From Limnohabitans sp. WS1 (GTDB taxonomy: Bacteria; Pseudomonadota; Gammaproteobacteria; Burkholderiales; Burkholderiaceae_C): a stretch of 64,000 nt of DNA. The stretch spans positions 62,001 through 126,000 of the forward strand of contig NZ_NERU01000013.1 in NCBI RefSeq assembly GCF_003063265.1. The letters run 5' to 3'. The position numbers and the translations under genes were made by a program. The number at the start of each line of letters is the position of its first letter. The stretch's first letter is position 1. Below the pieces are notes generated by a model that saw nothing but the letters and a program-made list of their open reading frames with translations, was not told the origin of the DNA and did not search any database. Below are positions 1-64,000 of the stretch, piece after piece.

Positions 1-2344
1 GCGCCTGCAACAGTCGATAGGCGATCAGCCGCAACACATGCCGGTTCTCCAGCGCCATCTCGGCCAGGTTCGACAAGATGCGCAAAGCCAAGTCTTGCTG
101 GCCACGCTCGAAGAACAGCTCGGCTGCATCCAGGAAGAAGGCCGTGCTGTTGGTGTACCCGGGGCGTTCGTCCAGATACACCGCGTACATCTGTTCGGCT
201 GTCGTCTCTCGCAGGCGGCGCGCATAAGGTGCGTCCGGGGTCCAGCGCTGCAGGGCAATCGACATGGCAGGGGTCTGCTGCGGTGGTGAACTCGTTGCAC
301 GCTCAGGGCGCGCGGTTGGTGCACCAAGCGCCGGCAGCGGTGCGGGCATGGCAACAGGTGCTGGCGGGAGGGGTCGCATCACCCCATTCGGCCTGGGGCG
401 CAGCGATTCAGCTGAGCGTTCTCGTTCGAGCGGCCGCTGGCGGACACTCTCTGCAACTGAATCGTCGGGCTCCTTGGTCTGCGGCGGGTCATCCTTGGGG
501 AACTCGCGCTCCCACCAGGCCTGTTTTGCGGCAAAGCGCTCCGCCACACGGTTGAGATGGGATTGGCGGTCTGCCTGTTCGCGTTGCTTGCGTCGAGACA
601 GCAGCCGTTGGTAAGCGTCAAGCAAGGAGGAAGGCGGTTCGATGCCGTGTTGGACATAGTCTTCCACCCGATCGAGGACAATCAGCGAGGTGCCGCGGGT
701 GACAAGGCCGAACCGCATGCCCAGCCTCCGCACGGCCTGGCTTTGCGTTTCGCCTTGTGCCTCCAAGTCAGCCAGTCGCAGCATGGCCCAGCGGTGGGCC
801 GCTATCGGCAGGCCGGTACTGTGTGTGGCCACGGGGGTGGGTAGATCGATGCTGCGCTGGCTCACTGTACCGTTGGGGGCCTGCACACGCAGTACGAGTC
901 GCGCGCCCGGTTCGCGCAACCGGCCAGCCACCACCAGCCGATCCTGTTGAGGCAGACGGCGCTCCACCACAACATCCTCAATGCCCACGCCATCGGCTGA
1001 CAGCAGTCGCGTGTGCTGGCGACGCAACAGTGCCACCGCCTCCAGTACAGCGGTGCGCATCAGGTCCACCAAGACACCGCCCGTGTGCTCGGCTGCCCGC
1101 CGCAATGCGTTAGCGTCGGCGCCAGGACCCGTGATAAAGGTGTACAGCGGTATCTTGGCGGCCGGCAGCCCACCGTCACCCCAGGTGCCCTGGCCGTCGC
1201 TGAACAACAACGCAAGATCGGCGCCCGAGGGCACGGTCATGCGGTCCAGCCGCGTGGCGCCGTCCTGCGGTAAGGAGCGCAGGCGATCTCGCAGATCCTG
1301 CCAGCGACCCTTAACGACGTTAAAGCGCCGCAGAGGTTCGGGCGCATCGCGCACCACCAGCAGATCGACCACGACATTGCCCAAAGCAGCAAAGAACGCA
1401 TCAAGCAGCGCCAGCTCACGACCCTGGTCGCGCTGGGCTGCTGAAGCAGATGCATCCCAAAGCAAGGCGACGCGCCCTGGGACAGACCGCTGGCGTGTTT
1501 GCAGGGCAAGCGGGACCTCGGCATAGAAGTATGTGTTGTCTTGCAGTGACTGCGTGATCACCTCGGGCGCTTCGGTGCCCAGCGGCACCGCAACGCGCAG
1601 GCCTGCAGTGCCGGTGTAATTGCTGCGCACCAGGCGCACCAGCCAGGTGCCCCGCTCATTTACCAAGGGCAGTACCTGGCCGGCGAATAGGGCCTGAGGA
1701 ACGGTACCGGATGCACTCCGAGGCATGCGTACCGTCACCTCGAGTTCCTGCACGCTCATGCCGAGCTGCAATGGGAGCTGCAGCAGTGCGCTCTGTTGGA
1801 CCCCGGTGTGCTGTCTCACAAGGGTTTCGGTGATCTCCAGCACGACCCGCCGCAGTCCGCGGGCAGGCAGCGGATAGATCCGCAGACGGTAACTGTTGGT
1901 TCCGGTGGATTCTAGGAGCGCCGGATCGATGCGTGTGCGGGTCACGTCTTCGAACACCTGTCGTCCCTTGGCCTTCTCCACCGGAACAGCAGGTCGCAGT
2001 TCGCCATCGACTTCAAGCGCAAAGCCAGTGACCACCTGGCCATCCTGCAAAGGGAACTGCAATGCACCTTCCAGGTCCTGCCTGTTCGGATTGAAGACCT
2101 GCAACTCGATACGCGTGCGGGCCGCCAGCCCGACGACCTCAGTGTGGATCTGCACCTGAGCCAGCTCCAGCGGGATTTGCGCGTAGGGAGCAAGCAGCAA
2201 TGGCAGGACCTGTCTTCCCCTCTGAGGTGAGCCAGATTCCGCAAATACGGCAAGAGGACCGACCGTCAAAAGGGCCGCGCCAGCTTGCAACAGGTGGCGG
2301 CGCTGGCGCTGTTGCGCCGACAAAAAGAGGTGAAAGTGGGACAT
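1..2344 (-). CDS. VIT-domain (inter-alpha-trypsin-type) protein, C-terminus beyond window
   Basis: I read an uninterrupted minus-strand frame of about 781 codons from an ATG at 2344 to the left edge; no stop lies inside the window. The N-terminus has an arginine pair followed by a hydrophobic stretch (QRRHLLQAG..LLTVGPLAVFA), a Tat-like or Sec export signal. Residues roughly 50-190 look like a VIT domain (VFEDVTRTRIDPALLE, YRLRIYPLPARGLRRV). A vWA-like part follows (RVALLWDASASAA, then LALLFSDGQGTWGDG), in which the canonical metal-site DxSxS is changed to DASAS. After about residue 560 come a charged Pro/Arg-rich linker and a helical, TPR-like segment (AAELFFERGQQDLALRIL). Bacterial VIT/vWA proteins are usually exported or envelope proteins of unclear role. 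The domain reading is mine and not database-checked; that the frame is coding is fairly certain. Confidence 0.75.
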   Translation of the reverse strand, partial: MSHFHLFLSAQQRQRRHLLQAGAALLTVGPLAVFAESGSPQRGRQVLPLLLAPYAQIPLELAQVQIHTEVVGLAARTRIELQVFNPNRQDLEGALQFPLQDGQVVTGFALEVDGELRPAVPVEKAKGRQVFEDVTRTRIDPALLESTGTNSYRLRIYPLPARGLRRVVLEITETLVRQHTGVQQSALLQLPLQLGMSVQELEVTVRMPRSASGTVPQALFAGQVLPLVNERGTWLVRLVRSNYTGTAGLRVAVPLGTEAPEVITQSLQDNTYFYAEVPLALQTRQRSVPGRVALLWDASASAAQRDQGRELALLDAFFAALGNVVVDLLVVRDAPEPLRRFNVVKGRWQDLRDRLRSLPQDGATRLDRMTVPSGADLALLFSDGQGTWGDGGLPAAKIPLYTFITGPGADANALRRAAEHTGGVLVDLMRTAVLEAVALLRRQHTRLLSADGVGIEDVVVERRLPQQDRLVVAGRLREPGARLVLRVQAPNGTVSQRSIDLPTPVATHSTGLPIAAHRWAMLRLADLEAQGETQSQAVRRLGMRFGLVTRGTSLIVLDRVEDYVQHGIEPPSSLLDAYQRLLSRRKQREQADRQSHLNRVAERFAAKQAWWEREFPKDDPPQTKEPDDSVAESVRQRPLERERSAESLRPRPNGVMRPLPPAPVAMPAPLPALGAPTARPERATSSPPQQTPAMSIALQRWTPDAPYARRLRETTAEQMYAVYLDERPGYTNSTAFFLDAAELFFERGQQDLALRILSNLAEMALENRHVLRLIAYRLLQA

Positions 2345-2517
2345 GCGCAAATTGATCGAGTAGTAAGTGCTATTGAGATGTGTTCGAAAAAACTTAACCA
2401 CTCCAGGGGTCAGCTGACGCCCAAGCAGCTTAGTGGGACACGGCGCATTTCCCCATGAGATGCGATGGTCATGGTGAACTTCGATCACCCACTAATAGCC
2501 GGGTCTCCAGCACCCGG

Positions 2518-2592
<75 letters not shown>

Positions 2593-2796
2593 ACAGCAGC
2601 ACATGCAAGCCGCTCTTGAAGTTTTCTTCTTCGCGCCCACAACTCTTCACGTTTCAACAGTTCCATCGAGCTCGCCTCATATAAGGAACGTCTACACAAG
2701 GACTGCGACGGCGAGAGCTGATGCGCGATGATGCAAATGGCGGCAACCGCAGCGCGATTTTGGCCATTGGAAAGCCCTTTTGCGGCCATGTGCAGA

Positions 2797-3022
2797 CTAC
2801 TTGGGCCACTGCCAGCGCACGCCTTCCCGCGCCTCACTCAAAAGTGATTGGCTGAGCATCCACAGAAAAGAGAGCGCTAAGAGCGCATGCAGCTGCATCG
2901 TGATGTTGGCCAAGCCGCGGTAGCGTATCTTCAATTGCCCGAACTCGCGCATCCTGAAACAGAACAAGTGCTCTACCTTGGCTCGGACACATCTTTTAGC
3001 TTTTTTGATCAGTCAGCCGTAT
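2797..3022 (-). pseudogene. IS5-family transposase C-terminal remnant
   Basis: Reading the minus strand from about 3022 to a TAG at 2797-2799 gives a fragment with RAKVEHLFCF, FGQLKIRYRGL, QLHALLALSFLWM and a short tail. This matches the conserved end of IS5-group DDE transposases (RxxVEHxFxxxKxxFG..K.RYRGL..N..Q...L.AL.NLWM). The glutamate of VEH would be the last residue of the catalytic triad. The first two thirds of the transposase are absent, and I see no terminal inverted repeats. It abuts the stop codon of the small secreted protein, so the insertion probably decayed against that gene. Confidence 0.75.
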
Positions 3023-3301
3023 TTACTGCTTAGATACAGTGCTTCGATGGTCGTTGTTCTGTGCACGATTGGGAGTTGCCTTTTCGCCAACTCGAGCAGC
3101 GTCTTTAGCCTGCTCTCTCTGCTGCGAGTTATGGTTGATACGGTAACTAGGGCTATTTTTCATCAAATAATCGTGATTATTCTTGTTGGCTTGCGCAGAA
3201 CCGCAGGCCGGCTGGTTAGCACCCCCACATGAGGTCTGGGCCTGAGCTCCAAAGCTAATTACTCCCAATGCAAACGTGCCGATAACTATGACGTGCTTCA
3301 T
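3023..3301 (-). CDS. Small secreted protein, function unknown
   Basis: The 92-residue product starts with a clear Sec signal peptide (MKHVIVIGTFALGVISFGAQA, cleavage likely after AQA) and continues as a short hydrophilic, Asn/Gln/Lys-rich chain with two cysteines (TSCGGANQPACGSA) that could form one disulfide. An AGGA ribosome-binding site lies at 3309-3312, well placed before the ATG. I do not recognise a family. It is probably periplasmic or released. The IS5 remnant begins directly at its 3' end, so the C-terminus could have been altered by that insertion. Confidence 0.6.
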   Translation of the reverse strand: MKHVIVIGTFALGVISFGAQAQTSCGGANQPACGSAQANKNNHDYLMKNSPSYRINHNSQQREQAKDAARVGEKATPNRAQNNDHRSTVSKQ

Positions 3302-3506
3302 AGGTTTTCCTCATTTTAAAAAATTAAAAATCCAGTCCTTTTTGCCCAATATCCTTTGGTAAAGACCGGAGCCACAACCCCTCAGCTGCGTAATAAGTAT
3401 GGCGAGCCGCGTCGCTGGCCGCCTCCCATGTCTATGTGAGTCAGCATCGCGCAGACTCTAGAAATCTGTGAAAATTGTTAAGAACTTCGCAAAATGAATT
3501 TGGTCT

Positions 3507-4223
3507 ATGCCGTTGTCTGAAACGCAAGCCCCGATCACCGTTGTGCTCGTCGAAGACGATCGGCGGACACTGACGCATCTGCTGGCAGCGATCGATGCCG
3601 AGCCGCGCCTGCGCATTGCGGCTGCGTTCGAGCGCGGCAACCCGGCGCGCGCCTGGATCGAGACGAACGTCTTCGACGTGCTGCTCACCGACATCGGCTT
3701 GCCCGACGGGTCAGGCATCGACGTCATCCGCGCTTGCGTCGTGGCGCAACCGCACGCTGACATCATGGTCGTGAGCATGTTTGGCGACGAACAAATCGTG
3801 CTCAATTCGATCGAGGCCGGCGCGACCGGCTACATCCTGAAGGACGCCGACGGCTTTGACATCGCCCGCTCGATCCTTGATCTGCGCGCGGGCGGCGCGC
3901 CGATGAGTCCGCTCATCGCCCGGCGGCTCATCTCGCGAGTTAGAGACGGGGCGGCCGCGCCGCAGCGTGAGCCTGGTTCACTGGGGTCACTGTGTTCACG
4001 ATCCATGCGGATGCCCGAACTCACCCGACGTGAGTCCGAGACGTTGAACCTGATCTCGCGCGGTTACACCTATAAGGAGATTGCGGCGCTGATGGGCGTG
4101 TCGGTCTCGACGGTACAGACATACATCAAGAGCATTTACAGCAAGTTGAGCGTGAACTCGCGTGGCGAAGCCGTCTTCGAGTCCCGAGCTCTCGGGCTGT
4201 TGGACCGGGCGCGGCGCGATTGA
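3507..4223 (+). CDS. NarL/LuxR-family response regulator
   Basis: The 238-residue protein has a receiver domain at residues 10-125 and a LuxR-type helix-turn-helix at about 171-230. Receiver residues are all present: acidic cluster E16-D18, phospho-acceptor D62 in LLTDIGLPDG, S90 in VVSMFG and K112 in YILKDADG. The HTH reads LTRRESETLNLISRGYTYKEIA and ends TYIKSIYSKL. It is followed by a histidine kinase whose start codon overlaps this stop, so the two form a cognate pair and kinase H440 should phosphorylate D62. The regulated genes are not evident from the sequence. The linker at 145-168 is longer than in NarL. Confidence 0.9.
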   Translation: MPLSETQAPITVVLVEDDRRTLTHLLAAIDAEPRLRIAAAFERGNPARAWIETNVFDVLLTDIGLPDGSGIDVIRACVVAQPHADIMVVSMFGDEQIVLNSIEAGATGYILKDADGFDIARSILDLRAGGAPMSPLIARRLISRVRDGAAAPQREPGSLGSLCSRSMRMPELTRRESETLNLISRGYTYKEIAALMGVSVSTVQTYIKSIYSKLSVNSRGEAVFESRALGLLDRARRD

Positions 4224-6115
4224 ATTGCTTGCGCGTCAGCCCGAGCGCGATAGCGCACTTCGCTCGATGCCTGAGCCTGCTGATCGGGTTGGGGTTGGGG
4301 CTGGCCACCGGCTCCGTACAGGCCCTCACGACGCTTGATCGGGCGGCTGCGGTTCTTAGTGTCGACGGCGCACCGCCAAGGCATACCGAGATTGATTTGC
4401 CCTTTCACTGGGATGCCGTTCACGGCGGGTCGACCGGCAGCGCCCGTTTCACTTTCGAGGTCCGGGCTACAACGATCGGCGTCGACCATGCGCTGCTGCT
4501 TCCGCGGGTGGGGAACAGCTTTCGCATCCGTTTCAACGGCCAGTTGATCGCGCAGCGCGGCAGCGCCAGCAATGCCTATGACGACTACTCCAAGCGCCCA
4601 CACCTTGCGCAAATCCCGGCTGCGTTGGTCGCGCCAGGCAATCGCCTCGAAATCGAGATCGAGGCACAAAGCGTACGCAAGGCCGGACTGAGCCGTTTGC
4701 TGTTCGGCACAGCGACTGAAGTCATGCCCATCTACGCTTCCCAGCACGACTGGCGCGTGACGGGTTCACTGGTCGTGGTGGTGATCAGCTTGATCCTGGG
4801 TTCAATCGCTTTGCTGCTGTGGATCCGTCAGCGCGACGTTCTTTATCTGATTTATGCGAGCGCCGAATTGCTCTGGGGGCTGGCGATGGGCGATATGCTG
4901 ATCGAGAGACCGTTTCTGCCATGGCCGTGGTGGGGCGTCATCACCTACTCGGCGCAGGCGGCGGCAGGCATGCTGATCTGCAAGTTTGCACTGATTGTGG
5001 TTCAGCGCAACCGAGGGGCCCTTCGCTCCGCAATCAATCTGGTGCTGCTCCTGTGCGCCCCGATGCTGGCGCTGGCGTTGATTGGCGGCTGGCCAGTTTT
5101 TGAGTTGCTCGTGCTGCTGCCGTCACAACTGATCGGGCTCGGCGTGGCCGTCTTAGTGGTTCGGGTTGGCCTTGCCAGCGCCGAACTCGAGGAGCGCGTG
5201 CTGGCATTCGGCATGCTGGCCCTTGGGGTGGTGCTTGTGCGTGACATATTCGTCCTCGTCATCCGACCCTACATGAACCTGTTCGGCCCGTGGGCGAACC
5301 ACTATGGCGAAATTGCCTGGACACGCTACGCTTGGGTGATTTTCGGTATCACGCTGGCCTGGCTGATTGCCGAGCGAATGCGCCGCTTGACCCGCAAGGC
5401 CCAAGCCATGAACCGCACACTCGCCCAAAGTCTTGCTGAGCAACGGGCACAATTGGAGTTGGTTTTCGAGCGTGGTGTAGATGCGAAGCGCCATCAGGCC
5501 CGGATCGAGGAGCGGCAACGCCTGACGCGCGACCTTCATGATGGCGTAGGCAACCAGTTGCTCGGTGCCTTGGCGCTGGCCGGGGACCAAGGCCTCTCGC
5601 GCGACACGCTGACCAAGCATTTGCGTGATGTGCTGGATCACCTCAAACTCACAGTCGACGCGATGCATGACACCGAGGGCGACATAGCCTCGCTGCTTGG
5701 CGCGCTGCGCTATCGCCTCGACCCGCGTCTGAGGGCGGCCGGCATCGACCTGACTTGGGCGGTCAAGCATTTGGAGGCCATTGAGGGTTGGACAATTGAC
5801 GGTTCACGCGACCTGCAGATGATCCTGTTCGAGGCATTCTCCAATCTCATGGCCCACGCCGGCGCGACGCAGGCTTCGCTAAGGGCCTGGCACGCAACCG
5901 ATACACACAGCGTGTGCATCGTGCTTGCCGACAACGGATCGGGATTCAAGCACGATCTTGACGTTACATCGGGCGGGCACGGCTTGGCCAACATGCGTGC
6001 CCGCGCAGCAAGGCTCGGCGCGGCACTCGTTATCAAGAGCACGCCCGCCGGCACCGTCATCAAGCTGAATGTGCCGATCAGCAGGCCGCCCACCATCCCG
6101 ACGACGCAACTTTGA
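4220..6115 (+). CDS. NarX-type membrane sensor histidine kinase
   Basis: The 631-residue protein starts at TTG 4220, sharing bases with the regulator's TGA (translational coupling); no in-frame ATG is available nearby. A signal peptide (about residues 1-35) is followed by a periplasmic beta-rich domain (40-175), as in 7TMR-DISM sensors. Then come about seven hydrophobic helices (180-385) and a coiled linker. The dimerisation box has ERQRLTRDLHDGVGNQLLG with phospho-acceptor H440 (HisKA_3 type). The ATPase domain has its N-box near N542, the G1 box DNGSGF at 571-576 and the G2 box GHGLAN at 586-591. The family phosphorylates NarL-like partners, here the upstream regulator. The ligand cannot be predicted. 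Codon use looks richer in GCG/CGC than in nearby genes, possibly marking transfer of the pair. Confidence 0.88.
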   Translation: MNCLRVSPSAIAHFARCLSLLIGLGLGLATGSVQALTTLDRAAAVLSVDGAPPRHTEIDLPFHWDAVHGGSTGSARFTFEVRATTIGVDHALLLPRVGNSFRIRFNGQLIAQRGSASNAYDDYSKRPHLAQIPAALVAPGNRLEIEIEAQSVRKAGLSRLLFGTATEVMPIYASQHDWRVTGSLVVVVISLILGSIALLLWIRQRDVLYLIYASAELLWGLAMGDMLIERPFLPWPWWGVITYSAQAAAGMLICKFALIVVQRNRGALRSAINLVLLLCAPMLALALIGGWPVFELLVLLPSQLIGLGVAVLVVRVGLASAELEERVLAFGMLALGVVLVRDIFVLVIRPYMNLFGPWANHYGEIAWTRYAWVIFGITLAWLIAERMRRLTRKAQAMNRTLAQSLAEQRAQLELVFERGVDAKRHQARIEERQRLTRDLHDGVGNQLLGALALAGDQGLSRDTLTKHLRDVLDHLKLTVDAMHDTEGDIASLLGALRYRLDPRLRAAGIDLTWAVKHLEAIEGWTIDGSRDLQMILFEAFSNLMAHAGATQASLRAWHATDTHSVCIVLADNGSGFKHDLDVTSGGHGLANMRARAARLGAALVIKSTPAGTVIKLNVPISRPPTIPTTQL

Positions 6116-6507
6116 CTTCCCGGGCCGCCGCGATGTCCTTTCACCGGTTTCCGTGATTCGCGCAGGGTGCGCGTCCAGCGAATCCGTCTTGACCAGCCGC
6201 ACTCGGCTCATTTGGACAGCAGCCGTGCACCGTTGCAGGACACGCTTTCTTGAGAGAAGCTTCGTGCTTGCACTGTCGTGCTTCACTACACTGCGACAGC
6301 AACACGTCCAACAAGCCCCACGACAGCGGATCTACCTGACGGGGCTGGCTTGGATTGCTGATCGACCGGATCAGCGCACGCAGTGCTTGCGTTCACAGTG
6401 CACGCAGCACCTGCCAGCACATACCTTTCTTAAAGAAAGCAGCGTCATGAAACTTGACGCTTGCGTTATCGGGTTTCACGACAAGACCAGACAGCGTGCA
6501 TACGACT
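6116..6507. other. Intergenic stretch without recognisable gene
   Basis: No frame here resembles a protein family. There are two loosely similar blocks (about 6223-6330 and 6400-6490). Each contains a short hairpin around CTTTCTT (perfect 7-base arms in the second, near 6426-6440) and GTGCACxxxGCA-like motifs. The meaning is unknown. Confidence 0.4.
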
Positions 6508-6645
6508 TCAAGTCCGCTTGCCCTGCAGCAATTCAATGTTCATCTCGGCCATCAAGTTGCCGTCGTAGAAACGCTCAATCATCTCCACACTTGTCCGGGG
6601 GTTTCGGACCCATGTCAGCAGGTCAATCTTGCCGCCGTACAAGTG
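6508..6645 (-). pseudogene. Possible tyrosine recombinase (integrase) C-terminal remnant
   Basis: Minus-strand translation ending at 6508 reads KIDLLTWVRNPRTSVEMIERF followed by YDGNLMAEMNIELLQG and a stop. This resembles the end of phage-type integrases, where TSxxMIExxY carries the nucleophilic tyrosine. Only about 45 residues show this resemblance; upstream the frame becomes Pro-rich and unlike integrases. I treat it as a relic of a mobile element, consistent with the nearby IS5 relic and the duplicated TIGR02450 segment. The resemblance is short, so this is tentative. Confidence 0.4.
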
Positions 6646-6682
6646 AGTTGGCTGGGGCGGTGGCTCGGGCATTGCAAAGCAA

Positions 6683-6922
6683 TCCTTTTCAGCGTCGTCG
6701 CCTGAACCTCTCGACCCCAAAAAACTGCTGCTGAGCAAATGTACCGCCGCAAAACCTGTGGCCAAGCAAAAGCACTTTCTGGTCAACCGGGTGATTCAGC
6801 CCGAATTGCCCACCGCCCCTGTTGAGTTGGTGCCAATAGAGGCGGTGTTTTCCAAGGCGGTGCAGGTCATTGCCTGGCGTGAACCACAAGACGACAGCGT
6901 GTGGCGGAAGGAGTCGGTTTGA
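6683..6922 (+). pseudogene. Decayed copy of TIGR02450 Trp-rich protein
   Basis: The frame ending at TGA 6920-6922 translates to LDPKKLLLSKCTAAKPVAKQ, then KHFLVNRVIQPELP and VWRKESV. It matches the intact gene at 12282-12503 over nearly its full length. It lacks an in-frame ATG at the expected place. Family-conserved residues are lost: KWTAV is KCTAA, WRDLQD is WREPQD and the terminal GWV is ESV. This is a degenerate duplicate rather than a working gene. Confidence 0.65.
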
Positions 6923-7032
6923 TGGGCGCTGGTTTCAAGTGAAGGTGCCGCTTAAACGGACATCTGCCCCTGACCCCACAACGACACACTGCCCAGTTGT
7001 ATCATCCGGCTTTAATGTCCAAAATCACAAAA

Positions 7033-7500
7033 ATGAAAAAATCAATAGTCGCGTTGGCACTCCTGAGCATCGGCACACTGACTTGGGCGCAAGAAGTGGG
7101 GCGTGTGATTTCCTCCGTGCAGGTCATCCAGCAAGTCTCTGTCCCACGCCAAGTTTGCACCCAAGAACAAGTGGCTGTGCAGCAGAACAAAAGTGGTGCT
7201 GGTGCGGCCATGGGTGCCATTGCTGGCGGCGTGCTGGGCAATCAAATCGGCGGTGGAAGTGGCAAGGCCGCAGCGACAGCACTGGGCATTTTTGGTGGTG
7301 CCATTTTGGGCAACAACATAGAAGGCGCACCCACTCCGCAGACACAAACGGTGCAAAACTGCACCTATCAAAACGTCTTTGAAAATCGTGTGACGGGCTA
7401 CAACGTCACCTACGAATTCAACGGCAAGCAATACAACGTGCAGCTGCCGCGTGACCCTGGCCCGACGATCAAGCTCAACGTCACGCCTGCCCCTTATTGA
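7033..7500 (+). CDS. Glycine-zipper 2TM domain envelope protein
   Basis: From ATG 7033 the 155-residue product has a Sec signal peptide (MKKSIVALALLSIGTLTWAQ). A glycine-zipper 2TM module follows at about residues 55-95 (GAGAAMGAIAGGVLGNQIGG, then GIFGGAILGNNIEG), as in SlyB and Rickettsia 17 kDa antigen proteins. Two cysteines flank the module (VCTQEQ, NCTYQN). The C-terminus (YNVTYEFNGKQYNVQLPRDPG) is a conserved beta-rich tail common in Burkholderiales homologues. There is no lipobox, so it is probably periplasmic or outer-membrane associated with a structural role. An upstream in-frame ATG at 7015 is possible, but the signal peptide favours 7033. No strong ribosome-binding site is visible. 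Confidence 0.8.
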   Translation: MKKSIVALALLSIGTLTWAQEVGRVISSVQVIQQVSVPRQVCTQEQVAVQQNKSGAGAAMGAIAGGVLGNQIGGGSGKAAATALGIFGGAILGNNIEGAPTPQTQTVQNCTYQNVFENRVTGYNVTYEFNGKQYNVQLPRDPGPTIKLNVTPAPY

Positions 7501-7584
7501 TTCAAAGTTCAAAATTTTGTGAATTCACATCAAGCCCAAGGTGTGCAGCCCTGGCCTTGAGTCAATCACTCATTTTGAGAGTTG

Positions 7585-7609
7585 ATCACAGCCGCAGCGA
7601 AGCTGTGAT
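7585..7609. terminator. Hairpin downstream of glycine-zipper gene
   Basis: Perfect 8-base arms ATCACAGC / GCTGTGAT enclose a 9-base loop, about 85 bases past the stop codon. No T-run follows, so termination is uncertain. The rest of 7501-7835 holds no supported gene. Confidence 0.35.
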
Positions 7610-7835
7610 TCCCAGGTGGAGCAGGCGATCAGTTTGACGCAGGGGCGAAAAACGGCTCACCATGCGCCCCCCACATGCTTGCAGAAAGAATGCTGTAACC
7701 CGCTTAAACTATCTTGAACGAGGCGACAAAAGACGTGGTGTTGGTCACTCTGTGACGATTGAGAAACACCGTTTTTTTGAACCCTTTGATACGCATGATG
7801 CGCGAGCTGCCACTCAGCCATGGGGACGGTCAAAG

Positions 7836-8408
7836 ATGAGCCCAGTGCCAGAAAGATTTGACCGAATGAATGCCCTGCTCATCATCGTTTTTTCTCTCAT
7901 TTACCCCATCACGCACATTGCCAACGGATGGATTTTTGAGTTTGCCGAGGTGTCTCCCCACATCAGCCTCATTTATTTGCCGGCTTTTGTGAGATTGGCC
8001 AATGTGTTGGTCTTGGGGCCACTCAAGGGCACGTTGGCCACCTTCATGGGCGGCTTGCTTTTGGCACAGACATACGATGCGGCTTTTTTGGTCAGCTCAC
8101 TCAATATTTGCTGCTCAGCCAGTGGGCCTTTGATTTCTCTGTGTATTTTTAAAATGTACTCACGAAGAAATGTTCACTTAACGTCCATCAAAGACTTGGG
8201 CGTATTAACTCTGATGTATGCCTTGAGCAATGCGGTCTTGCATCACTTGGTTTGGTCGGTGGTTGACCCTTCCAAATTGAGCGAACCCATCCAAGTGGTG
8301 TGGATGGTTTTGGGTGATATTTTTGGGGCCTTGCTGGGTGCCTACCTCATGAAATGGTGCATCTTGAAATATCGGCAAGTCCAAGTCTCCAGGAACTTGC
8401 AAGACTGA
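7836..8408 (+). CDS. Small integral membrane protein (module 1), MASE-like
   Basis: About 190 residues with five or six hydrophobic helices (NALLIIVFSLIYPI, ISLIYLPAFVRLANVLVLGP, LATFMGGLLLA, then VLTLMYALSNAVLHHLVW and GDIFGALLGAYLM). The motif ISLIYLPA recurs as ISLIFLPA in the protein at 15223-15789, and both end with a GD-containing helix before a short cytoplasmic tail, so they are paralogues. They resemble the N-terminal membrane sensor domains (MASE group) of signalling proteins, but no output domain is attached. A winged-helix regulator lies convergently just downstream, as in module 2. The start could also be ATG 7866; neither has a strong ribosome-binding site. Function is unknown. 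Confidence 0.65.
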   Translation: MSPVPERFDRMNALLIIVFSLIYPITHIANGWIFEFAEVSPHISLIYLPAFVRLANVLVLGPLKGTLATFMGGLLLAQTYDAAFLVSSLNICCSASGPLISLCIFKMYSRRNVHLTSIKDLGVLTLMYALSNAVLHHLVWSVVDPSKLSEPIQVVWMVLGDIFGALLGAYLMKWCILKYRQVQVSRNLQD

Positions 8409-8462
8409 GCCTTGAGTTCAAAAACACCTGTCCTTTACACGCTGATGCCATCCCCCTTCAAT

Positions 8463-8843
8463 TCAAGATGACTTGTGACTGAGCAAGGGGCCCGCTTGTG
8501 CAGTCGACATATTGCTGTCGAGCCATTCAACGTAGGCCAAACCTTTTTCTGAGGGCTCTAAATATTTGGTCCGTTTATCACCGCCTTGGTAGCGGGTGAG
8601 GATCAAATCTTTGGCAATCAAGCGCTTGAGCCGTTTGTGCAAAGTGGCGGGTGAGCCCAGCAGCTCCTGCCCAATGGCCATTCGAACCGTCAAGGGATGG
8701 CCTTTGGACCAGTGCACCAAAACCGAATCAAAAAGCGCCTTTTCATTGGCAGCCAATTCATTCAATCCAGGCAAAGCCTCGATGGTGTTGATCAGTTGTA
8801 AAAACCTGAGATAGGCACTGGTCAATGGTGAGGGGTGATTCAT
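8463..8843 (-). CDS. Small winged-helix (MarR-like) regulator, module 1
   Basis: A 126-residue protein of mostly helical character. Its recognition segment is GQELLGSPATLHKRLKRLIA, followed by a wing (YQGGDKRTKYLEPSEKG). It is clearly related to the product encoded at 15816-16184, which shares ATLHKRL and GDKRTK, and more distantly to 16190-16552. I chose ATG 8843 because the upstream extension has no protein character. It lies convergent with the membrane protein of module 1. The family binds DNA as a dimer; the target is unknown, but the membrane neighbour or the surface protein are obvious candidates. Confidence 0.72.
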   Translation of the reverse strand: MNHPSPLTSAYLRFLQLINTIEALPGLNELAANEKALFDSVLVHWSKGHPLTVRMAIGQELLGSPATLHKRLKRLIAKDLILTRYQGGDKRTKYLEPSEKGLAYVEWLDSNMSTAQAGPLLSHKSS

Positions 8844-8992
8844 AGTGTTGACATTGTAGGCACAGCTATTCAAGGCACCTGTCACAAAAGACGAGGGCTT
8901 ATGCGTTTATTCTTTGTTTTTGCGCATGCAAGATAGACACGGTATCGGCAGATGCATGAGAAAAAAATCAACAACAGGCAGTGCCTCTTCGT

Positions 8993-9598
8993 TTAAAAAA
9001 CCTGCTGTATGAGCCGATGAATCAGGGCACTCCAATTTTCTTGGGTCATCTGCTCTTGCACAATGTCATCGACGATCATGCCCAGCGTATAGGCCTGAAT
9101 CAACACCGCTGCGCTGCGGGCATCAACCCCTGTGAACATCCAGCCACGCTCCTGAGCCATACCAATGAGGTCGGCAATCGTATCGGTCAGTCTTTGTTGT
9201 TCTACAGCCAATGCCTTCGCCAACCTAGGGTTGTCTTCACTGAAAACAATCAGGCGTGCACGCTGAAACCGAATGGCCCGCAGAGATTTTTGCTGAGTCG
9301 CGTCGGTAACTTTGGTCAATTCAAGCAGCATCTCTTCACGATTTTTTGCTTTTTTAATTATATTTTCAAATTTTATTAAGCTTTTATCAACTGTTTTTGC
9401 AAAAGACTCCACCAACGCCACCTCCAACAGTGCTGAGATGTCCTCGAAATGGTGATAGAGAGAGCCACGCGAAATACCACTTTTTTCCAACACCATTTGC
9501 GCTGTGATGTTCTGTGGCAAATGCGTGAGCAGCAAATCCAAAGTGGCAGCCAATAATTTGTCGCGCGTTTGATGTGATCCGCTCTTGGGTGTGGCCAT
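8993..9598 (-). CDS. TetR/AcrR-family transcriptional regulator
   Basis: About 201 residues from ATG 9598 (an earlier ATG at 9637 is possible). The N-terminal HTH reads TRDKLLAATLDLLLTHL, then MVLEKSGISRGSLYHHFEDI, the typical TetR tyrosine-histidine-phenylalanine signature. The C-terminal helical domain should bind a ligand and resembles TetR_C_6-like regulators (FQRARLIVFSEDNPRLA). It is transcribed divergently from the surface repeat protein at 9947 across an AT-rich 350-base region, so it may regulate that gene or itself. The ligand is not predictable. Confidence 0.85.
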   Translation of the reverse strand: MATPKSGSHQTRDKLLAATLDLLLTHLPQNITAQMVLEKSGISRGSLYHHFEDISALLEVALVESFAKTVDKSLIKFENIIKKAKNREEMLLELTKVTDATQQKSLRAIRFQRARLIVFSEDNPRLAKALAVEQQRLTDTIADLIGMAQERGWMFTGVDARSAAVLIQAYTLGMIVDDIVQEQMTQENWSALIHRLIQQVF

Positions 9599-9946
9599 CG
9601 GGGGCCTGAGGGAGCTGATTTTTTTGACCAAAGCCATATATTGAAAACTAAAGTATATTTAATTGACTTAATTATCAATTTGATTGTTTATCAGAAAAGC
9701 CTTTAAGCAAGATGCGCAATCCTCACCATCAATTTGATTGACCGCCTCACTCGTTATCTTACCAATAAAAATATTTAATTGTAATGAATTAAATTAAAAT
9801 AAATATAGTTTTTAATTTTTTAAAATATCTAAATTTAATTAAATTTAAGTATTCAATATCTTCATTTTCATTGACTTTGCCTGATCTGTACATCGTGTAT
9901 ATACTTGAAATCTAGTCACGATGACTATTTTAAAAAGAGGCCAAAA
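9599..9946. promoter_or_regulatory. AT-rich divergent promoter region
   Basis: The stretch between the TetR gene and the surface-protein gene is strikingly AT-rich, dominated by TTAATTT/AAATTAA runs at 9771-9860, in contrast to the GC-rich surroundings. It contains many A/T tracts suited to bending or H-NS-like silencing. The ribosome-binding site AAAAAGAGG at 9932-9940 serves ATG 9947. I cannot name exact -35/-10 boxes or an operator with confidence. Confidence 0.5.
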
Positions 9947-12226
9947 ATGTCAACTAAACCCATTCGCAAAACCACTTCAGGCAACGATGTTTACACTTCC
10001 AGTGATTCTTGGATCGATGGACTGGCTGGCAATGACGGGCTGACGGGGGCTGCGACTTCTCAAACCCTGATCGGCGGCTCAGGCTTGGACAGGATTCGTG
10101 GCATGGGCGGCGATGACACTCTTTGGGGTAACACCACAAACCGTGCAGCTTCTGCCAGCAGCAAAAGCAACGATGTGTTTGTTTTTGAAGCGACACGCCA
10201 GGCCAACGGCTTTGACACGCTGATGGATTACAGATGGTCGGACAGCAAAAAATCAGAACGGGATGTGCTCGACCTCAGTCTGGCACTGAAAAACTTCAGC
10301 TCAAAAAACGATATTCAACAATACGCTTGGTTGGTCTCCAGCGACCAAGGTGCCGTGTTGTGGATTGATCAGGACGGCGCTGGTTCCGGTACAGCGCAAT
10401 CATGGGCAAGACTTGAAGGTGTGGTGGCAGGAGATAAGGTCCGAATCCAGCTCAATGGCAACAACACCGAAGGTGACTACACCCTCAAAGTGTTGCAAGG
10501 CGGCCCCATCGCTCCACCAAGCGACACAACGGCCCCCTCTTTTTCACCGGCAACCCCATTGAGCTACCAGGAGAACCAGATAGCCGATGCCGTGGTCGCC
10601 ACCGTGGCAGCGGCAACAGACAATGTGGGCGTGACCCAATACATGTTCCTGCTGAGCAACAACGCTCGATCGGCCACTTCTGAAGACGGTTTTTTCAGCA
10701 TCAACGCCAACGGCCAAATCAGCATGACGGCATTGGGCGTGGCCGCTGATGTGAACAATTTTGAAGCGGGTGTCTCCAACACTCACAGCTACAACATCGT
10801 CGCTGGCGACCAAGCGGGCAATTGGTCCAGTGCCTTGGCGGTCACTCTGAATGAAACCAACGACACCAGCGATGACATCATTCCCGACACCACTGCACCC
10901 ACCTTCTCATCTGCTACTGAATCGCTCAATTACCAGGAAAACCAGATAGCCGATGCGGTGGTCGCCACCGTCACTCCAGCTACAGACAGCGTGGGCGTGA
11001 CCGAATACATGTTCCTGCTGGGCGACAACTCTCGTTCAGCCACTTCAGAAGACGGTTTCTTCAGCATCAATACCAATGGCCAAATCAGCATGACGGCATT
11101 GGGCGTAGCCTCTGACGTGAACAATTTTGAAGCGGGCACTTCCAACGGGCACAACTACAACATCGTCGCAGGCGACCAAGCGGGTAACTGGTCCAGTGCT
11201 GTGACGGTCACTCTCAATGAAACCAACGACGCCAGCGATGACTCCGGCGCACTAAAAATCGGGGTGGCTCAATCGGGGGATGACATCTGGAATGCTGCGG
11301 TAACGGCCATCTTTTATGATACTGACTACATCATCATGGACAAATTTCCGGTAGGAACTAGCTACCGTTTTTTTGTCAACGATGTTGAACTGGGTGCACC
11401 TACCGAATTGCAATTGGGGCAGACCAGTACCGCCGCCGTATGGGATGACGACACACAGTTTCGCGTCGGCGATGTGGTCAAAGTCATGGCCACTTTTGAC
11501 GGAATCGAATACTCAAGCCAAGTGCTGGCTAAGGGCGACAACGTCGGACCGCAATTGCCCGACACCACAGTCCCGAGCTTCACATTAGCTACTGAATCGT
11601 TGAGCTACCAGGAAAACCAGAGCGCCAATGCGGTGGTTGCCACCATAACTCCAGCAGCAGACAACGTGGGCGTGACCCAATACATGTTCCTGCTGAGCAA
11701 CAACGCTCGCTCGGCCACTTCTGAAGACGGGTTTTTCAGCATCAACGCCAGTGGCCAGATCAAGATCACGGCTACAGGCGTTGGAGCTGAGGTCAATAAC
11801 TTTGAAGCGGGTGCCTCCAACGCCCACAGCTACAACATCGTGGCCGGCGATCAGGCAAACAACTGGTCAAGTGCTGTGGCGGTCACACTCAATGAAACCA
11901 ACGACACTGGGGACGACACGCTAAGTGTTTACGTTGCACAATCGGGCGATAACGCCAATAGCTACATTGACACTGACTACATCACCTTTGCACCAATATC
12001 AGAGAACGCCACCTTCAAGTTTTATGTCAACAGTATTGAACTGACGACTTCCCCAACACAGCTCAATCACGGTCCTTACACCACATTTGCACTCTGGGAC
12101 GATGACACGCAATTCGGTGCAGGGGACACCGTCAAAGTTGTGGCCTCGCTCTACGGCATGGATTACATTGGACAGATCGTCGCGACGGGGGACGCCATCG
12201 GTTCGCACCCCGTCATTCCCGCCTGA
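9947..12226 (+). CDS. RTX/type I-secreted surface protein with cadherin-like repeats
   Basis: 759 residues from ATG 9947, which has the site AAAAAGAGG upstream; a TTG at 9905 is in frame but unlikely. Residues 12-65 carry RTX-like calcium-binding repeats (WIDGLAGNDGLTG, IGGSGLDRIRGMGGDDTLWG). Residues 70-185 resemble the type I secretion target domain (DVFVFEATRQANGFDTLMDY..DVLDLS..VLWIDQDGAG..LEGV), normally at the C-terminus. Three cadherin-like repeats follow at about 195-308, 318-428 and 542-653 (LSYQENQ, EDGFFSIN, NNFEAG, YNIVAGDQA.NWSSA). Two Ig-like units (VAQSGD..TDYI..DDDTQF..GD) lie at 436-533 and 659-752. Likely an adhesin or matrix protein exported by a type I system, but no secretion genes are nearby. 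There is no Sec signal. Confidence 0.85.
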   Translation: MSTKPIRKTTSGNDVYTSSDSWIDGLAGNDGLTGAATSQTLIGGSGLDRIRGMGGDDTLWGNTTNRAASASSKSNDVFVFEATRQANGFDTLMDYRWSDSKKSERDVLDLSLALKNFSSKNDIQQYAWLVSSDQGAVLWIDQDGAGSGTAQSWARLEGVVAGDKVRIQLNGNNTEGDYTLKVLQGGPIAPPSDTTAPSFSPATPLSYQENQIADAVVATVAAATDNVGVTQYMFLLSNNARSATSEDGFFSINANGQISMTALGVAADVNNFEAGVSNTHSYNIVAGDQAGNWSSALAVTLNETNDTSDDIIPDTTAPTFSSATESLNYQENQIADAVVATVTPATDSVGVTEYMFLLGDNSRSATSEDGFFSINTNGQISMTALGVASDVNNFEAGTSNGHNYNIVAGDQAGNWSSAVTVTLNETNDASDDSGALKIGVAQSGDDIWNAAVTAIFYDTDYIIMDKFPVGTSYRFFVNDVELGAPTELQLGQTSTAAVWDDDTQFRVGDVVKVMATFDGIEYSSQVLAKGDNVGPQLPDTTVPSFTLATESLSYQENQSANAVVATITPAADNVGVTQYMFLLSNNARSATSEDGFFSINASGQIKITATGVGAEVNNFEAGASNAHSYNIVAGDQANNWSSAVAVTLNETNDTGDDTLSVYVAQSGDNANSYIDTDYITFAPISENATFKFYVNSIELTTSPTQLNHGPYTTFALWDDDTQFGAGDTVKVVASLYGMDYIGQIVATGDAIGSHPVIPA
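10531..11904 (+). repeat. Three intragenic cadherin-like repeat units
   Basis: Near-identical segments of about 335 bases at 10531-10869, 10899-11229 and 11571-11904 lie inside the surface-protein gene. DNA identity is high, including silent positions, which suggests recent duplication or gene conversion. The third is separated from the second by an Ig-like unit that itself recurs after the third. Confidence 0.85.
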
Positions 12227-12281
12227 TGGCCCATCGGTCACATGTACAGCAGGCCAAAACAGTAACTGTGAGCCTTCAGTC

Positions 12282-12503
12282 ATGAACCCCCTGAACCCCA
12301 AAAAACTCCTACTGACCAAATGGACCGCCGTGAAACCCGTGTCCAAACAAAAACATTTTTTGGTCAGCCGGGTGATTCAGCCAGAGCTACCGACGGACCC
12401 GATTGAGTTGGTGGAAATCGAAGCGGTGTTTTCAAAGGCCGTTCAGGTTCTGGCTTGGCGGGATTTGCAAGACGACAGTGTGTGGCGGCAGGGCTGGGTC
12501 TGA
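12282..12503 (+). CDS. TIGR02450 family small Trp-rich protein
   Basis: A 73-residue protein starting at ATG 12282 (MNPLNPKKLLLTKWTAV, KQKHFLVSRVI, EAVFSKAVQVLAWRDLQDD, WRQGWV). It carries the family pattern: SKWTAV-like N-terminus, K-HF, a central WRxL and a terminal W..GW. Function of the family is unknown. It lies 55 bases after the surface-protein gene on the same strand and ends before a strong hairpin, so it may be cotranscribed. A degraded copy of the same segment lies at 6683-6922. Confidence 0.82.
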   Translation: MNPLNPKKLLLTKWTAVKPVSKQKHFLVSRVIQPELPTDPIELVEIEAVFSKAVQVLAWRDLQDDSVWRQGWV

Positions 12504-12589
12504 ACACCCAAGCAAAAGGATTCGATTCGGCGACCCTGTGATGTTTGCAGCGCCGCCCATGACGGGTCCTGGGTTTGAAACAGGGCCAA

Positions 12590-12623
12590 GGCACAAAGGG
12601 CAGTCAAGGCTGCCCTTTGTGCC
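12590..12623. terminator. Bidirectional terminator hairpin
   Basis: Perfect 14-base arms GGCACAAAGGGCAG / CTGCCCTTTGTGCC with a 6-base loop sit between the convergent TIGR02450 gene and the Bug-receptor gene. No long T-run follows on either side, but the position and stem strength suggest termination for both genes. Confidence 0.7.
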
Positions 12624-12629
12624 GGGTCA

Positions 12630-13610
12630 TCAAGAGTCAGCTTTGAAACCCAAGGCCGACACCAAACGCCGCGCCATGTCCGAGTCTTCGGCAAGCCGCC
12701 GCGTGTGCTCCGCCGTGGTGCTGGCCTCCAGGTTGGCGGCCAGGGGCGTGACAAAGTCTCGAATGTCTTGCTGGTTCATGGCTTGGCGCAGTGCCGCATT
12801 GAGGTTTTGCTTGGCCGCCTCGCTCACCCCAGCAGGGGCAAAAAAGCCAAACCACTCACGCACCAACAACTCGCCAAAGCCTTGCTCACGGTAGGTGGGC
12901 ACTTCGGGGGTGAACACGGCCCGATCGGGACCCGAGGTGGCCAAAATCCGGATCTTGCCACCTTTGTGGTGCTGCACCCAGTCGCCCAATGGCGACGACA
13001 TGCCCGCGAGCTGCCCGCCCATGACCTGGGGAATGGCGGGGCCAGAGCCTGCAAAAGGCACGTTGGTGATTTGAAAGCCGCCCAACATGGCCAAGCGACC
13101 CGCCAGCAAATGGGGCATGGAGCCTGCTGCGGGGTTGCCGATGCTGGCTTTGCCAGGATTGGCCTTGGCCCATTCGACAAAATCCTTGATGTTCTTTACC
13201 GATTCGGGCACCGCAGGTCCCACCACAAAAGCATGGTCGGTGGAATGGCCAATGCCGATGGGCGTCACATCCGATTGGGCATAGCTCAGACGGGTGTACG
13301 AGTGCGGGTAAATCGTCAGCATGGAAGCGGGCGAATACAGAATGTGGGCCCCATCGGCCGCCGCAGACTTGAGGGTGGTCACGCCAATCTGCCCACCCGC
13401 GCCGGGCTTGTTGTCCACGATGACGTTGTTGGCGTAAGTGCCACGCATTTTTTCTGCAATTCGGCGGGCAAATGCATCGGTGGTGCCACCGGGTGGAAAA
13501 CCCACAATGATGCGCAGATTTTCCAGGCGTGTTTGCGCAAAATTAGGCAAATGGGTCAGGCCCAGCATGCTGGCAGCGGCACCTTGCAACAATTGGCGGC
13601 GGGTGGTCAT
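12630..13610 (-). CDS. Bug-family tripartite tricarboxylate transporter receptor (TctC-like)
   Basis: 326 residues from ATG 13610, preceded by GAGGAAC; the longer frame to 13694 is unlikely. A twin-arginine leader (MTTRRQLLQGAAASMLG) directs export. Family landmarks are present: RIIVGFPPGGTTDAFAR, VIVDNKPGAGGQIG, PHLLAGRLAMLGG, VPFAGSGPAIPQVMGGQ and FFAPAGVSEAAKQ. Bug proteins bind small carboxylates in the periplasm and hand them to TctAB. No TctAB genes are nearby, so this is an orphan receptor, as is common in Burkholderiales. It has no evident operon partner, and a REP array starts about 100 bases upstream. Confidence 0.9.
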   Translation of the reverse strand: MTTRRQLLQGAAASMLGLTHLPNFAQTRLENLRIIVGFPPGGTTDAFARRIAEKMRGTYANNVIVDNKPGAGGQIGVTTLKSAAADGAHILYSPASMLTIYPHSYTRLSYAQSDVTPIGIGHSTDHAFVVGPAVPESVKNIKDFVEWAKANPGKASIGNPAAGSMPHLLAGRLAMLGGFQITNVPFAGSGPAIPQVMGGQLAGMSSPLGDWVQHHKGGKIRILATSGPDRAVFTPEVPTYREQGFGELLVREWFGFFAPAGVSEAAKQNLNAALRQAMNQQDIRDFVTPLAANLEASTTAEHTRRLAEDSDMARRLVSALGFKADS

Positions 13611-13724
13611 GGTGTGGTGTTCCTCAAATCTCGTGGATGAATAAAGCCATGCGATTGAAACACTTCGAAGGGGGTATTTACAGAGGGTATTCACTGATCC
13701 ACCCCATGGGGAATACCAGCATTT

Positions 13725-14182
13725 TGGGAGCCCCGCCCAATAGTGATGACCAACATTTTGTGGGAACCCCGCCTAGTGGGGAAGCCCTGCAGTTTGTAGA
13801 AGCCCCGCCCTCGGGGCGATTGCTCGTGGTCTGCGAGGGTGATCGCGACGAGGGCGTCGCTCCTACAAGGGGGAGGCCCTGCATTTTGTAGGAGCCCCGC
13901 CCTGGGGGCGATTGCTCGTGGTCTGCGAGGGTGATCGCGACGAGGGCGTCGCTCCTACAAGAGGGAAGCCCTGCATTTTGTAGGAGCCCCGCCCTCGGGG
14001 CGATTGCTCGTGGTCTGCGAGGGTGATCGCGACGAGGGCGTCGCTCCTACAAGGGGGAGGCCCTGCATTTTGTAGGAGCCCCGCCCCGTGGGGAATACCT
14101 GCATTTTGTAGGAGCCCCGCCCTCGGGGCGATTGTTCGTGGTCTGCGAGGGTCATCGCGACGAGGGCGTCGCTCCTACAAAA
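13725..14182. repeat. REP/BIME array A (about four inverted-pair units)
   Basis: Each unit has GTAGGAGCCCCGCCCTCGGG at one end and the inverted GACGAGGGCGTCGCTCCTAC at the other, separated by a conserved TGGTCTGCGAGGGTGAT core. Units recur about every 91 bases with the spacer AAGGGGGAGGCCCTGCATTT. Degenerate units flank the array on the left (13725-13790), and a shortened one lies at 14071-14105. Confidence 0.9.
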
Positions 14183-14193
14183 AAGGCTTGCAA

Positions 14194-14805
14194 CTAAATT
14201 TCCAGGGTGTGGGCAACCAAGCGGCCAATCAGGCGGTGGCGTACCTCAGGATCTCGGGGAAAACCGGGCATGGCCTTCAAGACAAAGTTGTAATCCAGGG
14301 TGAACAACAGTTGCGCTGCGGCAAACGCTCCCGTGTCCGATGCCCCCGTTTGGGGCAAAAACAGGGCTTGGATTTTCCGCATCAACGCCACACAAGCCAT
14401 GAAGATTTCCTTGGTCCGAGGGTCAATGGTCAGCTGTTCCTGAAAAATTTCATGCATCGCCCGATTGGCCGGAAAGTCCAGCAATTGCAAAGCTTCGGCT
14501 TGTTTGGACATGCTGTAACACACGTCTGCAGCTTGTGTGTGTTGCGGCAAATTGAGCGTGATCTCGGCCATGCCTGCAAAAACTTTGTCGCAATAACGCT
14601 CATACAGAATCAGCAAAGCCTGTTTTTTGCTCCCAAAACGCTTGAGAAAGGCGCCACGCGTGAGCTGTGCTTTGTCCGCAATCTCTTCAATCGTGACTTG
14701 TCCCAAAGACTTCTCTTGCAACAGTTCGTGCAAAGCATCCAAAAAACGCTGCTCGGTCACGATGGATCTGGACTGCAAAGGTTTTTTGTAAGTGTCAATC
14801 GTCAT
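14194..14805 (-). CDS. TetR-family transcriptional regulator
   Basis: About 203 residues from ATG 14805; a TTG at 14820 is also in frame. The HTH reads ATIEEIADKAQ-like: VTIEEIADKAQLTRGAFLKRFGSKKQAL, given here in two parts as VTIEEIADKAQLTRGAFLK and RFGSKKQALL. The C-terminal domain is helical with no recognised ligand signature. Its 3' end lies only about 12 bases from REP array A. It faces an AT-rich region and, divergently, the membrane protein of module 2, a natural target candidate. Confidence 0.83.
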   Translation of the reverse strand: MTIDTYKKPLQSRSIVTEQRFLDALHELLQEKSLGQVTIEEIADKAQLTRGAFLKRFGSKKQALLILYERYCDKVFAGMAEITLNLPQHTQAADVCYSMSKQAEALQLLDFPANRAMHEIFQEQLTIDPRTKEIFMACVALMRKIQALFLPQTGASDTGAFAAAQLLFTLDYNFVLKAMPGFPRDPEVRHRLIGRLVAHTLEI

Positions 14806-15222
14806 CAAAATAGGGCTCAAAAATACCGAACACGCAAGTTTTCAAAAAACAAGGAACAGATCGTTCCATGATCGTCAGATTATAAAAAAATCCATCAAAT
14901 TCAAACGCAAAACTCATGGACCATCAACACGGCTTGACAGCGTCAAAAAATGCATTCTTTTGGTGATGCGATCAAAAAGCACAGAAGCCCAATGCCTGTT
15001 GATTCGACCAACAACTTGGCTGGACTGATCAATTTTAAAAATTCTACAATGAATTGTAATTTTATATTTAAAATAATGGAGTTGAAATTTACATTTGACA
15101 ATGACCGCTTGATTATCAAATCTGGAATGGCTTGACTTTTCACTCAGACTTTGAATGACTCAGCGGTATTCACCGTTTATTTTGAGATCTACAATCCATC
15201 CTCAGGCCCTACCCTTGACACA
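14806..15222. promoter_or_regulatory. AT-rich divergent intergenic region
   Basis: Rich in A/T tracts, with no frame that looks like a known protein; a 61-codon frame at 14950-15135 has no supporting signals. It probably holds the promoters of the TetR gene (minus) and the membrane-protein gene (plus). Exact boxes cannot be assigned. Confidence 0.4.
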
Positions 15223-15789
15223 ATGTTGCCATCCATTTCCATCAATTCTCAAGGTCTTTTTCTTTCTTTCGTTGCAGGGTCTTTTTTTTATCTCTCTTAC
15301 AGAATCAATGAGCAAATAGGTTCTTGGGCGGTGTACACACAGGGCATCAGTCTGATTTTTTTACCGGCTGGCATCAAACACCTTTCCATTTTATTGGCCG
15401 GCGGTTGGGGTGCTTTGGGTTGCTTTGCAGCGCTGTTTTTGCTGGCCAATGAATTTTGGCACGGGATTCACCCATTCATAATCTTGCTTTATTGTTTTTT
15501 CAGCACAAGTGCCACTTGGCTGGGTGTCTGGATGAGTCTTAAAATTTTGGGCATCAGCAATGATTTGGCCAATTTGAAATTCATTCATTTGCCTCAAATG
15601 GATTTCATCACAGCGACCGTTCATGCAGTCGTTATCAATGTATTTTTTATTGTCACGTCCATGAAATCAACCCATGCATTTTCAAATTATTTTGCAATGC
15701 TGCTAGGCGACTATATAGGCAGCTTTATTGTTTTGACACTGTTTTGGGTGATGCTGCTTGTTTTTAGCAAATCACCTATTAAAAATTAA
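15223..15789 (+). CDS. Small integral membrane protein (module 2), MASE-like
   Basis: About 188 residues from ATG 15223 (a TTG at 15151 would add 24 residues). Five or six hydrophobic segments are visible (LFLSFVAGSFFYLSYRI, ISLIFLPAGIKHLSILLAG, FAALFLLANEFWHGI, then FIILLYCFFSTSA and FIVLTLFWVMLLVF). It is a paralogue of the protein at 7836-8408, sharing ISLI(Y/F)LPA and overall topology. No enzymatic domain is attached. The gene is followed after 26 bases by a winged-helix regulator on the same strand, probably cotranscribed. A sensory or transport role is possible; function is unknown. Confidence 0.65.
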   Translation: MLPSISINSQGLFLSFVAGSFFYLSYRINEQIGSWAVYTQGISLIFLPAGIKHLSILLAGGWGALGCFAALFLLANEFWHGIHPFIILLYCFFSTSATWLGVWMSLKILGISNDLANLKFIHLPQMDFITATVHAVVINVFFIVTSMKSTHAFSNYFAMLLGDYIGSFIVLTLFWVMLLVFSKSPIKN

Positions 15790-15815
15790 AATCAAATAAA
15801 AAATCAAGGAATCGG

Positions 15816-16184
15816 ATGCAACCACTCATCAATTCTTATTTATGATTTGCCAAATTGGCCAATGTTTTTTTTCGTGATTCGCATTTGATTTTGAACCCCA
15901 ATCAGCGTGCATTGTTAGACGCGATTGCCTTGGCTTGGCATCAGGGTCAACCCATGTCGGTGCGTGAAGCCATTTCACTCAAGAAACTCGGTTCAGCGGC
16001 AACGCTTCACAAACGGCTTACTATTTTAAGGTCTGAAGGCTACCTTGAAGAATTCAACACACAAGGCGATAAAAGGACCAAACTGCTGGGTCTGACACCT
16101 AAAACTTTGCTGTATTTCGAAACCTTGGGTGCTCTTTTGGTGTTGCAGCAATCAAGTGCTTTCAATCTCCCATCTGGCATTTGA
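15816..16184 (+). pseudogene. Winged-helix regulator of module 2 with in-frame TGA at codon 10
   Basis: ATG 15816 has a good ribosome-binding site (AAGGA at 15806-15810) and opens MQPLINSYL, then TGA at 15843-15845, then FAKLANVF and the rest of the protein in the same frame. The paralogue at 8463-8843 reads PLTSAYLRFLQLIN at the matching place, with Arg where the TGA stands, so a CGA-to-TGA change is the simplest explanation. The remainder is intact (LLDAIALAWHQGQPMSV, GSAATLHKRLTIL, GDKRTKLLGLTP). Translation could restart at TTG 15855, giving 109 residues that keep the DNA-binding part. It could be a pseudogene, a shortened active regulator or a sequencing error. Confidence 0.65.
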
Positions 16185-16189
16185 TATTT

Positions 16190-16552
16190 TCAGGGCTTTG
16201 GCCCATACGCTTCCAACAGGATCGCGACATAATTGCTTAAAGATTCAAGCATTTTGGGTTGAGCCACCACATGACGCAAACGCCGATCATGCTCCGTACC
16301 TTCCAATTTGCACCAATCTTCAGTGAGCAGCCGTTTCAAATGCTTTCGAATACCCGCTTCACTGAAGTCAATGCTGTGAAACAATTGTTTCAGTGTCAGT
16401 GGTTTTCCTTTGAGGGTGTTGTAGGCAATCACCATGAACAGGTCTAAGGCCAGCGAACTTTGTTCGATGGGCAGGTTTTCTTTTTCCCAATTGCGTACTT
16501 TTATTATATTTTCAGCCAGTGGAACGATGACTTCTGGATTGTTTTGATTCAT
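16190..16552 (-). CDS. Small winged-helix regulator
   Basis: 120 residues from ATG 16552; the frame extends to 16615 but the extra residues look non-coding. The recognition helix region is FSEAGIRKHLKRLLTEDW, followed by a wing (EGTEHDRRLRHVV). It is distantly related to the two other small regulators here (shared size, LTLKQLF... and KHLKRL against HKRLKRL). It lies convergent to the module 2 regulator, only five bases away, and divergent from the MerR-like gene at 16720. This makes a dense block of regulators; the target is unknown. Confidence 0.65.
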   Translation of the reverse strand: MNQNNPEVIVPLAENIIKVRNWEKENLPIEQSSLALDLFMVIAYNTLKGKPLTLKQLFHSIDFSEAGIRKHLKRLLTEDWCKLEGTEHDRRLRHVVAQPKMLESLSNYVAILLEAYGPKP

Positions 16553-16719
16553 TGTATTTCTAGATTTAAGAAATATAGTAAATCCTAGCTTATGGAATAG
16601 CAACCCAATAAACATTCACTTTGTATGGAAAGATATTGTTGATTTTTTCCTGATGCCAACATATTATAAAAAATAGAAATTGTTTAAAGTACTCAATCGA
16701 ACTGAAAGATAATTATAAA

Positions 16720-17358
16720 ATGTTAATAGGAAAAAATCCTGACACGAAGAGCAAGGGGACCAAAAGACTCGAAGCTTACGCGATTGGTACCGCCAAAGCT
16801 GCACAAATGCTGGGTTTATCCATCACCTTGGTCAAAAACCTGGTGGATCAACAAGAGTTATTGGCTTGGAAAACCCCGGGCGGGCATCGCCGAATTGACA
16901 TGGAATCCATTCGAAAGTACCAAAATAAACTCAAAAAACCGATTTATTCCGCTTCAGAAACCAGATCCCTGCCCTCGATCAGTTTCATGGTGGATGATGC
17001 ATTGGTGCTGAAATCACTGAAAAATAGCACCACTCAATGGCAGGAGTTGATTGATTTTAATATTGGACAAACAATTTCTGAAGCTTATTTGTCTTTTTCA
17101 CACAAGATTCCTGACATATTGATCATGAAAACCCATATGACAGTGGATCAACAAATCGCCACTGTTGTTGAATTGCAAAATTTCATCGAAGGATTACCCA
17201 AATCCTTGTCAGTCATTTTCATGACCGATACTCAGGATTTGCATTTGAAAGTTCAGCATAAATTGAATCCAGCGATTCAAATTTCCAGCGACACCTTGAA
17301 TCCTGCTTGGTTAAAGGCTTTTTTGATGGGTGTCATGACCAACCCGGAATGGCACTGA
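16720..17358 (+). CDS. MerR/excisionase-type HTH protein with C-terminal receiver-like domain
   Basis: 212 residues from ATG 16720. Residues 20-70 form a helix-turn-helix of the excisionase/MerR kind (AIGTAKAAQMLGLSITLVKN and WKTPGGHRRIDMESIRKY; the GGHRR wing is diagnostic). The rest (SISFMVDDALVLKSLKN, DILIMKTHMTVDQQIATVV, LSVIFMTDTQD) has the alternating beta-alpha pattern of a receiver or B12-binding-like fold. I see no clear phospho-acceptor aspartate. Similar two-part regulators occur beside light or redox-responsive genes. It is divergent from the regulator at 16190-16552. Function is inferred only as DNA binding. Confidence 0.65.
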   Translation: MLIGKNPDTKSKGTKRLEAYAIGTAKAAQMLGLSITLVKNLVDQQELLAWKTPGGHRRIDMESIRKYQNKLKKPIYSASETRSLPSISFMVDDALVLKSLKNSTTQWQELIDFNIGQTISEAYLSFSHKIPDILIMKTHMTVDQQIATVVELQNFIEGLPKSLSVIFMTDTQDLHLKVQHKLNPAIQISSDTLNPAWLKAFLMGVMTNPEWH

Positions 17359-17372
17359 CAAAAAACCGAAAT

Positions 17373-17699
17373 TCAGAACAACAAAGTGTTGTTGTATTTT
17401 GACAACCAGGTCCAAATCAACCAGGGCAGCAGCAGCAAACTGCCCACAGTGAACAAAGCCAGCATGGCCTGTTTGGGGTTGCTGCCATAAGGCATTTTGT
17501 TGATTTGACGGCAATGTGGACATTTGACCCAGCCTTCTTTGCGCAGAGTCCAAGGTTGAAACACATTGGCTGTACCACAGTTTTTGCAAATATAGTGATG
17601 TGGTTGGTATCGCAGGGGTTGTCGCGTCAATAAAGCGACAGAACTCTGAGCAATTCCTTTGCCCATTCGGTAAGGAATTTTCAATACATAAACGAACAT
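17373..17699 (-). CDS. Zinc-ribbon membrane protein, unknown function
   Basis: About 108 residues from ATG 17699 (a TTG start at 17732 is possible). An N-terminal hydrophobic stretch is followed by a zinc ribbon made of two CxxC knuckles (YICKNCGTAN and VKCPHCRQIN) with a tryptophan between. A single C-terminal membrane helix follows (AMLALFTVGSLLLLPWLIW). It is probably a small inner-membrane protein with a cytoplasmic metal site. It is convergent with the MerR-like gene 14 bases away. I recognise no family. Confidence 0.6.
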   Translation of the reverse strand: MFVYVLKIPYRMGKGIAQSSVALLTRQPLRYQPHHYICKNCGTANVFQPWTLRKEGWVKCPHCRQINKMPYGSNPKQAMLALFTVGSLLLLPWLIWTWLSKYNNTLLF

Positions 17700-17815
17700 G
17701 TCGATCAAAATCACAAAAATCCTTAATTTCAAGGATTTTATTTTACATATTTTGGATAATTAACGTTTCTAGAAATGATTTAAAAAGTCCATGCACTTTT
17801 CAGTCCCACTTTCAG

Positions 17816-17843
17816 TCCCAAGTGGCAGCGCAGCCACTTGGGA
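17816..17843. terminator. Terminator-like hairpin after SDR gene
   Basis: Perfect 11-base arms TCCCAAGTGGC / GCCACTTGGGA with a 6-base loop lie 25 bases past the stop of the minus-strand SDR gene. The T-run is weak. Confidence 0.6.
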
Positions 17844-17867
17844 CACCTCAACCCGAGCCGAGCCCCC

Positions 17868-18779
17868 TTAAGTGGCATGGGCCTGAAGCGCCTTATTCAC
17901 CTCCAGCGTGCCTTGCTCTGAGCCTGCGCGGGGCACCGTTTCGCCTTGTCGATCGGTCAGGGCGTGCATGGCGGCAGCCAATCGTTCGGCCGTGTCGGGA
18001 CCCGTGCCCAAATGCACACCTTGGGTCAAGGTGATGTGGGCCACCTCAAAACTGCCAGCACCAGCGCAGATGATGGTGCGGTTGGGGGCATCGTCACTGG
18101 CCATGACCAACATGGCGGGCACCACCGCACTGGGGTCGAGCGCCTTGAGCACCGCCTCGGGCATCAGGCCTTCGGTCATGCGGGTGGCGGCCGTCGGGGC
18201 CAGGCAGTTGACCCGGATGTTGTGCTTTTCACCCTCTATGGACAGCGTTTGCATCAAGCCCGCCAAAGCCATTTTGGCGGCCCCGTAGTTGGCTTGTCCA
18301 AAGTTGCCGTACAAACCGCTGGAAGAAGTGGTCATGACCACGCGCCCGTGGTTTTGTGCCTGCATCAGGGGCCAGACGGCCTTGGTGCAGTGCACGGCCC
18401 CCATGACGTGCACGTCCATGACCAGCTTGAAGTCGTCCAGCGACATCTTGGCAAAACTTTTGTCCCGCAAAATGCCAGCGTTGTTGACCAAAATGTCCAC
18501 CCGGCCCCAGGCATCAACGGCCTGCTGCACCATGGCTTGGACGGCCTCGAAATCGGTGACCGATGCGCCGTTGGCCAACGCTTCACCACCGGCCGCGCGT
18601 ATTTCATCGACCACGGCCTGTGCGGCCGAGACGCTGGTGCCTTCACCATGCACATTGCCACCCAGGTCGTTGACCAGCACCTTGGCGCCGCGTGCGGCCA
18701 ATGCCAAAGCGTGTTGTTTGCCCAAGCCACCGCCTGCGCCCGTGACAATGGCGACGCGTCCTGTGAAATTCATGCCCAT
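17868..18779 (-). CDS. SDR-family (3R)-hydroxyacyl-CoA dehydrogenase-like enzyme
   Basis: 303 residues from ATG 18779, which has AAGGA six bases upstream. It has the NAD(P)-binding TGAGGGLG (13-20) and NNAG (99-102), the catalytic serine in TTSSSGLYG (about S154), and Y165 and K169 in NYGAAK. The insertion NDLGGNVHGEGTS after the second strand is typical of MFE-2/HSD17B4-type hydroxyacyl-CoA dehydrogenases. The C-terminus carries an extra 60-residue helical tail. A role in fatty-acid or side-chain beta-oxidation is likely; the exact substrate is unknown. It is divergent from a NUDIX gene and has no obvious operon partner. Confidence 0.85.
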   Translation of the reverse strand: MGMNFTGRVAIVTGAGGGLGKQHALALAARGAKVLVNDLGGNVHGEGTSVSAAQAVVDEIRAAGGEALANGASVTDFEAVQAMVQQAVDAWGRVDILVNNAGILRDKSFAKMSLDDFKLVMDVHVMGAVHCTKAVWPLMQAQNHGRVVMTTSSSGLYGNFGQANYGAAKMALAGLMQTLSIEGEKHNIRVNCLAPTAATRMTEGLMPEAVLKALDPSAVVPAMLVMASDDAPNRTIICAGAGSFEVAHITLTQGVHLGTGPDTAERLAAAMHALTDRQGETVPRAGSEQGTLEVNKALQAHAT

Positions 18780-18946
18780 GGCCTGTCCTTGTGTGTGGGG
18801 TTGAGAAAAAAGAAACAACTTCGGTGAACAGGCGACAGGCCTGTCCGGATTCATCTGCTAACCTGAGTCTTCAGCTTGGCAGACATCTTGTGCTGCTGAC
18901 TTTAAACCAGCGCTGTGACGCTGGCTGTTACACGATTGACATCTCC

Positions 18947-19825
18947 ATGGAACTGAACACCGAATTTTTGACCGCCCCCCCACTGGACGCTGCCACCGTG
19001 GTCATGCTGCGTGACGGCCAGGACGGCCTGCAAGTGCTGTTGATGCGCAGGCACCAGGCATCGAACGTGCTGGGCGGTGTGTATGTTTTTCCAGGCGGCA
19101 AACTCGATGCACAAGACCAGAGCCCCACCTGGTTGCAGCGCTTGAGTCAGGACCACGAGACTTTGCATGCCCGCCTTCATGAGCCCGATTTGGCCGCAGA
19201 GCGTGCGGCCGGTTTGTTTGTGGCCGCCATGCGCGAGGCCTATGAAGAGTGCCGTGTGCTGCTCGGCTGTGGCCAAGTCGCCCAAGCCGGCACTCAGGCA
19301 TTGCAACAGGCTTTGGCCAGTGGGCAAAGCTGGCACGAGGCTTTTGCCAGTCAAGCGGTGCCGCTCAACACCGAACACCTGTTGCCTTGGTGCCGCTGGA
19401 TCACGCCCCAGCAAGCCTCGGTCACCAACAAACGGTTTGACACCCGGTTTTTTGTGACCCGCGTGCCGGACGACCAAGTGGCCGAACACGACAACCACGA
19501 GACCACCGAAACCCTGTGGATCAGGCCCGGCGATGCGCTGCTGCGCTATTGGAACCGTGAAATCGAATTGGCCCCACCCCAGATCATGAGTTTGGTGCAC
19601 CTGCACCGACATCCCCATGTCCAAAGTGTTCTGGACGAGGCGCGGCAAAGAAAACCGCCTGTGGTGCAACCCGAACCTTTTGACAATGAGGGGATCCGCA
19701 CCATTTGCTACCCGGGTGATCCCCGGCATTCGGTCCAGACGCCCGCCTTTCCCGGCCCCAGCCGCTTGCTATTTAAAAACAAACGTTTCGAACCTGAGCG
19801 CGGACTGAGCGCTTTGCTTGACTAG
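18947..19825 (+). CDS. NUDIX hydrolase, NUDT19/NUDT7-like
   Basis: 292 residues from ATG 18947. The Nudix box is split by an insertion: G50-G51-K-L-D, then after about 40 residues REAYEEC (R96, E97, E100, E101). This long-spaced arrangement is characteristic of the NUDT19-type family, which hydrolyses CoA derivatives to 3',5'-ADP and phosphopantetheine compounds. The fold strands are recognisable (VVMLRDGQDGLQVLLMRRH, VYVFPGG). Lying opposite an acyl-CoA-type SDR, a CoA-related role fits, but this is inference. There is no clear ribosome-binding site before the ATG. Confidence 0.82.
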   Translation: MELNTEFLTAPPLDAATVVMLRDGQDGLQVLLMRRHQASNVLGGVYVFPGGKLDAQDQSPTWLQRLSQDHETLHARLHEPDLAAERAAGLFVAAMREAYEECRVLLGCGQVAQAGTQALQQALASGQSWHEAFASQAVPLNTEHLLPWCRWITPQQASVTNKRFDTRFFVTRVPDDQVAEHDNHETTETLWIRPGDALLRYWNREIELAPPQIMSLVHLHRHPHVQSVLDEARQRKPPVVQPEPFDNEGIRTICYPGDPRHSVQTPAFPGPSRLLFKNKRFEPERGLSALLD

Positions 19826-19887
19826 AATAGAGGCTGGTGCGTTGCATTTAGTAACGTGATTTTTGTATTCACTTGTAAGCTTGCCGC

Positions 19888-20253
19888 ATGAGCAACTCTG
19901 AACCGCCCATTTATTTGTCCGTTGACCGGGCCATGGAGTTCATTGGCGACGCCAATGGTGTGTTGTCCCTGCTCAAAACACTGCACCAAACGCTCAGCGA
20001 TGACCTGCCTCTTTTGCAAGAGTCACTGGACAAGGACGATGTGTACGGTGCCAACCGCATCCTGCACCAACTCAAGGGCTTCACCCCCGTGTTTTGTGTA
20101 GACGGTCTGGTCGAGCATGTGGTCAAGGTCGAGGCCATGAGCAAACACGCCGAGGCCAGTGAACTGCGGGCAGCCTACAGCCTGTTGGCGCCTCAACTCG
20201 AAACCCTGCGCACCGAAGTGGCCAACCACCTGAGGCTTCACCCCATCGACTGA
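19888..20253 (+). CDS. Stand-alone Hpt (histidine phosphotransfer) domain protein
   Basis: 121 residues, all helical, with the phosphotransfer motif ILHQLKGFTPVF in which H60 is the likely phosphorylated histidine. Hpt proteins relay phosphate between hybrid kinases and response regulators; no hybrid kinase or receiver gene is adjacent, so the partner is elsewhere. It starts at ATG 19888. Its 3' end overlaps the convergent dusC gene by 16 bases. Confidence 0.82.
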   Translation: MSNSEPPIYLSVDRAMEFIGDANGVLSLLKTLHQTLSDDLPLLQESLDKDDVYGANRILHQLKGFTPVFCVDGLVEHVVKVEAMSKHAEASELRAAYSLLAPQLETLRTEVANHLRLHPID

Positions 20254-21254
20254 ACCGGTGCCCGCTCGAGTGGTTCCCGGTCCAGTGCTGCCGGCAGCGT
20301 TTGCTGCTGCAGCCATCGCTCAATTTCGCTGGCGTCGTGCACCAAACGCAGGGTGTCAAAAGCCAGCTGGGCTTGTGGGTAGACGCGCCGCATGTAGTTC
20401 AACCACTGCTTGAGCCGTCCCGCCCGGTGGCGCGTGGCCACCCGCAGGCCAATGCCCACCCAAAACACCTGCATCAACTCCAGCATCCGGCTCCAGGCCA
20501 CCCCTTGTCCAGGGCCCAGGCTCTGACCTGTTTGCACTTGGGCCGCGATGGCCAAGGCCAGCCCCGGGTCGGTCACCATGCCCCGCCCAATCATGATGCG
20601 GTCACAGCCCGTGACTTCGCTGCAACGCAAGGCGTCGGCCACCGTCCAGATTTCGCCATTGGCCACCAGGGGCAAGCGCACATGCTGGCGCAAGTCGGCA
20701 ATGCGGTCCCAGTAAGCGGGCGGGCGGTAACCATGGGCCTTGGTGCGGGCGTGCACCACCAGTTCGCTGGCCCCTGCCGCCTCGATGGCTTGGGCACAGT
20801 CTTCGGCACGGCGGTCATCGTTGTAGCCCAGTCGCATCTTGGCCGACACCGGAATGTGTGCAGGCACCGCGCGGCGCACGGCCGCCACAATTTGCCCCAC
20901 CAACTCGGGCTCATCGAGCAACACCGCCCCACCCCGGTGCTGGTTCACGGTTTTGGCGGGGCAGCCAAAGTTCAGGTCAATTCCGGCAGGGCCCAGCTCG
21001 GCCAACGCGGCCGCATTGTCGGCCAGGCAAATCGGGTCTGAACCGAGCAATTGCACTTTCACCAGCACCCCGGCTGGCGTGCGGCTTTGGTTGAGCAACT
21101 CAGGGGCCACCCGAACAAAGGCGCGGCGGGGCAAGACGGTGTTGGTGACCCGAATGAACTCGGACACGCAGGCATCGACCCCGCCCACGCGGGTCAGCAC
21201 ATCACGCAAGGTGTGGTCGAGCAAGCCCTCCATCGGGGCCAACATGATGTGCAT
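20238..21254 (-). CDS. dusC: tRNA-dihydrouridine synthase C
   Basis: 338 residues. An FMN-dependent enzyme reducing uridine in tRNA; the DusC subgroup acts on U16. Landmarks: the N-terminal LAPMEGLLDHTLRD, the catalytic cysteine C98 in LNFGCPAKTVNQHRGGAVLL, VSAKMRLGYND, LVVHARTKAHGY, the FMN phosphate-binding ANGEIWTVAD, and MIGRGMVTDPGLA. The PMEGxxD and KxxxxHRGG variants favour DusC over DusA/B. It is convergent with the Hpt gene, and 10 bases separate it from the GNAT gene upstream, which is probably cotranscribed. Confidence 0.92.
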   Translation of the reverse strand: MHIMLAPMEGLLDHTLRDVLTRVGGVDACVSEFIRVTNTVLPRRAFVRVAPELLNQSRTPAGVLVKVQLLGSDPICLADNAAALAELGPAGIDLNFGCPAKTVNQHRGGAVLLDEPELVGQIVAAVRRAVPAHIPVSAKMRLGYNDDRRAEDCAQAIEAAGASELVVHARTKAHGYRPPAYWDRIADLRQHVRLPLVANGEIWTVADALRCSEVTGCDRIMIGRGMVTDPGLALAIAAQVQTGQSLGPGQGVAWSRMLELMQVFWVGIGLRVATRHRAGRLKQWLNYMRRVYPQAQLAFDTLRLVHDASEIERWLQQQTLPAALDREPLERAPVQSMG

Positions 21255-21264
21255 GGCGTGCCGT

Positions 21265-21783
21265 TCAGTTCAATTTGCGCTTGAGACGCACTTCTTCGAC
21301 TTTGACACCGCCCAGGGGCACGGTGCGGGCGGTGTTCATCTCGCGCTTGAAACCGGCCAGATCATGAAAGCGCAGGGTTTTTTCATGCAACAGGGGTAGC
21401 CAGACCGTGACATCGGTGCAGTCTTCGTCTTGCAGGCCTTCGCGGGCCGCGTCCCACAAGGCCAGGCCAATGCCCTGGCCGATGCGGTCGGGTGCGGCGT
21501 AAATGGCCCAAATTTCCCCCGTGGTGTTTTTGGACTTGGGGTCACGCGAGCGGTCAAAGCCCACAAAACCCACCACCTCGCGGCCCACCGTGGCCACCAC
21601 GACTTGGGGCTCGCCGTATTCAATGGCTTCTTTCCAAAACGACACGCGCTTGGGCATGGGGGTGGCGTCCCAATGGGCATCGGGCACTTGCCCAGCGTAG
21701 GCGGCGCGGCAGGCGCTCACATGCAGTGCGGCAACGGCGGGCGCATCCTGGAGGGTGGCAAATCGGACTTGGATATCGGACAT
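21265..21783 (-). CDS. GNAT-family N-acetyltransferase
   Basis: 172 residues from ATG 21783; the longer frame to 21837 would add a hydrophobic extension without support. The acetyl-CoA binding segment is IYAAPDRIGQGIGLALWDAA (R/Q-x-x-G-x-G variant), preceded by the strand VVGFVGFDRSRD. The C-terminal strand VTVWLPLLHEKTLRFHDLAG resembles the usual motif B. The acceptor is unknown. It precedes dusC with a 10-base gap and is divergent from the cytochrome operon. Confidence 0.85.
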   Translation of the reverse strand: MSDIQVRFATLQDAPAVAALHVSACRAAYAGQVPDAHWDATPMPKRVSFWKEAIEYGEPQVVVATVGREVVGFVGFDRSRDPKSKNTTGEIWAIYAAPDRIGQGIGLALWDAAREGLQDEDCTDVTVWLPLLHEKTLRFHDLAGFKREMNTARTVPLGGVKVEEVRLKRKLN

Positions 21784-21874
21784 GGCTAAAACTTCAAATG
21801 AAAAACAAAGCAACAAAGCCAGAAGACTTTGGCGCAAAACCCGACATTGTCGCCGCTTCGGTTATCTTCCAAGG

Positions 21875-22768
21875 ATGCCGACCTTTCCCAGCCCACAGAA
21901 TTCCCCTCTTTTAGCAAGATTCAAGCGTCCAGCCAACGGCACATCCCCCACAACACCCCAGCGCTTGCGCCCATGGCCTGTTGTCTGGGCGGCTCTTGTG
22001 GTGACCGCAAGCAGCTTGGCCAGCCCTTGGGCCACGGCACAGACCCCCGTGCGTGTGATCGACAGCATGGCCGAGCGCACCCGTGCTTGCACCGCTTGCC
22101 ACGGTGACCAAGGCCGCGCCGGGCCCGATGGGTATTACCCCCGCCTGGCGGGCAAACCGGCCGGTTACCTGCACAACCAACTGCGCAATTTCGCACAAGG
22201 CCGTCGCCATTACGAGCTCATGGCCCGCTTGGTGGACCCGCTGAGCGATGCCTATCTGGGCGAAATGGCGCAGTACTTTGCCGACCTGAAACTGCCCTAC
22301 CCGAGCCCAACAGCCAACAACACCATTGCCCCCGAACGCCTGGCCAAGGGCCAGCAACTGGTCACCCAGGGCGATGCCGCACGCGGCCTGCCCGCCTGCA
22401 CCCAGTGCCACGGTGTGCGCCTGACGGGCGTGCAACCCAACGTGCCCGGCTTGCTGGGCCTGCCGCTGGACTACCTGAATGCGCAGCTGGGGGCCTGGCA
22501 AACCGGGCAGCGCCGCGCGCACGCCCCCGATTGCATGGCCGAGGTGGTCAAACGCATTCCGGCCCCGGACTTGATTGCGGTGTCGAGTTGGCTGGCCCGC
22601 CAGCCACTGCCGGCTGACACCCACCCCGCCGAGCGTGTACCGCCAGGACCCGCTTTGCCCGAGGACCTGCGCTGCGGCAGCGCACCAGAGTTGTCGACAC
22701 CCCTTGCGGCCCCATCGGCGCTTCCCCCCCAACACGCGGCCAAGCCTGCCCAGAAAGGCCAGCCATGA
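21875..22768 (+). CDS. Diheme c4-like cytochrome c
   Basis: 297 residues from ATG 21875, preceded by AAGG. The N-terminal membrane/signal segment is PWPVVWAALVVTASSLASPW. Two heme-binding CxxCH sites, CTACH and CTQCH, each lie in a small cytochrome domain (RLAGKPAGYLHNQLRNFAQG and GLLGLPLDYLNAQLGAWQTG), the layout of cytochrome c4 and related c-type electron carriers. It is periplasmic and probably membrane-anchored. The stop overlaps the start of the triheme gene (ATGA), so the two are coupled and likely form one electron-transfer unit for a periplasmic dehydrogenase not encoded here. Confidence 0.9.
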   Translation: MPTFPSPQNSPLLARFKRPANGTSPTTPQRLRPWPVVWAALVVTASSLASPWATAQTPVRVIDSMAERTRACTACHGDQGRAGPDGYYPRLAGKPAGYLHNQLRNFAQGRRHYELMARLVDPLSDAYLGEMAQYFADLKLPYPSPTANNTIAPERLAKGQQLVTQGDAARGLPACTQCHGVRLTGVQPNVPGLLGLPLDYLNAQLGAWQTGQRRAHAPDCMAEVVKRIPAPDLIAVSSWLARQPLPADTHPAERVPPGPALPEDLRCGSAPELSTPLAAPSALPPQHAAKPAQKGQP

Positions 22769-24108
22769 AACGATTCCTGATGGACATGCACCCTGTCAAA
22801 CGCCTGGCTGGGGTCACACTGCTCAGTCTGCTGGTGCTGGCCCTCGCGGTGGTCTGGGACAACTGGGGCGATATGTTGTGGGACCCAAAAGCACCCACAG
22901 CCCCCACACCTGCCAGCACGCGCAGCAACGAAGCCCAAATCGAACAAGGCCGTTACCTGGCTTTGGCCGGCAATTGCATGGCTTGCCACACCGCCAGAGG
23001 CTCGGTGCCGCTGGCCGGCGGACGCCGCATCGAGACACCGTTTGGTGGCGTCTACAGCAGCAACCTCACGCCCGACCCCGAAACCGGCTTGGGCCGTTGG
23101 ACGGCGGATGAGTTTTGGCAAGCCATGCACCACGGCCGATCCAAAGGTGGGCGCTTGCTGGCCCCGGCTTTCCCCTACAACCACACCAGTGTCGTGAGCC
23201 GCGAAGACAGTGACGCGGTGTTTGCCTGGCTGCAAACGCAAGCCCCGGTGGTGCAAGCCCAGCCGGCCCACACCTTGGTCTGGCCCTTGGGCACGCAGCC
23301 CGCACTGGCCGTGTGGCGCAGCCTGTTTTTTGAGCCCAGCCCGTTTCAGGCCGATAAGACCCAGAGCGCCGAATGGAACCGGGGCGCGTATTTGGTGCAA
23401 GGCCTGGGCCACTGCGCCGCCTGCCACAGCCCGCGCAACGCCTTGGGTGCCAGCGGTGCGGTCCATGACTTGTCTGGCGGGCTGATGCCGGTGGTCAACT
23501 GGTACGCCCCCGACCTGACACGCGACACCGAAACCGGCCTGGCCAGCACACCCCTGCCCGAAATCGTGCGCTTGCTGCGCACGGGTGCCTCCAACACCGC
23601 ACAAACCAGCGGACCCATGGGCGAAGTGGTGCAACACAGCCTACAGCACCTGAGCGAGTCCGATTTGCACGCCATGGCGCTGTATTTGCAATCGGGTGCG
23701 CAATCAGCACCCCAGCGCCCAACGCAGCCCCCCGCCCCCGCCCGAGTGAGTTTGCAAATGGCCCAGCTGGGCCAAAAAACCTACGAACGGCATTGCCTGG
23801 CCTGCCACGGCGAAAAAGGCGAGGGCCTGAACACCCCCAATGGCGAGGTGGCCTATCCGGCCTTGGCGGGCAACCGTGCTGTGCGCATGAACGATCCGAC
23901 CAACCTGGTGCAATTGGTGCTTTACGGCGGCTACGGCCCGGCCACGGCCTTGCACCCTCGGCCATTTGGCATGCCCCCGGCCGTGCTCGAACTCGAAGAC
24001 CGCGAGATCGCCGCCGTGTTGACCCACCTGCGCACCCAATGGGGCAACCAGGCCCCCGAGGTCACCCCTTTGCAAGTCAACCGCATCCGCGCGGCACAAG
24101 GCTCATGA
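22765..24108 (+). CDS. Triheme cytochrome c, alcohol/gluconate dehydrogenase subunit type
   Basis: 447 residues with an N-terminal membrane anchor (LAGVTLLSLLVLALAVVW) and three heme sites: CMACH, CAACH and CLACH. Hallmarks of the cytochrome subunit of membrane quinoprotein alcohol or flavin gluconate/sorbitol dehydrogenases are present: FGGVYSSNLTPDPETGLGRW, FWQAMHHGRSKGGR and PAFPYNHT. Such subunits take electrons from a periplasmic dehydrogenase and reduce ubiquinone. The usual large and small dehydrogenase subunits are missing; instead it is translationally coupled to a diheme cytochrome, so it may serve another donor. Confidence 0.9.
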   Translation: MKRFLMDMHPVKRLAGVTLLSLLVLALAVVWDNWGDMLWDPKAPTAPTPASTRSNEAQIEQGRYLALAGNCMACHTARGSVPLAGGRRIETPFGGVYSSNLTPDPETGLGRWTADEFWQAMHHGRSKGGRLLAPAFPYNHTSVVSREDSDAVFAWLQTQAPVVQAQPAHTLVWPLGTQPALAVWRSLFFEPSPFQADKTQSAEWNRGAYLVQGLGHCAACHSPRNALGASGAVHDLSGGLMPVVNWYAPDLTRDTETGLASTPLPEIVRLLRTGASNTAQTSGPMGEVVQHSLQHLSESDLHAMALYLQSGAQSAPQRPTQPPAPARVSLQMAQLGQKTYERHCLACHGEKGEGLNTPNGEVAYPALAGNRAVRMNDPTNLVQLVLYGGYGPATALHPRPFGMPPAVLELEDREIAAVLTHLRTQWGNQAPEVTPLQVNRIRAAQGS

Positions 24109-24115
24109 AAGCCGA

Positions 24116-25381
24116 TCAGCGCACCACCTCCACGCGCCACACCCCTTGGGTCAGCATTTGGGCGTAAGGGCCGGGAATATCGGCACGCCACTGGCCTTGG
24201 TGGACCGGGCTGGCATATTGGCAAATGGTGGTTTGCTGGGCATCCACAATTTTCCAAGTCACCGACTGGCCTTGCGGCAGGTCGGTGCTCGCGCCGATGC
24301 TGGTGCTCGACAAATTGCTGCCCACATGAAAGGCGTCGCCCAGATCTTGGGCTTCGTGGGGCGGAAAATCCTGCCCGTCCATGAAGCCAAAAACCGGATC
24401 GTGCGAGAGCAGACTTTGACGCACGGTGGGCCAGATGCACTGGCGCAAAAAGTGCTGGTCCACCACCCGCAGGCCCAGGTACTGGCCTTGGGCCACGAAA
24501 TCCACCATGGACTGGCGCAACTGCCGAAACACCCCGCCGCAGCCGCCCCACATGCCGGCCAGCAACAGTTCGGTGTGAGAAAAATAATCGCGCATCAAAT
24601 GAAAATGCCGGTCGCTGCGCAGCCAGGCTTCAATGGCAGCCACCTCGCGCTTGGAAATCAAGGAATCGGCGTCGCGGATCAAAAAGCGGTCAACACCTTC
24701 GTCCTCCATCACCAAAAATCGCCACATGAGGCCACTGAGTTCTTGGCGATCGCGCTCTGACACCTCGACCAGCTGCGCCCCCATGGACCGCAGCGATTGG
24801 CGCACGACCAAGGGGACGGTGTCGTCCACATAAAAACGGCAAGTCCAGTGGGGCAAGAGTTGCTGGGCCACCATGACGTTCAATTTGGCGGTTTCACAGT
24901 AACGTGGCTGATCGCCAAACAAACTGAAGGCGATCACCTGGCGGCGGGCATCCTGGCCTGGTGCAGGCACTTGGGCGGGCAGCGCCCGAACAGGCTGGCC
25001 ATGGGTTTTTTGATCCTTGAGCGACAGGCTGCGCAAGCCGTACTGGCGCACATCGTCCATCAGGCCCAGGTGGCCGCAGGTTTCAGTCAAGCCGTCCCAC
25101 AGGTTCACGTCTTCGGGGGCCAGTGGGCAGGCTTGCAGGTAAATGCTGCGGGCTTGCTCGCGGTCGCCCAAGCGCAAATGGCAAAACGCCGCATCGCCCA
25201 AAATTTGAGGGTGCAAGGGCATGAGCTGGCGGGCTTGTGTGTTGACCGCCAAAGCTGCTGCAAAGTCACCCTGGGCCGACAACTGCACAAAGCGCTGCCC
25301 CAAATCGGACAGTTGGCGGTTGAGCGTGGCCGTGGCCCTGCTTTTGGCGGGTGCAGCCTTAGCTCTTTGAATTTTTTTCAT
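24116..25381 (-). CDS. TPR protein with possible glycosyltransferase domain
   Basis: 421 residues. Residues 20-115 form tetratricopeptide-like helices (AALAVNTQARQLMPLHPQIL, AFCHLRLGDREQARSIYLQ). The C-terminal part starts VIAFSLFGDQPRYCETAKLN, continues CRFYVDDTVP and has RFLIRDADSLISKRE, a DxD-type motif found in metal-dependent glycosyltransferases. The ending VTWKIVDAQQTTICQYASPV is beta-rich. It could modify a surface glycan or protein, but the donor and acceptor are unknown. It is convergent with the triheme cytochrome gene at only eight bases and has no operon partner. Confidence 0.6.
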   Translation of the reverse strand: MKKIQRAKAAPAKSRATATLNRQLSDLGQRFVQLSAQGDFAAALAVNTQARQLMPLHPQILGDAAFCHLRLGDREQARSIYLQACPLAPEDVNLWDGLTETCGHLGLMDDVRQYGLRSLSLKDQKTHGQPVRALPAQVPAPGQDARRQVIAFSLFGDQPRYCETAKLNVMVAQQLLPHWTCRFYVDDTVPLVVRQSLRSMGAQLVEVSERDRQELSGLMWRFLVMEDEGVDRFLIRDADSLISKREVAAIEAWLRSDRHFHLMRDYFSHTELLLAGMWGGCGGVFRQLRQSMVDFVAQGQYLGLRVVDQHFLRQCIWPTVRQSLLSHDPVFGFMDGQDFPPHEAQDLGDAFHVGSNLSSTSIGASTDLPQGQSVTWKIVDAQQTTICQYASPVHQGQWRADIPGPYAQMLTQGVWRVEVVR

Positions 25382-25484
25382 ACCTTAGGACTCAAAAATA
25401 TTAAAAATGAATCAAGGCTTGAGCATACCCAATCATGGAACGCCTTTTATGGAGCGCCGCTGGAGCAGACCTGCCATTGGCTTG

Positions 25485-25560
25485 TTGTGGGAGCCCCGCC
25501 CCTTGGCGATGGGGGGGTGGTCTGCGAGGCTTTATCGCGGCGAGTGCGTCGTTCCTGCGG
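25485..25560. repeat. Single degenerate REP pair
   Basis: GTGGGAGCCCCGCCCC and the inverted ATCGCGGCGAGTGCGTCGTTCC flank the usual TGGTCTGCGAGG core. Several stem mismatches indicate decay. It lies between two genes in 25382-25654, which otherwise has nothing I recognise. Confidence 0.75.
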
Positions 25561-25654
25561 CCAAGGCAGCGATGCCGATGCAGCTGTCTTCCACATGACT
25601 CACAGGTGCTGCGCGGCTTTGCGCAAGTGGCGGCTTGGCCCTAACATGCCCGGC

Positions 25655-26410
25655 ATGAAACACCACCTTTACATCCTCACTGGCGCATCCCGGGGCATGG
25701 GATTGGCCATGGCCGAGCAATTGCTGCAAGCTGGCCATGCTTTGTTGTGCATCTCGCGCAACGCCAACCCCGCCTTGGAGAGTGCCGCCCAAAAAGCTGC
25801 GGTACCCCTGACGCAGTGGACCCACGATTTGGCTGACGGCACTGGGGCAGCAGCCCGCCTGAGTGACTGGCTTGCAGGCCAAAACCCCGATGACTTGGCC
25901 AGTGTCAGCCTGATCAACAATGCCGGGGTGATTCCCCCCATCTTGCCCGTGAGCCAGTCCCAGCCTGCCGATCTGGCCTGGGCCTTGCGGGTGGGGCTGG
26001 AAGCGCCCATGGCCTTGTGCGCCGCATTTTTGAGGGCCACACAGTCTTGGACTTTGCCTCGCAAAGTGCTCAATATTTCATCTGGTTTGGGGCGTTACCC
26101 CATGGCCTCACAGGCCGGCTACTGTGCGGCCAAGGCCGGCATGGACCATTTCACGCGCTGCATGGCCTTGGACGAAGCCTTGCAAGATCACGGGGCCCGT
26201 GTCTGCTCGCTGGCCCCCGGGGTCATTGACACCGACATGCAAGTGCAGATGCGCGGTGCGGCAGGCGAGGCCTTTCCTGACCAAGCCAAGTTTTTGCAAC
26301 TCAAGGCCAATGGGCAACTCAGCAGCGCCCCACAAGCGGCCGCGCAGGTGCTGGCTTTCTTGGCCCGCCCCGACTTTGGCGAGCAAGCCGTGGCCGATGT
26401 GCGTGGCTGA
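25655..26410 (+). CDS. Short-chain dehydrogenase/reductase, sepiapterin/benzil reductase-like
   Basis: 251 residues from ATG 25655 (ATG 25646 is also possible). It has the NADP-binding LTGASRGMGLAMA near the N-terminus, followed by SRNANP, which favours NADPH, and NNAGVIPP. The catalytic serine is in LNISSGLGRYP, and the tyrosine/lysine pair in GYCAAKAGMD. The C-terminus has APGVIDTDMQVQMR. The closest layout I recall is YueD/sepiapterin reductase-like carbonyl reductases. The substrate is unknown. It is followed by REP array C and then the thiolase gene. Confidence 0.85.
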   Translation: MKHHLYILTGASRGMGLAMAEQLLQAGHALLCISRNANPALESAAQKAAVPLTQWTHDLADGTGAAARLSDWLAGQNPDDLASVSLINNAGVIPPILPVSQSQPADLAWALRVGLEAPMALCAAFLRATQSWTLPRKVLNISSGLGRYPMASQAGYCAAKAGMDHFTRCMALDEALQDHGARVCSLAPGVIDTDMQVQMRGAAGEAFPDQAKFLQLKANGQLSSAPQAAAQVLAFLARPDFGEQAVADVRG

Positions 26411-26504
26411 TGCACAGCGCTGTGCATCTGGCCCCGTCAAGTTTCAAGTCAAAGGCATGTCATGGCCTGTGCGTCAGTGTGGAAGCCGCCCAATGGCGAA
26501 TGCC

Positions 26505-27135
26505 GCATTTTGCAGGAGCCCCGCCCTCGGGGCGATGGGTCGTGGTCTGCAAGGGTGATCGCGACGAGGGCGTCGCTCCTACAAGGGGATGGCCCCCGCG
26601 TTTTGTAGGAGCCCCGCCCTCGAGGCGATGGGTCGTGGTCTGCGAGGGTGATCGCGACGGGGGCGTCGCTCCTACAAGGGGAAGGCCCCCGCATTTTGTA
26701 GGAGCCCCGCCCTCGGGGCGATGGGTCGTGGTCTGCAAGGGTGATCGCGACGAGGGCGTCGCTCCTACAAGGGGATGGCCCCCGCATTTTGCAGGAGCCC
26801 CGCCCCCGGGGCGATTCTGGGTGGTCTGCGAGGGTGATCGCGACGGGGGCGTCGCTCCTACAAGGGGATGGCCCCCGCGTTTTGTAGGAGCCCCGCCCCC
26901 GGGGCGATTCTGGGTGGTCTGCAAGGGTGATCGCGACGGGGGCGTCGCTCCTACAAGGGAAAGGCCCCCGCATTTTGTAGGAGCCCCGCCCTCGGGGCGA
27001 TTCTGGGTGGTCTGCAAGGGTGATCGCGACGAGGGCGTCGCTCCTACAAGGGGATGGCCCCCGCATTTTGTAGGAGCCCCGCCCTCGGGGCGATTCTGGG
27101 TGGTCTGCAAGGGTGATCGCGGCGAGGGCGTGACA
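26505..27135. repeat. REP/BIME array C (seven units, 93-base period)
   Basis: Units begin near 26512, 26605 and then every 93 bases. Each pairs a CCCCGCCCTCGGGG-type hairpin with an inverted CGACGAGGGCGTCG-type hairpin. The last unit loses its terminal GCTCCTAC and runs into unique sequence at about 27130. Because the period is divisible by three, both strands stay open, producing a spurious frame that joins the thiolase gene. Confidence 0.92.
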
Positions 27136-27252
27136 AAAATCATCGACACAGTCCCCGTAGGCCCAGCTTGTCAGTCCCTTGTAGCCATTGACCCTGACAC
27201 TGTTTGGGTCATCAATCCTTATGTTGATTTTTTTAATTCTGGAGACATTCCC

Positions 27253-28437
27253 ATGAGCCGTGAAGTTGTTGTTGTCAGCGGTGTGCGCACCGCCATTGGT
27301 ACCTTTGGCGGCAGCCTGAAGGACATCGCACCCACCGAGCTGGCCGCACAAGTTGTGCGCGAAGCCCTGTCCCGCGCAGGCACCGAAGGTCAAGACGTCG
27401 GCCATGTGGTGTTTGGCCATGTGGTCAACACCGAACCCAAAGACATGTATTTGTCGCGCGTGGCGGCCATCAACGGCGGCTGCGCCGAGGGCACGCCCGC
27501 GTTCAACGTGAACCGCCTGTGCGGCTCGGGCCTGCAAGCCATCGTCAGCGCCAGCCAGTCCATCATGCTGGGCGACTGCGACATCGCCATTGGCGGCGGC
27601 GCAGAAAACATGAGCCGCGCCCCTTATGCCAGTCTGGCCACCCGCTTTGGCGCACGCATGGGCGACACCAAGATGATCGACATGATGATCGGCGCACTGC
27701 ACGACCCCTTCCACAACATCCACATGGGCGTGACGGCAGAAAACGTCGCCGCCAAATACGGCATCACCCGCGAGATGCAGGACGCATTGGCGCTGGAAAG
27801 CCACAACCGTGCTGAACGCGCCACAACAGAGGGCCGCTTCAAAGACCAGATCATGCCGGTCATGCTGAAAAGCAAAAAAGGCGAAGTGGCCTACGCCACC
27901 GACGAGCATTTCCGCCCTGGCTGCAAGCTCGAAGACATGGCCAAGCTCAAGCCCGTGTTCGTGAAAGAAAACGGCACCGTGACCGCTGGCAACGCCTCGG
28001 GCATCAACGATGCGGCCGCCGCCGTGGTGCTGATGGAAGCCGGTGCGGCCAAGGCCCGTGGAGCCAAGCCTATGGCCCGCTTGGTGGGTTACGCCCACAC
28101 CGGTCTGGACCCCAAAATCATGGGTGTGGGCCCCATCTCGGCCACACAAGCCGTGCTCAAGAAAACCGGCCTCACGGTGAACGACCTGGACGTGATCGAA
28201 GCCAACGAAGCCTTTGCCGCGCAAGCCTGCGCTGTGACCCGCGAGCTGGGCCTGGACCCCGCCAAGGTCAACCCCAACGGCTCGGGCATTTCGCTGGGTC
28301 ACCCCATTGGCGCGACCGGTGCACTGATCACCGTGAAAGCCCTGTACGAGTTGCAGCGGGTAAACGGCCGCTACGCCTTGGTGACCATGTGCATCGGCGG
28401 CGGTCAGGGCATCGCGGCCATTTTTGAGCGCATGTAA
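27253..28437 (+). CDS. bktB: Beta-ketothiolase (acetyl-CoA acetyltransferase), BktB-like
   Basis: 394 residues from ATG 27253. Thiolase catalytic residues are all visible: nucleophile C90 in VNRLCGSGLQAIVSA, H350 in SLGHPIGATG and C380 in VTMCIGGGQG. The N-terminus (SREVVVVSGVRTAIGTFGGS) and C-terminus closely follow Cupriavidus BktB as I remember it. BktB condenses acetyl-CoA with acetyl- or propionyl-CoA for polyhydroxyalkanoate synthesis and also works in degradation. No phaB/phaC is nearby, so a catabolic role is equally possible. The preceding open frame back to 26410 is REP-derived and not part of the gene. Confidence 0.93.
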   Translation: MSREVVVVSGVRTAIGTFGGSLKDIAPTELAAQVVREALSRAGTEGQDVGHVVFGHVVNTEPKDMYLSRVAAINGGCAEGTPAFNVNRLCGSGLQAIVSASQSIMLGDCDIAIGGGAENMSRAPYASLATRFGARMGDTKMIDMMIGALHDPFHNIHMGVTAENVAAKYGITREMQDALALESHNRAERATTEGRFKDQIMPVMLKSKKGEVAYATDEHFRPGCKLEDMAKLKPVFVKENGTVTAGNASGINDAAAAVVLMEAGAAKARGAKPMARLVGYAHTGLDPKIMGVGPISATQAVLKKTGLTVNDLDVIEANEAFAAQACAVTRELGLDPAKVNPNGSGISLGHPIGATGALITVKALYELQRVNGRYALVTMCIGGGQGIAAIFERM

Positions 28438-28444
28438 AGCCAGT

Positions 28445-28935
28445 GCCCCGCGTTTTGTGGGAGGCCCCGCATTTTGTGGGAGCCCTGCATTTTGTGGGAG
28501 CCCCGCCCTCGGGGCGATTGTTGGTGGTCTGCGAGGGTGATCGCGACGGGGGCGTCGTTCCTACAAGCGGATGGCCCCGCATTTTGTGAGGTCCCCGCGT
28601 TTTGTTGGAGCCCCGCATTTTGTGGGAGCCCCGCATTTTGTGGGAGCCCCGCCCTCGGGGCGATGGGTCGTGGTCTGCGAGGGTGATCGCGACGAGGGCG
28701 TCGCTCCTACAAGGGGACGGACCCGCATTTTGTGAGGGCCCCGCGTTGTGGGGGAGCCCCCGCATTTTTTGTGAGGGCCCCGCATTTTGTGGGAGCCCCG
28801 CCCTCGGGGCGATTGTTGGTGGTCTGCGAGGGTGATCGCGACGGGGGCGTCGCTCCTACAAGGTGACAGGCACGCATTTTGTGAGGGCCCCGCGTTTTGT
28901 GGGAGCCCCGCATTTTGTGAGGGCCCCGCATTTTT
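28445..28935. repeat. REP region D (mixed complete and half units)
   Basis: Three complete inverted pairs (about 28494-28566, 28640-28712, 28790-28862) are embedded in many short reiterations of GGGAGCCCCGCATTTTGTG-like half units. This shows local slippage of the spacer and head region. It separates the thiolase gene from the TRAP transporter gene. Confidence 0.88.
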
Positions 28936-28938
28936 AGG

Positions 28939-31119
28939 TCAACGATCCCGGTGGGCCCACTGGTACGCCAGCACTGGCAGCATGAAAGCCACACCCAGCA
29001 AACTGATTTTCAGGCCCGGCGCAATCAGGCACAGAGCACCCAAGGCGCACAGGGCGCGTTCCCAACCCTTCATCACGGTCATCAGGTAACCACTGAGCGC
29101 CGCAGCCAGCGCCACGATGCCCAGCACACAACCGGTGAAGGTGATGGCAAAGTCGGCCCAGGTGAAGCCCTTGGCCACCAGCAGCAAGGAGGGTGAGAAC
29201 ACAAACACAAAGGGCACCAGCACTTTGGCCAGGCCCAGGCGGAACGCCATGTTGCCGGTTTTGAACGGGTCACCGCCAGCCATGCCCGCCGCCGCATAAG
29301 CGGCAAGCGCCACCGGCGGCGTGATGTCGGCCAGCACGCCGTAATAAAACACAAAGAAGTGCGCCACCAGTGGCTCCACCCCCAGCTGCACCAAAGTGGG
29401 TGCGGCCACCGTGACCATGATGATGTAGTTGGCCGTGGTCGGGATACCGCAGCCCATCAAGATGCAGACGATGCCGGTCATGAACAGCGCTGCCAACAGC
29501 GTCAAGGACTTGCTGTCGGCCATGAAGGCGGGCAACCAGTCCATCAAGAAAGCCGAGATCATCTGCGCCCAGCCGGTGATGATGAAGCTGATCTTGAAGC
29601 CCACACCTGTGAGCGTGACCACACCAATCACAATGCCCACCGTGGCCGCCGCAGCGCCCACCGCCAGCGCGTATTTGGCCCCGGTTTCAAAGGCCTCCAG
29701 CAGCACGGCGTTGTCAATGCGACCCACCAAGCCCAGCCACTTTTGCCCGGCCCAAATCAGGGCCACGCCCAGCGCCAAAAAGCCCAGCTTGATGGTCTCG
29801 CCGTCGCTGCCCCAGTCCACAAACGCCACCAGCGCCAGCAGCACATGCAGCACCACCAGCAACAGCCAGTTGGTGCTGCGGTTGCCCCACACCGTGGTGC
29901 TCAGGCCCACGATCATGCATGACGTGATGCCGGTGAACGCCGCCAAATAAGGCGTGCGGCCCGACACCAAAATGGCGATCAGCAAAGCCAGTGGAATCAA
30001 AGTGGGCCAGCGCTGCTTGAAGGACTCGCGCAGCTTGGGCATTTCTTCTTCGGTCAGGCCCCGCAAGCCATAGCGCTTGGCCTCGAAGTGCACCTGCATG
30101 AACACACCAAAGAAATGCATGAAGGCCGGCACGATGGCCGCAGCGATGATGGTCTGGTAGGACACGTTCAAAAACTCGACCATCAAAAATGCCGCCGCAC
30201 CCAACACAGGCGGCGTGATCTGCCCGCCTGTGGACGATGCGGCCTCGACCGCGCCCGCAAACTCACGGCGGTAGCCCACCCGGATCATGGCCGGGATGGT
30301 GAGCGAGCCCACGGTGACCGCATTGGCCACCGAAGAACCGCTGAGCGTGCCGAACATGGCCGAGCCGAACACGCTGACCTTGGCCGGACCACCGGCGTAA
30401 CGCCCGGCCACGGTGGAGGCGATGTCCAGAAACAGCTGCCCCAAACCAATGCGCGTGGCCAACACACCAAACAGCACAAAGTGAAAAACATAAGTCGCCA
30501 CCACACCCACCGCCACACCATAAATGCCTTGGCTCGTCAGGTACTGGTGGTTGATCATCTGGCTCCAGCTCGCGCCCGCGTGCTTGAGCAAACCTGGGAA
30601 ATACGGCCCGGTCAAGGCATAGGCCGTGAAGCCCAGCGCAATCAAAGGCAAGGGCCAGCCCATGGAGCGGCGTGTGGCTTCGAGCAAGGTGACAAACAGG
30701 ACCGAGCCCATGACCACGTCCATCGTGTCCGGGTTGCCTACCCGAAAGGCCAGGTCGTCAAACACGTAAGGGATGTACATCACGCTGGCCGCGCAGGCCA
30801 GGCCCAGCAACCAGTCAATCAGTGGCACACCGCCAATGCTCAGGCGACTTTTGGACACGGTGCTGCTGGCGTCTGACTTGGTCGCCGCAAACACCAGAAA
30901 AATCAGCCCCAGCACAAAAGCCAGGTGAACACCCCGGTGGGTGGTCTCGCGCAGCAGGCCAAAACCAGCTGTGTAGAAATGGAAACCCGACAGGATGATG
31001 AGCAGCCATTTCACGATCACCGTGGCGGGCGGCAATGTGGGCCGAAAGCGCATTTCGGGGTCGAACTTTTCTTCGAGTTCTTGCAAATTGCGCACATTGC
31101 GCTCGAGGGCTTCGGCCAT
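28939..31119 (-). CDS. TRAP transporter fused permease (4TM/12TM), TAXI type
   Basis: 726 residues from ATG 31119 (AAGGACAGG upstream). It fuses the small four-helix DctQ-like subunit and the large DctM-like subunit, the arrangement paired with TAXI binding proteins. Conserved permease segments: FGSAMFGTLSGSSVANAVTV, EAASSTGGQITPPVLGAAAF and MGCGIPTTANYIIMVTVAAP, then VLADITPPVALAAYAAAG. It should import a substrate with sodium or proton symport across the inner membrane. The binding protein is encoded just upstream on the same strand (31339-32292), with a degenerate REP between them. The substrate is unknown. Confidence 0.93.
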   Translation of the reverse strand: MAEALERNVRNLQELEEKFDPEMRFRPTLPPATVIVKWLLIILSGFHFYTAGFGLLRETTHRGVHLAFVLGLIFLVFAATKSDASSTVSKSRLSIGGVPLIDWLLGLACAASVMYIPYVFDDLAFRVGNPDTMDVVMGSVLFVTLLEATRRSMGWPLPLIALGFTAYALTGPYFPGLLKHAGASWSQMINHQYLTSQGIYGVAVGVVATYVFHFVLFGVLATRIGLGQLFLDIASTVAGRYAGGPAKVSVFGSAMFGTLSGSSVANAVTVGSLTIPAMIRVGYRREFAGAVEAASSTGGQITPPVLGAAAFLMVEFLNVSYQTIIAAAIVPAFMHFFGVFMQVHFEAKRYGLRGLTEEEMPKLRESFKQRWPTLIPLALLIAILVSGRTPYLAAFTGITSCMIVGLSTTVWGNRSTNWLLLVVLHVLLALVAFVDWGSDGETIKLGFLALGVALIWAGQKWLGLVGRIDNAVLLEAFETGAKYALAVGAAAATVGIVIGVVTLTGVGFKISFIITGWAQMISAFLMDWLPAFMADSKSLTLLAALFMTGIVCILMGCGIPTTANYIIMVTVAAPTLVQLGVEPLVAHFFVFYYGVLADITPPVALAAYAAAGMAGGDPFKTGNMAFRLGLAKVLVPFVFVFSPSLLLVAKGFTWADFAITFTGCVLGIVALAAALSGYLMTVMKGWERALCALGALCLIAPGLKISLLGVAFMLPVLAYQWAHRDR

Positions 31120-31239
31120 ACCTGTCCTTCACAACACAAGGCACTGTAGGGCCTTGTTCACAACACACAGGGCGCCATGGCGCCCTGTTCAAACATCATC
31201 GCCCACGGGGTGGGCTCCTACAAAATCAATACACCTGCC

Positions 31240-31320
31240 ACCTTGTGGGAGCCCCGCCCCCGGGGCGATCGGTGGAGATTTGCGAGGGTCGATCACAGCA
31301 AGGGCACCGCGCCTGCACCA
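31240..31320. repeat. Degenerate REP pair between TRAP genes
   Basis: GTGGGAGCCCCGCCCCCGGGGCGAT is intact (31246-31270), but the partner hairpin has decayed (GATCACAGCAAGGGCACCGCGCC). It lies inside the presumed TAXI-TRAP operon. Confidence 0.7.
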
Positions 31321-31338
31321 GGCTCGGTGCACCCCGCA

Positions 31339-32292
31339 TCACTTGAGCAGACCGGCTTCTTTGTAGAAGCGCTCGGCACCGGGGTGGAAAGGAATGCCCA
31401 CGCCCTTGACCGCGTTCTCTTTGGTGATGAACTTGCCTTTGGCGTGGCCAGCAGCCAGGGTGTCCTGAGCGGCTTTGCCATACAAGGCCTTGGTGATTTG
31501 GTACACGGTTTCCGCGTCGGCCTTGGCGCTGGTCACCCACTGGGCGCCCATGGCCATGGTCTGCACGGCGGGCACGTCTTTGTAAGTGCCTGCAGCGATC
31601 GTGTCCACAGCCAGATACGGATTGGTCTTGCGCAAAGCATCGGCCTGGGGGCCGGCCAAAGGCACCAACTCAATGCCGGTGCCGCTCGATGCCAATTCGG
31701 CAATCGCACCCGCGGGTGCGCCGCCCACAAAGAAGAAGGCATCGAGTGCGCCATCTTTGAGCTTGTCACCGGCCTGGTTGGGCTTGATGTACTCGGGCTT
31801 GATGTCGCTTTCCTTCACGCCATAAGCGGCCAGCACAATGCGGGCGTTGACCAAGGTGCCAGAACCTGGCTCGTCCAGCGCCACGCGCTTGCCCTTGAGG
31901 TCAGCCACCGACTTGATGCCCGAACCCTTTTTGACCACCAGGTGAATGCTCTCGGGGTAGAGGTTGGCAATCATGCGCAGGTCGGTGACCTTGGGCTTGC
32001 CTTCGTACACGCCGGTGCCGGTGTAAGCCCAGGTGGCCACGTCCGACTGAGAGAAACCCGACTCCAAAGCGCCACCGGCCACGCCGTTGACGTTGGCCAC
32101 CGAGCCGTTGGTGGCCTGGGCTGTGGCCACGATCTTGCCGGGCTGGCTGACCGCGTTGGCGATCATGCCGCCCACCGGGTAATAGGTGCCGGCCGTGCCG
32201 CCCGTGCCGATGCGGAAAAATTGTTGTGCTTGCACCGGGGCGACCATGGCCGCTGCCAGACCCAAAACCAGAACCAGTTGACGACGCTTCAT
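31339..32292 (-). CDS. TAXI-family TRAP transporter solute-binding protein
   Basis: 317 residues with a Sec signal peptide (MKRRQLVLVLGLAAAMVAPVQAQ is 23 long; the cleaved form begins QQFF). Family motifs: RIGTGGTAGTYYPVGG, VNGVAGGALESGFSQSD and ANLYPESIHLVV, then LKGKRVALDEPGSGT. Periplasmic; it delivers ligand to the fused permease encoded downstream at 28939-31119. TAXI proteins often bind glutamate-like or small carboxylate solutes, but the ligand here is not determined. It is divergent from the dadA-like gene. Confidence 0.92.
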   Translation of the reverse strand: MKRRQLVLVLGLAAAMVAPVQAQQFFRIGTGGTAGTYYPVGGMIANAVSQPGKIVATAQATNGSVANVNGVAGGALESGFSQSDVATWAYTGTGVYEGKPKVTDLRMIANLYPESIHLVVKKGSGIKSVADLKGKRVALDEPGSGTLVNARIVLAAYGVKESDIKPEYIKPNQAGDKLKDGALDAFFFVGGAPAGAIAELASSGTGIELVPLAGPQADALRKTNPYLAVDTIAAGTYKDVPAVQTMAMGAQWVTSAKADAETVYQITKALYGKAAQDTLAAGHAKGKFITKENAVKGVGIPFHPGAERFYKEAGLLK

Positions 32293-32462
32293 GACATTCC
32301 TTGGAGTGTGAATTACGAAAGAAGGTTAAAAACCAACAGCCTAGGGTGTAGCACAACTTGTGCCCATTTTGAGTTCAAACAGGCCCACATCAGGGTTGAC
32401 GCTGATATCGAAGACCCTGATAAGGCAAGCGCTAAACTGGCTGTTTTTGTCAAAGGTGTCTC

Positions 32463-33680
32463 ATGCATGTGTGCGTTCTGGGTGCTGGAATCATCGGCCT
32501 GAGCACCGCTTTCGAACTCACGCAACAAGGTCACCGCGTCACCGTGGTGGACCAAGGCGCAGCGGCCTCGGGGGCCAGCGGCGGCAATGGGGCACAGCTG
32601 AGCTACGACTACGTGCAACCCATGGCCGACCCCGGCATCTGGGCACAACTGCCCAAGCTCATGCTGTCCCCAGACTCCGCCCTCAAGATCCGCCCACAGT
32701 GGGACCCGGCGCAGTGGGCCTGGTTGCTGCGCTTTCTCAGGGCCTGCAACACCGCTCAGTCGCACAGCACCACAGCGCAACTGCTGCGCCTGGCCGCCCA
32801 AAGCCGCGCCGCTCTGGACGACTGGCGCGAACAAGAAACACTGAATTTTGATTTCTCCAGCAGCGGCAAACTGGTGATGTTTCGCTCAGCAACTGCCTTT
32901 GACGCAGCACGCCAACAACTGGCCCTGCAGCAGCAGCTGGGCGGATCGCCCCAACATGCGGTGTCGGCCAGCGAGGCCTGCGCCATCGAACCCGCCTTGG
33001 CGCCCCGGCGCGAACTGTTTGCGGGCGGCATCTACACGCCCAGCGAATGCGCCGCAGACTGCAAAAAACTGTGTGAGGAATGGGTGCACATTTTGTCGAC
33101 CCGTGATGTGCAATGGTGCATGGGTCAGCGCATTGAACGCTTGTTGGTGCGTGGCCAACAAGTGCAGGCCGTGTCATTGGCCTCGGGGCAAGACATCCAA
33201 GCCGATGCCTTTGTGCTGTGCACGGGCCACACCACCCCAGGTCTGGCCGCACAAGTGGGCATTCATTTGCCGATTTACCCGCTCAAGGGTTACAGCATCA
33301 CGGTGGACACGGATGGCCCCGGCCTGGCCCCCCACGTCAGCATCACCGACAGCGCCCGCAAAGTCGTGTTTGCGCGTTTGGGCGAACGCCTGCGCGTGGC
33401 CGGCATGGTCGAGTTGGTCGGACACACCACGCAGATTCCCCCCGAACGCATCAACAGCCTGCTGGCCGACACCCGGGACCTGTTTGGCGACTGCTCGCGC
33501 TTTGCCGACCTGCACCCCTGGACCGGCATGCGCCCGGCCACCCCCACCGGTCTGCCCGTGCTCGGCCGACAAAAAAACGGCCCAGCCAACCTCTACCTCA
33601 ACACCGGGCATGGGGGCCTGGGCTTCACATTGGCCGCAGGGTCGGCGGTGCAAGTGGTCAGCGCCATGCACAGCCATTGA
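32463..33680 (+). CDS. dadA: D-amino-acid dehydrogenase-like FAD oxidoreductase
   Basis: 405 residues from ATG 32463. The FAD-binding dinucleotide fold is CVLGAGIIGLSTAFELTQQG with the following VTVVDQ acidic residue. Further family segments: ASGASGGNGAQLSYDY, GIYTPSECAADCKK, IYPLKGYSITVD, then PWTGMRPATPTGLPVLG and NTGHGGLGFTLAAGSA, all as in DadA. The family oxidises D-amino acids (classically D-alanine) at the inner membrane, passing electrons to quinone. No alanine racemase (dadX) is adjacent. It is divergent from the TAXI binding-protein gene, which may hint at uptake of a related amino acid. Confidence 0.87.
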   Translation: MHVCVLGAGIIGLSTAFELTQQGHRVTVVDQGAAASGASGGNGAQLSYDYVQPMADPGIWAQLPKLMLSPDSALKIRPQWDPAQWAWLLRFLRACNTAQSHSTTAQLLRLAAQSRAALDDWREQETLNFDFSSSGKLVMFRSATAFDAARQQLALQQQLGGSPQHAVSASEACAIEPALAPRRELFAGGIYTPSECAADCKKLCEEWVHILSTRDVQWCMGQRIERLLVRGQQVQAVSLASGQDIQADAFVLCTGHTTPGLAAQVGIHLPIYPLKGYSITVDTDGPGLAPHVSITDSARKVVFARLGERLRVAGMVELVGHTTQIPPERINSLLADTRDLFGDCSRFADLHPWTGMRPATPTGLPVLGRQKNGPANLYLNTGHGGLGFTLAAGSAVQVVSAMHSH

Positions 33681-33689
33681 GCGAGGCTT

Positions 33690-33852
33690 TATCGCGGCGG
33701 GGGCGCCGCGCTTACAGGTGACGACCTCCATTTTGTGGGAGCCCCGCCCTCGGGGCGATGGGTAGTGGTCTGCGGGGCTCTATCGCGACGGGGGCGTCGC
33801 TCCTACATCGTGGGGGCGCCGCTCCTACATCGTGGGGGCACCGCTCCTACAA
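33690..33852. repeat. REP region F with stem variants
   Basis: Contains a GGCG/CGCC-type half hairpin (33690-33716), one full pair (33736-33808) and two further GGGGGCGCCGCTCCTAC-like heads repeated directly at 33809-33850. Confidence 0.85.
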
Positions 33853-33926
33853 AAAAGATCTGGCCATGACCTGTTGACCCATACCCTGCTAAAGTCAATT
33901 CCAACTTTTTTGCAAAGGCACTTTCC

Positions 33927-34439
33927 ATGTCACAAACCCACGAACCCCATGATCACGCGTCTGCCCCCGAGACCCACAGCACCAACTGGAAACACGACGG
34001 TGTGCGGGTGGTGCCGGGCAACCAGTTGGACGGCAATGTGCCCTCCACACCGGGCATGGACCGCAAAGCGGCCATCAACTTTGCACGCGTGGGCGCTCAA
34101 AAACTTTGGGCCGGCACCGTGCACATCCACCCCAATGCCAAAACCGGCGCACACCACCACGGGCCTCTGGAAAGTGTGATCTATGTGGTCAAAGGCCGCG
34201 CCCGCATGCGGTGGGGCGACGCCCTGGAATTCACCGCAGAAGCCGGCCCCGGCGACTTCATTTATGTGCCGCCCTACGTGCCCCACCAAGAGATCAACGC
34301 CAGCGCCGACGAAACGCTGGAGTGCGTCTTGTGCCGCAGCGACGGCCAAGCCGTGGCCGTCAACATGGACATCGAGCCCGTCGAAAAGCCCGAAACCGTT
34401 TTGTGGATCGACCCGACCCATCCGCAGGGTGGGGTGTAA
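33927..34439 (+). CDS. Cupin-domain protein
   Basis: 170 residues with one cupin fold. Motif 1 is TGAHHHGPLESVIYVVKGRA, supplying the metal-binding histidines and glutamate, and motif 2 is GDFIYVPPYVPHQEIN with the final histidine. The beta strands continue ETLECVLCRSDGQAVAVNMD. Cupins of this size may be dioxygenases, isomerases or binding proteins; I cannot choose among them. The start is ATG 33927. It is convergent with the hydrolase/P450 operon, 14 bases from its end. Confidence 0.85.
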   Translation: MSQTHEPHDHASAPETHSTNWKHDGVRVVPGNQLDGNVPSTPGMDRKAAINFARVGAQKLWAGTVHIHPNAKTGAHHHGPLESVIYVVKGRARMRWGDALEFTAEAGPGDFIYVPPYVPHQEINASADETLECVLCRSDGQAVAVNMDIEPVEKPETVLWIDPTHPQGGV

Positions 34440-34453
34440 GGGGCGCGGGGCAG

Positions 34454-35668
34454 TCATGCCCCTGATCGCCACCACCTTCCTCGCAATGCGGCGTAAGCCA
34501 CCACCGAAGCTTGATGGCGGTATCTTTCAGCCAGGGTCAATGGCCCTGCCACCGTCAAAAAATAGTCATACGCCACCGTCTGATCGGTGGCTTTGATGTA
34601 TTGAAAATGGAGCTGGAATTTGTCTTTTTTGAGCTTGTGGTAGTCGCCCGGATCAAACATGTCTGCAAATTTGGGGTTCAGCACTTTCAGGGCCACGCCC
34701 CCTGGTGTGGGCGACACGCCGCAGGCCAGCAAGGGGTCTTGCAAGGCAAAACAACACCCATCCGGTGGGGCCGAAAAGTCGATCCAGTTCAAGCCCTTGG
34801 CCGAGGCGATGAGCTGCAAATCGCTTTGAAAAGCACTCGCCATGGGCAAGCTGCCCAAAGCCGGTAGCCATTGACCCAGGGTCAACAAAGACAGGCTCGT
34901 GGCTTGCTGGCTCAATTCAGCATTCAAGCGCAAGGCCTTGGCCAAAACAATGGCCGCCATGGTGGCACCTGAACTGTGTCCGACCAACAAGACCTCGTCA
35001 TAACGGCCCGAACCGACCCGTTCCACCAGGGTGTGGGCATGCGCCTGCAGCCTGCGATCGAGCTCAGGCGTTTTGTCCTGCGCCTGCAGCGCATTAAAAA
35101 CATAACTGCGCATCATCCAGTACATGCTGTAACGGCCTTCAAGCCAGCGCCCCGCGATCCAGACGGCACCTGCAGCAGCCACGCCCAGCAGCCCCGCCAT
35201 GGGCCAATCCGCCCCCATCCCCTTGGCCATCGACATCAGCAGCAGCCCCGCTGCAGGCGTGCCCAGCAACAGCAGCAATACCAAAAAAAACGGCAATGTC
35301 AAAGCCAACACCGGCGGCCAAGACAAGCGGTACATGCGGCCCAAGGCCCCACTGCGCCAGTTGAGCCAAGTGGTGCTCAAAATTTGCCACCACAACAAGG
35401 GCATGGCGCGTGTCCAATGCGCACGCACAATGTCGTCCCAGCTCAAAAACTCGTAATCGGTGCTGACCGCTGCGCCGTCCACCCGTGCCTCCAGACGCCA
35501 GGCGGCATTGCCTTGATCCAAGCGCTTGCGAGGCCCCACATCCAGCTGCCACCCGTGACGTTGGCTATGCGCCCCACCCTCTTTTTTGAACAAGGCGTGG
35601 TAGTGCGCCGCCCCTTTGGGGTCAAAGCCACTCACATACAAAACACAACGCCGACGAACTTCAGTCAC
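34454..35668 (-). CDS. Membrane-associated alpha/beta hydrolase-like protein (paralogue 1)
   Basis: 404 residues from GTG 35668, chosen because it aligns with the start of the paralogue at 37414-38577. Both open with (F/Y)VSGFDPKGAAHYH and share YE(F/Y)(L/V)(S/R)WDDIVRAHW. Hydrophobic helices occupy about 118-175 (VLALTLPFFLVLLLLLG). The nucleophile elbow is VLLVGHSSGATMAA, with S232 the probable catalytic serine, exactly the same residue number as in the paralogue. The C-terminal end has MFDPGDYHKLKKDKFQLHFQ. It is probably a serine hydrolase or acyltransferase facing the inner membrane. It is last gene of a coupled operon with a P450 and a glycosyltransferase. The substrate is unknown. Confidence 0.72.
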   Translation of the reverse strand: MTEVRRRCVLYVSGFDPKGAAHYHALFKKEGGAHSQRHGWQLDVGPRKRLDQGNAAWRLEARVDGAAVSTDYEFLSWDDIVRAHWTRAMPLLWWQILSTTWLNWRSGALGRMYRLSWPPVLALTLPFFLVLLLLLGTPAAGLLLMSMAKGMGADWPMAGLLGVAAAGAVWIAGRWLEGRYSMYWMMRSYVFNALQAQDKTPELDRRLQAHAHTLVERVGSGRYDEVLLVGHSSGATMAAIVLAKALRLNAELSQQATSLSLLTLGQWLPALGSLPMASAFQSDLQLIASAKGLNWIDFSAPPDGCCFALQDPLLACGVSPTPGGVALKVLNPKFADMFDPGDYHKLKKDKFQLHFQYIKATDQTVAYDYFLTVAGPLTLAERYRHQASVVAYAALRGRWWRSGA

Positions 35669-35678
35669 AGATTTGAAT

Positions 35679-36023
35679 TTAAAAAATGGTGGGCTTTTCC
35701 AGCCCCTTGTGCAGCACCAAATCGACCACGGCCTGTTCGCGCTTGTTGGCCCGTCGGCAATGGTCTTTTTGAAAACGGTCCGTGATCCAAATGATGCCCC
35801 GTGCCCACAGCCGGTGACGTTCGCGCCAGGCGTGCGAAGACACGCTCTCCCACGCATAGCCGTTGAAAACCGAGGCGTTGACAAAATGGTCCAGCGCCCT
35901 CACGCCAGCGCGTGCGCGGCTGTTGGGCCCCGAAAAACCCACCACCACCAAAATCAAATAGCCCAGCACAGCCATCGGCACCACCGCCGACATCAACACA
36001 AACCCCATCAAGCGTTCTTTCAT
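35679..36023 (-). CDS. Small membrane protein in P450 operon, unknown
   Basis: 114 residues from ATG 36023, whose first bases overlap the P450 stop (ATGA). One N-terminal membrane helix (MGFVLMSAVVPMAVLGYLIL) is followed by a basic, Trp-rich cytoplasmic or periplasmic part (YAWESVSSHAWRERHRLW, KDHCRRANKREQAVVD). I recognise no family. Translational coupling to the P450 suggests that it works with it, perhaps as a membrane adaptor; that is inference. Its stop lies about 10 bases before the GTG of the next gene. Confidence 0.65.
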   Translation of the reverse strand: MKERLMGFVLMSAVVPMAVLGYLILVVVGFSGPNSRARAGVRALDHFVNASVFNGYAWESVSSHAWRERHRLWARGIIWITDRFQKDHCRRANKREQAVVDLVLHKGLEKPTIF

Positions 36024-37417
36024 GCCACAGCCCTTCTGTGAAGTGTCAATCGCACGCCGTTCGCCGATCGGATGGTCAGGCGTCCCACGGGCTGCGGCAC
36101 ATGGCCAGGCACTGCAGCCAGCCGGTAACGGCCCACCAGGCTCGACAAAATCAGCACGGCTTCTTGCAGCGCAAAGGCGGCACCAATGCACACCCGGGGA
36201 CCGGCCCCGAATGGCAGATAGGCCTGACGCAAAGAGGCACGCGTGGCCTCGTCGTCGTACCGATCGGGGTTGAAGGCATCGGGCTCTTGCCACCACTGCC
36301 GGTGCCTTTGAATCAACCAAGGTGAAATCAAGATCGATGCGCCTTGGGGCACCGTTTTGTCCCGCATGGGGCAAGTTTGGGCCGACTCGCGCACCATGAA
36401 ACCCACCGGCGGAAACAGCCGCAAGGTTTCCCTGAACACATTCCAAGTCAGGGCCATGGGCTTCAAATCGCTTTGCTCGACCGAGCGGCCTTGCAGCTGG
36501 GCCGCGACTTCGGCCTGCACACGCGATTGCACCTCAGGAGCCTCGGCCAACAAATAACAGGCCCAAGTCAATGCACTGGCCGAGGTTTCATGGCCTGCCA
36601 AAAACAACATGGCCACCTGGTCCACCAACTCGTCGAAGCTGAAAGGCTGGCCCGATTCAGGGTCACGCGCAGCCATGAAGGCCGCCAAAATGTCGGCCGG
36701 GGCCAACACGTCTTGGCCCTCGCCATCGCGCACATGGGCCTCGTAGCGTGGCCGAATCAGCGCCTCCAGCAGCCCCCGGATTTCGCGGGCAGCCCGGCGG
36801 CTGCGCCACACGTCCCAAGGCCACACCAGCCAACGCACGCCATACATGGCGGGCAACATCAATTTGGGGGCCAAAGCCTGAAAACGTGCAAACGCATCAA
36901 ACACACGGTGCGCATCCACACCCTCTAGCGGTTTGGAAAAAATCGTCCTGAAAATGATGTCGGCGGTGACAAAAGTCATCTCCACCTCGATGTCGTGCTC
37001 GGCCCCATCTGGCAAGCCATCCAATCGCGCAAGCATGGCATCGGTAGCGTCCTTCATGACCGGAAAAGCCACCTGCAAACGCGCTTGGGCAAAAGCCGGC
37101 CCCATCATGTCCCGTTGGCGTTGCCACGTTGCGCCATTGGTGGTGAACACGCTGTCGCCCAGCAAAGGGCGCAAAGCGTCACCGAGCAAGGCGCTCTTGG
37201 GAAAATCGGCCGACTCTTCTTGCAACACCCGCTTGACCACCGCCGGGTCATTGACCATGTACAAATCCACGCCCGGCAAATGCACCTCGCCCATCTGCAT
37301 GCGGTAACTGCGCTCATAAAGGCTGTCCAGCCATGAACGCCGAGCGCTGAAAAAAAACTTCCAAATGCCCGTGCGCGTCTTGCGCGGTGCGGGGTAAGCA
37401 GGGCAAAAATGGTTCAT
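36020..37417 (-). CDS. Cytochrome P450
   Basis: 465 residues from ATG 37417, which overlaps the upstream hydrolase stop. I-helix oxygen-binding motif AGHETSAS (274-281), K-helix E330xxR333 in FRETLRLFPP, and the heme-ligand region LPFGAGPRVCIGAAFALQEA with C410 as the thiolate ligand. The family inserts oxygen into C-H bonds of lipids, fatty acids, terpenoids or xenobiotics and needs a ferredoxin or reductase partner, none of which is nearby. Overall layout resembles CYP4/CYP102-like fatty-acid hydroxylases more than CYP51. It lies between two paralogous hydrolases and downstream of a GT1 glycosyltransferase, so hydroxylation of a lipid that is then glycosylated or acylated is a reasonable guess. 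Confidence 0.93.
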   Translation of the reverse strand: MNHFCPAYPAPRKTRTGIWKFFFSARRSWLDSLYERSYRMQMGEVHLPGVDLYMVNDPAVVKRVLQEESADFPKSALLGDALRPLLGDSVFTTNGATWQRQRDMMGPAFAQARLQVAFPVMKDATDAMLARLDGLPDGAEHDIEVEMTFVTADIIFRTIFSKPLEGVDAHRVFDAFARFQALAPKLMLPAMYGVRWLVWPWDVWRSRRAAREIRGLLEALIRPRYEAHVRDGEGQDVLAPADILAAFMAARDPESGQPFSFDELVDQVAMLFLAGHETSASALTWACYLLAEAPEVQSRVQAEVAAQLQGRSVEQSDLKPMALTWNVFRETLRLFPPVGFMVRESAQTCPMRDKTVPQGASILISPWLIQRHRQWWQEPDAFNPDRYDDEATRASLRQAYLPFGAGPRVCIGAAFALQEAVLILSSLVGRYRLAAVPGHVPQPVGRLTIRSANGVRLTLHRRAVA

Positions 37418-38577
37418 GAAACCACCGGCTGCAAACCACGCTGGCGCAAGCTCTGCGCACCGGCTGTCCAGGAAAAAAAATCATAGCTGCCGGGCAACTG
37501 CCCGGCCATCAAATACTGCAAATGCATGCGACGCTTGTCTTTCTTCAAAACGGCATAAGTGGCCGCATCAAACAAGGTGTGAAACCGGGGCGATGTCATG
37601 GCGCGGGGGTTGACGGCTTGCCCCTTGACACACAAGGCCACCGGATCGACCAAAGCAAAACTGCCCCAGTCAGACGGCGAAGAGCAATCCACCCAAAATA
37701 AATGCGGGTTGACCCCAACACACGCCAGCTCGTTGCGAAGCGCATGGGCTTTGGGCATGAGAGCAAACAGTGGAATGCAATGCCCCAGCGTCAGCACCGA
37801 CAGCTTGGACAAAGCCTTTGGCACATCGGCGCAGCGCTTCGCTGTACGCGCCGCAGCAGACACGGCCCCCATGCTGCCAACACTGAAACCCACCAGCAGC
37901 ACTTCATCTGTTTCGGGCCTCAGCAGGGCTTGTTCGATGCCCTCGGCCAAACGGTCCCAACGCTGCGACAACTCAGGCACTTGACCTCTGGCGTGCAGAT
38001 CTGCAAAGCCAAAAATGCGCAACAGCCACGAGGTGTGCAAGCTTTTTTCCCACTGCCAACCTGCAGCCAACACAACGCTCGCCGCCAGCCCGGCAGCCAG
38101 CCAGGCACTGCCCCCCAAAGAGGGCATCCAAAGACCCACCAGCCAAGCCCCACATGCGGCTGCAGCCATGGCCACCAGCACCACGCCCAGCCAATAAACA
38201 GCCGGATAAAACAGCGACACCAAGGTCCGGCCCGCCACGCCCCCCACCTTGCGCAAGAGCTTGGGCATGGTCAGCAACAAGCCATAAACCCGCACGGATC
38301 GCATCAACACCTGCCACGCACCCCGTGGCCAATGCGCCCGGACAATGTCGTCCCAACGCACATACTCGTAAACCGTTTCGGTGTCACCCGAGCGAACCGT
38401 CCACACCGCATTGCCGTTGTCGCCCTGCTTGCGATCACTGACCTCGTACACCGTGTGGGTGACGGTGCCTTGCAACGCTGCCTGTGTGCGGTACAGGCGG
38501 TGGTAATGCGCAGCGCCCTTGGGGTCAAAACCACTCACAAAAAACACATGCCGACGTTGCACCTGACCCTTGTTCAT
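37414..38577 (-). CDS. Membrane-associated alpha/beta hydrolase-like protein (paralogue 2)
   Basis: 387 residues. The N-terminus (FFVSGFDPKGAAHYHRLY, YEYVRWDDIVRAHWPRG) matches paralogue 1 at 34454-35668. Two hydrophobic stretches lie at about 118-172 (FYPAVYWLGVVLVAMAAAAC). The nucleophile elbow EVLLVGFSVGSMGAVSA places S232 at the catalytic position. A late segment TLFDAATYAVLKKDKRRMHL also corresponds to the paralogue. Overlaps of four bases with both the upstream glycosyltransferase and the downstream P450 show one tightly coupled operon. Probable serine hydrolase, thioesterase or acyltransferase; the substrate is not known. Confidence 0.72.
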   Translation of the reverse strand: MNKGQVQRRHVFFVSGFDPKGAAHYHRLYRTQAALQGTVTHTVYEVSDRKQGDNGNAVWTVRSGDTETVYEYVRWDDIVRAHWPRGAWQVLMRSVRVYGLLLTMPKLLRKVGGVAGRTLVSLFYPAVYWLGVVLVAMAAAACGAWLVGLWMPSLGGSAWLAAGLAASVVLAAGWQWEKSLHTSWLLRIFGFADLHARGQVPELSQRWDRLAEGIEQALLRPETDEVLLVGFSVGSMGAVSAAARTAKRCADVPKALSKLSVLTLGHCIPLFALMPKAHALRNELACVGVNPHLFWVDCSSPSDWGSFALVDPVALCVKGQAVNPRAMTSPRFHTLFDAATYAVLKKDKRRMHLQYLMAGQLPGSYDFFSWTAGAQSLRQRGLQPVVS

Positions 38578-39824
38578 GCCAACCGCCCCACCGCATCACA
38601 GACCTGACGGCGTGCCTCTTGGGCGCTGCCCTGCCCGGCCCAACGCCGACACGCGTTCACCACACCGGGGTCTGCCAGCAAAGACTGCAAATGGGTTTGA
38701 AGCCTCCCCTGCCCAGGGCTTGGCAAGACCTGGGCCACACCCAAGCGCTGCAAACGCAATGCATTGTCAAATTGGTCATAGGCACAAGGCACCACCAACT
38801 GCGGCACCCCTGCATGCAAGGCCTGCGCACTGGTGCCAATGCCGCCGTGTTGCACCAAAGCGCGTGCATGCGGCAACACATCGGCAAAGGGCACATAAGC
38901 GCCCGCCCAAATCTGGGCTGGCTGCGCAGCCACACGCGCCTGCAGTGCCTGGCTCAAGTGGCCCAGAAAAACACCACGTAAGCCCATGGCCGCACAAGCT
39001 TGCATGGCCTCTGCAAAAAATTCATCGGTGTGGTGTCGGGCCGTGCCGGGCATGAACACCACAGGCGCATCGCCCTGTGCCAAAAACAATTGCAAACTCT
39101 CTGGCAGCGGTGTGTCGCCATCGTTGTACCGCACAAAGTCGGCCTGCACCACCTGCCCCGGCCAATCGGGCGGGGCCGCTGCAAACCACTTAGGAAACAA
39201 AGCCACCCCCGCCTGCGGTGAATGCATCCATTGCCCAAACACAGACCCCTTGATGGGTGCCAAGCCCTGCGCTTGACGCAAACGCTCCAAGGCTGGTTTG
39301 ACCAGGGGCTGCAACTTCAAGCGGTCCAAGGCATGCCAAGCGCCCTGCAAGGCCCAGTGCGGCATCCAGCGCGGCACCGACCACTGCGCCAGCGTCAAAG
39401 GCGGATGCACCGAGCGCAGCAAGGTGGGCGCGGTGTAGACACTCATCAAGGGCAAACCCAGCTTTTCTTGCGCCACCCGTGCGCCCATGGCCAGCGGGTT
39501 GGCCAGCACCACACAAGGCCCCTGGGCAGACCACGCAGACAGCCGCTCAAAGGTCGGCTCCAGCGCCGGGCGTAACAAATAGCGCCACATCACCCCCAAA
39601 CCATCCACCGGATGCCAAAGCTTGGGGTGTGCCACGGTGCTGGCGTGCTCTTCGGCGCGGCCGATGGCGTCAAACTCCAAACCCGCACCACGCACCATGC
39701 CCTCAAAAACAGGATTCGTCATCACCACGGCGCGGTGGCCGCGCTCGCCAAGGGCTTGACCCAGCGCCAGCATCGGGTGCACATCACCCGCACTGCCCAA
39801 GCTCACCAAACACACCGTGCTCAT
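38574..39824 (-). CDS. GT1/UGT-type glycosyltransferase (RhlB/MGT-like)
   Basis: 416 residues from ATG 39824. The N-terminus MSTVCLVSLGSAGDVHPMLA is typical of GT1 enzymes, and the donor-binding C-terminal signature reads QHGGIGTSAQALHAGVPQLV, then VPCAYDQFDNALRLQRLGV. Such enzymes transfer a sugar from a nucleotide sugar to small lipophilic acceptors (sterols, hydroxy fatty acids as in rhamnolipids, macrolides). It heads the overlapping run with hydrolase and P450, and lies 22 bases after the KpsC-like gene. The acceptor may be the P450 product; this is inference. Confidence 0.85.
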   Translation of the reverse strand: MSTVCLVSLGSAGDVHPMLALGQALGERGHRAVVMTNPVFEGMVRGAGLEFDAIGRAEEHASTVAHPKLWHPVDGLGVMWRYLLRPALEPTFERLSAWSAQGPCVVLANPLAMGARVAQEKLGLPLMSVYTAPTLLRSVHPPLTLAQWSVPRWMPHWALQGAWHALDRLKLQPLVKPALERLRQAQGLAPIKGSVFGQWMHSPQAGVALFPKWFAAAPPDWPGQVVQADFVRYNDGDTPLPESLQLFLAQGDAPVVFMPGTARHHTDEFFAEAMQACAAMGLRGVFLGHLSQALQARVAAQPAQIWAGAYVPFADVLPHARALVQHGGIGTSAQALHAGVPQLVVPCAYDQFDNALRLQRLGVAQVLPSPGQGRLQTHLQSLLADPGVVNACRRWAGQGSAQEARRQVCDAVGRLA

Positions 39825-39846
39825 CAGTTCAAACCCATCACCAAGC

Positions 39847-40893
39847 TCATGCCCGCGCCAACAAAGGCCGCAGCCAACGACGCCACCACACCACGCCACC
39901 CGGGCTTTGCGCACGCCAAGCCAGCAACTCTTGCAAAGCCTGCTCGGGCGAACAGCGCTGGCCAGACACCCGGCTCACGTACACCGGGTACAACAACAAT
40001 GCCGCAGCCACCAACCCATCGAGCGAAAGCCGACGGGTGCGGCGCGGATGCGGATACCGGTCAAGCGTCAGGCCCCAACCCGCATAAAAAGGCTGGCCGT
40101 AACACACCACCGGGATGCCACGCAGCAAAGCTTCAAAACCGGTCAAAGACGTCATCACATGCACCTCGTCTTGCGGGTTCAGTGCATCCAGCAGCTGTGA
40201 CATCGAGGCCTGCAACACCACTTCGTTGCACCACAGCATGGCCTGCGCCTCTTGTGCCCCCGCTTGGCGCAGGCCGGCCACCACATCCGGATGCGGCTTG
40301 TACACCACCCAGGCATCGGGCCGGGCCTGGCGCACTGCCTGCAACAAGGCCATATTGGTTTTGATGTCCAGCGTGCCCGTGGCAATCGACGCATCGGTCT
40401 CGACCTGCCCCGGCACCAAGACCACTGGTTTGGAGGTGTCCGGTCGTGACCAAGGTGCAGCGGCCAGGTTGTACTTGCTCAGCCCAGCGGCCACCACCAG
40501 CTGCCTGAAATGCGCTGCCCGCTCCAGCAAGTCCGGACTGAAAACCGCGTTTTGCAGCATGCGCTCTAAAGCACTGGGCTGGCGTGCATCAAAGTAAATG
40601 CCCAAAGGATCGATCACCCACGACATCGGGCGGGTCAAATCGGCCCCCAAACCCACCGAGCGCAAAAAACCGTCTTCCAGGCGCACCACCTTCACACCGG
40701 TCCCCAGCCCTGCTGGCCCAACTGCCGCCCCCCACAGCAACAAGGTCGCCCCCTCAGGCACCTGTGCAGCATGGCGCACAAAGACAAGGTCATGGCGCTG
40801 CGTGAACTGCCGCAACAAAGCCCGTTTACGCCATGAAAAACCATGGGCAAAAACCGGGCCACGGGCCAAGTCGATATCGCGTGAATCAAGCAA
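39847..40893 (-). CDS. KpsC-like capsule polysaccharide (Kdo) transferase, single domain, start uncertain
   Basis: About 348 residues if TTG 40893 is used. Diagnostic KpsC/LpsZ motifs: VKVVRLEDGFLRSVGLGADL, WVIDPLGIYFDARQPS, VLVPGQVETDASIATG, then YKPHPDVVAG, VHVMTSLTGFEALLRG and YGQPFYAGWGLT. KpsC builds the beta-Kdo linker on phosphatidylglycerol for ABC-exported capsules and normally has two such domains in about 670 residues; only one is present. No ATG exists between the conserved part and the REP array that begins around 40905, so the native start may have been lost or is TTG (40893 or 40869). The longer frame to 41169 is REP translation and not protein. Confidence 0.72.
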   Translation of the reverse strand: MLDSRDIDLARGPVFAHGFSWRKRALLRQFTQRHDLVFVRHAAQVPEGATLLLWGAAVGPAGLGTGVKVVRLEDGFLRSVGLGADLTRPMSWVIDPLGIYFDARQPSALERMLQNAVFSPDLLERAAHFRQLVVAAGLSKYNLAAAPWSRPDTSKPVVLVPGQVETDASIATGTLDIKTNMALLQAVRQARPDAWVVYKPHPDVVAGLRQAGAQEAQAMLWCNEVVLQASMSQLLDALNPQDEVHVMTSLTGFEALLRGIPVVCYGQPFYAGWGLTLDRYPHPRRTRRLSLDGLVAAALLLYPVYVSRVSGQRCSPEQALQELLAWRAQSPGGVVWWRRWLRPLLARA

Positions 40894-40904
40894 TTGGAAG
40901 AACT

Positions 40905-41162
40905 GATTTGCAGGAGCCCCGCCCTCGGGGCGATGGGTGGTGGTCTGCGATGCTTTTCGCGACGAGGGCGTCGCTCCTACAAGGGGACTTCCCTTGTGGG
41001 AGCCCCGCCCTCGGGGTGATGGGTGGTGGTCTGCGAGGCCTTTCGCGACGGGGGCGTCGCTCCTACAGGGGGAGGTGTTCTGCATGTTGTGGGAGCCCCG
41101 CCCTCGGGGCGATGGGTGGTGGTCTGCGAGGGTTATCGCGACGAGGGCGTCGCTCCTACCGC
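40905..41162. repeat. REP/BIME array G (three units)
   Basis: Three inverted pairs (about 40908-40981, 40995-41070 and 41089-41160) share a core TGGTGGTCTGCGA. The spacer AAGGGGACTTCCCTTG between the first two matches that of array H. It lies directly against the 5' end of the KpsC-like gene. Confidence 0.9.
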
Positions 41163-41174
41163 AAGCCATCCGGC

Positions 41175-42164
41175 TTACAGATCCAGCAGAGGCAGCATTT
41201 TGCGCACATCACCGTGCAAAGATGTCAGGGTTTGTTCAAATGGAAGATGCGGCATTTCATCACGGACCAATTTCGCCACGGCCTGGGCTTGGTCCAGATC
41301 GCGTGGCTTTTTCAAAGGCTCGCGATCATCCAAGCCCGACAGCCACATCTTGTGCAAAGCAAACGCCCGTGGGTCTGGCACCCTCATGGGGACAGGCCAT
41401 CCATCTTCATCAATGGCCACCGGATCAAGTTTGGGTGAATTCAACAACCACTGCAGGCCAGGCACCTCGGTTGCCACAAGATCAGCCTCAGAAAACGTGA
41501 TGCTGTTTGACTCAGTCATGCCACGAGGAGCCACGACCAAATCCACCATGAACATGCCCGCGTTGGCCGCACGGTAACCATTTTTCCGAACACACTCAAA
41601 AGTCTTATCTGCCCTTTTGAGCAAGCCCAAGAGACCCTCACCATCCAACTTTTCAGACACAACTGTCAATTTTTGACGCGCATCGTAGAGCAGGTCGACA
41701 TCCCCAGATGCCAATAATTCAAGCAAAAAATGCGCACCCGCCGCCGCTTCATAAGCGTACAAGGCTTGAGTCCCAATGACCGTAAAGCTGTCGTGCAAGC
41801 CAGCCCTGTCGAGTTCACGTAAAACACGGGCCACCACGCGCGGCACGCGGCTCAAGCGCAAAGCTTTATTGAGCCTGGCCTGCTCTTGTATTTTTTCAGT
41901 GATGCCCTGCAAACGCGCCTGCGCTGCGCTGCGGCCTTCCACAAATGAAACGAGCAAAGCCTCGGTTTGAGCTGATCTGCGCCCCAGTGACTTGCCATTG
42001 CCTTTTCTGTCTGTATCCCGGAAAAGGTACTCCGTGCCGCGCACCGTCTTCCAGCGCATGCCGTATTGATAAGCACCTGCATGATGAAGCGCAGTCCGAT
42101 AATTGTCGAAAAGCTGTTCAGAATTGACTTGATGGAGCCGTTGCTGGTTTGAAAGAGGCTTCAC
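41175..42164 (-). CDS. Nucleotidyltransferase-fold protein (GSU2403-like)
   Basis: 329 residues. The central part carries VIGTQALYAYEAAAGAHF followed by SGDVDLLYDARQKL, a G-x(n)-DxD pattern of the nucleotidyltransferase fold. Further on is MFMVDLVVAP with another acidic residue. The N-terminal half is helical and rich in Arg/Gln. Families of this kind include AbiEii-type toxins and orphan enzymes; no antitoxin gene is adjacent. It is an isolated cargo gene with REP arrays on both sides within the polysaccharide locus, and moderate GC. Function is unknown. Confidence 0.65.
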   Translation of the reverse strand: MKPLSNQQRLHQVNSEQLFDNYRTALHHAGAYQYGMRWKTVRGTEYLFRDTDRKGNGKSLGRRSAQTEALLVSFVEGRSAAQARLQGITEKIQEQARLNKALRLSRVPRVVARVLRELDRAGLHDSFTVIGTQALYAYEAAAGAHFLLELLASGDVDLLYDARQKLTVVSEKLDGEGLLGLLKRADKTFECVRKNGYRAANAGMFMVDLVVAPRGMTESNSITFSEADLVATEVPGLQWLLNSPKLDPVAIDEDGWPVPMRVPDPRAFALHKMWLSGLDDREPLKKPRDLDQAQAVAKLVRDEMPHLPFEQTLTSLHGDVRKMLPLLDL

Positions 42165-42271
42165 ACTGTTTCCGGCAAAAAATTAGTTTTTAAATTATGC
42201 CGGAAACAAACACCATTTAGACAAACAAATCCCCCACAGACCATTGAACCAGCCAGGCAGGATGCCCTGCA

Positions 42272-42898
42272 TATTGCAGGAGCCCCGTCCTCGGGGCGAT
42301 GGCATTTTGTGGGAGCCCCGCCCTCGGGGCGATGGGTAGTGGTCTGCGGGGCTTTTCGCGACGAGGGCGTCGCTCCTACAAGGGGACTTCCCTTGTGGGA
42401 GCCCCGCCCTCGGGGCGATGGGTGGTGGTCTGCGGGGGTTATCGCGACGAGGGCGTCGCTCCTACAAGGGGTCTTCCCTGGTGGGAGCCCAGCCCTCGGG
42501 GCGACGGGTAGTGGTCTGCGAGGCTTTTCGCGACGAGGGCGTCGCTCCTACAAGGGGACTTCCCTTGTGGGAGCCCCGCCCTCGGGGCGATGGGTCGTGG
42601 TCTGCGAGGCTTTTCGCGACGAGGGCGTCGCTCCTACAAGGGGACTTCCCTTGTGGGAGCCCCGCCCTCGGGGCGATGGGTCGTGGTCTGCGAGGCTTTT
42701 CGCGACGAGGGCGTCGCTCCTACAAGGGGACTTCCCTTGTGGGAGCCCCGCCCTCGGGGCGATGGGTCGTGGTCTGCGAGGCTTATCGCGACGGGGGCGT
42801 CGCTCCTACAAGGGGACTTCCCTTGTGGGAGCCCCGCCCTCGGGGCGATGGGTGGTGGTCTGCGAGGCTTTTCGCGACGGGGGCGTCGCTCCTACGGG
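42272..42898. repeat. REP/BIME array H (half unit plus seven units, 86-base period)
   Basis: After a lone half unit at 42275-42302, seven inverted pairs recur every 86 bases from about 42307. The spacer AAGGGGACTTCCCTTGTGGG is almost invariant. The third unit carries a one-base stem change (CCCAGCCCTCGGGG). Long open frames across this stretch are REP translations. Confidence 0.93.
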
Positions 42899-42912
42899 GG
42901 GGATGCCTAACA

Positions 42913-44076
42913 TCATCCATTCGAATCCATGGCCAAGATGTCCAACAAGCGTTGCACCTGCTCAAAGTGCTGGTCCCAGGTGGGCAACTGCAGGTTGGAC
43001 ATGCGCTGCAACTGCGCTTGTCTGCGTGGGCTGTTGGCCAAGGCATAACTTTCGATGACCTGCAGCCAACCCAAGCCATCCAGGGGGCTCAGGTACTCGG
43101 GCACATCGCCTGCAATTTCACGAAACACCGGCAAGGCGCTGGCCAGCACCGGCGTGCCAGCTTGCAAAGCTTCGGCCAAAGGCATGCCATAGCCTTCGGT
43201 GAAGGATGGAAACAGCAGCGCCTGCGCGTGTCGCAAATAACGCGACAACTCGGTATCCGGGCAATCAGGCACCTCGTGCACAAACCCGCGCAAGGCCTCG
43301 CAACGCTCCAGCAGATCAACCACGTTTTCGCACTCCCAACCGCGCTGACCAATCACCACCAAATGGGGGGCATGGGGACCCCACCGGGCCACCAACTCGC
43401 GCCAAAGCGTCAACAGCAACACATGATTTTTGCGGGGCTCAATCGTGCCCAGCACCACAAAATAAGGCCGTTCCAAAGGCCGTGTCGTGCACACAGCGTC
43501 AGGCAAAGCGGCCGGCGCCAACAGCGCCACCGTGGCAGGCGGCATGGGCAAAGCCTGCTGCCGTGCAAAGGCCATCAAGCTGTCCAGCGTGGCTTGCGAG
43601 TTGGCCACCACCCCTGCCCCGCTTTGCAGCGCCAAGCGCATGCGCTGAACATGCGCTGCCGTCTCGCCTGGGCGGCAATACTCGGGGTGCGTGATCGGAA
43701 TCAAGTCATGCACAAAGAACACCGGCTTCTGATGCGTTTGGCACAGCCACGACGCCAAACCCGGGCGGTCCCAATCTGAATGCCCCAAATAAAAAGCCAC
43801 CTGGCCTGTTGCATCTTGCGAAGGCCAAGGCGGCACAAAGGCCCGCGCCATCCATCGCCCGAGTTGCCACGAAAAATCAGCGGGTGGATTCTGCACCAAA
43901 GCAAACAAAGCCTGCGACTCGGCCTGCGGCACCAAGCGCCGCCAAGTGCCCTTTTGCAGCACCGCCTGCGCTTGGCGGCCCCAGTGCGCGACATAAGCCA
44001 GAATCACCCGGTCCACCCCGGTGGGCAAACGCCCTTGCCCGGCACGGCCCAGCAGGCGACTGATGTCAATCAGCAC
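42913..44076 (-). CDS. GT4-family glycosyltransferase
   Basis: 387 residues from ATG 44076. GT-B fold features: FFVHDLIPITHPEYCRPGET and VVANSQATLDSLMAF, then FVVLGTIEPRKNHVLLL, LVVIGQRGWECENV and the donor-binding FPSFTEGYGMPLAEALQAGT with the usual EGYGMPxxE. It transfers a hexose-type residue during capsule or O-antigen assembly; the sugar is unknown. It is related in architecture to the GT4 enzyme at 47923-49488. REP array H begins right after its 3' end. Confidence 0.9.
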   Translation of the reverse strand: MLIDISRLLGRAGQGRLPTGVDRVILAYVAHWGRQAQAVLQKGTWRRLVPQAESQALFALVQNPPADFSWQLGRWMARAFVPPWPSQDATGQVAFYLGHSDWDRPGLASWLCQTHQKPVFFVHDLIPITHPEYCRPGETAAHVQRMRLALQSGAGVVANSQATLDSLMAFARQQALPMPPATVALLAPAALPDAVCTTRPLERPYFVVLGTIEPRKNHVLLLTLWRELVARWGPHAPHLVVIGQRGWECENVVDLLERCEALRGFVHEVPDCPDTELSRYLRHAQALLFPSFTEGYGMPLAEALQAGTPVLASALPVFREIAGDVPEYLSPLDGLGWLQVIESYALANSPRRQAQLQRMSNLQLPTWDQHFEQVQRLLDILAMDSNG

Positions 44077-44105
44077 AAACGCGCCTCAGCAAACATGATG
44101 GAAGA

Positions 44106-44396
44106 TCAAAAACCCGCTTCTTTCTGATGTCGCACCGCCAGAATGATCACGTACTGCACATCCAAACGGTATCTGGCTACGTAGCCACTGTCGCCGAAAT
44201 CGATGATCCAGTCACGGAACTCATCGTTCATGTCCTGAGCGGGCCTGCCCATGCCTGGCTGTAAAGAAAGCACTTTCACTTCTTGACGAATGGCCTTAAT
44301 GGCCCGTTTTGCCGCATCCTGATTCCTAAGGGCCAAAAATCGATAGAGCCTCTGCACATCGAGCAGGGCCTGGGGCGACCAAATCAGCTGCGGCAT
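44106..44396 (-). CDS. ParE/RelE-family toxin
   Basis: 96 residues beginning PQLIWSPQALLDVQRLYRFL, with AIKAIRQEVKVLSLQPGMGR, then IIDFGDSGYVARYRLD and a final VIILAVRHQKEAGF, the classic ParE/RelE layout. ParE toxins poison gyrase, RelE cleaves mRNA; sequence alone does not decide. Its start overlaps the antitoxin gene end by 13 bases. Together they form a plasmid- or island-type addiction pair lodged in the polysaccharide locus. Confidence 0.88.
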   Translation of the reverse strand: MPQLIWSPQALLDVQRLYRFLALRNQDAAKRAIKAIRQEVKVLSLQPGMGRPAQDMNDEFRDWIIDFGDSGYVARYRLDVQYVIILAVRHQKEAGF

Positions 44397-44674
44397 ACTG
44401 GCGGATCAACGTCGTTGCCCTGCTCCAACTGAGCCAACCAGGCATCCGCTTGGTCAGCCGGCGCATGCTGATTGTTGGCGCGAAAGGTCTCCCACGCCTG
44501 AAGGGCATCCTGACGAAACGCTTCTCGCTTCTCTTCACGGTCCACGTACTGTTGGATCGCCTCACGCATCAACCAGTGAGGCGTACGCTGGCGCGCATCA
44601 GCTAACCGCTTGACACGGGCTCTGGTGACTTCGTCTATCTTGATCGCAATGGGTCGAGCGGCTAGAACAGACAT
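44384..44674 (-). CDS. RHH-type antitoxin (CopG/ParD-like)
   Basis: 96 residues from ATG 44674. The N-terminal ribbon-helix-helix reads ARPIAIKIDEVTRARVKRLA followed by RTPHWLMREAIQQYVDREEK; the C-terminal tail (about 50-96) would wrap the toxin. RHH antitoxins bind their own promoter and neutralise the partner. It overlaps the ParE/RelE toxin gene just downstream. The longer frame to 44776 is not supported. Confidence 0.86.
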   Translation of the reverse strand: MSVLAARPIAIKIDEVTRARVKRLADARQRTPHWLMREAIQQYVDREEKREAFRQDALQAWETFRANNQHAPADQADAWLAQLEQGNDVDPPVCRS

Positions 44675-44867
44675 GCGCGTCTCCAAAAAAAGTATGTATG
44701 GGTAATACCTAACGATACCACCCCCGAACAACGTCAGCAAGCCATGCCACCCCATCATCGAAAAGAACGGTGCCATCCAAGAACTGCCGAGCCAAGTGCG
44801 ATATAAAAAATATACAAATTTATGGGTATATGAGCCTAATTCTCTTGGTATCTGACCTCAACTTCCC

Positions 44868-45065
44868 AAGCGTTTTCGCGGCGGGGGCGCCGCTCCTACA
44901 GGAAGGTGGCGCGAAATTGGCGAATGCCCTACAGTTTGCTGGAGCCCTCATTTTTGTGGGATCCCCGCAGTTTTTGGGAGCCCCGCAGTTTGTGGGAGCC
45001 CCGCCCTCGGGGCGATGGGTGGTGGTCTGCGAGGCATTTCGCGGCGGGGGCGCCGATCCTACAAA
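44868..45065. repeat. REP region I with GGCG/CGCC stem variant
   Basis: TTCGCGGCGGGGGCGCCGCTCCTAC at 44876-44900 and again a close copy near 45037-45061 represent a third stem type. Between them lie partial CCCGCAGTTTGTGGGAGCC reiterations and one CCCCGCCCTCGGGGCGAT hairpin (45000-45017). Confidence 0.85.
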
Positions 45066-45110
45066 AACGTTCTTGCAAACGTCATTGGGCCGGATCAACA
45101 GGCTCAGCCA

Positions 45111-46304
45111 TCAATTGGTCACCGCCCGCAGGGTCAAAATCGGCCCGGCCACCGAACCCACAATGTTCAGAAACTTCTGCAGCTCGGCTGCTGGCGCATT
45201 GGACACGTACACCACATCTTTGTGGCGCATGGGAAAGTCCTGAGCTACAAAAAACATGGCCGGGTCCTTCAGGTCCACCCGGTATACCACCGGCAGCTTG
45301 CCCTGTGCCTGTCCAGCCGCTATAGCGCCCGTGGCCGACAAGGCCGCTGCGTCTTCAAATCGGAACACAAACACCCCCCGTGCATCGGCCCGGGCGTCCT
45401 GCAAACCACCCAAGCGGCCAAGGGCCTGGGCCAGTGTGATGCCCTGCGACTCAAAATTCAGTTCTTCATTGCGCCCCGTGGCACCCAGCGCCGTGAGGCT
45501 GAAAGGCTGGTGCACCGCAGTGACCACATCGCCCGGGTGCAGGGCAATGTTCTGCAAGGGGTCGGCAATGATGGTGTCCAGCGGCAAGGACAGCACCTGG
45601 CTGCCCCGCGTGATCTGCAGCGACATCTTGGCCACCGGCTGACGCACCCCACCCGCTGCCGCCAGCGCATCCAGCAGACGCTCGCCCTTGGCAGTGAGCG
45701 GCATGCGCAGGCTCTGCGCCACCTCGCCCACCACTGTCACATTGCTGGTGGCGTTGCGCGTCACGCGCACCATCACCTGCGGCTGGTTGGCCTTGCCCTT
45801 GAGTCGCTGGGTGATGTCGGCCTCGATGTCTTGAGGCAAACGCCCCGCCGCTGGCACAGCACCGGCAAAAGGCACATTGATCGTGCCCGCTGCGTTCACC
45901 ATCTGCTCGGGAAAGGCCGTCAGCCGCGCCGCCGAAGAACCGGCCCTCGGGTCCAACACCGCAGTGCCAAACAGGCTGGCCGGAGGGGCTTCCCACACCG
46001 ACACCTCCAGCACATCGCCCGCACCCACCACGAGGCCCGGGCTGCGGGTCTGACCCCAGCTTTCAGAAAACAGCGCACGGCGCTGGCTGGCCTTGACCTG
46101 ACGGGCTACTAACTCAGTGACGTCCACTACCTTAATGGCGTTTGCTCGACCATCGGCCTGAATCTTTGCAACAGAGTTGACCTGCTCGGTACTAGGACCG
46201 GCAGATGAGAGCCAACCTGATTGGGTGCCGCAGCCCGTGAGCAGGCCAAAACAGAGGGCAGACACCAACGTGGCAGATTGACGTGGATAGAACTGAAAAC
46301 GCAT
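45111..46304 (-). CDS. Polysaccharide export outer-membrane lipoprotein (CtrA/BexD/Wza-like)
   Basis: 397 residues from ATG 46304. A lipoprotein signal ends LLTGCGTQ with C25 acylated. The Poly_export domain begins VVGAGDVLEVSVWEAPPASL and has FPEQMVNAAGTINVPFAGAV followed by GRLPQDIEADITQRLKG. SLBB beta-grasp repeats follow (VTVVGEVAQSLRMPL, LHPGDVVTAVH). It forms the octameric outer-membrane channel for ABC-exported capsule, working with KpsE and KpsM/T encoded upstream. Size is like CtrA/BexD rather than E. coli KpsD. The end of the protein is followed by REP region I. Confidence 0.9.
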   Translation of the reverse strand: MRFQFYPRQSATLVSALCFGLLTGCGTQSGWLSSAGPSTEQVNSVAKIQADGRANAIKVVDVTELVARQVKASQRRALFSESWGQTRSPGLVVGAGDVLEVSVWEAPPASLFGTAVLDPRAGSSAARLTAFPEQMVNAAGTINVPFAGAVPAAGRLPQDIEADITQRLKGKANQPQVMVRVTRNATSNVTVVGEVAQSLRMPLTAKGERLLDALAAAGGVRQPVAKMSLQITRGSQVLSLPLDTIIADPLQNIALHPGDVVTAVHQPFSLTALGATGRNEELNFESQGITLAQALGRLGGLQDARADARGVFVFRFEDAAALSATGAIAAGQAQGKLPVVYRVDLKDPAMFFVAQDFPMRHKDVVYVSNAPAAELQKFLNIVGSVAGPILTLRAVTN

Positions 46305-46344
46305 TGCAAAAAACAAAACTAACTCCTGATAAACCATATATTGA

Positions 46345-47922
46345 TCATGCGTCCACACCTGCGGTTTTGCGGGAAAACAAGTCCCGCCAGAATGCCTTGA
46401 GCGGGTGGGCAGACCGCCACGCGAGGCGAACACGCTCTGCCTCTAGTTCTTCCCTCAGCTCAGCAACGCATGCTTCATAGGTTTGCTTAGCATCCCAATA
46501 CGCTGCATTAATTTGTATAAAACTTGTTTTAAGAGCAATGAACTCGCCATGCAGACTCTCATACTGACGCTGTGCTTGCTCTGCTTGCTTGGCTTGTTCG
46601 TTTTTTAAGAAAGCTATTTGCACTGCGTGCTCTGCTTGCCCACCTACCAACTTGCTTTGGCTTGCCTCAAAAGAGCCTGCCAATTCAAGGCTCTGGGCCA
46701 TTAACAACTCACTCAGTTTGTCAGTCAGCTCAGCCCTCATGCCAACCAGGTTCAGCTCTAGTTTGTCCAATCGCTGCACCTCACGATCTTCTTGCTCAAC
46801 GCTCATCTGAGTCAACTGGTCGAATCGTGCGGCATGTTGCAAATGCCAAAACTCCAGCTGCTTTTGGCTAGCCTCGATAGCTTGGGTCAAAGCGTCCCCG
46901 TTATCTGCAACGAATTCGGCTATCCCTGCCAAGACAGCGGCCTGCTCCCTCCCCCAGACTTTTGCCTCTTGCAAAGCAGCCAACGCAGCCCTATCAGCAG
47001 TAGGGTGTCGCCCCTCTGATTTACCATTACCCAAGTAATGCGCGAACGCGTTAACCCCAGCAGCAGCAACATCCGGATAGTTGCTCAAATAGAAATCTTC
47101 ATCAAAAAGCAAGGGCTCCGCATTAAGCGGCGCTGCTAAATCAGGCATGCATTGCAGCGGTGCCACCAGATCCTGCCCATCAAGGCCTAGTGGGCCAACA
47201 TCTACAAAAGCCTCTTGCCCACGTACTATTCGTGGCCCAAGTGTATTGTTCGGTGCAGCAGCCTTGCGGACCACACAAATAGAGTTTAAAAACTCTACTG
47301 AATGAATCTGGGCTAGCAGATCTTCTGAAAACTCTGCGATGTCCTGTTTTGAAAACTCCGTCAACAACTCGCGCCGACTCATTGGAAGGCCCCAAGATTG
47401 ATGGTTCACGATGTCACAAAGGGACTTGAAAAAATGGATAGATGAAAGGGGATTGTGGAGCCCACCCTGATAATTCTGCCAATAGCTGCAATGCAAGTCT
47501 TCAACGATGTAAAGGCCACCTTCAGACAGACGTTCAAAATACAAAGCGAACGACTTAACGATATCGCTCGCTGTATGAGAACCGTCATCGATGATGATGT
47601 CGAAAGTCGCGGAAATACTCAATATTTGGTCTCTTGTCTCAACCGTACTCGCATCGCCCACCACCACATGCACGCGGCTGTCCGCGTAAGTCAAATTGCG
47701 GCAACCCTCGTCGATATCACAGCCCACCAGTACACGGGCTTGCGCAAAATAATCACTCCAGACCTCTAGCGAGCCGCCATTCTGAACGCCGATTTCAAGA
47801 AGGCAAATCGGTTGATCGCGATAAGGTTCAAACAGCCGAGCGTACTCGCGCACATACAAACTCCATTTGTCGGTGGTCTTGCCAGTGTGCGTTTCAATAA
47901 GTTGCTCAAGAAGGGACATCAT
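46345..47922 (-). CDS. SAM methyltransferase with polysaccharide-type repeat and coiled coil
   Basis: 525 residues. The N-terminal class I methyltransferase has the glycine-rich SAM loop ICLLEIGVQNGGSLEVWSDY, an acidic VGCDIDEG and FDIIIDDGSHTASD. Around 270-307 is one copy of a repeat (DFYLSNYPDVAAAG..FAHYLGNGKSEGRHP) that also occurs four times in the 1236-residue protein at 51847-55557. From about 330 to 500 it is a long coiled coil (KLELNLVGMRAELTDKLSEL). This resembles chain-length-regulating methyltransferases such as WbdD by organisation, but that is inference. ATG 47922 directly follows the GT4 stop codon. Confidence 0.82.
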   Translation of the reverse strand: MMSLLEQLIETHTGKTTDKWSLYVREYARLFEPYRDQPICLLEIGVQNGGSLEVWSDYFAQARVLVGCDIDEGCRNLTYADSRVHVVVGDASTVETRDQILSISATFDIIIDDGSHTASDIVKSFALYFERLSEGGLYIVEDLHCSYWQNYQGGLHNPLSSIHFFKSLCDIVNHQSWGLPMSRRELLTEFSKQDIAEFSEDLLAQIHSVEFLNSICVVRKAAAPNNTLGPRIVRGQEAFVDVGPLGLDGQDLVAPLQCMPDLAAPLNAEPLLFDEDFYLSNYPDVAAAGVNAFAHYLGNGKSEGRHPTADRAALAALQEAKVWGREQAAVLAGIAEFVADNGDALTQAIEASQKQLEFWHLQHAARFDQLTQMSVEQEDREVQRLDKLELNLVGMRAELTDKLSELLMAQSLELAGSFEASQSKLVGGQAEHAVQIAFLKNEQAKQAEQAQRQYESLHGEFIALKTSFIQINAAYWDAKQTYEACVAELREELEAERVRLAWRSAHPLKAFWRDLFSRKTAGVDA

Positions 47923-49488
47923 CTATCGCCGTTGGGTTACAGTTGCCGCTCTTTGATGGCTAGTGACTCGGTCGAGCAGCGCAGCCCACTGCGGAAGCAA
48001 AGCATCCATCGTGTAGCACGGTGTCACTGTTGAGGCGTGTTTGTGCAACTCAACTTGGAGCAAATTTGCATCTGGGCCGTAGAGTAGTTCTTCAAGTCGA
48101 GCCGTCAATCCTTCAACCGAATAAGGGTCAAAGTACAACGCAGCATCGGCATAAACCTCGCGGTGCACGGCAATGTCTGACGCGACCACCACTCCCCCGC
48201 TGCACATGGCCTCTACACCCGAGAAGTCAAAACCCTCAGCCAGGCTTGGGCACACCGTTGCTGCAGCATGTTTGTACAAGGCACGCAAGTCTGCAGCCGG
48301 CACGCCGCTCAACACAAAGACCGAGCCCTGGTCTATGAACGGCCGCATCTCGCGCAAGATGGCGGCATTGCCCCAGCCCGCGCTGCCCACCAGTACCAGC
48401 TTGAGTTGCGTGTCATTTTTTAACCGCAATGCATGCCAAGCAGCCAAGAGACAAAGGTGATTTTTGCGAGGCTCCAGGGTTGAGACCATCAACAGGTATT
48501 TGAAAGAATGTGGGGCCGATCCCAGCAAATGCTGTCTATAAAAATCTTCCTGCTCCCCCAAACCCTTGAATGCAGGACTGGCACCGGCCAGTTGAGTATT
48601 GATACGGACGCGAATAATGTCAGGGACAACTGAGGGCAATGAAGCCTCATCAAAATAATGCTCAGATACCATGTTGTGAATGGTCACAGCTCTGTCTGCG
48701 ACGTCGGGAAAGACCTTCAACAGGTCTTGCCGCGTCGCCTCAGACACGCAGGCAAAGTAAGCGCCAGATTCCACATTGCACCGAAGGGCATGCAAATGAG
48801 CTGCACGGTGCCGCGCCATGTTGGAAAAGGCATGCGGCATCAAAAGGGGAAACGCATCGTGGTATCGCACCACCAGGGCGGTGCCGGGTGTAGGCCTGCC
48901 CGGGTATGGTGTTTGCGCTAAGAACACATCTGCTCCCGTTGTATCGATCAGCGGATACATCGCGCGTTTGCGCCACTTCAACACATTCAGCCCGGCAGAC
49001 TGAAGTGTGTTCCACGGAATTGAGCAGACACGAAAAACACCCTGAGTGACCTGTTTGAAGTCCTTGACCAACAGAGTCTTGGAAAACAAGGATTGCCACA
49101 AAAAAGACTCAAAACCCCGAGAAGCAAACCACGAAGTCCGGACAGCCACGCGACGTGGGAACAGCACAGACTTGAGCGCCAGCCAAAAAGCGATTCGGCG
49201 GCGTTTTAAAAACAGATCCATCGCCGCCCATCTGTTAGCCGACGGCTTGTCAGCCATGGAGACAACGACCTGACCAACCCGATCGATCCTTGCGTCCTCC
49301 GACACGGGTTCTGCACCAGAGCCGGTGGATAAAAACGCCAAGGAAGCCTGCAGCAGACCCTCAACCTGCACCCGGTTAAGCGTGGAAAGGGCCAAAAACA
49401 ACAAGCGCGTTTCTTGCGGGATACCTGCAAAACCGTCCAGCGCGGGTCGCATTTCCATCAGAACACGAATCTCCTGCTCAGCTTTCAT
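47923..49488 (-). CDS. GT4-family glycosyltransferase
   Basis: 521 residues. The C-terminal GT-B domain contains LLMVSTLEPRKNHLCLLAAW, KLVLVGSAGWGNAAILREM and the donor site CPSLAEGFDFSGVEAMCSGG. The N-terminal half is longer than usual, with an Arg-rich segment (LFLKRRRIAFWLALKS). Coupled to its neighbours: start overlaps the double GT2 stop by four bases, stop abuts the methyltransferase ATG. It adds one sugar of the repeat unit; identity is unknown. Confidence 0.88.
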   Translation of the reverse strand: MKAEQEIRVLMEMRPALDGFAGIPQETRLLFLALSTLNRVQVEGLLQASLAFLSTGSGAEPVSEDARIDRVGQVVVSMADKPSANRWAAMDLFLKRRRIAFWLALKSVLFPRRVAVRTSWFASRGFESFLWQSLFSKTLLVKDFKQVTQGVFRVCSIPWNTLQSAGLNVLKWRKRAMYPLIDTTGADVFLAQTPYPGRPTPGTALVVRYHDAFPLLMPHAFSNMARHRAAHLHALRCNVESGAYFACVSEATRQDLLKVFPDVADRAVTIHNMVSEHYFDEASLPSVVPDIIRVRINTQLAGASPAFKGLGEQEDFYRQHLLGSAPHSFKYLLMVSTLEPRKNHLCLLAAWHALRLKNDTQLKLVLVGSAGWGNAAILREMRPFIDQGSVFVLSGVPAADLRALYKHAAATVCPSLAEGFDFSGVEAMCSGGVVVASDIAVHREVYADAALYFDPYSVEGLTARLEELLYGPDANLLQVELHKHASTVTPCYTMDALLPQWAALLDRVTSHQRAATVTQRR

Positions 49489-51758
49489 TCGGGAGCAAGC
49501 TGAACATCAGCCACAGCAAACGGCGCAACCCTGGGTGGCCAGGCCAAGCCAAAGTCTTCATCCTCAAGAGTCAAGTTGGGGTTGTAAGCTGGGTCATTGA
49601 GCAGCAGGTCACCCCAACGCTGCTTCATGTAAGCCACCTCGCGGGCAGACCGTGCCTGTTTCTCGGGTGTGTTGTCAAAACCCCTGCTTACCGACTCGTG
49701 GTGGTACAGCTCGGCATAAGGGGTCCAGATGTTGCGGTACCCCGCCTCTAGCAAGCGCAAGCAAAAATCAACATCGTTGCAAGCAACAGCCAACGCTTCA
49801 TCAAGACCGCCAACTTTGTCATAAACCTCCCTACGAACCACTAGGCAAGCGCCAGTGACCGCAGAGAAATCTTGGATCAAAGCGGCTCGACCGCAATAGC
49901 CCACATTGCCCTTCGGCAAATAACGGTGCACATGCCCAGCGATACCGTGAATGCCTAACACCAAACCCGCGTGCTGCAAGGTGTCGTCGATGTACCAAAG
50001 TCGTGCACCCACTGCGCCCACCTCGTGCCGCACGGCATGACTCACCATTTCAGACAACCAGTCAGGGGTTATCACCTCAACATCATCATTGACCAGCCCA
50101 ATCACGTCCCCCCGCGCCAGCTTAACCGCAGCATTGTTAAGCGCCGAATAATTAAAGGGGCGCGGATCACGCAATACGCGTATTTTTGGATTGGCGGAAA
50201 GAGAATCTAGGTAACGTAGCGTAGCTCGCTCCTCAGATCCATTGTCAACAATGATAATCTCGTAAGCTGAATAACTTGTCTTGGCCAGTATAGAATCAAC
50301 GGATTTTTGAAGCAGTTTGCCGCCGTTGCGTGTAGGAATAATCAAACTCACCAAAGGAAGCTGAATTGGTAAGGCATAGCGAACACGGTAACCGTAGCCC
50401 ACATATTGAGCTTTGGCTTGAATGGCAAGACGCGCAAAATGATCATTTAAAGCACGCTCGCCTGCTAGCATGGCGTAAGGCTTGGCGTCTGTAGAATGCG
50501 CGGTACTTCCTGCATGAATACGCCAGTGATACAGCACACGAGGTATATGAACGATCTGAACAGGCCGAATCTTCTCTATGCAGCGCAAAGCAAGGTCATA
50601 GTCTTGTGCACCTTCAAGGCCCAATCGAAAACCGCCAACCGATCGAACTAAATCTGAGCGATAAGCACTCAGATGTGAAAAAATATTCTGTGAGAGAAAA
50701 AGGTCGGGGTTCCAATCAGGTTTGAAGTAGGGGTCAGAACGAGCCCCGCCTTCATCAATTTTATCGACATCAGAATACACAAGGGCACAATCAGAGGAGA
50801 CATTAATAGCATCATCTACATGCGAGAGCGCAGTTTTTTCAAGTAAATCATCGTGATCGAGCAATATAATCCATTTACCGCACGCCGCGGCCAAACCCTG
50901 GTTCGATGCCGCAGAGATATGTCGGTTCTCAGGATAAGATTGGACCTTAATTCTTGAATCTTTGTGGGCATATGCCAGCAGCAAGCGTTGAATATCAACA
51001 TCGCCGGAGCCATCATCTACAATGATAAGTTCCCAATTCTTAAATTCTTGATTGAGCACTGACTCAATTGCTTGAGAAATTAAATCAAAAGACGGCTTAA
51101 AAGTTGGCATAATTACAGAAAATTGAGGCGAATTTTCAATATTCTTATCTACCTTCGTAGGCAGGTCCGAAGACATTTCATGTGAAAATGCATTCAACCA
51201 CACAGAATATGAAAAAAGATGTGTTCCCACAGAGAATAACGCATCGTAATCATTCCAAACTTGTTCTTCAGTAGTTTCGGTTTTGAAAAAATTATTTTTT
51301 ACAACGCTCATTACTTTTGATCGATAAAGAGGATGAAGTACATTTAGCTTTTTCAGCATTCGGCTCATAGCAAACTTTCTCGACACTCTTATCAATTTAA
51401 ATGCCAGTACAGATACATCCGACTTATTAGAATCCCGAGATAACAGCAAAGAGCCACCTGTTTTCAACCGAACAAGTCGCTTGGATCTGAAATTTTTATG
51501 TACATCGATAGCAAAAGATCCCAAATGATGACCTGTTAAATCGACAGCGACCAATACCACCCTGGTCCGCGGACTAGCGCAGATAAGTTCCAACTCCAAC
51601 ATGTACCAGCCTGATCCTACGTAGGGTAAGGAAGCCATTGCGACTCCTTCCACACTACCAACCCGGTTTACTAATTTAGGAATGACAGAGATCAGATCAT
51701 TAATACCCCATGAATATCTGAAAACACCACGAAGAAACTGAAAAAGGTTAGTAATCAT
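49485..51758 (-). CDS. Bifunctional tandem GT2 glycosyltransferase
   Basis: About 757 residues from ATG 51758 (a TTG at 51776 is possible). Two GT-A family 2 domains: the first has FSVIMPTFKPSFDLISQAIE, ELIIVDDGSGDVD and ILLDHDDLLE; the second has LVSLIIPTRNGGKLLQKSVD and IIIVDNGSEE, then GLVNDDVEVI and VACNDVDFCLRL. Such dual enzymes add alternating sugars, as in O-antigen and capsule polymers. An N-terminal 200-residue part precedes them. This gene is visibly lower in GC than the flanks, in common with the next upstream gene, suggesting acquisition as a serotype-specific block. Confidence 0.9.
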   Translation of the reverse strand: MITNLFQFLRGVFRYSWGINDLISVIPKLVNRVGSVEGVAMASLPYVGSGWYMLELELICASPRTRVVLVAVDLTGHHLGSFAIDVHKNFRSKRLVRLKTGGSLLLSRDSNKSDVSVLAFKLIRVSRKFAMSRMLKKLNVLHPLYRSKVMSVVKNNFFKTETTEEQVWNDYDALFSVGTHLFSYSVWLNAFSHEMSSDLPTKVDKNIENSPQFSVIMPTFKPSFDLISQAIESVLNQEFKNWELIIVDDGSGDVDIQRLLLAYAHKDSRIKVQSYPENRHISAASNQGLAAACGKWIILLDHDDLLEKTALSHVDDAINVSSDCALVYSDVDKIDEGGARSDPYFKPDWNPDLFLSQNIFSHLSAYRSDLVRSVGGFRLGLEGAQDYDLALRCIEKIRPVQIVHIPRVLYHWRIHAGSTAHSTDAKPYAMLAGERALNDHFARLAIQAKAQYVGYGYRVRYALPIQLPLVSLIIPTRNGGKLLQKSVDSILAKTSYSAYEIIIVDNGSEERATLRYLDSLSANPKIRVLRDPRPFNYSALNNAAVKLARGDVIGLVNDDVEVITPDWLSEMVSHAVRHEVGAVGARLWYIDDTLQHAGLVLGIHGIAGHVHRYLPKGNVGYCGRAALIQDFSAVTGACLVVRREVYDKVGGLDEALAVACNDVDFCLRLLEAGYRNIWTPYAELYHHESVSRGFDNTPEKQARSAREVAYMKQRWGDLLLNDPAYNPNLTLEDEDFGLAWPPRVAPFAVADVQLAPE

Positions 51759-51846
51759 AAGGAACGATAAGCGCAAGGCTACCTAGGTAGCGCCACACCC
51801 ATAAATAATTAATCACCTATGGATGCTCCGCTCCATTCTATACCAG

Positions 51847-54800
51847 TCAATCTTTTGCCTCTTTTAAGCATGGAAATACAAGCAATTCTGTAGGGTAATG
51901 TCCATACCCCTTCACCAATTCTCTTACCTCCTCTATTAAATGTTCAGAATAAATGGAAATTTTTTTCTTAATGAATGGTGAACCGAGAGCAATCATGCTA
52001 ACTGGATCACTATACGCAGTATTAAATTCTGAAATGTGTGTATTTCGCCCTTGGATAATTCCCGCCTCATTAATGTAGCACCCGGACTTGAAGCCTGCCC
52101 GCTGCAAAATACCGGTCAATTGAGTTTCGTAAAGTGCAATAACATCAAGAATATCCGATACGTCGATCACAGAAGACCAGAATGCCTTGAATTCACTGGA
52201 AGCCACGACCTTACGATCAAATACCATGAAATAGCTCTGCAAATGCGCTGGGATATGATGATCTTTCAGCCCGACGGCCTCTGCTCGTGTCGACTCAGGA
52301 CTTTCGGGGAAGTCTGTGACCGCCCAGAAATTCGCACCTGATTTCTGCATGGTTGTAAACATAGGCTCCATAGGTAATATTGGACCAAAGCAACTATTGT
52401 TTGCCAAAATAACTTCGTCATAAGTCGTTACTCTTTCTAAACCCACAAAGTTAATTGCATCGCGCCAAGCACCAAAATCGAAACCCACGTTCTTACGCGA
52501 CACCACCTCGCACGCTAGTAATGCAACCTTCTGAAGTTGGGTTGCGCTTAAATCACCGTTAGAGATGAATACCACATCTTCAGAGAGTTTCTTAAGCTGA
52601 TTCAGATAATACATATCTGAATCGCTGATGGTGCAATTCGCATCATGGTGCACGAAGAAACTCAGTCGCTTTTTCTTAGGAGGTGACTCAACGGCGGGTT
52701 GTACCGCAAGAAATTCCTTAGTAGAAAACATGCGGCTCACTGCAACGTACTTCCAAACTCGTTCAATCGTATGAGCCATAGTTTTTCCAACTTGACCAAC
52801 TTCTGGTTCAAAGTGGTCGTATGACCATTTTCGGTCAAACAATGGCTTGATCGCTGAAGTACGGGCCCAGAACATATTCCCCGCAGGAAAATCTGGCCTA
52901 CCCGGCAAACAGTTATCAATGCCAACGGACTTAAGAAGACGATGGCATTCCAACTCGAGTCCACCCCAATCCGCATAGGGTGCGATCAGCGGATAGTTTT
53001 GCGGGAACATCAGGCCCAACTTTGGATCATTAGAGAACTGTTCAAAAATACCAGCGACGATCTCACTGCTACCCAAAAGGTTATCAAAAAGATAATGGCG
53101 CCACTGGTCACCCCAATTTACAGTTGTCGATTTTTTGGAGTGGAAGTGCCCGATAAAGTCGTAAGAACCGATTTTATCGCCCAACTCAACCATAAGAGGT
53201 CCAATATCACGACCAATATTGGGCGTTCTTATAACTGATAGATTTTTTTGGCGTCCACCAGCTTTGAATAGCTTTGAAAAGTTTTCAACCTTCGATTTGG
53301 TATCCGTAGTGATAAATAGATCATAGCAATGAGGAATCTGATTGATGTATTCCATAACCTCTAAGGCAACATCCTCAAAGTAGAGATGTGCATGCACAGC
53401 AATCTTCCCAGGACTATTCGTGGCGTGATAAGCAGGTTGAATCACAGAACACGCCCCCTTAAACGGCAGATCAAACAAGGCCTTAGAGGTTGTATTGATA
53501 CTAGCGTAACCACTCTTCAAATCAGGCTCTAAATAGGTACCCTCGGCCCATTCATTCCAAGCGTTAATAAATATAAAGCGCTCCTCCTTTTTAAAGTTTT
53601 CGCGGGTGTAATTGATCGTATGTGCAAGCCAATCGTAATAAACCTGTAACGCGAAGCCGTACCAAACCGACCAACCTTTTTTGCGTCTAGCGGAGTTATC
53701 CCAGCCCAGCATTACCGATCGATAAAATTTTAACGTGGGATTATCAGTACGCTCGGTTCCTTGCTTAATGTCATCAACTAAATGCTGATAGTCGAAAAAA
53801 TGTCCGTTCGTTTCAAAACCCATCTTCTTCTGATCTATTTCATACTGTACAACATGCGGTGGAAACTCCACAACGGCATCAACTGCATCAGAAAGTGATT
53901 TGACTGCGGTATCCTCAAAGTTGGTTCGATTGCACCAGATGAGAATTTCCCCTCCGATATTTTCACGCCACCAACTCCTCCAGACCTGAAAGACCAGCTT
54001 TACGCGAGGGATGACCTGCGGCTTATAAACCATGATCACCGGTTTACCGTCAACGCAGATGTAGCGTGAATCCTTAACGTATATGCTAATATCACTAATA
54101 AACTTAACGGGATCATCAGGAAGGTATTTTTGTTCCAGTAGAATATCACTTTCTTGCCCGTCCCAGGTCTTTGTCCAGTTTTCGTTCGCCCAGCAAAGCA
54201 TAAACTTGATGTCGATGTCCTTGTTTTCAATAAGTAGATCAACGGGTTTTTCAAGTATTCTGTCGCCTGAAAACCAATAATGATAGAAACAAAACCCATA
54301 TATTCCATGGGCATTGGCAAGGGCTGCTTGCTTCCGCAATGTTTCCACATCGGAAAGGTCGTAATACCCGATATCTTCGTGCGGCTCACGGGGCTGGTAA
54401 TGGCCCGGAAAATTAGCTTTTGATGACTTGGTATTGGTCCACTCAGTGAATCCCTCACCCCACCAACGATCATTTTGTTCACAGCGGTGAAACTGGGGTA
54501 GAAAAAATGCTATTGCCTTTATATCGGTTGTCAGATTTTTGAAGTTCTGTTCGGTCTGATATTCTGATGCATACGCAACTGGAAAATCCTTGGTGCGTGA
54601 TACGTACTTCAAATTATCTCTGGAGTTGTAGGCCGGGCGACGACCTTCCGCACGACCGTACTTGCTGTAATGTTCATAGGGGTCAATATTCATACTGGCG
54701 ACATCTTTATACTGTGCAAGATACCAAGCACGATCGAAAGCCGGATAGTTTCCTTTCTCCCTACCCTTGTTCAAGTAATGCTCGTATGCATCGCCCTCTA

Positions 54801-55557
54801 AGCTCTCGCCGTATTGCTTGATATACCAACGTACGTCAAAAGCGGGATGTCGCCCTTCAGATTTTCCATTCGATAAAAAATGTTCATACGGGTCAATTCC
54901 AGCATCTCTAACATCCTGGTATTCAGTGATATACCATTCTGCATCGAATGCAGGATGACATCCGATTTCGGATCCATACTTTAAGTAGTGTTCATATGGA
55001 GATAGACCTTTCAAATTAATTTCGGGATACTGAGTAACGTACCACTCCGAATCAAAATAACTTGGTACCTCATGGTGTATCGGTATCTGGACCTTGGTAT
55101 CAGGTTCTTGCACTATACCAGTCTCCGATTTCACGGATATTGTCCTCCCCCCCTCGCTATGGGCTGCGAAGCCGTGTTGAATCGAACTATGCAATTCAGC
55201 AAATTCAACTTCGATTTTTCGATTGAGAATAAAGATTGCCTCATCGATTTTTTCTAATCTTGAGTTTACATCATTTTTATAGTTTATTCTCAACTTTATT
55301 ATGTTACCAATCAATGGAATTTTAATGAGTTTATGATAAAACAATGCTTTTCCAATTCCTCCAATTTTGGCATTAAATTTTTTCCCCTCCTTACTAAATC
55401 GCAACTGTGCCAAAATCTCCATCTTGGATACCCCTTTTTTGAGACGTTGATAATAATATATCATCCCATCTGCGTCAGGCTCTCTTCCCAATAATTGAAG
55501 GTAAGCAATTCGGATAAATTGATTTCCCTCTTGTGCAATTATTTGTTGAATATTCAT
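51847..55557 (-). CDS. Multidomain WbsX/RgpF glycosyltransferase-like protein
   Basis: 1236 residues from ATG 55557. In order: a DUF4214-like segment (12-55, IRIAYLQLLGREPDADGM) and four repeats of about 36 residues (167-310; consensus FD.EWY...Y.DV...G.DPYEHYL..G..EGR.PA). A WbsX-type domain follows (about 346-690; AIAFFLPQFH, WWGEGFTEWTN, CWANENWTKTWDG, INAWNEWAEGTYLEPD). Two RgpF-like rhamnan-synthesis domains complete it (about 715-960 with GRDIGPLMVELG, and 970-1210 with NVGFDFGAWRDA). All point to assembly of a rhamnose-containing or similar polysaccharide; each domain's donor is unknown. Low GC. Confidence 0.88.
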   Translation of the reverse strand: MNIQQIIAQEGNQFIRIAYLQLLGREPDADGMIYYYQRLKKGVSKMEILAQLRFSKEGKKFNAKIGGIGKALFYHKLIKIPLIGNIIKLRINYKNDVNSRLEKIDEAIFILNRKIEVEFAELHSSIQHGFAAHSEGGRTISVKSETGIVQEPDTKVQIPIHHEVPSYFDSEWYVTQYPEINLKGLSPYEHYLKYGSEIGCHPAFDAEWYITEYQDVRDAGIDPYEHFLSNGKSEGRHPAFDVRWYIKQYGESLEGDAYEHYLNKGREKGNYPAFDRAWYLAQYKDVASMNIDPYEHYSKYGRAEGRRPAYNSRDNLKYVSRTKDFPVAYASEYQTEQNFKNLTTDIKAIAFFLPQFHRCEQNDRWWGEGFTEWTNTKSSKANFPGHYQPREPHEDIGYYDLSDVETLRKQAALANAHGIYGFCFYHYWFSGDRILEKPVDLLIENKDIDIKFMLCWANENWTKTWDGQESDILLEQKYLPDDPVKFISDISIYVKDSRYICVDGKPVIMVYKPQVIPRVKLVFQVWRSWWRENIGGEILIWCNRTNFEDTAVKSLSDAVDAVVEFPPHVVQYEIDQKKMGFETNGHFFDYQHLVDDIKQGTERTDNPTLKFYRSVMLGWDNSARRKKGWSVWYGFALQVYYDWLAHTINYTRENFKKEERFIFINAWNEWAEGTYLEPDLKSGYASINTTSKALFDLPFKGACSVIQPAYHATNSPGKIAVHAHLYFEDVALEVMEYINQIPHCYDLFITTDTKSKVENFSKLFKAGGRQKNLSVIRTPNIGRDIGPLMVELGDKIGSYDFIGHFHSKKSTTVNWGDQWRHYLFDNLLGSSEIVAGIFEQFSNDPKLGLMFPQNYPLIAPYADWGGLELECHRLLKSVGIDNCLPGRPDFPAGNMFWARTSAIKPLFDRKWSYDHFEPEVGQVGKTMAHTIERVWKYVAVSRMFSTKEFLAVQPAVESPPKKKRLSFFVHHDANCTISDSDMYYLNQLKKLSEDVVFISNGDLSATQLQKVALLACEVVSRKNVGFDFGAWRDAINFVGLERVTTYDEVILANNSCFGPILPMEPMFTTMQKSGANFWAVTDFPESPESTRAEAVGLKDHHIPAHLQSYFMVFDRKVVASSEFKAFWSSVIDVSDILDVIALYETQLTGILQRAGFKSGCYINEAGIIQGRNTHISEFNTAYSDPVSMIALGSPFIKKKISIYSEHLIEEVRELVKGYGHYPTELLVFPCLKEAKD

Positions 55558-55563
55558 ATTTTC

Positions 55564-55851
55564 CTAATCAGTAGAAGATCTCGGCATGGGACAAAGCAAA
55601 ACCTGCTTCATGCTTTCGGATAATTTAAGTCTTATACCAACAGGCCACACAATTGATATGCTGGGTTGCCTGCCAGACTTATTAAGTATTAAGAATTGGC
55701 TACATATCTGAATTTGTCCAGATTGATAACGGGGTATGTTGACTGGGTCAACCAGTCTATGAATATGTTGGTGCCAATAAAGCCGGCACCCACCTGTGAA
55801 GAGAATCTTCAGATTTTTTTCAGGAATCAATGTTAGACAAGGAATGGACAA
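55564..55851 (-). CDS. Hypothetical small frame between capsule genes, doubtful
   Basis: A 95-codon frame (TTG start) lying between kpsT and the 1236-residue protein. It reads KILFTGGCRLYWHQHIHRLV then SGQIQICSQFLIL, not like random sequence but without a recognised family, a ribosome-binding site or an ATG in frame. An ATG at 55870 starts a different frame that stops after 17 codons. It may be a remnant of a displaced gene. Confidence 0.25.
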   Translation of the reverse strand: MSIPCLTLIPEKNLKILFTGGCRLYWHQHIHRLVDPVNIPRYQSGQIQICSQFLILNKSGRQPSISIVWPVGIRLKLSESMKQVLLCPMPRSSTD

Positions 55852-55874
55852 AGACGTGTTTGGAATCCATATCT

Positions 55875-56528
55875 CTATCTAGGACTTCCTTCGTAAACGG
55901 ATAGTGCTGCTTCTACTTCGTTGAAATTGACAAGTCGCCCAGAGTCGAGAATGGCAGCTCGTTGGCAATGGTTTCGGATGTATTCAGCGCTGTGCGAAAC
56001 GATGATCATGGCGCGATCGCTGCGCTTTTCAAATAGCTCAACGCGGCACTTTTCATGAAAGCGGTTGTCACCCACAGCGATGATTTCATCGATCAAAAAG
56101 CAGTCAAATTCAACAGCGAGGGAGATGGCAAAAGCCAAACGTGCACGCATGCCCGACGAATATTTTTTTACAGGTTCTTTGAGGTAGTTGCCGAGTTCCG
56201 AAAATTCTTCAACAAATGCAATGGCGGGACTGATCGGTGCGCCATAAACACGGCAAATAAAGCGAAGGTTATCGATGCCGCTCAAGCTACCCTGAAAAGC
56301 CCCGCCAAAAGCCAGCGGCCAAGAGATGCTCATTTCACGTTGGATATGTCCACTGGTAGGTAATTCGGCTCCGCTGATGAGTCTGATAAGAGTAGATTTA
56401 CCGGCGCCATTACGCCCCAGGACGCCGACTTTTTCACCTTTAGCCACTTGCAGGTTGATGCCGTCAAGTACTTTTCTTGGGCCTTGCCGGGTGTGATAAG
56501 TCTTGCTGACAGCGTCAAGCGTGATCAT
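55875..56528 (-). CDS. kpsT: Capsule export ABC transporter ATPase
   Basis: 217 residues. Walker [10 protein letters not shown] (38-46), signature [15 protein letters not shown] (122-136) and Walker [13 protein letters not shown] (143-154), plus the His-loop VSHSAEYI. The short length without a C-terminal extension marks the KpsT/CtrD/BexA type rather than O-antigen Wzt. It energises export of the finished polysaccharide through KpsM. The start overlaps the kpsM stop by four bases. Confidence 0.93.
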
Positions 56529-57319
56529 TCGGGCTCAACCCTTCTGCCTGTTTCCCTAAGCATGGCCAAGCCGATGAGGGTGAGAACAGCATTGCAGAGA
56601 ATCAGAAAAACAGGATCTTCGTAGGTTCGAACCGTGTTGCCAAAGTAGCCGTGTCGAATCATTTCGGTGGCATGAACCATGGGTAACCACAAAAGGTATT
56701 CCTGGGCAACCTTGGGCATCCAGTCAACCAAAAAGGCTGCACCCGAAAGTGGAAAAAGTAAGTAGGTGAAGATATGCCAGACCCGCTCTACGAATTCCCC
56801 TCTTTCTGATGCTGCGCCAACAACAAAGCTCAATGCCACCGAAAACCAAGCGAGCAGAAACCAACCGATTCCAGCGATGAGTACGTCATTGGGCAGTTCC
56901 ATCCAGCCCAAAGCACTGAAGATTATGGTCAACACCATCATTGACATGGTGGCACCGGCGATCTCAAGAATCAGGCGTGCGGCGAGTACGTCAAGCACAC
57001 GTACATTGCGGTGGTACATCAGGCTGAGGTTGACTTCTACCGCCTTAACAACACGATTGGTGCAGTTGCGCCAGAGCAAGATAGACGAATAGCCGGTAAC
57101 GGCAAATGCTGTAATGGGCAGGCTACTACCGTGTGTTGCCTTAATTAAGGTCCAAAGCGTGGTGACACCCAATGTGAATAGCATCGGCTCTAAAATTAGC
57201 CAGAGAAAGCCAATGTTGTGGCGACCAAATCGAGTGATGATTTCGCGCATGATGAGTGCGCCAATCACCCTGAGCTGAATAGCAAAAGATCGACTGAGCG
57301 GTGTCATTGTCTGTCGCAT
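56525..57319 (-). CDS. kpsM: Capsule export ABC transporter permease
   Basis: 264 residues from ATG 57319 (ATG 57307 is also possible). Six membrane helices and the characteristic N-terminus [20 protein letters not shown] followed by [16 protein letters not shown], as in KpsM/BexB/CtrC. Downstream, [20 protein letters not shown] and [16 protein letters not shown] are family segments. It forms the inner-membrane pore, working with KpsT and KpsE. It follows kpsE by about 10 bases. Confidence 0.92.
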
Positions 57320-57329
57320 AGCCCAATTC

Positions 57330-58430
57330 TCAGTCTTTGTGCTCTCGCACGCCGGCCAACAAAATGCTGGCGATTCCCCAGGCAACCAGGCCCAGTAAGA
57401 ATACCGACAGCACGCCCCTCAAACGCCTGGGCTCCATGGCTTTGTCGGGCAGGCTGGGGGCCACGATGCGCTCCAGATACACCTGTTTGCGCTGGGCTTC
57501 GTTGCGGGCTTGTTCCAGCGACACCATAGCGCTCGCCAGTTGCTTGTCGGCAAACTCGCGCTCCAGCGCAAGGCGCTGGAAGTCGGCGGCTTTGTTGGCC
57601 AGTGAGCGTTCACCGCCGGTGACTTTGCTGGTTTCGTTGACCATCTCGGCCCGCAGCGTGTTGACGCGCAGCTGCAAGGATTCGATTTGCGGGTTTTGCG
57701 GCGTGAAGGTCTTAAGCTGAGCCAACTGGGTGGTGGTGGCAATGATCTCGTCTTGCAGTTTGGCCACTTGCTGCAGCTGCACAGTGGCCTGGCGCTCAGG
57801 ATCTACCACGCCTTTGGCGTTGCGATAGTTGGACAGCGCGAGAGCTGCTGCTTTGGCCTGGGCCTGGGCCTGGGCCACTTCGGCAGCGGCAAAACGGATC
57901 AGATCTTGTCGGCCACGCTCATTCAGGCGGTTGACCAAGGCTTCACTCAGTTCAAGCAATTTGCCGTTGATGCTCTGGGCATCTTGCGCGGTATAGGCGT
58001 GCACGCGCAGGGTGGAGATGGACGAGGCGCTGTCGTGCTGCAGCTCTACCTTCTTTTGGTAATAGCGGTGCAAGGCTTCAAAACTGGTATCAAAACCTGT
58101 GCTCAGGTCCAGCCCACCAAAGCGGCTGAAGATGTCCACAGTGCTGGCCCCGTAGGCTTTGCCAACGTCAAGCGTGGCATTGATCTCTTTGAGTGCGTCG
58201 CGCGAGAGCGCGTAGTCGTGCACCGTGTAACTGTCATCTTGCGAACGTGAAAAACCTGCACCTTTTAGGATGGAGCCCAGGGCTGACATGGATTGACGCT
58301 CTGGGCTTCGCACCACAAAGCGGCTCTCAGAGGTGTAAACGTCTGACGCTGTTAGGCCGAAATACAGAACGGCCAGCATAGTAGGAGCTACCACTGTGGC
58401 TAAGAACAATCGATTTTTTAAAAGGGTCAT
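57330..58430 (-). CDS. kpsE: Capsule export inner-membrane/periplasmic adaptor
   Basis: 366 residues with an N-terminal membrane helix (FLATVVAPTMLAVLYFGLTA), then SDVYTSESRFVVRSPERQ and GSILKGAGFSRSQDDSYTVH. A long coiled-coil middle (180-320; rich in QAQAQAKAAALAL) precedes a second membrane helix at the C-terminus (LSVFLLGLVAWGIASILLAG). This is the KpsE/CtrB/BexC family, polysaccharide co-polymerase type PCP-3, bridging the ABC transporter and the outer-membrane channel. It directly abuts the KpsS-like stop. Confidence 0.92.
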   Translation of the reverse strand: MTLLKNRLFLATVVAPTMLAVLYFGLTASDVYTSESRFVVRSPERQSMSALGSILKGAGFSRSQDDSYTVHDYALSRDALKEINATLDVGKAYGASTVDIFSRFGGLDLSTGFDTSFEALHRYYQKKVELQHDSASSISTLRVHAYTAQDAQSINGKLLELSEALVNRLNERGRQDLIRFAAAEVAQAQAQAKAAALALSNYRNAKGVVDPERQATVQLQQVAKLQDEIIATTTQLAQLKTFTPQNPQIESLQLRVNTLRAEMVNETSKVTGGERSLANKAADFQRLALEREFADKQLASAMVSLEQARNEAQRKQVYLERIVAPSLPDKAMEPRRLRGVLSVFLLGLVAWGIASILLAGVREHKD

Positions 58431-59750
58431 TTACACACGGTCATATGAGTCGTAAAAGCAATCGCCGTCGGCTTGGGCTTGGGCTGGGGTTTGAGCTGGA
58501 TGTGGTGCTGGGTCTCGAGCAAGCACCTCATGCCAGCGCAAAGGCTCGGCACGCAGCGCATAAACGCTGGCGGGTACTTGGGTGAGGTTTTTCATTTGCG
58601 CCAAAAACTTTTGGGTTTCTGCCAGGCAAGCGGGGCGGCCTTGTGTCCAAAACTGGTCCAGCTCGCCTGTGAAGCTCAGCTGCGGTTGTTTGTAAAGGGC
58701 TTGGCCCAACACCATGAGCGGTGCACCCCGCTCCAGTGCTTGAAGGCCCACCGTGCTGTTGATGAGCACGACGCCAGCCGAGTGCTGAGCCAAATCGGGC
58801 GTGTCACCTTCGACCATGTGGTGCACGCGGTGCGCCATGCCCAGCTCTTGCGCCAAACCAGCAATGAGTTCGCCATGCCCGGGGCCACCCCGCACATGTG
58901 GGTGCTGCCTGAACACCAGCAAGCTGTGCGCCGGGGCGTGCTGCGCAAAAGACTCCATGACGCGAATCACAAATTCGGCGTTGTTGGCAAAGTCGCTGTG
59001 GTGAACGATTTGCGCATCACCATCGTGCTGCAAAGGCACAAAGAAATAGGGACGGCTGGCTTTGTGGGCAAAAAGATGCCGTTGCAGTCGATGACTGGGG
59101 TGCAAGTGCGTGAGCTTGCGCAGCCACGAGCGAATCCAATAGTGGGCGTAGAAACGCGGGTCGCTGATGCGGTGGTGTTGGTAAAGCTCGAATTCGTGTC
59201 GCGCTTGCCACATGGCTTGGTAATGCAGGCTGGCCTGCCAGGCCATTTTTTGAAAATGGCTTGGCGAGATGTCGGGCACGATCGAGCCCGCTTGACCCAG
59301 GGGTGCCCATTGGTAACGCTCCAGCGTTTGCGAAAAACCATTCACACCGCCCAGTTCCATGGTGATGAAACCGGGGCGAAAGTACCCCTCTTCCAGCACC
59401 ACCACGTCAATGCCCTGGCTTTTGCACAACTCAATAGCGGCATGGTGATATTTGCGCGACTGGCCAAACAAAACCACACAGTCAACTTGGTGTGTGTGCA
59501 ACAGTTGCCCAAAAAAAGCCGGCCAGTCGTGCAGTGCTTGCTTGAACGCTATAGGTTCGAGCACTTGGCTGTCGTGCAGGTCTCCCCCCTGAAAAGCCAC
59601 GCGCCGCACTTGTGCACCTTGCTGCATGAGCCAAGTGGCCAAACGATCAAAAAAAGCCCCCACCGGCCCTTGCAAAAGCAAAACACTCCGGGCGCAGTTC
59701 AAGCGCAACAAGGCGGGATTGCAGCCTGAGCTGACTTTCTCAAATTTCAT
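58431..59750 (-). CDS. kpsS: KpsS-like capsule polysaccharide Kdo transferase
   Basis: 439 residues from ATG 59750. Family segments: VLLLQGPVGAFFDRLATWL, VLFGQSRKYHHAAIELCKSQ, VVLEEGYFRPGFITMELGG, then FVPLQHDGDAQI, VFRQHPHVRGGPGHGEL and VVLINSTVGLQALERGAPLM. KpsS adds the first beta-Kdo to lyso-phosphatidylglycerol; KpsC extends it. Here it leads the kpsS-E-M-T block, while the KpsC-like gene is 18 kb away. It is the first gene after a 1.2-kb AT-rich/REP region that should hold the promoter. Confidence 0.88.
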   Translation of the reverse strand: MKFEKVSSGCNPALLRLNCARSVLLLQGPVGAFFDRLATWLMQQGAQVRRVAFQGGDLHDSQVLEPIAFKQALHDWPAFFGQLLHTHQVDCVVLFGQSRKYHHAAIELCKSQGIDVVVLEEGYFRPGFITMELGGVNGFSQTLERYQWAPLGQAGSIVPDISPSHFQKMAWQASLHYQAMWQARHEFELYQHHRISDPRFYAHYWIRSWLRKLTHLHPSHRLQRHLFAHKASRPYFFVPLQHDGDAQIVHHSDFANNAEFVIRVMESFAQHAPAHSLLVFRQHPHVRGGPGHGELIAGLAQELGMAHRVHHMVEGDTPDLAQHSAGVVLINSTVGLQALERGAPLMVLGQALYKQPQLSFTGELDQFWTQGRPACLAETQKFLAQMKNLTQVPASVYALRAEPLRWHEVLARDPAPHPAQTPAQAQADGDCFYDSYDRV

Positions 59751-60150
59751 GAATGGTCAATGACGACTTCAAAGCTTGATCTAAATTGAACAAAGACCAA
59801 AAAAATGGGGCAAGTGCCCCGCAGGTGATGATGTTCAAAATATGAAATAGAATTATTTAATTAATTTATTTAATTTAAAGCTACCGCACAAATTTAATGC
59901 CAAAAACACGAAATTTGATAAAATTACAAATAAGAATTGTATCTTTGAATCAAATCTTTCTTTATTGAAAAGCTTGTTTTTGTCATTGCATATTCATTTC
60001 AAATGATTGAAACGAAAAGCAAGAACCGGCGTCAACAACCCTGACCAGACCCAGTCATCTTTTAGAGGGATTGCCGATTGAGATGGCGCGTTTTTCGCCC
60101 GCTGGGCTGGCTTTATTGATTCGGCCCGATGAAGTTGCAAAAACGCTTTT
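59751..60150. promoter_or_regulatory. Presumed capsule promoter region
   Basis: Very AT-rich (TTAATTAATTTATTTAATTT at 59855-59874, and TTGATAAAATTAC near 59920), unlike the GC-rich flanks, and free of genes. It lies upstream of the kpsS-E-M-T genes on the minus strand. The composition is typical of silenced capsule promoters. No confident -35/-10 or regulator site can be named. Confidence 0.5.
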
Positions 60151-60154
60151 TTGT

Positions 60155-60897
60155 GTAAGCGACGCCCTCGTCGCGATCAAGCCTCGCAGACCACCCACCA
60201 TCGCCCCGAGGGCGGGGCCCCTACAAAATGCAGGGCAATCCCCCGTAGGAGCGACGCCCTCGTCGCGATCAAGCCTCACAGACCACCCACCATCGCCCCG
60301 AGGGCGCGGCACCCACAAAATGCTGGGCGCTTCCCTTGTAGGAGCGACGCCCTCGTCGCGATCAAGCCTCGCAGACCACCCACCATCGCCCCGAGGGCGG
60401 GGCCCCTACAAAATGCAGGGCATTCCCCCCGTAGGAGCGACGCCCTCGTCGCGATCAAGCCTCGCAGACCACCCACCATCGCCCCGAGGGCGGGGCTCCT
60501 ACAAAATGCAGGGCAATCCCCCGTAGGAGCGACGCCCTCGTCGCGATCAAGCCTCACAGACCACCAAGAATCGCCCCGAGGGCGGGGCTCCTACAAAATG
60601 CAGGGCAATCCCCCGTAGGAGCGACGCCCTCGTCGCGATCAAGCCTCGCAGACCACCCACCATCGCCCCGAGGGCGGGGCTCCTACAAAATGCGGGGCAC
60701 CCCCGTAGGAGCGACGCCCTCGTCGCGATCAAGCCTCGCAGACCACCCACCATCGCCCCGAGGGCGGGGCTCCTACAAAATGCAGGGCACTCCCCCGTAG
60801 GAGCGACGCCCTCGTCGCGATCAAGCCTCGCAAACCACCCACCATCGCCCCGGGGGCGGGGCTCCTACAAAATGCAGGGCACTCCCCCCGTAGACGC
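60155..60897. repeat. REP/BIME array J (eight units, opposite orientation)
   Basis: Eight inverted pairs spaced about 91-93 bases, now starting with the GTAGGAGCGACGCCCTCGTC hairpin and ending with ATCGCCCCGAGGGCGGGGC. The core is CAAGCCTCGCAGACCACCCA and the spacer AAAATGCAGGGCAATCCCC. First and second units have mutated outer arms (GCCCCTAC, GGCACCCAC). No gene lies in this stretch. Confidence 0.93.
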
Positions 60898-60959
60898 GAG
60901 TTGCCGGTCGTGTTGACGCTTGCCCTGTAAGCGATGGCTTGTGGCCATGTAGGCCAAGC

Positions 60960-62513
60960 TCAAAAGCTCACATCCACCATCACACTGGCCCGCAGGTTTT
61001 TGCGCACAGCACTGCCTTGCACAGCGCTGCGTGACCAATGCGTGTAGGCCAGTTCTGGCGTCAAACTCAAGGATTTAAAGGCCAAGGTTTGCGCTGCATT
61101 GAACGCCCACATGCCCCCATGCGGTGCTGTGACGCGCGGGTCATAGGCACCCATGCTGGTCTGAATTCGTCCGGCATGGATTTTGAAAACACGCAAATTT
61201 TCTGCATCCATCCAGCCCAAGGTCATCACCTTCGAGCCCGAGCCCTGTGAGCTACCCACCCAACGCGCCCCCTGGGTGTAGCCCTGCGTGTAAACCCCGT
61301 TCACATAGCCCGGAAACGGTGACTTGCTGTCCCACGGCAGGCTGTAGACGTTGGTATTGGCCCACTCGGCAAACACACGGTAGCGACCCTGACCGAACGA
61401 ACTTTCGACGCCCCACAAACTCATGAACTTGTAAGGCAGCGGCAGCTTGCCCGCCGCGTCTTCACCCATCCACTGCGTGTAAGCCGCACAACTGCCCAGC
61501 CACTCGCCCCATGCCTTGGGGCACGACAAACGCAAGTCATAGCCTGCGATCTGGCCACTGCTGTCCACAAACGAATCAGTGGCGTTTTTGTTCAGCTCTT
61601 GCCCAAAGAAAGCCTTCACAAAATTGGACGCGCCACTCGGACGCCCCGCCCCGCCCGTTTGCAAACCCCGGCTGAATCCCAACTCTAGCCAAGGCTGTGG
61701 CTTCATGGTCAAGCGCATGCCCGAAAACAAAAAACCACTGGGCTGCTGGCTGACCACCTGCGGGTCTTGCGCCTTGGCCACAAACACATCCAGATTCCAA
61801 GGCCCCATCCAGCTCAACCAAGCACTGTCCGACGCCGCCACGCTGCCACGCTGCAAACCCACCCCCGTCCAAGACGGGTTGTTGTGCCCATTGACCAAAC
61901 TGCTCTGCCAGCCCGGCCCCCACCAATGCCGTTGGCTAAAAGCCTGCACATTCCAACCCTCAACACCCACAACCGCCGCACTGCCATCCGGGCGAAGCTG
62001 CACATGCCCCTCGGTGCCATGGCCACTGAATCGGGTTTGCAATGAATTCGGGCTCAGCTCGGCGCGGCCGCCCACACGCACCGCCGCCGTGACCCCATCG
62101 GCAGCCTGGCCCCAGCGCCACTCTTCAGACTCCAGCTGCACACTGCTGCCCGGCGTGTAGTTGTCGTCAAACCCATGAAGTGCCTCAACCCGCGACCTGG
62201 CCTGTGCCCGCAAACGCCAGCCCTCTTGCCGATCGCGCAACTCGCGCAGCACCTCCTCCCGCGCCCACGCCACCTGTTGCGCAATGGCATCCGGCTGCTG
62301 GCGCGGCAAGCGGGTCAAAGCCTGCTCAACGGCCGCTGTGGGCAAGGGCCAATGGCTGGTGGTCAACTGCAAACCCGCATGGTCCGACAACCACTGCAAG
62401 TGGTGACGCGCCTGCCAACTCGGGGAATAAGGAGCACTGGCAGGCACTTGGGCCATGGCGGGCAGGGTCAACCACAGCGCCGCCGCCATCACTGAAAACT
62501 TGTCAATGCACAT
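60960..62513 (-). CDS. wzi: Wzi-family outer-membrane capsule assembly protein
   Basis: About 517 residues from ATG 62513 (ATG 62489 or upstream starts are possible). A signal peptide ends at AMAQ. The helical N-terminal domain has WLSDHAGLQLTTSHWPLP and ALTRLPRQQPDAIAQQVAW. The beta-barrel begins at about 150 with amphipathic strands and the Wzi hallmark FSQRHWWGPGWQSSLVNGHN. It closes SVMVDVSF with the terminal phenylalanine of outer-membrane barrels. Wzi anchors or organises capsule at the surface. It is separated from kpsS by REP array J, so it is probably a separate transcript. Confidence 0.87.
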   Translation of the reverse strand: MCIDKFSVMAAALWLTLPAMAQVPASAPYSPSWQARHHLQWLSDHAGLQLTTSHWPLPTAAVEQALTRLPRQQPDAIAQQVAWAREEVLRELRDRQEGWRLRAQARSRVEALHGFDDNYTPGSSVQLESEEWRWGQAADGVTAAVRVGGRAELSPNSLQTRFSGHGTEGHVQLRPDGSAAVVGVEGWNVQAFSQRHWWGPGWQSSLVNGHNNPSWTGVGLQRGSVAASDSAWLSWMGPWNLDVFVAKAQDPQVVSQQPSGFLFSGMRLTMKPQPWLELGFSRGLQTGGAGRPSGASNFVKAFFGQELNKNATDSFVDSSGQIAGYDLRLSCPKAWGEWLGSCAAYTQWMGEDAAGKLPLPYKFMSLWGVESSFGQGRYRVFAEWANTNVYSLPWDSKSPFPGYVNGVYTQGYTQGARWVGSSQGSGSKVMTLGWMDAENLRVFKIHAGRIQTSMGAYDPRVTAPHGGMWAFNAAQTLAFKSLSLTPELAYTHWSRSAVQGSAVRKNLRASVMVDVSF

Positions 62514-62683
62514 GCTAAAATTTAATATTACAAAAGTAACATTTATTTTAAACATGAATACATTGGACAACGTATTCAAAGCAAGGATCAGCCGCTAAAG
62601 CATGACGGTCGCCGTGTCAGGCCCGGCAGCCTTGACACCCGAGCCCTGTGCATGTCGGGGCAGAAATTTCAACAGGAGGACGC

Positions 62684-62914
62684 GTGAAACTGTTTCGCTT
62701 ATTTCAAAAAAACCCGTCCTCCAAGACCCAAGACATCAGCTGCTGCGAGCTGACGCAGTTTGACTGCAACCAAGGCCGCAACTGCCCCCTGCGGCAAAAG
62801 CCCCAGCGTCTCCACGCGTCAAGCCCTACACCCCCAAGCCCAGCCACCCGTGCAGCGCCGTGTGCCACAGCAGCAATAGACGGCGGACCATCGAATACGC
62901 CTGCCAAGGGGTGA
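62684..62914 (+). CDS. Small Cys-containing protein, unknown
   Basis: 76 residues from GTG 62684, chosen because AGGAGG lies four bases upstream at 62674-62679. The first half has four cysteines (ISCCELTQFDCNQGRNCPLR), a pattern seen in short Burkholderiales proteins; the second half is Pro/Ala-rich and may be variable. It may bind a metal. It is divergent from wzi. Function is unknown. Confidence 0.5.
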   Translation: MKLFRLFQKNPSSKTQDISCCELTQFDCNQGRNCPLRQKPQRLHASSPTPPSPATRAAPCATAAIDGGPSNTPAKG

Positions 62915-62944
62915 CATCGCCGCTTCTCAAAGCATGAAGCTTTC

Positions 62945-63024
62945 TTTGTGGGAGCGGCGCCCTCGCCGCGATAGAGCCTCGTAGACCACCACCCATCGCC
63001 CCGAGGGCGGGGCTCCCACAAAGC
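62945..63024. repeat. Single REP pair with GGCG/CGCC stem
   Basis: GTGGGAGCGGCGCCCTCGCC pairs with the inverted CCCCGAGGGCGGGGCTCCCAC across the core TCGTAGACCACCACC. The outer arms carry GTGGGAG/CTCCCAC instead of GTAGGAG/CTCCTAC on both sides, a compensated double change. Confidence 0.9.
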
Positions 63025-63104
63025 CCCCATCGTTGATCACTGTCCCCAAGGCAAGCCTTCCACTTCAAACTTCTCAGGGCCGGATCAATAACTGGTGCCA
63101 GAAA

Positions 63105-63134
63105 CGACAAAAGGGCCCTGAGGCCCTTTTGTCG
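63105..63134. terminator. Bidirectional rho-independent-type terminator
   Basis: Perfect 13-base arms CGACAAAAGGGCC / GGCCCTTTTGTCG with a 4-base loop (CTGA), between the convergent small gene and the CapD-like gene, 22 bases past the latter's stop. Confidence 0.85.
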
Positions 63135-63156
63135 TGTTCAACATCAACGTCGTGAT

Positions 63157-64000
63157 TCACACCATCGACAACTTCTCATTTTCCATCCACACCCAATCGA
63201 CCACATCGCCTTCGGGCTGGTAGCCGGGCACCAGGTATTTCAATTGCTTGCGAATGTGCGGCACGTCGTTCACATCCAGCGCCAAGCTCAAGGCCTGCAG
63301 CTTGTCGTGCAAGTCCTCCAACAGCAAAAACTCCTCGTGCGCTTTCATGATGCGCGGGTGGTGCGTGGGCAAAGGGTTATCGCCAATCAAAAGCTCTTCG
63401 TACAGCTTCTCTCCGGGGCGCAAACCTTTGACGTGGATCTCGATGTCACCGCTGGGGTGCTCTTCGTCCTTCACGGTCAGGCCCGACAGCACCACCATGC
63501 GCCGTGCCAAATCCATGATCTTGACCGGTTGCCCCATGTCCAGCACATACACGTCGCCGCCACTGGCCATGGCACCCGCCTGAATCACCAACTGCGCCGC
63601 CTCGGGGATGGTCATGAAATACCGCGTCACATCGGCATGCGTCAGTGTGATGGGGCCGCCCGACTGGATCTGCTGGCGAAACAAAGGCACTACCGAGCCC
63701 GATGAACCCAGCACATTGCCAAAACGCACCATGCTAAAGCGCGTGTGCCCGCCCTTGCGCTTGACGTTTTCTGCATTGGCTTGCAGCACCATCTCGGCCA
63801 AGCGCTTGCTGGCCCCCATCACATTGGTGGGCCTGACCGCCTTGTCGGTGCTCACCAACACAAAATCGGCCACCCCATACATGGCCGACTGAGACGCCAC
63901 CGTGTGCGTGCCAAACACATTGTTGCGAATGCCCTCGGCCGGGTTGTGCTCCACCAGCGGCACATGCTTGTAAGCCGCTGCGTGGTACACCGTCTCGGGC
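63157..64000 (-). CDS. CapD/WbpM-type nucleoside-diphosphate-sugar epimerase/dehydratase (C-terminal part)
   Basis: The frame is open to the right edge and lacks its start; about 281 residues of the C-terminal half are visible. It has VYHAAAYKHVPLVEHNP and AIRNNVFGT-like EGIRNNVFGTHTVASQS, then VLVSTDKAVRPTNVMGASKR with the catalytic-lysine region. FSMVRFGNVLGSSGSVVPLF and RYFMTIPEAAQLVIQAG follow, all of the FlaA1/CapD/WbpM family. These membrane enzymes convert UDP-GlcNAc to 4,6-dehydrated sugars for surface polysaccharides. An upstream part with NAD-binding and membrane helices should lie to the right of the window. Confidence 0.92.
   Translation of the reverse strand, partial: PETVYHAAAYKHVPLVEHNPAEGIRNNVFGTHTVASQSAMYGVADFVLVSTDKAVRPTNVMGASKRLAEMVLQANAENVKRKGGHTRFSMVRFGNVLGSSGSVVPLFRQQIQSGGPITLTHADVTRYFMTIPEAAQLVIQAGAMASGGDVYVLDMGQPVKIMDLARRMVVLSGLTVKDEEHPSGDIEIHVKGLRPGEKLYEELLIGDNPLPTHHPRIMKAHEEFLLLEDLHDKLQALSLALDVNDVPHIRKQLKYLVPGYQPEGDVVDWVWMENEKLSMV

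Follow-up and report, generated by a model that had tools for sequence, protein, structure and literature searches.

The stretch of DNA analysed here (the window; 64,000 nt from contig C5 of Limnohabitans sp. WS1) carries clusters of a short hairpin repeat at many sites, and their coordinates and neighbouring ORFs are collected in the table below. The exact sequence GTAGGAGC occurs 49 times in the window, compared with a mean of 0.56 and a maximum of 3 in 100 shuffles. Arms were typed by allowing up to three mismatches to four self-defined stem types, A (GACG), B (CCCG), C (GGCG) and D (CCAC), a scheme that misses other stems, and 73 arms in 10 clusters were obtained in this way. Together with a degenerate site at about 25485-25556, this agrees well with the "at least eleven" sites counted in the initial annotation of this DNA, which was made from the sequence alone. 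Seven of the 10 clusters lie between main ORFs and the other three inside an ORF, in its 5′ part; two of these precede the known domain. No tRNA was detected in the window by ARAGORN.

Repeat sites of the window, with arm types and gene context (positions are those of the window)
Feature	Position	Strand	Context
8 arms, B+ A- alternating, four REPINs, period 92	13796-14178		between ORFs with TctC and TetR_N domains
degenerate REPIN, repeat family D10	25485-25556		outside the typed 73 arms
array, 13 arms, B+ A- alternating, period 93	26512-27094		5′ part of ORF 26410-28437, before thiolase domain (from residue 286)
6 arms, three B+A- REPINs	28494-28859		between ORF 26410-28437 and DctM ORF 28939-31119
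lone B arm	31245-31269	+	5′ end of ORF 31177-32502 (start as predicted)
3 arms, C- B+ A-	33691-33806		downstream of FAD oxidoreductase ORF (end 33680)
6 arms, three B+A- REPINs, spacing 86 and 93	40910-41159		5′ part of ORF 39847-41169, before Capsule_synth domain (residues 158-405)
array, 15 arms, period 86	42276-42895		between ORFs 41175-42164 and 42913-44076
3 arms, C- B+ C-	44875-45062		between ORF 42913-44076 and ORF 45111-46433
array, 16 arms, A+ B- alternating, eight REPINs, period 90-93	60153-60868		between ORFs 58431-59750 and 60960-62579
one C+B REPIN, GTGG head on both arms	62948-63019		between ORFs 60960-62579 and 63157-63990

Each arm follows the layout GTRG-GA-6 bp-CCCY-6 bp-GAT. 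The pattern GTRGGAGC-N12-GCGAT, in which the outer parts are fixed as in the GTAG-1 layout, matched 981 copies in the genome (502 forward and 479 reverse; 4,604,141 bases in 48 contigs), whereas its reversed control gave 0 matches in the same 4.6 Mb. The repeat is thus of high copy number genome-wide and mostly outside genes, its position being judged in the window alone. Statistics on dimers, stems and covariation rest on a sample of 1,628,135 bases rather than on all 981 genomic copies; this 1.63 Mb sample comprises all of contigs C1, C45 and C2, positions 22001-126000 of C5 (window included) and 20 further contigs represented by at most 20 kb each, and it holds 546 arms with up to three mismatches and 380 exact arms, the latter in 85 clusters. 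The stems of the exact arms were CCCG/CGGG in 186, GACG/CGTC in 111, GGCG/CGCC in 22 and CCAC/GTGG in 8, the remainder being mostly one-base derivatives. The first three, which account for 319 of the 380 arms, are the matched sets read from the window at the outset and proved real, while CCAC/GTGG is a fourth set found elsewhere in the genome. The loop had been described as a constant CCCT; its first three positions are indeed C (in 371, 376 and 376 of the 380 arms), but the fourth is T in 261 and C in 118, so that the loop is better written CCCY.

The arms are paired in a preferred geometry. Neighbouring arms with their heads outside (222 dimers in the 1.63 Mb sample) are separated by a gap of 21 or 22 nt in 208 cases, whereas the gaps of the 162 heads-inside neighbours range from 5 to 60 nt; the heads-outside dimer with its conserved spacer of 21-22 nt is therefore the unit. 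Two GTAG-type REP hairpins in opposite orientation, with the GTRG heads outside, make up each such unit, and the elements are accordingly GTAG-type REPs paired as REPINs. The claim that every unit has two hairpins was not confirmed, given a lone arm in the window and, in the sample, 41 neighbours on the same strand no more than 60 nt apart. The initial annotation had also noticed that the outer arms change in pairs, which is true of the last site of the table and does not extend to the genome: over site-deduplicated dimers the head combinations were A/A 41, A/G 52, G/A 7 and G/G 10 (one dimer with C in the head being left out of this table), with an odds ratio of 1.13 and p = 1.0, and within stem types the coupling reached p = 0.08 in the opposite direction and p = 0.11 in the same direction. 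Coupled GTAG/GTGG heads were consequently dropped as a rule.

Within the arms the two stem halves covary, as first noted from the window. All four variable stem pairs were Watson-Crick in 330 of the 380 exact arms. With one entry per stem and cluster (180 rows), 93% of the cells were paired, whereas 1000 shuffles of the 3′ halves averaged 64% and never exceeded 69%; with one entry for each of the 32 distinct stems, 74% were paired, compared with 50% and a maximum of 62.5% in shuffles. Much of the raw covariation reflects the amplification of a few stem types. The stronger argument is that in related lineages a head and a tail of the same kind enclose other paired stems. Neither of the two outcomes that the initial annotation had named as counting against it, stem bases varying independently of their partners and absence of the element from other loci, was seen: the element is genome-wide and its stems covary.

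RAYTs and the REPs associated with them are widespread domesticated transposase systems. The genome holds three Y1 matches, on C18, C45 and C2, and none lies in the window, in line with the earlier statement that the window lacks a RAYT gene. The gene on C45 (locus L002; C45:150342-150785, L002:1438-1881) encodes a 147-aa protein that scores 149 bits to the NCBIfam model REP_Tyr_transpos (NF047646; cut-off 80), and its best solved relative is the TnpA-REP structure 4er8 (3.7e-8). An HUH motif and a single catalytic tyrosine are present, with H68-L69-H70 and Tyr122 invariant in an alignment of 34 sequences. An IS200/IS605 insertion sequence was considered and rejected, the protein scoring 32.8 bits to NF033573 (cut-off 55) and not being multicopy; a gene of this kind is single in the genome, the next match being 35% identical. 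The gene lies within a cluster of the repeats: arms of the same family flank it upstream up to L002:1294 and downstream from L002:1907, about ten same-strand B arms follow it downstream with a 40-nt period, and a 20-kb tile around it contains 63 of the 106 exact arms found on C45. Searching the whole genome for the element and for a Y1 gene flanked by the same hairpins had been proposed from the window; the former gave the 981 copies and the latter this gene, which bears out the REP/RAYT reading.

The distribution of the repeat was surveyed at two taxonomic depths. Among 200 genomes of the family, 28 had at least one pattern match, with 981 in the WS1 genome, 34 in one genome of the same genus and at most 2 in the others; the reversed control also gave 1-2 matches in seven of the 200, and single matches are therefore at chance level. 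A RAYT search of these genomes returned, apart from the WS1 gene, only one gene with 50% identity, further matches in other genomes being below 46 bits. Such sparse family matches raised the possibility of a recent horizontal gain, which was weakened by the genus, where 16 of 60 genomes carry a RAYT classed as L002 type (100-160 bits to NF047646, a classification of our own). The stricter CCCY form of the repeat occurs in 31 of the 60 genus genomes: in all 16 with an L002-type RAYT (median 15.5 copies) and in 15 of the 44 without one (median 0). The copy numbers of the two groups differ with a Mann-Whitney p = 4.5e-6, or 1.2e-5 minus the WS1 genome, in a test that ignores kinship and sees the 25-nt form alone. 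The 15 genomes refute the notion that the repeats never occur without the RAYT, and three of the genomes in which no RAYT classed as L002 type was found (G243, G252 and G220) have 257, 117 and 115 copies; there the copies may outlive such a gene or do without it, unless it is missing from the assemblies.

At least 560 related RAYT loci were confirmed when named genomes were scanned, of which the best 80 were examined together with L002 and L055 (82 loci). Among the best 80, the nearest RAYTs are 79-91% identical and come from assemblies of Limnohabitans and of unclassified Comamonadaceae. At 71 of the 82 loci there are GTRG hairpins no more than 500 bp from the gene, on both sides at 60, and their density is 5.16 per kb near the RAYT compared with 0.59 per kb beyond 1.5 kb; at the other 11 loci no hairpin was found near the gene. 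RAYTs and their cognate hairpins are thus associated both in the genus and at related loci. Dimers were recognised by a mechanical finder at 48 of the 82 loci, and 45 of these were scored on a tree, 31 as unlike-armed and 14 as equal-armed; unscored were the 34 loci without a dimer by the finder, two ties (L159 and L169) and L107, which has a stop in frame. The unlike score also counts dimers that differ at a single stem position, and some calls of the finder (L160, L175 and L176) depend on unusual stems or gaps and could be due to chance. The equal-arm loci include types with a TT loop (for instance L055, L168 and L170).

Taken together, these REPINs are very probably non-autonomous mobile repeats that are copied in trans by the RAYT encoded on C45 of the same genome. 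The predicted enzyme, a Y1/HUH single-strand transposase that presumably is or was active, would copy the REPINs in trans. The in vitro experiments described in PMC8266576 showed, for two TnpA-REPs of group 3, that loop and head are read while any paired stem is tolerated, and by analogy the C45 RAYT may bind the folded GTRG-strand hairpin, reading loop and head and tolerating any paired stem.

The two arms of a dimer are nearly always unlike. The 222 dimers of the 1.63 Mb sample were of the types A+B (188), B+C (33) and D+D (1), that is, a CCCG/CGGG arm is joined to a GACG or GGCG arm in 221 of them, the exception being CCAC+CCAC; no A+A, B+B, C+C or A+C dimer was found among these 222. The A+B, B+C and D+D dimers occupy 65, 17 and 1 bins of 1.5 kb, respectively, and are thus not independent copies. 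In 12 further genus genomes, 260 dimers were recovered with a dimer pattern, and the 75 that were listed were sorted by eye into 53 of A or C with B, 5 of A or C with a CGCG-type arm, 8 of D+D and 9 others, which include one A+A and two A+C. The sample and the listed genus dimers thus indicate that D dimers are equal-stemmed and that A/B/C dimers are nearly always unlike. Folding energies were calculated with DNA parameters for the 209 distinct dimers of the WS1 genome: two separate hairpins gave -14.4 kcal/mol and one long hairpin -14.9 kcal/mol, the minimum-energy fold being two hairpins in 86, one long hairpin in 120 and another fold in 3, and arms equalised in silico brought the long form to -34.7 kcal/mol. 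Since unlike arms make both folds about equally stable, the element is, as computed, undecided between them. Two observations stand against the idea that unlike arms serve to keep each arm foldable alone, the equal arms at 14 of the 45 scorable loci and the long hairpin still preferred by 120 of the 209 dimers; from the former, unlike arms are no requirement of the family.

There is about an even chance that the unlike arms are a frozen accident, in which a founder REPIN that happened to have unlike arms was copied as a unit, with no selection for the difference. Copying as a unit would pass the founder's arms to all copies, the tolerance of stem bases by group 3 TnpA-REP in vitro, large according to the text of PMC8266576, would let arms drift apart, and equal arms do exist, both in the equal-arm lineages above and in the CCAC+CCAC dimers of the hand tally. 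However, the unlike state recurs across lineages whose stem pairs are not the same, among them GCCCCG+GCGACG, GCCAGC+GCTTGC (L. planktonicus), GCGCAG+GGCCAG (Thioalkalivibrio), GCGGCG+GGCCCG (Thiobacillus and Rhodoferax), GCCCCG+GCGGCG (P. oleovorans) and GCCCAG+GCCGAG. Moreover, drift alone should scatter the stems within a genome, whereas three stems make up 319 of the 380 arms here, and the equal or unlike state changes at least seven times on the tree (81 rows, 147 columns, a quick method with 30 of 78 inner branches open), so that the state is neither fixed nor random. It is a tentative possibility that unlike stems keep each arm foldable alone and avoid collapse into one 25-bp hairpin. 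With greater reserve we propose that unlike arms could be a maintained design, in which selection would hold the two stems different whatever their bases, each arm staying a separate transposase-readable hairpin and the element never becoming a long perfect palindrome, in the RAYT lineages of Limnohabitans, Thiobacillus, Thioalkalivibrio and the Pseudomonas mendocina/oleovorans group. If this were true, REPIN movement would not need a whole-element hairpin.

The folding strand bears on another reading, namely that the hairpins are kept for a role as RNA (terminator, mRNA protection or regulation), the covariation reflecting RNA folding and the RAYT link concerning only their origin. The clusters sit between genes or at gene starts, and the text of PMC3733652 proposes that many GTAG REPs act as RNA. 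Among deduplicated single-mismatch stems of the 1.63 Mb sample, T.G on the GTRG strand (21) exceeded A.C (11), with 7 others; a first wobble count had given 18 vs 9. Yet this bias is not significant (p = 0.11) and would also fit folding of the GTRG strand as single-stranded DNA; the excess is a lean toward GTRG-strand folding rather than a proof. No Rfam family reached its gathering score in the window, and the long tandem arrays, the two orientations and the copies around the RAYT gene fit mobility better, so that an RNA role is improbable as the reason for which the hairpins are kept. Simple tandem repetition or an artefact of assembly, as the tandem arrangement of several window sites with periods of 86-93 might suggest, is hardly credible as the origin of the arrays, since the sampled stretches alone hold 85 clusters, copies are spread over many contigs, and the same arms lie beside RAYT genes in named, separately assembled genomes.

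Mobile REPINs served by a RAYT are thus the preferred reading, and their layout, covarying stems, dimers and RAYT linkage are already known for GTAG REPs. The suggestion that such a family may be undescribed holds in part: compensatory stems in GTAG REPs are in print (PMC3733652, PMC2817692), and no REP description for Limnohabitans or Comamonadaceae was found in searches of the open-access literature, subscription journals and preprints being outside this scope. GTAG-1, as described by Di Nocera et al. (2013; PMC3733652), shares the GTRG head, two unpaired bases, perfect stem, short loop and 3-nt tail, as well as the covarying stems, dimers, clusters and RAYT linkage. According to the same text, GTAG-1 of P. 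putida and P. entomophila forms mostly homodimers, whereas 221 of 222 dimers are heterodimers here; this comparison does not take in GTAG-1 of Thauera and Thioalkalivibrio. No strictly heterodimeric family of GTAG-1 layout was found in the literature as judged from text descriptions, figures excluded.

The Pseudomonas REPINs described by Bertels and Rainey (2011; PMC3116915) likewise have an inverted REP doublet as unit, a RAYT with its own repeat class, and clusters. Their doublets, in that description, consist of identical and rarely mixed REPs with a long hairpin predicted for the consensus, whereas the arms here are unlike and the long hairpin has no clear advantage; Pseudomonas REP forms of the kind compared are given in Table 1 of PMC2817692. 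Group 3 REPtrons of Stenotrophomonas and Marinomonas, as presented by Corneloup et al. (2021; PMC8266576), share the short RAYT and perfect palindromes with constant loop and variable stem, although the loop here is CCCY and the WS1 RAYT is known from its sequence alone. In one pairwise alignment, this RAYT appears to resemble group 3 as defined there in having no group 2 C-terminal extension. The Thauera RAYT of Nunvar et al. (2010; PMC2817692) is also betaproteobacterial, and the crowding of arms around the C45 gene is similar to the local accumulation of repeats near the gene described for it. The Thauera stems are different, and the system was called absent from other betaproteobacteria in that account, yet close relatives are now seen in many.

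Enterobacterial BIMEs (GTAG-3 in PMC3733652) are also dimers of two unlike REPs, but their arms, as characterised in that paper's text, differ in loop length and are bulged, whereas the arms here differ in two central pairs of perfect 6-bp stems. The same paper records heterodimers in GTAG-3 and GTAG-24; such heterodimers in other GTAG families are said to have no obvious explanation, and an escape from SbcCD is proposed for them. What is added here beyond the SbcCD proposal, as set out in that text, is the energy balance and the lineage comparison. The rule of two unlike arms makes the old REP-dimer puzzle testable, as hundreds of rule-following dimers, a single cognate RAYT, and relatives in which the stem pairs are others or the arms are equal offer a natural comparison of one long hairpin with two short ones as the substrate.

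A second RAYT is encoded in the genome of Limnohabitans sp. WS1 at L003 (contig C2), whose product of 166 aa scored 181 bits against the NCBIfam profile NF047646, and both flanks of this gene carry a different REP family, GTAGGTCGG...CCGAC. Using the pattern GTAGGTCGG-N6..16-CCGAC, 74 matches were found in a 1.63 Mb sample of the same genome, and a mechanical hairpin search detected similar elements at five of the 11 genus loci with an L003-type RAYT (L204-L214). A third Y1 protein of 231 aa is encoded at L001 (contig C18) and scored 80.8 bits against the family cut-off of 80; no REP repeats of this sort were seen near the gene in the locus examined, and similar proteins of ~240 aa are present in most of the 60 genus genomes.

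D-type (CCAC/GTGG) arms occurred in eight exact copies in the sample of the WS1 genome. RAYTs of other Limnohabitans (L123, L133, and L216) look like the cognates of such arms. The WS1 genome has three Y1 matches, none of which was recognised as a RAYT of this kind, so its own D-type arms may be orphans. At two RAYT loci of the genus, further unlike stem sets were observed at the level of individual stems, namely GCCCAC with GCGCAC (L215) and GGCCGC with GCGAGC (L217).

Repeat tracts in the window and beside the RAYT genes of the same genome
Feature	Location	Remark
TGTCCC-unit short tandem tract	window 2506-2601	
Three similar 300-nt stretches, ~80% alike	window 10517-11857	within ORF 9905-12226
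~10 B (CCCG) arms, direct tandem, 40-nt period	L002:2115-2482	contig C45
GTAGGTCGG...CCGAC REP hairpins	L003:1080-1365 and 1863-2000	contig C2

The B-arm tract at L002 lies immediately downstream of the RAYT gene of the main REPIN family, and its direct-tandem layout differs from the usual inverted dimers.
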